From Geosiphon pyriformis (lineage: Eukaryota; Glomeromycota; Glomeromycetes; Archaeosporales; Geosiphonaceae): a stretch of 22,746 nucleotides of DNA. Below, in pieces: positions 1-22,746 of the stretch. Numbering within the stretch: the stretch's first letter is position 1; the number at the start of each line of letters is the position of its first letter. The position numbers and the translations under genes are program-made. The stretch is from NCBI GenBank assembly GCA_016748015.1, contig JAAOMT010000368.1:1-22746 (forward strand), given 5' to 3'. The notes below the pieces were generated by a model. It was not told the DNA's origin, made no database searches, and saw only the letters and a program-made list of their open reading frames with translations.

Positions 1-684
1 AACTTTCCCGCCTCCTCAGCCAATATTTTGAATTCTTCAGGCGTCCAATCCCCAATTTTTATCCCTGGTGCCAAATAGCAAATATAGTGGTTTCGTATGG
101 CCACAGGAGACCTTTGAAGAATATGACTTATTTTTTTCCATTTTTGACCATATGTCTGAACTAAATTTTGCAGTTGTTCATTTTCATTTTTAGTCCATGG
201 GCCACGTTTTGGTTCGCTTAAAACACTGTGATACCGACTCTTTAAACCCTCAACACTTCTTTTGGGGAAACAGCCAGTTAAAAATATAGATTTCCAATTA
301 ATTTTACCATAGATTAAATATTTCTTGGCAGCCAATTGTAGCTCCTCATCCTCTTTAAGTGTCCATTTCTGCGCCTTTCTGGTTAATCTAACATCAACAA
401 TACTTTCGCCAGTGCTTAAGCTATAAAATTTACTTTCCAGAGCTGGGATTGTTCTTTTTTGAAAATATTTCTGAGAAATCGGCTTCCAATTTGAACCGTT
501 CTTCTTTTGACACTCAATGAGCATTTTTTTTCTTCCAAAGTCCAGGATCTTAGCCCAGAAATTTTATGACCACATTGGCTGGTAACTATCGGCTAATTTA
601 TAAGTGAATAAGAGAATTTTTCCATTTATTGAATGCGGATTATTTGCAGTAGCTTACCTCCTCTTTACTTAAATTCAGTTTCAT
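1..684 (-). pseudogene. Five-repeat Myb-like protein, frameshifted and cut by window edge
   Basis: This copy encodes the first three Myb/SANT repeats and part of the fourth, then runs off the window. Proposed exon 1 is 684-658 (27 nt, beginning MKLN), a GTAAGC donor opens a 65-nt intron (657-593), and exon 2 starts at 592. Exon 2 has eight A where the right copy has nine (just before the ATG at 524-522), so the spliced frame shifts there and meets a stop within about 40 codons. Downstream of the run the frame is open to the edge and matches the right copy except for one Tyr-to-Asn change (base 500). An ATG right after the run could start a shortened protein lacking the first repeat's leading Trp. 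Homology to the other promoters ends at 758, before the TATA box. A run-length sequencing error is possible, but the promoter loss is independent evidence of decay. Confidence 0.8.
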
Positions 685-758
685 TAAATTTGATCAAATA
701 CAAATGGTAAAACCTGTGGTATAATTAGAACGTAATTTGATCGTGACTTGCATAGTTT
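1..758. repeat. Left arm of large inverted repeat
   Basis: Base 1 pairs with base 22746 and the match continues inward. The first 499 bases are a perfect reverse complement of the right end. Differences seen by eye are one substitution at 500, a one-base homopolymer length difference near 524-531, four substitutions at 694, 697, 699 and 706, and one at 750. After 758 the two arms share nothing. Where the complete copy at 5122-6062 can be compared it agrees with the right arm, so the changes arose in the left arm. The first 59 bases are also identical to 5369-5427. Confidence 0.95.
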
Positions 759-1298
759 TAAATATATTTTTTTTTCTACTGTGCTGCGACAAAATTAAAG
801 TATTTTTATCTACAAAAACATTTAATATTAAAGTCACAAATATGTATTATATTACAATTCTGTACAACTGTTTATTCAAGTATCTTACTACTAACTGAAA
901 GTAAATTATTATTTGAACTTTTGAAGAGACTTTATTTTGTTAGAAATATTAAATTAAATCAACCCAAGTTTTCAGCAAATATCAAAACCACTTAAAAGGA
1001 GCTTTGGATTTGTGCTTTTAATAAGCAAATTTTTTTGGTTTTTTATTAGACTTTACAAAAGTAATTACAAAGGGCACAACAAATTAACTAGCAAATGAGC
1101 AAATAGTTATAAGTTAAAGCACATTAATAAATAGCAAAAAGTGAAATAATAAAAAGAAATATATTAATATATTTAATGTATAAGTAATTTATTTATTATA
1201 ATTAATTTTAAAATTACATTACTAATCTTTTGAAAAAATTTAAATCAGAAAATAGCTTATATTTGTCAATAAACATATTTTTTACTAATTTATTGATT

Positions 1299-1395
1299 TC
1301 TAAATTAATTATTAGCTTGATTATTAATCTAATTAATGACTTAATTGTTAACTTAATTATTAATTCAATTATTAATTCAATTATTAATTTAAAAT
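1299..1395. repeat. Imperfect AT tandem repeat
   Basis: Variants of AATTATTAATTC recur; three consecutive 12-mers are nearly perfect around 1355-1390. Because the motif is almost self-complementary, both strands stay open and give spurious Ile/Asn/Leu-rich frames. Confidence 0.75.
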
Positions 1396-2271
1396 TGATC
1401 AAATTGTTAACTTGATTATTTGTTTTTTTTAATAATTATGGAAATAAATTTGTTAAATTGTAAAAACACCAATAGTTTTGTTTTTCTCTTTTTTTTATGA
1501 CTTGTATTTGTTAAAATAATTGATATTTGTTATTAAATTTTAAAAAGCACTAACTTAGACATAAAATTATAGCAATTGTATTGGTTTTTAACCTTCTAAA
1601 AGGTTAAAAATTCTAATTTTAAGACTAATTATATCAAGTAAATAATTTACTTATTTAATTTTCTTTCTGTTAATTTTTCTATGTTAAGTTTTTATCACTA
1701 TAAAATAATTGTTTTTGATTATCTATTAGTTTTACTTTAATCTATAATAATATTGTTAACTTTGAAAATTTTACAACCAGAAAAAAGTTAATTTATTGAA
1801 TTTAAATGGCTTAAAATTTCTTTATTACTTAAAAAAATATTAGTAAATCAAGACTATATTAGCTAAAGCTGAATTTTCATATAAAAAATTACATATTATT
1901 ACAAATTAGTTAGTTTTAATTTAATATCAATAATTTTATTAAACATTTAAAAACATATTTGATGTTATCAAAAAATATGTCAAGAAATATTGTAAAATAC
2001 AACAACAGCAAAAAAAATTAATTTAAAAACTATAATAGACTTGATATTTTAAATTTAATAAAAAAATTAGATTAATAAGCTTAATAATAACATTTAAAAA
2101 ATTTGAAATGTAAACTTTGCACAAAACAGTTTAATATTGTTTTTAGAAATTAATTTAAAACTAATAAAACTTAAAAGCAATTGAATACAGTTTTAAAAAA
2201 CACTAAGCACTAAGACAAAAATTACCTATCCAAAAATTTGTTGATAGCTAATAACTTTTTAATTATTATTA

Positions 2272-2317
2272 AATAATATTAACAAACACAATAATATTAG
2301 CAAACACAATAATATTA
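2272..2317. repeat. 18-bp tandem repeat, 2.5 copies
   Basis: AATAATATTAACAAACAC (2272-2289) is followed by the same unit with one A-to-G change (2290-2307), then the first ten bases of a third unit (2308-2317). No gene is adjacent. Confidence 0.85.
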
Positions 2318-3466
2318 AAAAAAGAAGTTATTATTTCAGTTTTATAATATTAACTTAACTTTTAGTAATTAATAATATTATATAATATTAAATAAAAGTA
2401 TATATTAAAACATAACTTATTAATAAAACAAAACTAGCAGAAAGATAAAAAAAAAGGTAAAACAACCAAGATTTAAAAACAGTAACAACAGTAACTAAGT
2501 TTTCAAAAAGCACAAAGTTGTTGGTTTTTGGCACAGCAAATGAAAATTGATTACTGCTATTGATAAAAGTAAAGCATTTTGGTTATTTTTTTCTTGTTAT
2601 TTAGAAAAAAAGTGTTACTATTGTAGTTTTTTTGGTAGAAAAAAGAGTTTGATACTGTTAGTCTTTTTGATAATAAAAACAATGCTAATCTATTTTAATG
2701 AGTTCTTTTAACAACACTTTTACAATAAAGCCAAAAAAGACAAAAAATGTTTCTTGTCTAGCTGCTTTTATTATTGAGAGACCTTTTTTTGGTAGTTGCT
2801 TTCTTATTTATAATAGTAGAAATAGATGTTGTTTTTTTGTCTTTTACTTTGATTGTGAACATGAGATTTACAAAACTAAAAAGAGTTCTTATCAGTTATA
2901 AAGACAAATAAAATAATCAGTGAATATAAATTTATTCAGCTAAAATATAGTTTTGGCTAAAGCTTTAAATTACATTCGACATGTTAATAAATACAAAATA
3001 TATAATCAATTTTATTGTATGAAAAAATTATTTACAAAATAAATTGCTAATTGTTAGTTCAAATTTCATTTAAGAAATATCAATAAATTCAAAAAATAAA
3101 GCTTTTTGTTGTAATTGAAAGTCACATGTTATATAGTTAATGTTAGACTTAATTTTTTTCTTAATGAATCAAAACTACCGGTTAGAATTGAAAATGCAAA
3201 TTTTTGAGTTTGGATAGGGTATGTCTCAAAGCTATAGAAAAATTATCTCGGTTTTAAATAATACTAGTATAAAATATTTTGGATTTTTAAAAATTCGAGT
3301 TATCTTATAGTCATATAAAAGATTTTGCTTTGGCAAATTTTATTATATATTTACGCGTGAGACGCTATCATTATTTCTAGCATAAAAAGTGGCAAATATT
3401 GCTAATTGTCGCTATTTAAATGTAAAATTGCCGTTTGCGAAAGCCAAATTAGCTGCAATAGTAGCC

Positions 3467-3860
3467 TTAAAAAAAATGCAAATATCGGTATATGAAAACA
3501 CTAAACGTATTTTTAAATTTCAAGATTATCGATACTTCAATATCCATTTTGTAGCATGCTGAATTGATTCTACTAGTGAATACTCCCAAATATATTTTAG
3601 GACTATTTTCATAGATAATTCTAATTTGATCACACTATGAAGAATCTTGAAACTCATCTAAAAACTCATAATCAAAAAAGGGTCGAAATAGCATTTAAAT
3701 AATTGGGGAGATTGGTGGGCGGTACGCCATTTCTTATATTTTGAGCAACTTTCCAGACTTTTCAAGCGGCAATAATGTAGTCGATAAAATAATTCACAAT
3801 CCAATTTATATTCCACCTGATAGAGACAATTAGAATGGCGGAGTCAATTATTATGAATAG
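3467..3860. other. Coding-like relic region, strand uncertain
   Basis: Composition is less AT-rich than the spacers and several frames are unusually open. On the minus strand 3467-3634 (55 codons, containing SPKIYLGVFTSRIN) and 3661-3843 (61 codons, containing YKKWRTAHQSPQLFKC) are open. On the plus strand 3699-3830 (44 codons, containing GEIGGRYAISYILSNFPDF and ending PPDRDN before a stop) is open and continues after the stop as NGGVNYYE. I recognise no family with confidence. The pattern suits decayed coding DNA, possibly of a mobile element, next to the Fanzor-like fragment. Confidence 0.4.
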
Positions 3861-3875
3861 ATTTCATGGGAGTAT

Positions 3876-4121
3876 TTAAAGAATATTAACAAAATTGCAA
3901 AAAGAACCTTTAGCCAATTGCTCGCCCTTAGCAATCAGATTTCGACGCAAACGATAATGCCAGTAAAACATTTTTTGAAATCTTTTAATCTTATGATTCT
4001 TCGTGTCTGACAGCTCATACGGTTGTATGATGATTAAATCAAACTCGCGAGTAAAAAATAGGATCGCTTTTCTGTGGATTTTATTCTGCAGACGCACAAT
4101 CTTTCGTTGTACGAGACTGCT
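3876..4121 (-). pseudogene. Fanzor/TnpB (IS605 OrfB-type) nuclease fragment
   Basis: The frame reads VQRKIVRLQNKIHRKAILFF, then a short beta-strand-like stretch DLIIIQPYELSD, then FQKMFYWHYRLRRNLIAKGE. That order is typical of the part of the TnpB/Fanzor RuvC domain between the first and second catalytic motifs and just after: an arginine/lysine-rich helix ending in a K-x-H-R/W segment, a hydrophobic strand, and a W-x-Y-R-F-R-x-x-L-x-x-K helix. Full proteins of the family are RNA-guided DNA nucleases of several hundred residues. Here a TAA lies directly upstream (4122-4124), no ATG begins the frame, and the zinc ribbon and final catalytic motif do not follow in frame. It is a broken remnant. 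The match is from remembered family patterns, so a chance resemblance is not excluded. Confidence 0.55.
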
Positions 4122-4199
4122 TTACCGAGTCGCAGGTGTTACGGATGAAAAATTGTTATTTATAATTGAGAATTGCTCCACTAACTGCTAAACAATACC

Positions 4200-5121
4200 A
4201 AAGCTTCTGCTATTTTTGAAGAATTATTTTGAACTTTACTCATCATGGAGTTTAATTACTAAACTTCCTTTTGGGATAATTAGGCAAAAAGTTTTATTAT
4301 AGTTTAATAAGGGTTTTTTGATTGGCAAGTATTTTTATAGCGATATAAAGGTATAAAAAGAATTTAAAATTTATACTATCAAATCGATTATTTTAGAATT
4401 TCAAAGATAATAATAATATTTTTATAAAAATTTTGCATTCTCAGAAAAGCAAAATAGAACAATAGTAAATTGCATCAAATAATTAAAATTAGGCTGAAAT
4501 TTCAGAAATAAGTTAAGAATTATATTTTGAGATGAATTCATTATTAAATTTATGCATATTAAAATTCGAAACGAATTTTTTGAAAACATAATTTTATTTA
4601 ATCAAAATGCAGAGCTTGAGAATCTGTTCCAAATTTAATGTTTTGGGATTTTACAATTTAAGGTGTGATTTATTTGAATGGTTTTTTCAAAATTTAACTT
4701 TAAAAAATCTTTTAATTCAATTAGTCAAAAAAAAATTTTGGATATTCATTTTGAAAAGGGCTAAGAATAATAAACCACATGACACTTTTTAAAATATAAA
4801 ATTTGATGCTAATAAAAACTCTGTAACTTTTAGACATTGAGAATTTGTAGGCGAAGTAAGATTTAAAACTTAATATTCATTCGCTGGTAAAAATAAGTCA
4901 CTTATAACTGCTGTTCTATTTTTATTCTTGTTTCCAAAATAAGAGCCCAAATGCGACAAGTTTATATCTATCATTTAAGATTTATTTTGTTGCCCATTTT
5001 TTATTAAGAAAGAGATGCTTTATCTTTCATCTCGACTCTTCTATCCAAATTTAAATCTATCTGATCTCCATTATAAAAAATGTGAATCAAAGCCAAAAAA
5101 AGCTCATATTTTATAATAATT
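4200..5121. other. AT-rich spacer
   Basis: I see no recognisable gene or RNA. An ATG-started frame of 61 codons at 4607-4792 is hydrophobic and low in complexity, with no conserved motif and no promoter-like context. The last ~150 bases should be the 3' untranslated region of the Myb-like gene on the minus strand; no perfect AATAAA was seen there. Confidence 0.6.
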
Positions 5122-6062
5122 TCAACTTGTTTTCTTTAGCATCTTTTCATTACATTGTTTGGGACTTCTTGTACTTACAGCCTCCGAAACCTTTTGAAAA
5201 TTTTTACCAAATTTTTTGATTGCTTCATTTAAGGTATGTATTTCTATATCATTCCATTTTCCACTATTGAAATTCCTTTGAACTTTTGGGGAATTATAAT
5301 AATGGCTTTTAATATCCTTCAAAGGTCGCCCGGGTATTAATTGCTGGATTTCTTCCCAATTTTCGTTGAACTTTCCCGCCTCCTCAGCCAATATTTTGAA
5401 TTCTTCAGGCGTCCAATCCCCAATTTTACTTCCTGGTGCCAAATAGTGGATATAGTGGTCTCGTATGAACGTAGGAGGTCTTTGAAGAATATGACTTATT
5501 TTTGTCCATTTTTTGCCATGTGTCTGAACTAAATCGCGCAGTTGTTCATCTTCACTTTTAGTCCATGGGCCACGTTTTGGTTTCGCCAAAGATTCGTGAT
5601 ATCGACTCGCTAAACTTCTAGCACTTCTTTTGGGGAAAGAGCCAGCTAAAAATATAGATTTCCAATTGATTTTGCCATGGATTAAATATTTCTTGGCAGC
5701 CAATTGTAGCTCCTCATCCTCTTTAAGTGTCCATTTCTGCACCTTTCTGGTTAATCTATCATCAATAATACTTTCGCCAGTGCTTAAGCAATAAAATTTA
5801 ATTTGGATAGCTTTGATCGTTCTTGATTGAAAATATTTCTGAGAAATCAGCTTCCAATTTGAACCGTACTTCTTTTGTAGCTCAATAAGGGTTTGTTTTT
5901 CTTCCGAAGTCCAGTTCCGACGATATTTTAGACCAGGAATCTTATGATCCTTTTGGCTAGTAACCATAAGCTAATTCATAGGTGAATAAGAAAACTTTTC
6001 TATATATTGAATGCGGATTATTTGAAGTAGTTTACCTCCTTTTTTTTTAAATTCAGTTTCAT
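5122..6062 (-). CDS. Five-repeat Myb/SANT-like DNA-binding protein (complete copy)
   Basis: The long frame (5967-5122, 281 codons from its first ATG) contains five tandem Myb/SANT-type helix-turn-helix repeats, recognised by paired aromatic residues: W19/W38, W79/W102, W135/W154, W185/W204 and W238/F257. Acidic runs follow each leading Trp (SEEK, KEDEE, KSEDE, PEEF). Such repeats normally bind the DNA major groove, so a nuclear sequence-specific regulator is likely. I propose that translation starts in a 27-nt exon 1 (6062-6036, MKLN...), followed by a 65-nt intron (6035-5971, GTAAAC...TTAG) and exon 2 from 5970, giving about 291 residues. The alternative is the ATG at 5967 with no intron. 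The choice rests on the related copies at the right end and at 18784, which have no ATG in the matching place. By eye about three quarters of the residues match the right-end copy. Target genes are unknown. Confidence 0.85.
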
Positions 6063-6187
6063 TAAATTTGACCATACACAAATTGTAAAACCTGTGGTAT
6101 AATTAGAACGCAATTTGATCGTAGCTTTCATAGTTTGTGATTGAAAAAAAATAAGTGATAAACAAATGTTTCAGTTGCAAAATTCTT

Positions 6188-6197
6188 TATTTATATA
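6188..6197 (-). promoter_or_regulatory. TATA box of the complete Myb-like gene
   Basis: Minus-strand TATATAAATA lies 135 nt upstream of the proposed exon 1 ATG. The right-end copy has the identical box at the identical distance, which argues that both promoters descend from one functional promoter. Confidence 0.7.
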
Positions 6198-6199
6198 GA

Positions 6200-6217
6200 T
6201 GACCAAAGTGTCGATCA
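6200..6217 (-). promoter_or_regulatory. Conserved partly palindromic 18-mer upstream of TATA
   Basis: The minus strand reads TGATCGACACTTTGGTCA, ending three bases before the TATA box. The right-end copy has the same element with two changes at the same spacing. Arms related to TGATC/GATCA suggest a dimer or repeat-protein binding site. The regulator is unknown; self-regulation is one possibility. Confidence 0.4.
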
Positions 6218-6239
6218 AGCTAGAAGGTTACGCAAGACA

Positions 6240-6980
6240 AACTAAAAAGTCTAAATCATTCAAGTTTATCCTATTGAATATGATTGTTGTAACTTATTTA
6301 TATTGGAAAATTAGTAAAAAGTTTTACAATTTAATTTTAGCACAATAAATAAAAATTCTAATAAAATACAATAGATAAACAGTTGAAATCAAAAATTTTT
6401 GGGAAAGAGCTAATATAATCATAAAAATTTCTTCAAGAACAAAGACCTGTAGTAATATTATTTTCTAATTTACAATATATTTCAAGAGGTAATATAAATT
6501 TTTCGTGAATTATCATACTTTGTAACAAGTAAGAAAATTTCAAACCATTGCTTACTATAGTTGAAATACTTCCACCCACCAAAAAGTTCGAGTCAAAGCC
6601 ATACTTATGTTTAAATTCTATTAATGTTCTAAAGCTATATTACATAGATTTATTTATGAAAATTTCATTGATTTATTGCAGAAGAAAATGATTTAAAAAT
6701 AAATGAATTGTATATCATTAATCAATAATGGATTAATAACTAAGTTGAGTCTTTGACACTTTTGCTGAGTATAAATATTTTAAACTATTCATTGGAATGC
6801 AATTTTAATAAGTAAGGTTTATATGAGCGGCTTTATTTTGAAATGAAAAGTTGTAAATTGATTTCTTAGTAGTAGGTAAAGCCTAATTAATTTTTTTGAT
6901 TTAGACTGGTTGGCATTAATATTTTTTATATTTATATTTTATGTATTGCAAAAGCCAGTGGCTTTTATAACTATAATTTT
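6240..6980. other. AT-rich spacer
   Basis: Homology to the promoter of the right-end Myb copy stops near 6220. From there to the transposon relic I see no gene, RNA or ordered repeat. Confidence 0.55.
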
Positions 6981-6989
6981 GTCTTTTGA

Positions 6990-7470
6990 TATACGGATAC
7001 TTTTTAAAGTCTTGCAATGAATTTTAGCGAAACGGTGTCATATAACCTTGAATATTTTCATTGCATTAACAGAATTAATTGTTAATTTTTGGAAATTTAA
7101 AAAATAGGTCTTGTTCATTGTAAAGTTGATGATCAAAATTTCTCATTCGAGCCACGATTCTAAAGGTAATATGCAAGGATAATGGTGCATAAACCTGATA
7201 ATGCTGCTTTTCATAAGCAAATTTTTAATGTCAAGGAGTAAAATGCTTCAATGAATTAAATTAGTAGGCTGATAAATCCTTTTCGGTCATAATTGTAAAA
7301 TTTTAAAAGCTTTTCAAAATTCAAATCAAAGATGATTCATCTAACCATATAACTTTTTCCCGGTCATTTACAGTTCAATGTCTGTATTTATTAGCAAATT
7401 AAAGTTTTGTTGTGGGTATCGAAAGTTAATTTAGAGCACGTTGAATAGCCTGTTTTGAAATTTTGTTTTG
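6990..7470 (-). pseudogene. Tc1/mariner-superfamily transposase relic
   Basis: One minus-strand frame reads KISKQAIQRALN (about 7464-7429), stop, LSIPTTKL, stop, FANKYRH, stop, TVNDREKVIWLDESS (7374-7330). This is the usual order in Tc1/mariner transposases: the end of the N-terminal helix-turn-helix region, then a helix of the type RLxFAxxYxxW, then WxKVIWxDESxF holding the second catalytic aspartate. Two of the lesions sit at conserved Trp positions (stop for Trp after FANKYRH; Arg for Trp before EKV). Further on, after a frameshift, QPTNLIH fits the next segment. No intact catalytic core or terminal inverted repeats could be found, so the element is dead. The lower boundary is a guess because homology fades. 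Confidence 0.8.
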
Positions 7471-7479
7471 AGATTTGCA

Positions 7480-9350
7480 TTAAATTGATTCGTTGAGAAT
7501 TTATATTGTGAGTAAGAGTTATTGTTAACATCTTGCATTTTGAACTGTTCATAATTCAAGCCATTCAGATTCTTTTTTGATAAATTTTAATCCGAAAAGT
7601 TTGCGAAACAGTTGTTTAAAAACATCCAACAATTTGACCTTTTCTTTTGCTGGTTATTTAATGAAATATGTTTGTACAGAAATCTTAATGCGCTGCAATC
7701 AAAATATGCTTAATATTATTAATTTCAATTATATAAATTTAATTAGTTGCAATTACTATGATGCACAGGCCTATTCAGACATTTAAATACAAATTTATTC
7801 TTTCTTTTTCACCAAGAAGTTTTAAAAACATTATTTTCTATAAAATATTTTCATAAAAACTTTAAAATATCTATTTTTAATCACCTGAGAAGGTTTTCAA
7901 TTTAGTTGGCCACTTTTATTAAAAGTTAATTTTTCTTGGCTATTTATCATTTAAAGGAAGCAATAATCTCTTTTAATAAGAAAGTAGCCAAATATATCTT
8001 AGCTAGAGATGGACTTATAACATATTAAAATTAATATTTTTTTAATAAATAAATATATAACTTTTAGTTTAATAATTTTTTCATCTTTTTCTATTATTAC
8101 TATAATTTTTTTTTTAATTTTTATTTGCAAACAAAATCCGAAATCTAAAAAAACAATAAACAATATAATTAACTATAAAATATTTAAATTAAGAAATTAA
8201 TATATTGATTTCTTTTTTCAAAATTTTCTTATTGTTTACATCACAATTTTTTCATTCAATATATGCAAATAAAATATTTAAACTAATAATTTGCATATTT
8301 TTTTATTATTTGAAACTTGTTTAAATTTTCAAAATCTTGAATATTATCAAGAATTCAAAAAAAAAATTTACATTAAATTAATGCATTTATAATTGATAAA
8401 TTGAAATCAACTTCAAGTTATTTTTTAACAGATAAAAATTTATTAATTAAAAATTGATTTATGAAATGTTACATTATTTTATTAAAAAAGTGTTTCCCTA
8501 ATATAGAAACAAAATATATGTTTTTTTTCAAGTTGCAAAAATTAAATTAAATTTAAGATAATTTTAAATTTTTGCAATAAAAGTAATTGCATTCATAATG
8601 TTGAAACATTAATTAAATTTTTATCAAAAAATTCATTTTTAATGTTTTAAAACATCATGTATTATTTATTCTTCTTTTATTAAATTGATTTATTAATATA
8701 ATATTTAAAAGTGTTGACTTAAATTTTATTCGATAAAGTTTAATTTTTTGAGCAATAACAAGAGTATTTTACTTTCATTTCTGAACTTATAATGCATATA
8801 TAATATGTGCAATAGAGGATTTTTTTCGAATTTTGAAATTTTAAGTTGTTTTTGCATTGTAATACAATTGTCAAAGTAAATATTTTTGAAAATGCTGAAT
8901 TAAATATTTTTTACAGTTATTAAAAAATGGTTTGTTTAAGGTAATGAATATTTAACTAAGTGTTCAAAAATTTCAATAAAAAAATCAATTATTATTTATA
9001 TTAAAAAAATTTTTGTTTAGTCCAAATTTCTAATCATTTTCCGATTACCCATGTATAAATAAAAGAAAAAACATTAGACGCTCAAAATGACGAAAAATTT
9101 TCAAATTATTCGATGCATACAAAAAACTCTTGCTATTTCTTATTTATATTATTTTTAAATTGCAATTTGGAATTACACTTTGAGTTTTTCATTTTTACTC
9201 AATTCGGAGATTTTAGAAAATTCTATTTATGGAACTTGCTTGAAATTATTTTAAACAAATTAGATATAAAATTTGTTTAGTTGACCTTGAGGCATCCAAA
9301 TCTTTGGAAAATTATTATATTTATAGACTTTCGGTAATCTATTATAAATT
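7480..9350. other. AT-rich spacer
   Basis: This stretch is dominated by A and T runs. The frame at 7577-7786 has no ATG near its beginning and no recognisable domain; it may be a remnant beyond the transposase relic. Nothing else is supported. Confidence 0.6.
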
Positions 9351-9359
9351 TTAAAAAAA

Positions 9360-9653
9360 TGAGATTAAGAAACATTGAGAAATTCCCAATGCCCAAATTT
9401 AACTTTGTGATGGCTTGTAAGGGTATTAGTCTCAATTATAAGAATAAAACAGGTATTTAAACTGCGGATCAAAAGAAGTTTTTACTTTCTTCATTCCAAA
9501 AATTGGTATCTGATGCGTAAAAATGGTTGTTTGACATTATTTAACTTGGGATTGCCGCAAAAAGACATAGTTTTTTTACACTTCTTTTTTGGATCGAATC
9601 GAATATAAAAAAGTTGCAATTCGATGATTCGAAAATCAAAATAAAATTTATAA
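9360..9653 (+). pseudogene. Decayed gene fragment, family unknown
   Basis: From an ATG at 9360 one frame continues for about 98 codons with only three internal stops. It reads MRLRNIEKFPMPKFNFVMAC, KGISLNYKNKTGI, stop, TADQKKFLLSSFQKLVSDA, stop, KWLFDII, stop, LGIAAKRHSFFTLLFWIES. Varied residues, including Cys, Trp, Gly, Pro and Met, are unlike the Lys/Asn/Ile strings that random AT-rich DNA gives here, so I read it as a decayed coding segment. I do not recognise the family. Confidence 0.35.
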
Positions 9654-9891
9654 AATTGATTTTTTTGCTATTCATAAAACCTTAGAATGTCACTAAGCTA
9701 TCATAATATGTACAAAGGGATATTTGGAGATTTGTAAATTAAAAGTCTTCATATGTATAAGTATCTATATACAGGATAAAAATTTCAAAATAAATGGTGT
9801 AATAATGAATTTGTGTATAAGACCTATTAGGTTCCTTTTGTGTTTGTTTGTTTGTTATTGTCTATTTTTGAGTTATTAAGTTTAACATGTT

Positions 9892-10431
9892 TTACCAATC
9901 CATCAATCCAACATATCCAGCTTTCAGTTTCTCATCAATCAACCTTTGTACAAATTCTTGTGCCCTTAAAGGCGAAGAATGTCTTTGGGTTTGGATAGCT
10001 CGTTCTTTTTGCGTGCCATCCTGCAAAATATTTCCATATCTTATCTGTGTTGTCGTCTCATCTTCAATACAAAATTCCCAAAAGCGTGTGTCTGTTCGAA
10101 GATACCCTGACAACGATGGATGTGATGACGCAATTGTTGTTGCTGATATTATCGAGGATGTGGAAGATACTGATGTCGATAGTGGTGAGTGAGATTGTAT
10201 TTTTTGTTGACTCTGTAGAATTTCTTGTCGTTCTTTTACAAGAATGGCTTCATATTGCGCAAGAAGACCGTCCATTTCGGCGAAATTCTCCGCGGTGAGG
10301 GTATGAGGAGGTAAATTCTTCTCCATTATGAAGGTAGTTTGCCGCGAGAGGGTTTTATTTATTTGACCTGTACCATGCTCTTCAACAATAGTTTCTTTTG
10401 GCTGATAGTTTTGAACAGATGGCATTTTCAT
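9892..10431 (-). CDS. Short WGR-domain protein
   Basis: The frame from the first ATG (10431) gives 179 residues. It could be extended upstream only with a non-ATG codon, so I start at 10431; a second ATG two codons later is also possible. Residues about 46-80 form a likely amphipathic or coiled helix (ENFAEMDGLLAQYEAI...), 80-106 are Ser/Thr-rich and probably disordered, and 112-175 match the WGR domain: TRFWEF, IRYGNILQDGTQ, and the closing helix AQEFVQRLIDEKLKAGY. The Trp-Gly-Arg signature itself is changed to Tyr-Gly-Asn. WGR domains are known from PARPs, where they contact nucleic acid, and from bacterial MolR-like proteins. The closing helix resembles the bacterial type. There is no PARP catalytic domain, so the role is unknown, possibly nucleic-acid binding. 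Base composition is clearly richer in G and C than its surroundings. Confidence 0.75.
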   Translation of the reverse strand: MKMPSVQNYQPKETIVEEHGTGQINKTLSRQTTFIMEKNLPPHTLTAENFAEMDGLLAQYEAILVKERQEILQSQQKIQSHSPLSTSVSSTSSIISATTIASSHPSLSGYLRTDTRFWEFCIEDETTTQIRYGNILQDGTQKERAIQTQRHSSPLRAQEFVQRLIDEKLKAGYVGLMDW

Positions 10432-10537
10432 TTGTGATTTTTCAAGGTGACGGCAAATATAAGTTGAGAAGTAAGCAAGCAAAGCGATTGCGGTTATGGT
10501 TTGGTTTTAATGTTTAATGTGCAAGGAACACCCATCG

Positions 10538-10545
10538 TATTTATA
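10538..10545 (-). promoter_or_regulatory. TATA box of the WGR-domain gene
   Basis: Minus-strand TATAAATA lies about 107 nt upstream of the ATG at 10431. A start site about 30 nt downstream would leave a leader of roughly 75 nt. A second TATAAAT-like string occurs about 20 nt further upstream. Confidence 0.55.
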
Positions 10546-10647
10546 CTGTTTCTATTAATTTATATCCGCAGTACTCGTTTGGTCTCATGGGCTGCGTATC
10601 GGCATCAATATTCGACAAATGTTTACCATTCCGACTTACGCTGATTT

Positions 10648-10667
10648 ATCGGAATAATTTTACCGAT
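10648..10667. promoter_or_regulatory. Inverted repeat upstream of the WGR-domain gene
   Basis: ATCGG and CCGAT flank a 10-base AT spacer, about 105 bases upstream of the TATA box. GC-containing arms stand out in this AT-rich DNA. It may be an operator-like site, but one short palindrome can arise by chance. Confidence 0.25.
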
Positions 10668-10704
10668 TGATTTGTGAAACTTGCACAAAGCCACGTTTCA
10701 AAAA

Positions 10705-11246
10705 TTAATAAGCAAATAGGAAAGGATCACGCTCTCGCAGTTCCTTCATCTTCCCACGATCCAATTGAACCTTGAATATGGACATATTTGCCGCAAAAGT
10801 GGTTTCGCAAATAATGCAATCTTGCGTTTTAAGCGGCTCGTGATATTTAAAAAAGTCAGATTTGAATAACTTCGTGATATGTTTTAAGATACGCAGACTT
10901 GTTAATGACTGCGGGCGATAATGTGGAATTTTTTCTTCAAAATGATGAAATTTCTTAAGCTTTAGTCATAATGACCAAAACTGACCTCACTGATAAGCTA
11001 ATCATTTATTACCAATATAAATATTTATTTGCTTTAATTATAATGAGTTGCTCCGCCTACAATGATGATGATATCGACCTCAGACTTTTTCATAATGTTT
11101 CCGGCAGGAGATGCAATTTCTTCCGAGGTTCCGGTATAATTAATTAACAAAGAAATGATGATCGATAATACACCATATGATAACCAGCTGACCATAAGAT
11201 AATAAATCATTCCGAAGTTGTACGTTTTATTGTCTAATAAAGCATT
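10705..11246 (-). CDS. Possible split or decayed gene: membrane segment plus CxxC exon
   Basis: Two coding-like minus-strand segments lie close together. Segment A (11246-11034; ATG at 11210) has a hydrophobic, membrane-like stretch (YYLMVSWLSYGVLSIIISLL) followed by NYTGTSEEIASPAGNIMKKS. Segment B (10965-10705) is an 86-codon frame without ATG, reading IPHYRPQSLTSLRILKHIT, then QDCIICETTF, then MKELRERDPFLFAY and a stop. A GTAGGC donor near 11055 and an acceptor ending at 10960 would join them in phase, giving about 138 residues from the ATG at 11210. Further upstream, in the frame of A but beyond a stop, TSEAPKPKYYIFSGTI suggests an earlier exon or decay. I recognise no family. Composition like that of the neighbouring WGR gene supports real coding DNA. 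Confidence 0.4.
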
Positions 11247-11259
11247 TTAAATAGTTCCG

Positions 11260-12460
11260 GAAAATATGTAATACTTAGGCTTCGGGGCTTCGGAAGTTAT
11301 CAATAATATATTACTTAAAATATATGTTCATGAGACTTCAATGAAAGAAAGGAATGATAAATTCAATGGAGGTTTGTATCCGAAGATATCCTATCTAATT
11401 AATAAATTAATAAGTATATACATGCAATATATATAACCAAGCCGGGAGTTTAGCATTTTATCCATCATGATCCATGATCGATGTTTGTCATTTTAGGATT
11501 TCACAAAAACTTATCTATTTGTTTCACTTTTGAGGTAACTGAATATTAAAAGAAATTGTTTATTTACACAAACGCATTTGCACAAAAGTAAATAAAATTC
11601 ACTTAGTTACTAAATCCTCTGTTTCATAATTATTAAAGAAATTTTATGTTTGAATTGATAACTGTAGATACAAAACACAAACTCGTGTATAACCTCAAAT
11701 TCTTTAATGATGATTATTATGTTGTTTCATAAAAACCTAAAAACTTGAATTTAAGTAACACCTCATGTCAAAAACCTTGTGAAGGGTTTTGATAAAACAA
11801 GAAACAGCGTTTTCTAATCTTTAAATAATAATATGATTTACATTTGAGTTCCAAGATTAATTTTAAATGTTGATAAACTCTGAGCTTGTTCTTTCAACAA
11901 TCAATCTGTTATAGAACAATTTTGATTATTGTTTTCTTTGAAAAAAAAAAGACAATAAAATTGATAAACTCAAAAGAGCCTATTAATAAAAGAATTGTCA
12001 GCCTTTTTAATTTTTGTATTTTTCTGTTATAAATCTTAATGACTAGAGAAGGTGTTTATATCAATCGTCTTAATAAATATCTTTTGTAAATAGCATTTAA
12101 ATTTCTATGCTTAAATTTTATTCTCTGACAAAAATTGTCCCTTTAAAAATATTTATAGGGTTAAGAGTTTCTGTAACTTGATATTCCATTTTGGGCTTTA
12201 AAAAATCTATCTCATTATTAATGCTTTGATTCAAAATAAATATCCCTTAGTTTTCCTTTTATATTTTGATTACGAGATTCGAATGACAGAGCTTTAAAAA
12301 AAAACCGTCTTTTAAAAACATGTTTGTAAGTTTTTTTTAGACATTTGCTAACTTTTTAAAGCAATTTTCAAATTTATTCAATTTCGGAATATATATGGAA
12401 GTTTGGAGTTAAAGTTTGTTTTGTTTGTGACAAGGGCAAAAATCTTGTATGTTGTGACTT
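11260..12460. other. Spacer with no supported gene
   Basis: The first ~200 bases may hold further remnants of the gene-like region to the left (for example IFGYKPPLNLSFLSFIEVS on the minus strand before a stop). The rest is AT-rich with no recognisable feature. Confidence 0.5.
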
Positions 12461-12462
12461 TT

Positions 12463-12644
12463 GAATTTCAAACGAGGAAAATATTTTCAACTTTTCGCCT
12501 ATCAATTCTATTTTAGTCGAGTTTTTAAACATCAAAAGTTTTGATATGAATTACCAAGTGGATAAACAAATAATTGCTCTTGGGTGCATTGAACCAAAGA
12601 AGTGGTCAAATCCTTTTAGCTCACTTTGTTTTGAATCATAATTG
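12463..12644 (+). pseudogene. Short coding-like relic, family uncertain
   Basis: A frame of about 57 codons is open between stops and ends with DKQIIALGCIEPKKWSNPFS, then SLCFES and a stop. The ending resembles the start of Ty3/gypsy reverse transcriptase, where G-x-I-E-P-S-x-S-P-W-x-S-P is common. The expected V-K-K-K-D-G and D-Y-R-x-L-N motifs do not follow, so I leave the family open. Confidence 0.25.
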
Positions 12645-12939
12645 CGATACGTTTGAGAAATGAAGTAGCAAAAAAAACTAAAACTTTTAAAAATAATTTT
12701 AGAATCAGGGTGCTAAAGTTCGTTCAGGAAGATAACTATAATAGTTATATTTTCGAATTTTTTATGCATTCTGATGATTATTAAATAAAGAATTGATTTA
12801 TTAATTTACGTGAAGAACGAAACTTTTTATTAAGAACATTCCTTGATATAAAGTCAAGCATTTTAAATTTTTTGCAAAAAAAATTCCAAATCGTAATGTC
12901 AAAAAGTATTACTCATGTGTATAAGTAAATACAGCTACA

Positions 12940-13100
12940 ACCCATTTATATCCCTGCCCCATCTCAAATATCTCCCTTAACTTGCCAAGAACAAACATCC
13001 CAAGATAAGCAAGCATTTTTGTCCACTTATATTCCTTTCAAATCTATCTTTACCCAAAAATTCTCACAACTTCTTGTTATATTCCAACCCTTCTTTGAAT
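12940..13100. other. Pyrimidine-rich island
   Basis: This block is rich in C on the plus strand (and so purine-rich on the minus strand), with clusters such as CCCTGCCCCATCTC, unlike the A/T runs around it. On the minus strand GATATAAATGG and AATATAAGTGG are related strings about 90 bases apart, and a 35-codon ATG frame (MLAYLGMFVLGKL...) lies between and across them. It may be a repeat or solo-element remnant; I cannot name it. Confidence 0.3.
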
Positions 13101-13109
13101 CTATCATAA

Positions 13110-14010
13110 TATTTTATTCATTTATATTTCTGACTGAGTAATTGCAAGGCTGGAACTAAAAGAAATTAACAGAAGGAATTCTATAAATATAAAAGCCTGT
13201 TACTAATCAAAATAAAAAACACAGTGGAAATTCAAGTAATGAACTGGACAGAATTTGACCTTGGATTTCAGACACTAATTTGAATTGTGTTTGAATTTCT
13301 AACTGACATACATCTGAATTCCAACATTAATTCAGACCTAAATTTGTAATTTAAAAACTATGAAGCAAACACAATATTTAAAAATAAATTATACCGGTAT
13401 TAGTTATTTTATTTTGAATTTCAATAATTTTATAACAGTCATTGTCACTATTATATAAAATGCTGTATTTTCATGGTTGATCATTAAGTTGATAAAAACA
13501 TGAAATAACAGTTGATGTGTAATAGGATTCATAATATTGAATAATTCATTTGGGAAGAAAAAATTTATAAAAATAAGATGAGTAAGTAATTTGGAAAATT
13601 TTCAACAAGAATAATATAATATAAACAATATGAAACATTATATAATTTGTAGTAACATGTTTTGTTAAAAAACTGCATGTTATTATATATAATTTAAGCT
13701 TATAGATAAATTTATATTTTTTATCTTGTTTTTTATTTAATATTTGACTTTTTTTAACAAAAAATTTTGTCAATTGATAAAAAATTTTTAAAAAGAAACA
13801 TGAGAAAAAATGCTTTATATCATTTGAACCCAAAAATAAAATTATTGTAAAAAAAACATAACAACTTGGTACAATTATGCAGTCTTAATTATTCAATTAT
13901 CAACAATATTATTTTGATATTGTTAAAAGTGCAATATATATAAATGATTTATGATTTTCAAAAGTTGAAAAAAAAGTACAAGGATTTTATGAAAAATTTG
14001 TTAATTCTCA
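13110..14010. other. AT-rich spacer
   Basis: No gene is supported. A 95-codon frame at 13546-13833 (minus) begins with TTG rather than ATG and is mostly Phe, Ile, Lys, Tyr and Leu, as expected by chance in this composition. Confidence 0.6.
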
Positions 14011-14016
14011 AGTAGA

Positions 14017-14022
14017 TTTATT
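14017..14022 (-). terminator. Poly(A) signal of the F-box gene
   Basis: Minus-strand AATAAA lies about 60 nt after the stop codon, a normal distance for 3' end formation. Confidence 0.55.
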
Positions 14023-14081
14023 TACAAATTTCTTTTAAAATTATATTCGTTTAAATAATTTCATGTTTTTGAAATACAAAG

Positions 14082-15665
14082 TTAATTCCTAGGGCTTTCT
14101 CCATAAACTTTAACTTTAATTTTTTTAATCAGATTATAGTCAATAATCAAATCTAAATGTTCTTCACCATCACATTCACAATAAGAAATTTCTGGTCGTA
14201 TGAAATCATTCATAATATTTAAGAAATATTTCAAAGTTTCATAATCAAAATTTATCGAAATCTCTAAATGTAAAAAATCTAAATTTTTTAATAGTTTTTG
14301 ATGAATTTTACAAAGATCAATTAATTGATTGAGATGTAACATGTAGGGTAAACTCGCAGAAGAATCATAAAGAATTAATTCTTTTAAATTTGGACATGAA
14401 ATTAGCAGGTTGTGGATGGATGCTATGGTTTCTCGACTTATATGACAATATAGTTTTTCAAGATTAGGGCAATTTTCGGCTATAATCCAAAGAATTTGAT
14501 TAGAATTGTTTAAAGATTTAGTCACAGTGCCGCCGATTATGATTGTTTTCAATTCGGTATTTGAATGTCGGATCATATCGATTACTATATCCTCTGATAT
14601 TACCGTTGAAATATTTAATTTCTTCAATTTTATAATTTTCATGGAAATAAATGAATGACCCCATTGAGGATAGGGCTCTCCATCACAATCAAAAATATGA
14701 AATTCTTTAAGTTTTTTACATTCAGATAAGCTGGTAAGACAAGACCAACCCAAAGTTGAGATACGGGTAATTGATAAACGACAAAATGTTTTTGATTGAG
14801 TTTTTAATGCTTGACAAATAGAATTCATTATTGTAGAGTCATCTTTCCAATTCCCTAGATCAAGTTCCTGAAGCCCCTTTTGTGATTCAATCAATTTGAT
14901 TAAGATAGGAAGTTGAATTTTTTGGTGATTGGTTGAAAAATTATGGACCAAGTTTCGATCTAAAGGTTGCCAAATTTTTATTTTTTTCAGATTACAAGTT
15001 GCCGATGCGAGTCGTAATAAGAAAAAGTTTGGATTGCGGAATTTTGTTATGGTTAAAATTTTTATTGAAGTTGCCCGATTAAGTAACATTTTAAATAGAA
15101 TTTGAGTGATTAAATTTTCACAATTTTCTCGATATTTTTGAGAATCGGTAACGTATTTTGCTCCATTTTTTGGTGTGAAGATGCTGGTAGTGAGTTGATT
15201 GATTTTTGATGAACAGCGGAGACTATAAAAAATTGATTTTCTCTTCCTTATTGCCTTAACCCTCGACAAAGCAAACCAACAATTAACCCCGTCAACAAGT
15301 TGTTCAATATCAATAGTTTGAGAAAAGGAAGCGTAATCAATGTTTATAGTTCTCCTTATTTTTGACAGTATAATTCCTCCTTCCTTTAAACTTTTTCTGG
15401 AATCTTTATCCAATATTGAAAGGTAAGTCTCAATTAGGATGGGAGCTTTTTGACGCCAAACTTGTACCGATTCGGTGGTATCAGTTCGTTTTTCCAATAA
15501 GAGATTGAATGGGTTTTGCCAAAGAGTTTGGGTGGCGGGAAAGTTCCAACTTCGATTTATTAAGAGACAATTATATAGGGTAAAGAGATCTGTTGTTTGG
15601 ATTGAGTTGATAATATGCTGGATACATTCTAATGGGAGTGTGTTTGCTGGTGCTAGCGATGTCAT
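14082..15665 (-). CDS. F-box protein with leucine-rich-repeat-like C-terminal part
   Basis: A single uninterrupted frame of 527 residues starts at the ATG at 15665. Residues about 9-52 form an F-box (LPLECIQHIINSI, then LFTLYNCLLINRSWNF and TLWQNPF). F-box proteins bind Skp1 and act as the substrate-choosing subunit of SCF ubiquitin ligases. The second half has irregular leucine-rich-repeat-like strands (LQELDLGNW, KKLKEFHIFDCDG, CPNLEKLYCHIS, CPNLKELILYDSS, LKNLDFLHLEIS), the likely substrate-binding surface. Length, sequence style and lack of introns match the very large F-box family of arbuscular mycorrhizal fungi. The gene has its own TATA box 42 nt upstream and a poly(A) signal downstream, so it appears intact. 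The substrate cannot be deduced. Confidence 0.93.
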   Translation of the reverse strand: MTSLAPANTLPLECIQHIINSIQTTDLFTLYNCLLINRSWNFPATQTLWQNPFNLLLEKRTDTTESVQVWRQKAPILIETYLSILDKDSRKSLKEGGIILSKIRRTINIDYASFSQTIDIEQLVDGVNCWFALSRVKAIRKRKSIFYSLRCSSKINQLTTSIFTPKNGAKYVTDSQKYRENCENLITQILFKMLLNRATSIKILTITKFRNPNFFLLRLASATCNLKKIKIWQPLDRNLVHNFSTNHQKIQLPILIKLIESQKGLQELDLGNWKDDSTIMNSICQALKTQSKTFCRLSITRISTLGWSCLTSLSECKKLKEFHIFDCDGEPYPQWGHSFISMKIIKLKKLNISTVISEDIVIDMIRHSNTELKTIIIGGTVTKSLNNSNQILWIIAENCPNLEKLYCHISRETIASIHNLLISCPNLKELILYDSSASLPYMLHLNQLIDLCKIHQKLLKNLDFLHLEISINFDYETLKYFLNIMNDFIRPEISYCECDGEEHLDLIIDYNLIKKIKVKVYGESPRN

Positions 15666-15706
15666 TTTTTTGATAAAAAAATTAAAGTGGCTACCTTTTT
15701 TTTTTC

Positions 15707-15713
15707 ATTTATA
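15707..15713 (-). promoter_or_regulatory. TATA box of the F-box gene
   Basis: Minus-strand TATAAAT lies 42 nt before the ATG, followed by a purine-rich leader of A runs. The implied 5' leader is only about 10-20 nt long. Confidence 0.55.
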
Positions 15714-15719
15714 AAGATT

Positions 15720-16540
15720 TTAACAATTTTTTGATTAGAACGAAATGCAATATGTTTCATCAACTTTCATTACATTACTTTGCATAAAAAAAATTTCCTG
15801 TTAGATATGCCGGATGAGGTCATAAACTTTATTCAGGAGGAGGAGGATCATCAGTTTTTTCGGAATTTTATTTTTATTAAAATTTCTAATATTGCTAATA
15901 ATTTTGTCAACGTGTGCTTTATATTTACATGCATTTAGACTAAGTGCATGTGTTCAAGATTTTTCACCTGTTGTGTATCCCTGAAGTATGTCATAGTGTG
16001 GACATACAAAAATGGCTAGGAATTCATTCCTTAAAAAAATCCAATAGCGTTTATCATATTTATCCATTTTGATCATTATCTAAATTATATTTCTAGAGAA
16101 GATGAATATATTTTTGAAAAAAGGTTTTATAAGAAAATTAAGAAATTAAAATTTAAAATTTTATACTCAATAATTAAATTAAAGGAGAGTGTAGTAATAT
16201 TTTTGATTTATAAAACAAACATTTTCACGAAAAATAATATGAATTATCGGTTAAATTATCGGTTAAATTATCGGTTAAATTAAAAAAAAAAAACATTTTC
16301 GATATCTCAAAGAATGGCATTCGGATAATATTAATTTTCAATATCTGTATTAAATAAAAGGTTTATTCACAATGATTTCATCTTAGTGATAAAACACAAT
16401 AATTAACATGTTTTTTAAAAGTCAAAAAAAAAAAAAATTTAAAAAAGTAAATTATTTTTTTCTTGTACAATATGTGTCAGAACCAATACCAGCTAGAAAA
16501 TTTTTAAATGCAATATATGCATAATGATGATCAAAAAGCT
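15720..16540. other. AT-rich spacer upstream of the F-box gene
   Basis: No firm gene. A 43-codon ATG frame at 15807-15938 (plus; MPDEVINFIQEEEDHQFF...) diverges from the F-box gene and has a non-random acidic start, but it turns hydrophobic and AT-biased. It could be a short first exon or a relic. Confidence 0.4.
16242..16281. repeat. 12-bp tandem repeat, three copies
   Basis: AATTATCGGTTA is repeated perfectly three times (16242-16277), followed by AATT. It sits in spacer DNA and is bordered on the right by an A run. Confidence 0.95.
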
Positions 16541-16548
16541 AGAATTAA

Positions 16549-17142
16549 TTTGATCTCTGTTTTTTTGAACAAATCAAAAAGCACTCCAAGTTTTTATACA
16601 TGCTTTTTAGTTTTAATACTAGAGCTCATACCTTTACTTATTCTTCCCACGGCCTAGATACGAACAATGTGAATTCAATAGTGGATGAAAAAATCCAAAT
16701 GAACATTGTTCACCCAATCTGGTAAGATTTTAATGATGCTACTGGTGACCTTTCTATTTCCAAAGAAAAAGTTTAGTTTAGTTTCTTTTATGCTTTATCC
16801 GGAAAAACGTTTATTAAAATGCTAATCAAATTTCTCAACTTTATTAAATGCTTTAATAACTGAAACCTTTAGAAATACTCCTAACTCTCAGAACATTCAA
16901 AAATCTTGAGTACATGTATAACACAGTGAAAAAGTCAAACGTTTTAAGATGTCATAATATTCATTCAAATACAAACTAATAGTAAAATATCATTTAAGTT
17001 TTACGGCACCAATAAAATTCATATACCTAAATAAAAATCACTGGATTCGATCACTTATTATAAACTTAATGATGATATCAATTTTTTATTGGTAAAAGAA
17101 TTTTTAAACCCAATTTTAAAGTTGAAATTTTTTTTTAATTAA
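16549..17142 (+). pseudogene. Decayed plus-strand gene, family unknown
   Basis: One frame shows clearly protein-like segments broken by stops: FNTRAHTFTYSSHGLDTNNV, NSIVDEKIQMNIVHPIW, stop (16723-16725), DFNDATGDLSISKEKV, stop, FSFFYALSGKTFIKMLI, then weaker stretches (KISFKFYGTNKIHIPK, then SLDSITYYKLNDDINFLLVK) up to about 17142. In the first part another frame also reads well (DQKARINLISVFLNKSKS), which suggests an upstream frameshift. I do not recognise the family. The first ~90 codons hold only two stops, so decay may be recent there. No ATG or promoter could be assigned. Confidence 0.45.
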
Positions 17143-17149
17143 ACGACAA

Positions 17150-17790
17150 ATACGATTTGAAACCATATTAATAGCTTAAAAAACCATTTAAAAATGCTTT
17201 TTTAAATTATCTTATCTTTTTATTATCTTTTGAAAAGACTTGAGGGTTAAATTGAAAATTCTAATTTCAAATAATAGTTCTTGAATAGCTATTCAAATTT
17301 ACTATTATTTACATGTTACTTGTCATATATAATATTATGCATAATGATGTAATTATTATTTTTAGACAATAACTTCTATAATTCTGAATTTTAATTAAAT
17401 TTTTAATTTTAAAACATGTAATTATTGTTTTGTTGATTGTATAAAATCCAGTATATTTAATTAGCTATATGCAAAAAAAAAATTTCGAATCAATAAAATA
17501 TTGCTCTATGATGGTCGAAGTTACATGATGCAAAAGTTATTTTTTTTTGGAACACGTGAATTTGTGTGTGAATTAAAAAAGTTGGTCTTTAAATTAATAA
17601 CTTTCAAACTCAAATTAAATAATTTTAAACTCATAAATGAAAATCCGAAAGTGAGTAAATTCGTATATTTATATATTAAAAACCAATAATCTAAAAATGA
17701 TTTTTACAAGTTTGCAAGAAATTTAATTTTTTTCATAAAATATCACCGCGCTGAAAGTTAAGCTAATATCAAAAAGCTGCTTAAGAAAGT
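17150..17790. other. AT-rich spacer
   Basis: No supported gene. The 62-codon frame at 17501-17689 begins with TTG, not ATG, and is low in complexity. The last bases should be the 3' untranslated region of the diverged Myb-like gene. Confidence 0.55.
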
Positions 17791-17799
17791 CTCCTTCGA

Positions 17800-18784
17800 T
17801 CAATCTACCTTCAAAGATTTTAATTTGGGCATTTCCAAACGATATTTTCTCGGAATTCTTGTAACAATTACCTTTGAAACATTGACCCAATTTTTGCCAT
17901 GTTCTTTAATTGCTTTAATTAAGGCCTCTGCCTCTATTAAATGCCTTATTCCGGTTTTAAAACGGTTTCGAGCTTTTGGTGAATTGCGAGAATTTTGTCG
18001 GATGCGTCGCAACGACCGCCCTGGTAGACATTTCTGAATTTTTTCCCGATCTGGTCCAAATTCTTCTATGGCTTTGACTAATTTTTCAAACTCCTCGGCT
18101 TTCCAACGGCTTGTTTGAACCCCGTGGGTTAAATATTCACTATACCGTCTTGATATATTCCTAGGAGCTCTTTGTAGAAGATGACTGATTCTCTGCCATT
18201 GCTGGCCATATTGTTGAATCAGATTTAGCAATTCTTTATCTTCCTCCTTTGTCCATAATCCCTGTTTTTGGTATTTGTTTACATAGTAATAACGCTTACG
18301 CAAATCTCTAGCAGCTTTTTGAGAAAACTTGCCCTTCGATAATATGGCCTTCCTGTCAATTTTTTGTATGGTCAAATATTTTTCTACCGCAGATTTCAGC
18401 TCTCTATCTTCTTTTTTTGTCGATTTGATGGTATTTCGATTAAATTTTTCATCAGAAGCTGCGCCACTTTTTTGTATTTGGGACCATTGCTGAAATATGG
18501 CTCCACTCGTCCGTGAAGGAAAATATTTTTCGGCCAAAAGCTCCCAATCTGAGCCATGCTTTTTATGAACCGCTATTAATTCTTTCTTTTCGTCCAGGCT
18601 CCATCTCTGATAAGATCTTAAATGAGAAATCTTTTTTTGTATACATTCAGCAATCTTAAAAGTAGTTTTTTCACATATTAGATTATTCTAGGAGGATCAA
18701 GATATATGATCCAGTGAAAATTTTTCGCTAGCATAAATAGGGATCTTAAAGTTAATTTACCAAAGCTGGGAATCCCAATTTCAT
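17800..18784 (-). CDS. Diverged five-repeat Myb-like protein
   Basis: The main frame is open from stop codon 17800 up to at least 18654 (284 codons) but contains no ATG except one near its C-terminal end. I infer a first exon at 18784-18761 (MKLGFPAL; a start six bases further upstream at 18790 is also in frame), a GTAAAT donor, a 106-nt intron (18760-18655, ending TTTTAAG) and exon 2 from 18654. An acceptor 33 nt earlier (CCTCCTAG) is also in phase and would add 11 residues. The result, about 292 residues, matches the ~291 of the complete copy at 5122-6062. Repeats 1 and 3 keep both aromatic residues. Repeat 2 has lost both Trp (to Ile and Arg), repeat 4 has Arg for its second, and repeat 5 lacks its first, so DNA contacts are probably reduced or changed. 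If the splice model is wrong, this is a start-less pseudogene. Confidence 0.7.
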
Positions 18785-18799
18785 TTTCATTATACTGCC

Positions 18800-21370
18800 A
18801 CGTTTGATAAGCATAGTGTGAGATTTGTTGAATTGTCAGCCACTTTGTTTTGTAATCTATTTATTTGCGATTTGTTCACATGATTATCCAAATTAGGCGA
18901 ACAGTTTTTTGTGATTTGTTATTTACTAATTTGTGCTACTCAATTTGTGATTTTTTTCGGAAAATCATATTTTTAATATTGCAAACAATACATGTATTAA
19001 CAAGAAATTGCGAGTCCATATTTGTTTTTGCATGACTTAACTCTATCGGTTTGAAATGGGATATCGTGTTTGTGATTTCAAAAATAATACATTTATTTAT
19101 TTTTTGTAGTCGATTATTCTCTTGACAAAAAGAAATATTTAAGAAGCTAAATATTTCCAAAGAAATAAAGTGACATTACCCGATTTTACAATAGTTTTAT
19201 GATTAATTTACCCTATTTAGTAACAATATCAATTATATATATTATGCATTAACGGTATCATGTAATCTAATTAGTATTCTTATTTGATCATTGATCTTTA
19301 GTAATGGTTTTTAGAATTATAAAAAATATCAGTTTCCATTGTTTTCAACCAAGTTAGAAATTAATTTCTTTTTAACAAACAGAATTACCATGAAAACTTA
19401 AAAAGTTTGTTCTTGTAGTTTACTTTGAAAAAAATTAATTATTGAATTGATTAAACTTTAAATTTTTTGTCAATAATTTATTAATTGTATTATGTGGATT
19501 TTACATATCAAATTAATTTTCTAGTTTCAAAACTTTTGTTTGATATTTTTAAAATATATTTTTATTTTATTATATAATTATAATCAATCTTGATTTTTCT
19601 TTTTCTTTTTCTTTTTTATCTTATTTTTATTTTTAATCAATTTATTTACTTTTATTTATTAACTTGTTATTTTAATTTTTGAAAATAATAACTTAGAATT
19701 GATAAATTGAAATTAATAACTATAAACTATATTATATTTTCTTAAGTGCATTTTGGTTTAAATAAGCAAAAATTCTAAAAAATACTAATAGATGGTTTAT
19801 ATAGCAATTTTTTATTGAAAATATATTAAACTTGCAAAATAACTTTCTGTGAACTATGTTACATAAAATTCTTTGATTTTCAATAATTGTGATAGATGTA
19901 AAAATTATTGACTTATATGGTCACAAGATTTATTACAATTTCCAATTTAAAAAATAACTTTATGCTCTTAAATCATATTTAATTTTAAAAATATTGATTA
20001 TACTAATAAACAGCAAAAAACAAGTTATTTAATTTTTAAAAAAAGTTTTATTTATTCAAAGTTTATTAATAAAAATAATTAAATAGCTTAGAGATATATT
20101 AAAAGTATCTTGTAAAAAAATTCTTATGAAAAATAGATTTGGTTTATTTTATAAAGCTTTATTTCTTAATTGAATCTGAAATTTAAAAACATTGGTATTG
20201 TCTCAAAAACAAATTATCATGTAAATTCTAATTGAATTTTGGTCTTTAAAATAAGACTTTCGTCATGGTCTCTTTTTTTAAATAATGCAACACAAGAATA
20301 TTTTCAAAATAAGTAAATAATACTAAAAACTTTGGGAAAAAAATTTATTTTAAAAATGTCAAATATAATCTTTTTCAATTATATAGGCATATAATCAAAT
20401 TTTGCATTAATTCAAAATTATTATTAAAAGGAATACATAATATCAGTATTTAAAGCAAGCTACTCTTGATTTATATTTTCTTTAGAAGCTCTGCCTGAAA
20501 TCTATTTTGAAAACCACACACTTTTTTTCGCAAAAGAAATTTTCCCATATATAAAATAAACTTTGAAAGTATAGAAAAAATATGAATCAAAAATCAGTTA
20601 TTCAAATTCTAAAGAAATTTGAATTAGCTGGAAAGCGCTAAAAAAATTAATGGATTTTCAAATTATAGTCTATCTTACTCTTATAACTACGAGTTTAGCT
20701 TATTATTCATGACCCTATAGTCATAATAAATTTATTAAAATAAATAATTGATCAAAAAAGTAATAGATTATTTATATCGTATGAAAATTGATAAAACTAA
20801 AAAAAAGGTAAAATTCTTATTTAAAAGATAAAAGCATTATAATTTTATAAATTAATTATGAATTTTTCAAATTCAAAAAGGTCATAAAAATATTTAATTT
20901 AAATTTGTAATATTTATTAAAAAGTGTTTAAAGAAAATTTTTTAAGAAATACCAATTTCAAAATCATTATTTGAGAAAAAAAATTATTTTTAATTTTGAA
21001 ATGTAATTATTTAAGCAATTAAGCTTTGATTTTTGATTCAGAAAAATATTATATTTAAATACCAAATAATAATTAATCATACAATTTTAAATTTATAAAT
21101 TAACTTAGTTTTTTTGTAATTTTTTATTTATTATGGTGAAAAACTTTTGATAGTAGTTAATTTACTAAATTTTCAATATAAATGTGTTATTAACAATCAT
21201 TTTCAAGATAAAATAAACATTTTGAAGTCGATAATGACATGGTCTTTTTTTCAAATTATTTACAATATATTTTTTGCGTACTACTGTTTCTCAAAATAGA
21301 ATATTAGAAGCTTTTATTTTGATTACCTGCAAAATAATTTAATCTGGTTATGCACTCCGCAAAATTATCG
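18800..21370. other. Long AT-rich spacer
   Basis: No gene or structured RNA is supported. The frame at 18936-19160 (minus) begins with TTG and has no domain. Most of the interval is A/T runs and TTTAAA-like strings. Confidence 0.6.
19594..19617. repeat. TTTTTC microsatellite
   Basis: Three perfect TTTTTC units are followed by six T. It lies in spacer DNA. Confidence 0.85.
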
Positions 21371-21380
21371 TTTTTATCAC

Positions 21381-21423
21381 CCCTGAATTTCCTTAACACG
21401 ATTATAGCCGATTTCATTCAGGG
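21381..21423. repeat. Short inverted repeat, 8-bp arms
   Basis: CCCTGAAT (21381-21388) and ATTCAGGG (21416-21423) are perfect complements separated by 27 bases. The arms lie about 70-110 bases upstream of a small open frame and in a locally GC-richer patch. It could be a regulatory palindrome or a chance match. Confidence 0.35.
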
Positions 21424-21447
21424 TCAAATTGAACCTGACTTCAGAAT

Positions 21448-21457
21448 TATATTTAAA
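21448..21457 (+). promoter_or_regulatory. TATA-like box before the small frame at 21493
   Basis: TATATTTAAA lies about 45 nt upstream of the ATG, a spacing close to that of the F-box gene. In this AT-rich DNA such strings are common, so support is weak. Confidence 0.25.
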
Positions 21458-21492
21458 AAAAAACCCTAAACTTTTCTAATCAACATTCATAA

Positions 21493-21771
21493 ATGGATTT
21501 CTATATTGAAAAATGGTTCGTTAGTTATAATAATAATAATAAGGTTAATAGAGCGAACTTAAAAACTTCAAATGTCACATTATTCCTTGAAAAAAATTAT
21601 CCTTCAAAAAGTATCTCTAAGATGAACAAAAACAAGGCTGAGAGACAGTTTTACTTAGTAGTCTCTTTGCAGCAGCAAGAAAACTTTTTGAGCATATTTT
21701 TTATTTTTTTGAATAGAAAGGGCCAAAGAAATTTTAATTCCGAATTCTCAACTTCTGCTTTTGTAAATTGA
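21493..21771 (+). CDS. Small hypothetical protein, 92 residues
   Basis: The frame starts with ATG and has a mixed composition (MDFYIEKWFVSYNNNNKVNR at the start), including Trp, Arg, Gln and Ser, that is less biased than chance frames nearby. The Asn run comes from a TAA microsatellite (about 21526-21540). A hydrophobic patch FLSIFFIFL lies near residues 73-81. No signal peptide or domain is evident. It lies just outside the right inverted-repeat arm and is transcribed toward the Myb-like gene. It may be a real short gene or a chance frame. Confidence 0.3.
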   Translation: MDFYIEKWFVSYNNNNKVNRANLKTSNVTLFLEKNYPSKSISKMNKNKAERQFYLVVSLQQQENFLSIFFIFLNRKGQRNFNSEFSTSAFVN

Positions 21772-21906
21772 ATAATTTGCGGGATCATATCTTAATGTAA
21801 TAATTTAATTCAAATATCAAAATTAGTGTATCTAATTACAAGAACATACACATTAACCTAATTAAATGATTTTTTTACTTGATGGTAGAATACATATACA
21901 TCAGTT

Positions 21907-21924
21907 TGATCGACACGTTGATCA
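21907..21924 (+). promoter_or_regulatory. Conserved partly palindromic 18-mer upstream of TATA
   Basis: TGATCGACACGTTGATCA ends three bases before the TATA box. The 5-base arms TGATC and GATCA are perfect complements. The same element with two changes precedes the TATA box of the complete copy (6217-6200, minus). Confidence 0.45.
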
Positions 21925-21926
21925 TC

Positions 21927-21936
21927 TATATAAATA
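21927..21936 (+). promoter_or_regulatory. TATA box of the right-end Myb-like gene
   Basis: TATATAAATA lies 135 nt upstream of the proposed ATG at 22062, identical in sequence and distance to the complete copy. The left-end copy lacks it. Confidence 0.7.
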
Positions 21937-21987
21937 TTGAATATCGCACTCAAAACATTTGTTTATCACTTATTTATTTTAAATCAT

Positions 21988-22746
21988 AAACTATGAAAGT
22001 CACGATCAAATTACGTTCTAATTATACCACAGGTTTTACAATTTGTGTATGGTCAAATTTAATGAAACTGAATTTAAGTAAAGAGGAGGTAAGCTACTGC
22101 AAATAATCCGCATTCAATAAATGGAAAAATTCTCTTATTCACTTATAAATTAGCCGATAGTTACCAGCCAATGTGGTCATAAAATTTCTGGGCTAAGATC
22201 CTGGACTTTGGAAGAAAAAAAAATGCTCATTGAGTGTCAAAAGAAGTACGGTTCAAATTGGAAGCCGATTTCTCAGAAATATTTTCAAAAAAGAACAATC
22301 CCAGCTCTGGAAAGTAAATTTTATAGCTTAAGCACTGGCGAAAGTATTGTTGATGTTAGATTAACCAGAAAGGCGCAGAAATGGACACTTAAAGAGGATG
22401 AGGAGCTACAATTGGCTGCCAAGAAATATTTAATCTATGGTAAAATTAATTGGAAATCTATATTTTTAACTGGCTGTTTCCCCAAAAGAAGTGTTGAGGG
22501 TTTAAAGAGTCGGTATCACAGTGTTTTAAGCGAACCAAAACGTGGCCCATGGACTAAAAATGAAAATGAACAACTGCAAAATTTAGTTCAGACATATGGT
22601 CAAAAATGGAAAAAAATAAGTCATATTCTTCAAAGGTCTCCTGTGGCCATACGAAACCACTATATTTGCTATTTGGCACCAGGGATAAAAATTGGGGATT
22701 GGACGCCTGAAGAATTCAAAATATTGGCTGAGGAGGCGGGAAAGTT
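21988..22746. repeat. Right arm of large inverted repeat
   Basis: This is the reverse complement of bases 1-758 with about seven differences, the innermost 499 positions from the window edge being perfect. Homology with the complete Myb copy continues further left than the arm does, to about 21900, so the right arm keeps ancestral flanking DNA that the left arm has lost. Confidence 0.95.
22062..22746 (+). CDS. Five-repeat Myb-like protein, 5' part, cut by window edge
   Basis: Proposed exon 1 is 22062-22088 (MKLNLSKEE), a GTAAGC donor opens a 65-nt intron (22089-22153, ending AAATTAG), and exon 2 runs from 22154 to the edge without a stop. Joined in phase, exon 2 begins PIVTSQCGHK, aligning with MVTSQKDHK of the complete copy. 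Where that copy has ATG this one has ATA, so exon 2 offers no start before the internal ATG at 22223, which would drop the leading Trp of repeat 1. Repeats 1-3 are whole with their Trp pairs, and repeat 4 is entered (GDWTPEEFKILAEEAGK). About 80 residues are missing beyond the edge. The conserved TATA box and upstream 18-mer suggest this copy is expressed. Role as for the complete copy: probable nuclear DNA-binding regulator. Confidence 0.82.

Follow-up and report, generated by a model that had tools for sequence, protein, structure and literature searches.

The window analysed here comprises contig C58 (22,746 bases) of the Geosiphon pyriformis assembly in full, and its two ends are near-identical, oppositely facing copies of one MYB-like gene, both cut at the same base. 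We consider it probable, at roughly 0.78, that C58 covers part of a MYB-like gene cluster that underwent a recent inverted duplication, and that the contig was broken where the two arms became indistinguishable. The assembly in which relatives of these copies were searched has 124,688,122 bases in 406 contigs.

Mirrored ends and MYB-like genes of the contig

The features of C58 that are used below are the following.

1-758, minus strand: left arm, a MYB-like gene copy of which the 5' part is present; it reads toward base 1 and is cut by the contig end.
21988-22746, plus strand: right arm, which repeats the left arm in inverted orientation and stays open up to the contig end; the similarity of relatives extends further inward.
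1-499, no strand assigned: identical stretch, equal to the reverse complement of 22746-22248.
758-759, no strand assigned: inner boundary of the left arm, near which (749-763) the BLAST matches to relatives stop.
5122-5967, minus strand: middle copy, a 281-residue frame with four MYB-like matches, which continues past the codon where the arms stop.
17800-18687, minus strand: MYB-like relative at a greater distance, with 39% identity to the product of the middle copy.

Bases 1-758 mirror bases 22746-21988 except at six substituted sites and at one indel of a single base, which corresponds to an identity of 99.08% over 759 columns in BLAST. A repeat of 758 bases at 99% is not chance. The differences are located at left-arm positions 500, 523, 694, 697, 699, 706 and 750; that at 523 is the indel, one base in a run of T, and its exact placement is arbitrary. 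A sequence-only reading of this DNA had paired base 1 with base 22746 and counted 499 identical outer bases and seven differences over 758 bases, and these figures were reproduced. It had also stated that both arms end at one codon of a MYB-like gene, which is borne out by the cut at the same base in both arms and by the middle copy, which reads through that codon. On the inner side, the similarity of the right arm to relatives extends further: its BLAST matches reach 21906 or further inward in 10 of 11 relatives, the exception being C188_84k, which matches only to 21970, and one relative on C402 matches inward to 21119 at 77% identity.

Repeated MYB/SANT domains score above the curated cut-off in the middle copy, in the right arm and in the distant relative, and the MYB-like matches of the middle copy reach 160 bits against a cut-off of 24.4. 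Sequence relatives with solved structures include c-Myb (1h88, E 2e-16) and SNAPC4 (7xur, E 7e-14). The four MYB-like matches of the middle copy are what it shares with the MYB/SANT-repeat proteins c-Myb, SNAPC4 and Cef1/Cdc5, whereas here the genes form a clustered expansion in which several matching stretches carry stop codons. A short first exon, an intron of 64-65 bases and a main exon are predicted to give an in-frame start in 8 of 13 copies, and the right arm is among the copies for which this two-exon start is predicted. The left arm lacks one base in the run of T at 523, and its frame is shifted relative to that of the right arm unless this is a sequencing error. Two other frames of the contig, both on the minus strand, have weak matches: the 527-residue frame at 14082-15665 has an F-box-like match (E 0.0023, below the Pfam cut-off) and weak LRR matches, and the 196-residue frame at 9892-10482 has a WGR-domain match (E 0.017, below the cut-off). 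An Rfam scan of the window found no family at threshold.

The MYB-like family in the assembly

A DNA search of the assembly gave 26 matches, of which three are in C58, ten have identities of 82-87% and 13 have identities of 67-75%. Of the ten close copies, five are on C188, three on C193 and two on C402. All three contigs carry close copies in both orientations, and inverted neighbours are therefore normal in the cluster. The last close copy is 3.3 kb from the contig end in C188 and 8.2 kb in C193, while C402 starts 10.6 kb ahead of its first close copy. A protein search gave 73 matching stretches, several of them with stop codons. Within the cluster on C188, piece L002 has an inverted repeat (3299-4718 against 7005-5586, 1,425 columns, 97%) that adjoins two oppositely facing MYB-like copies. 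A literature search for published MYB expansions returned plant papers only, among the matches listed.

Differences between the two arms

All seven differences between the arms are within their inner 259 bases. With C188_84k left out of the comparison, the ten other copies diverge by 13.8% in the outer part and by 10.4% in the inner part. The chance that all differences fall in the inner part is 0.0001 if they are seven independent events and 0.006 if they are four. The difference-free outer part would be accounted for by a collapse of the consensus as well as by recent conversion. In a reading that we hold to be rather unlikely, the arms would be the inside borders of a large palindrome of recent origin, and ongoing gene conversion would keep its outer halves identical.

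The differences were polarised against 11 relatives. The states of the left arm at 500, 523 and 694 are found in none of the 11 and are peculiar to this arm. At 697 and 699, the state of the left arm is found in 10 and 9 of the 11, respectively, and the right arm matches the middle copy. The relatives are variable at 706 and 750, and a polarity cannot be assigned to these sites. The left-specific mutations of the sequence-only reading are thus confirmed for three of the sites; at 697 and 699 it is the right arm that is odd, and the remaining two are variable. The right arm equals the middle copy at 694-706, between flanking sites 668 and 733, at which the two differ, and this agreement resembles a short conversion patch. 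A tree built from 13 copies places the arms as nearest relatives of one another, at 100/100 support; 8 of its 10 inner branches are otherwise weak.

Judged from these sites, the arms look like real, separate copies at distinct loci, because their differences track states that occur in the rest of the family; at 697 and 699 it is family states, and not random errors alone, that set them apart. The earlier view of the arms as distinct copies is supported in this respect. The alternative is that one arm is an artefact, produced by a chimeric or fold-back read that put a copy of the right arm on the left end. At 758 the left arm does meet sequence that lacks the upstream part of the family, and the three differences private to it are what errors would look like. 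However, it is the left arm, and not the right, that has the majority state of the relatives at 697 and 699, and the 21 kb that separate the arms do not form a palindrome. A fold-back artefact appears disfavoured by these paralog-like differences, and we regard an artefactual arm as improbable. The palindromic artefacts that follow whole-genome amplification (PMC6218980) are also inverted copies of one sequence on one molecule, but C58 has an unlike spacer of 21 kb and differences that follow family members.

The contig ends

The terminal 59 bases are identical to bases 5369-5427 of the middle copy, as had been stated. Allowing up to 3 mismatches, they occur at three places in the assembly, all of them in C58, and nowhere outside it. 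The 3' part of the gene was also searched, and no close match (81% or more) was found at contig ends besides the two of C58 itself. The outer sequence is therefore missing from the assembly. The identity of the 59 bases had been taken as a sign of an assembly stop, and the evidence for this is mixed. Identical runs of 59 bases or more are common, being found in 17 of 55 pairs of family copies, and count against it; in its favour, the 59-base stretch is on average more variable across the family (16.7% versus 13.7%), and an arm has 0/59 differences from the middle copy in this stretch compared with 59/440 in the rest, which is unusual.

Five other contig ends were searched for exact partners, and two of them are exactly duplicated. 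The left end of C59 equals C227 over 3,900 bases, from contig end to contig end. The left end of C60 equals C340 for 2,343 bases and from there on abruptly differs by about 15% until C340 ends, which resembles a branch of the assembly graph or a chimeric join. The two contigs do not overlap end to end over about 3.8 kb, since identity stops at position 2,343 of C60. For the right ends of C61, C52 and C62, the search for an exact partner found none. The lengths of the duplicated ends, 3,900 and 2,343 bases, do not support the idea that the 499 identical bases of C58 correspond to a fixed word length of the assembler. Of 22 other contigs, 18 could be read at both ends, and none of these 18 ends flush in its own inverted copy (end pieces of 700-1000 bases, low-complexity filter on), and flush twin inverted ends are uncommon in this assembly. 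In one of the 18, C61, the left end has an inverted copy (95%, 461 bases) located 551 bases inside the right end. Long homopolymers are found at some contig ends, namely 113 T (C63, left), 52 A (C192, left) and a run of T (C60, right), and the CCCTAA repeats at the start of C72 are what a TTAGGG-type telomere would show.

The stop at one base could also be due to a sequence just outside the arms, common to both of them, that is hard to sequence or prone to break. The three homopolymer ends indicate that such stops may occur, and 2 of the 11 relatives have a lesion near the codon at which the arms end (a deletion across it in C188_84k and the loss of one base in C193_58k), although ordinary coding sequence is found there in the other relatives read. 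We consider this explanation very doubtful, and lesions in 2 of 11 relatives are too few to claim a break hotspot at that codon. A mobile or extrachromosomal linear element bounded by terminal inverted repeats is a highly improbable identity for C58: its inverted ends are flush on a contig of 22.7 kb, but they fall within a coding frame that runs on in the middle copy and most relatives, and its four longest complete frames, among which no transposition or replication genes were found, give MYB matches or weak F-box-like and WGR matches below the cut-off.

Discussion

The sequence-only reading had offered a choice between true inverted copies and an assembly that stopped in a multi-copy repeat, and the evidence favours both together. 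In the explanation that we prefer, a recent inverted duplication would have given two copies about 21 kb apart, facing in opposite directions and 99% identical over the part that is seen. Outward of base 500, the copies would share an identical stretch too long for the assembler to resolve. The unique middle would then have run into one shared repeat at both of its ends and been cut at the same point, which we infer to be the cause of the exact same-base stop, and the sequence beyond the shared repeat would have been dropped from the assembly. The copies may also exchange sequence with their neighbours by gene conversion, as the one short patch at 694-706 suggests.

Several observations speak for the combination of duplication and contig break: the differences between the arms are family states, the copies are clustered in both orientations, contigs break near copies of the family, and two of the five other ends are duplicated. 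This last count, together with the terminal sequence being in no other contig and the 3' part having no close match at other contig ends, favours the assembly stop that had been proposed. Other observations speak against the combination. A collapsed repeat usually leaves neighbouring contigs that hold the outer sequence, and none was found; contigs built from reads should not end at one same base on both sides, and 0/18 others do; for three of the five other ends, no exact partner was found; and recent gene conversion would give 499 identical bases without a collapse. The terminal sequence is absent from other contigs, and repeat collapse is therefore a likely mechanism and not a proven case.

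Contig breaks in recent segmental duplications are similar to that of C58, in that the contig ends are inside near-identical copies. According to an excerpt of PMC7545148, 49% of contig ends are in duplications in the best human assembly made with HiCanu, and duplications are still behind a disproportionate share of breaks. The difference is that both ends of C58 stop at the same base of inverted copies and that the outer sequence is absent. Most likely, the assembler was stopped at the same spot on both sides by near-identical, opposite MYB-like copies, which is an ordinary event, and the window should not be read as a bounded element.

If the arms were instead the edges of a large palindrome, the intervening 22 kb could switch orientation, and exchange between inverted copies would remodel the MYB-like cluster. 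At most, C58 marks a young, unresolved part of the MYB-like cluster that would lend itself to studies of copy number, orientation and gene conversion.
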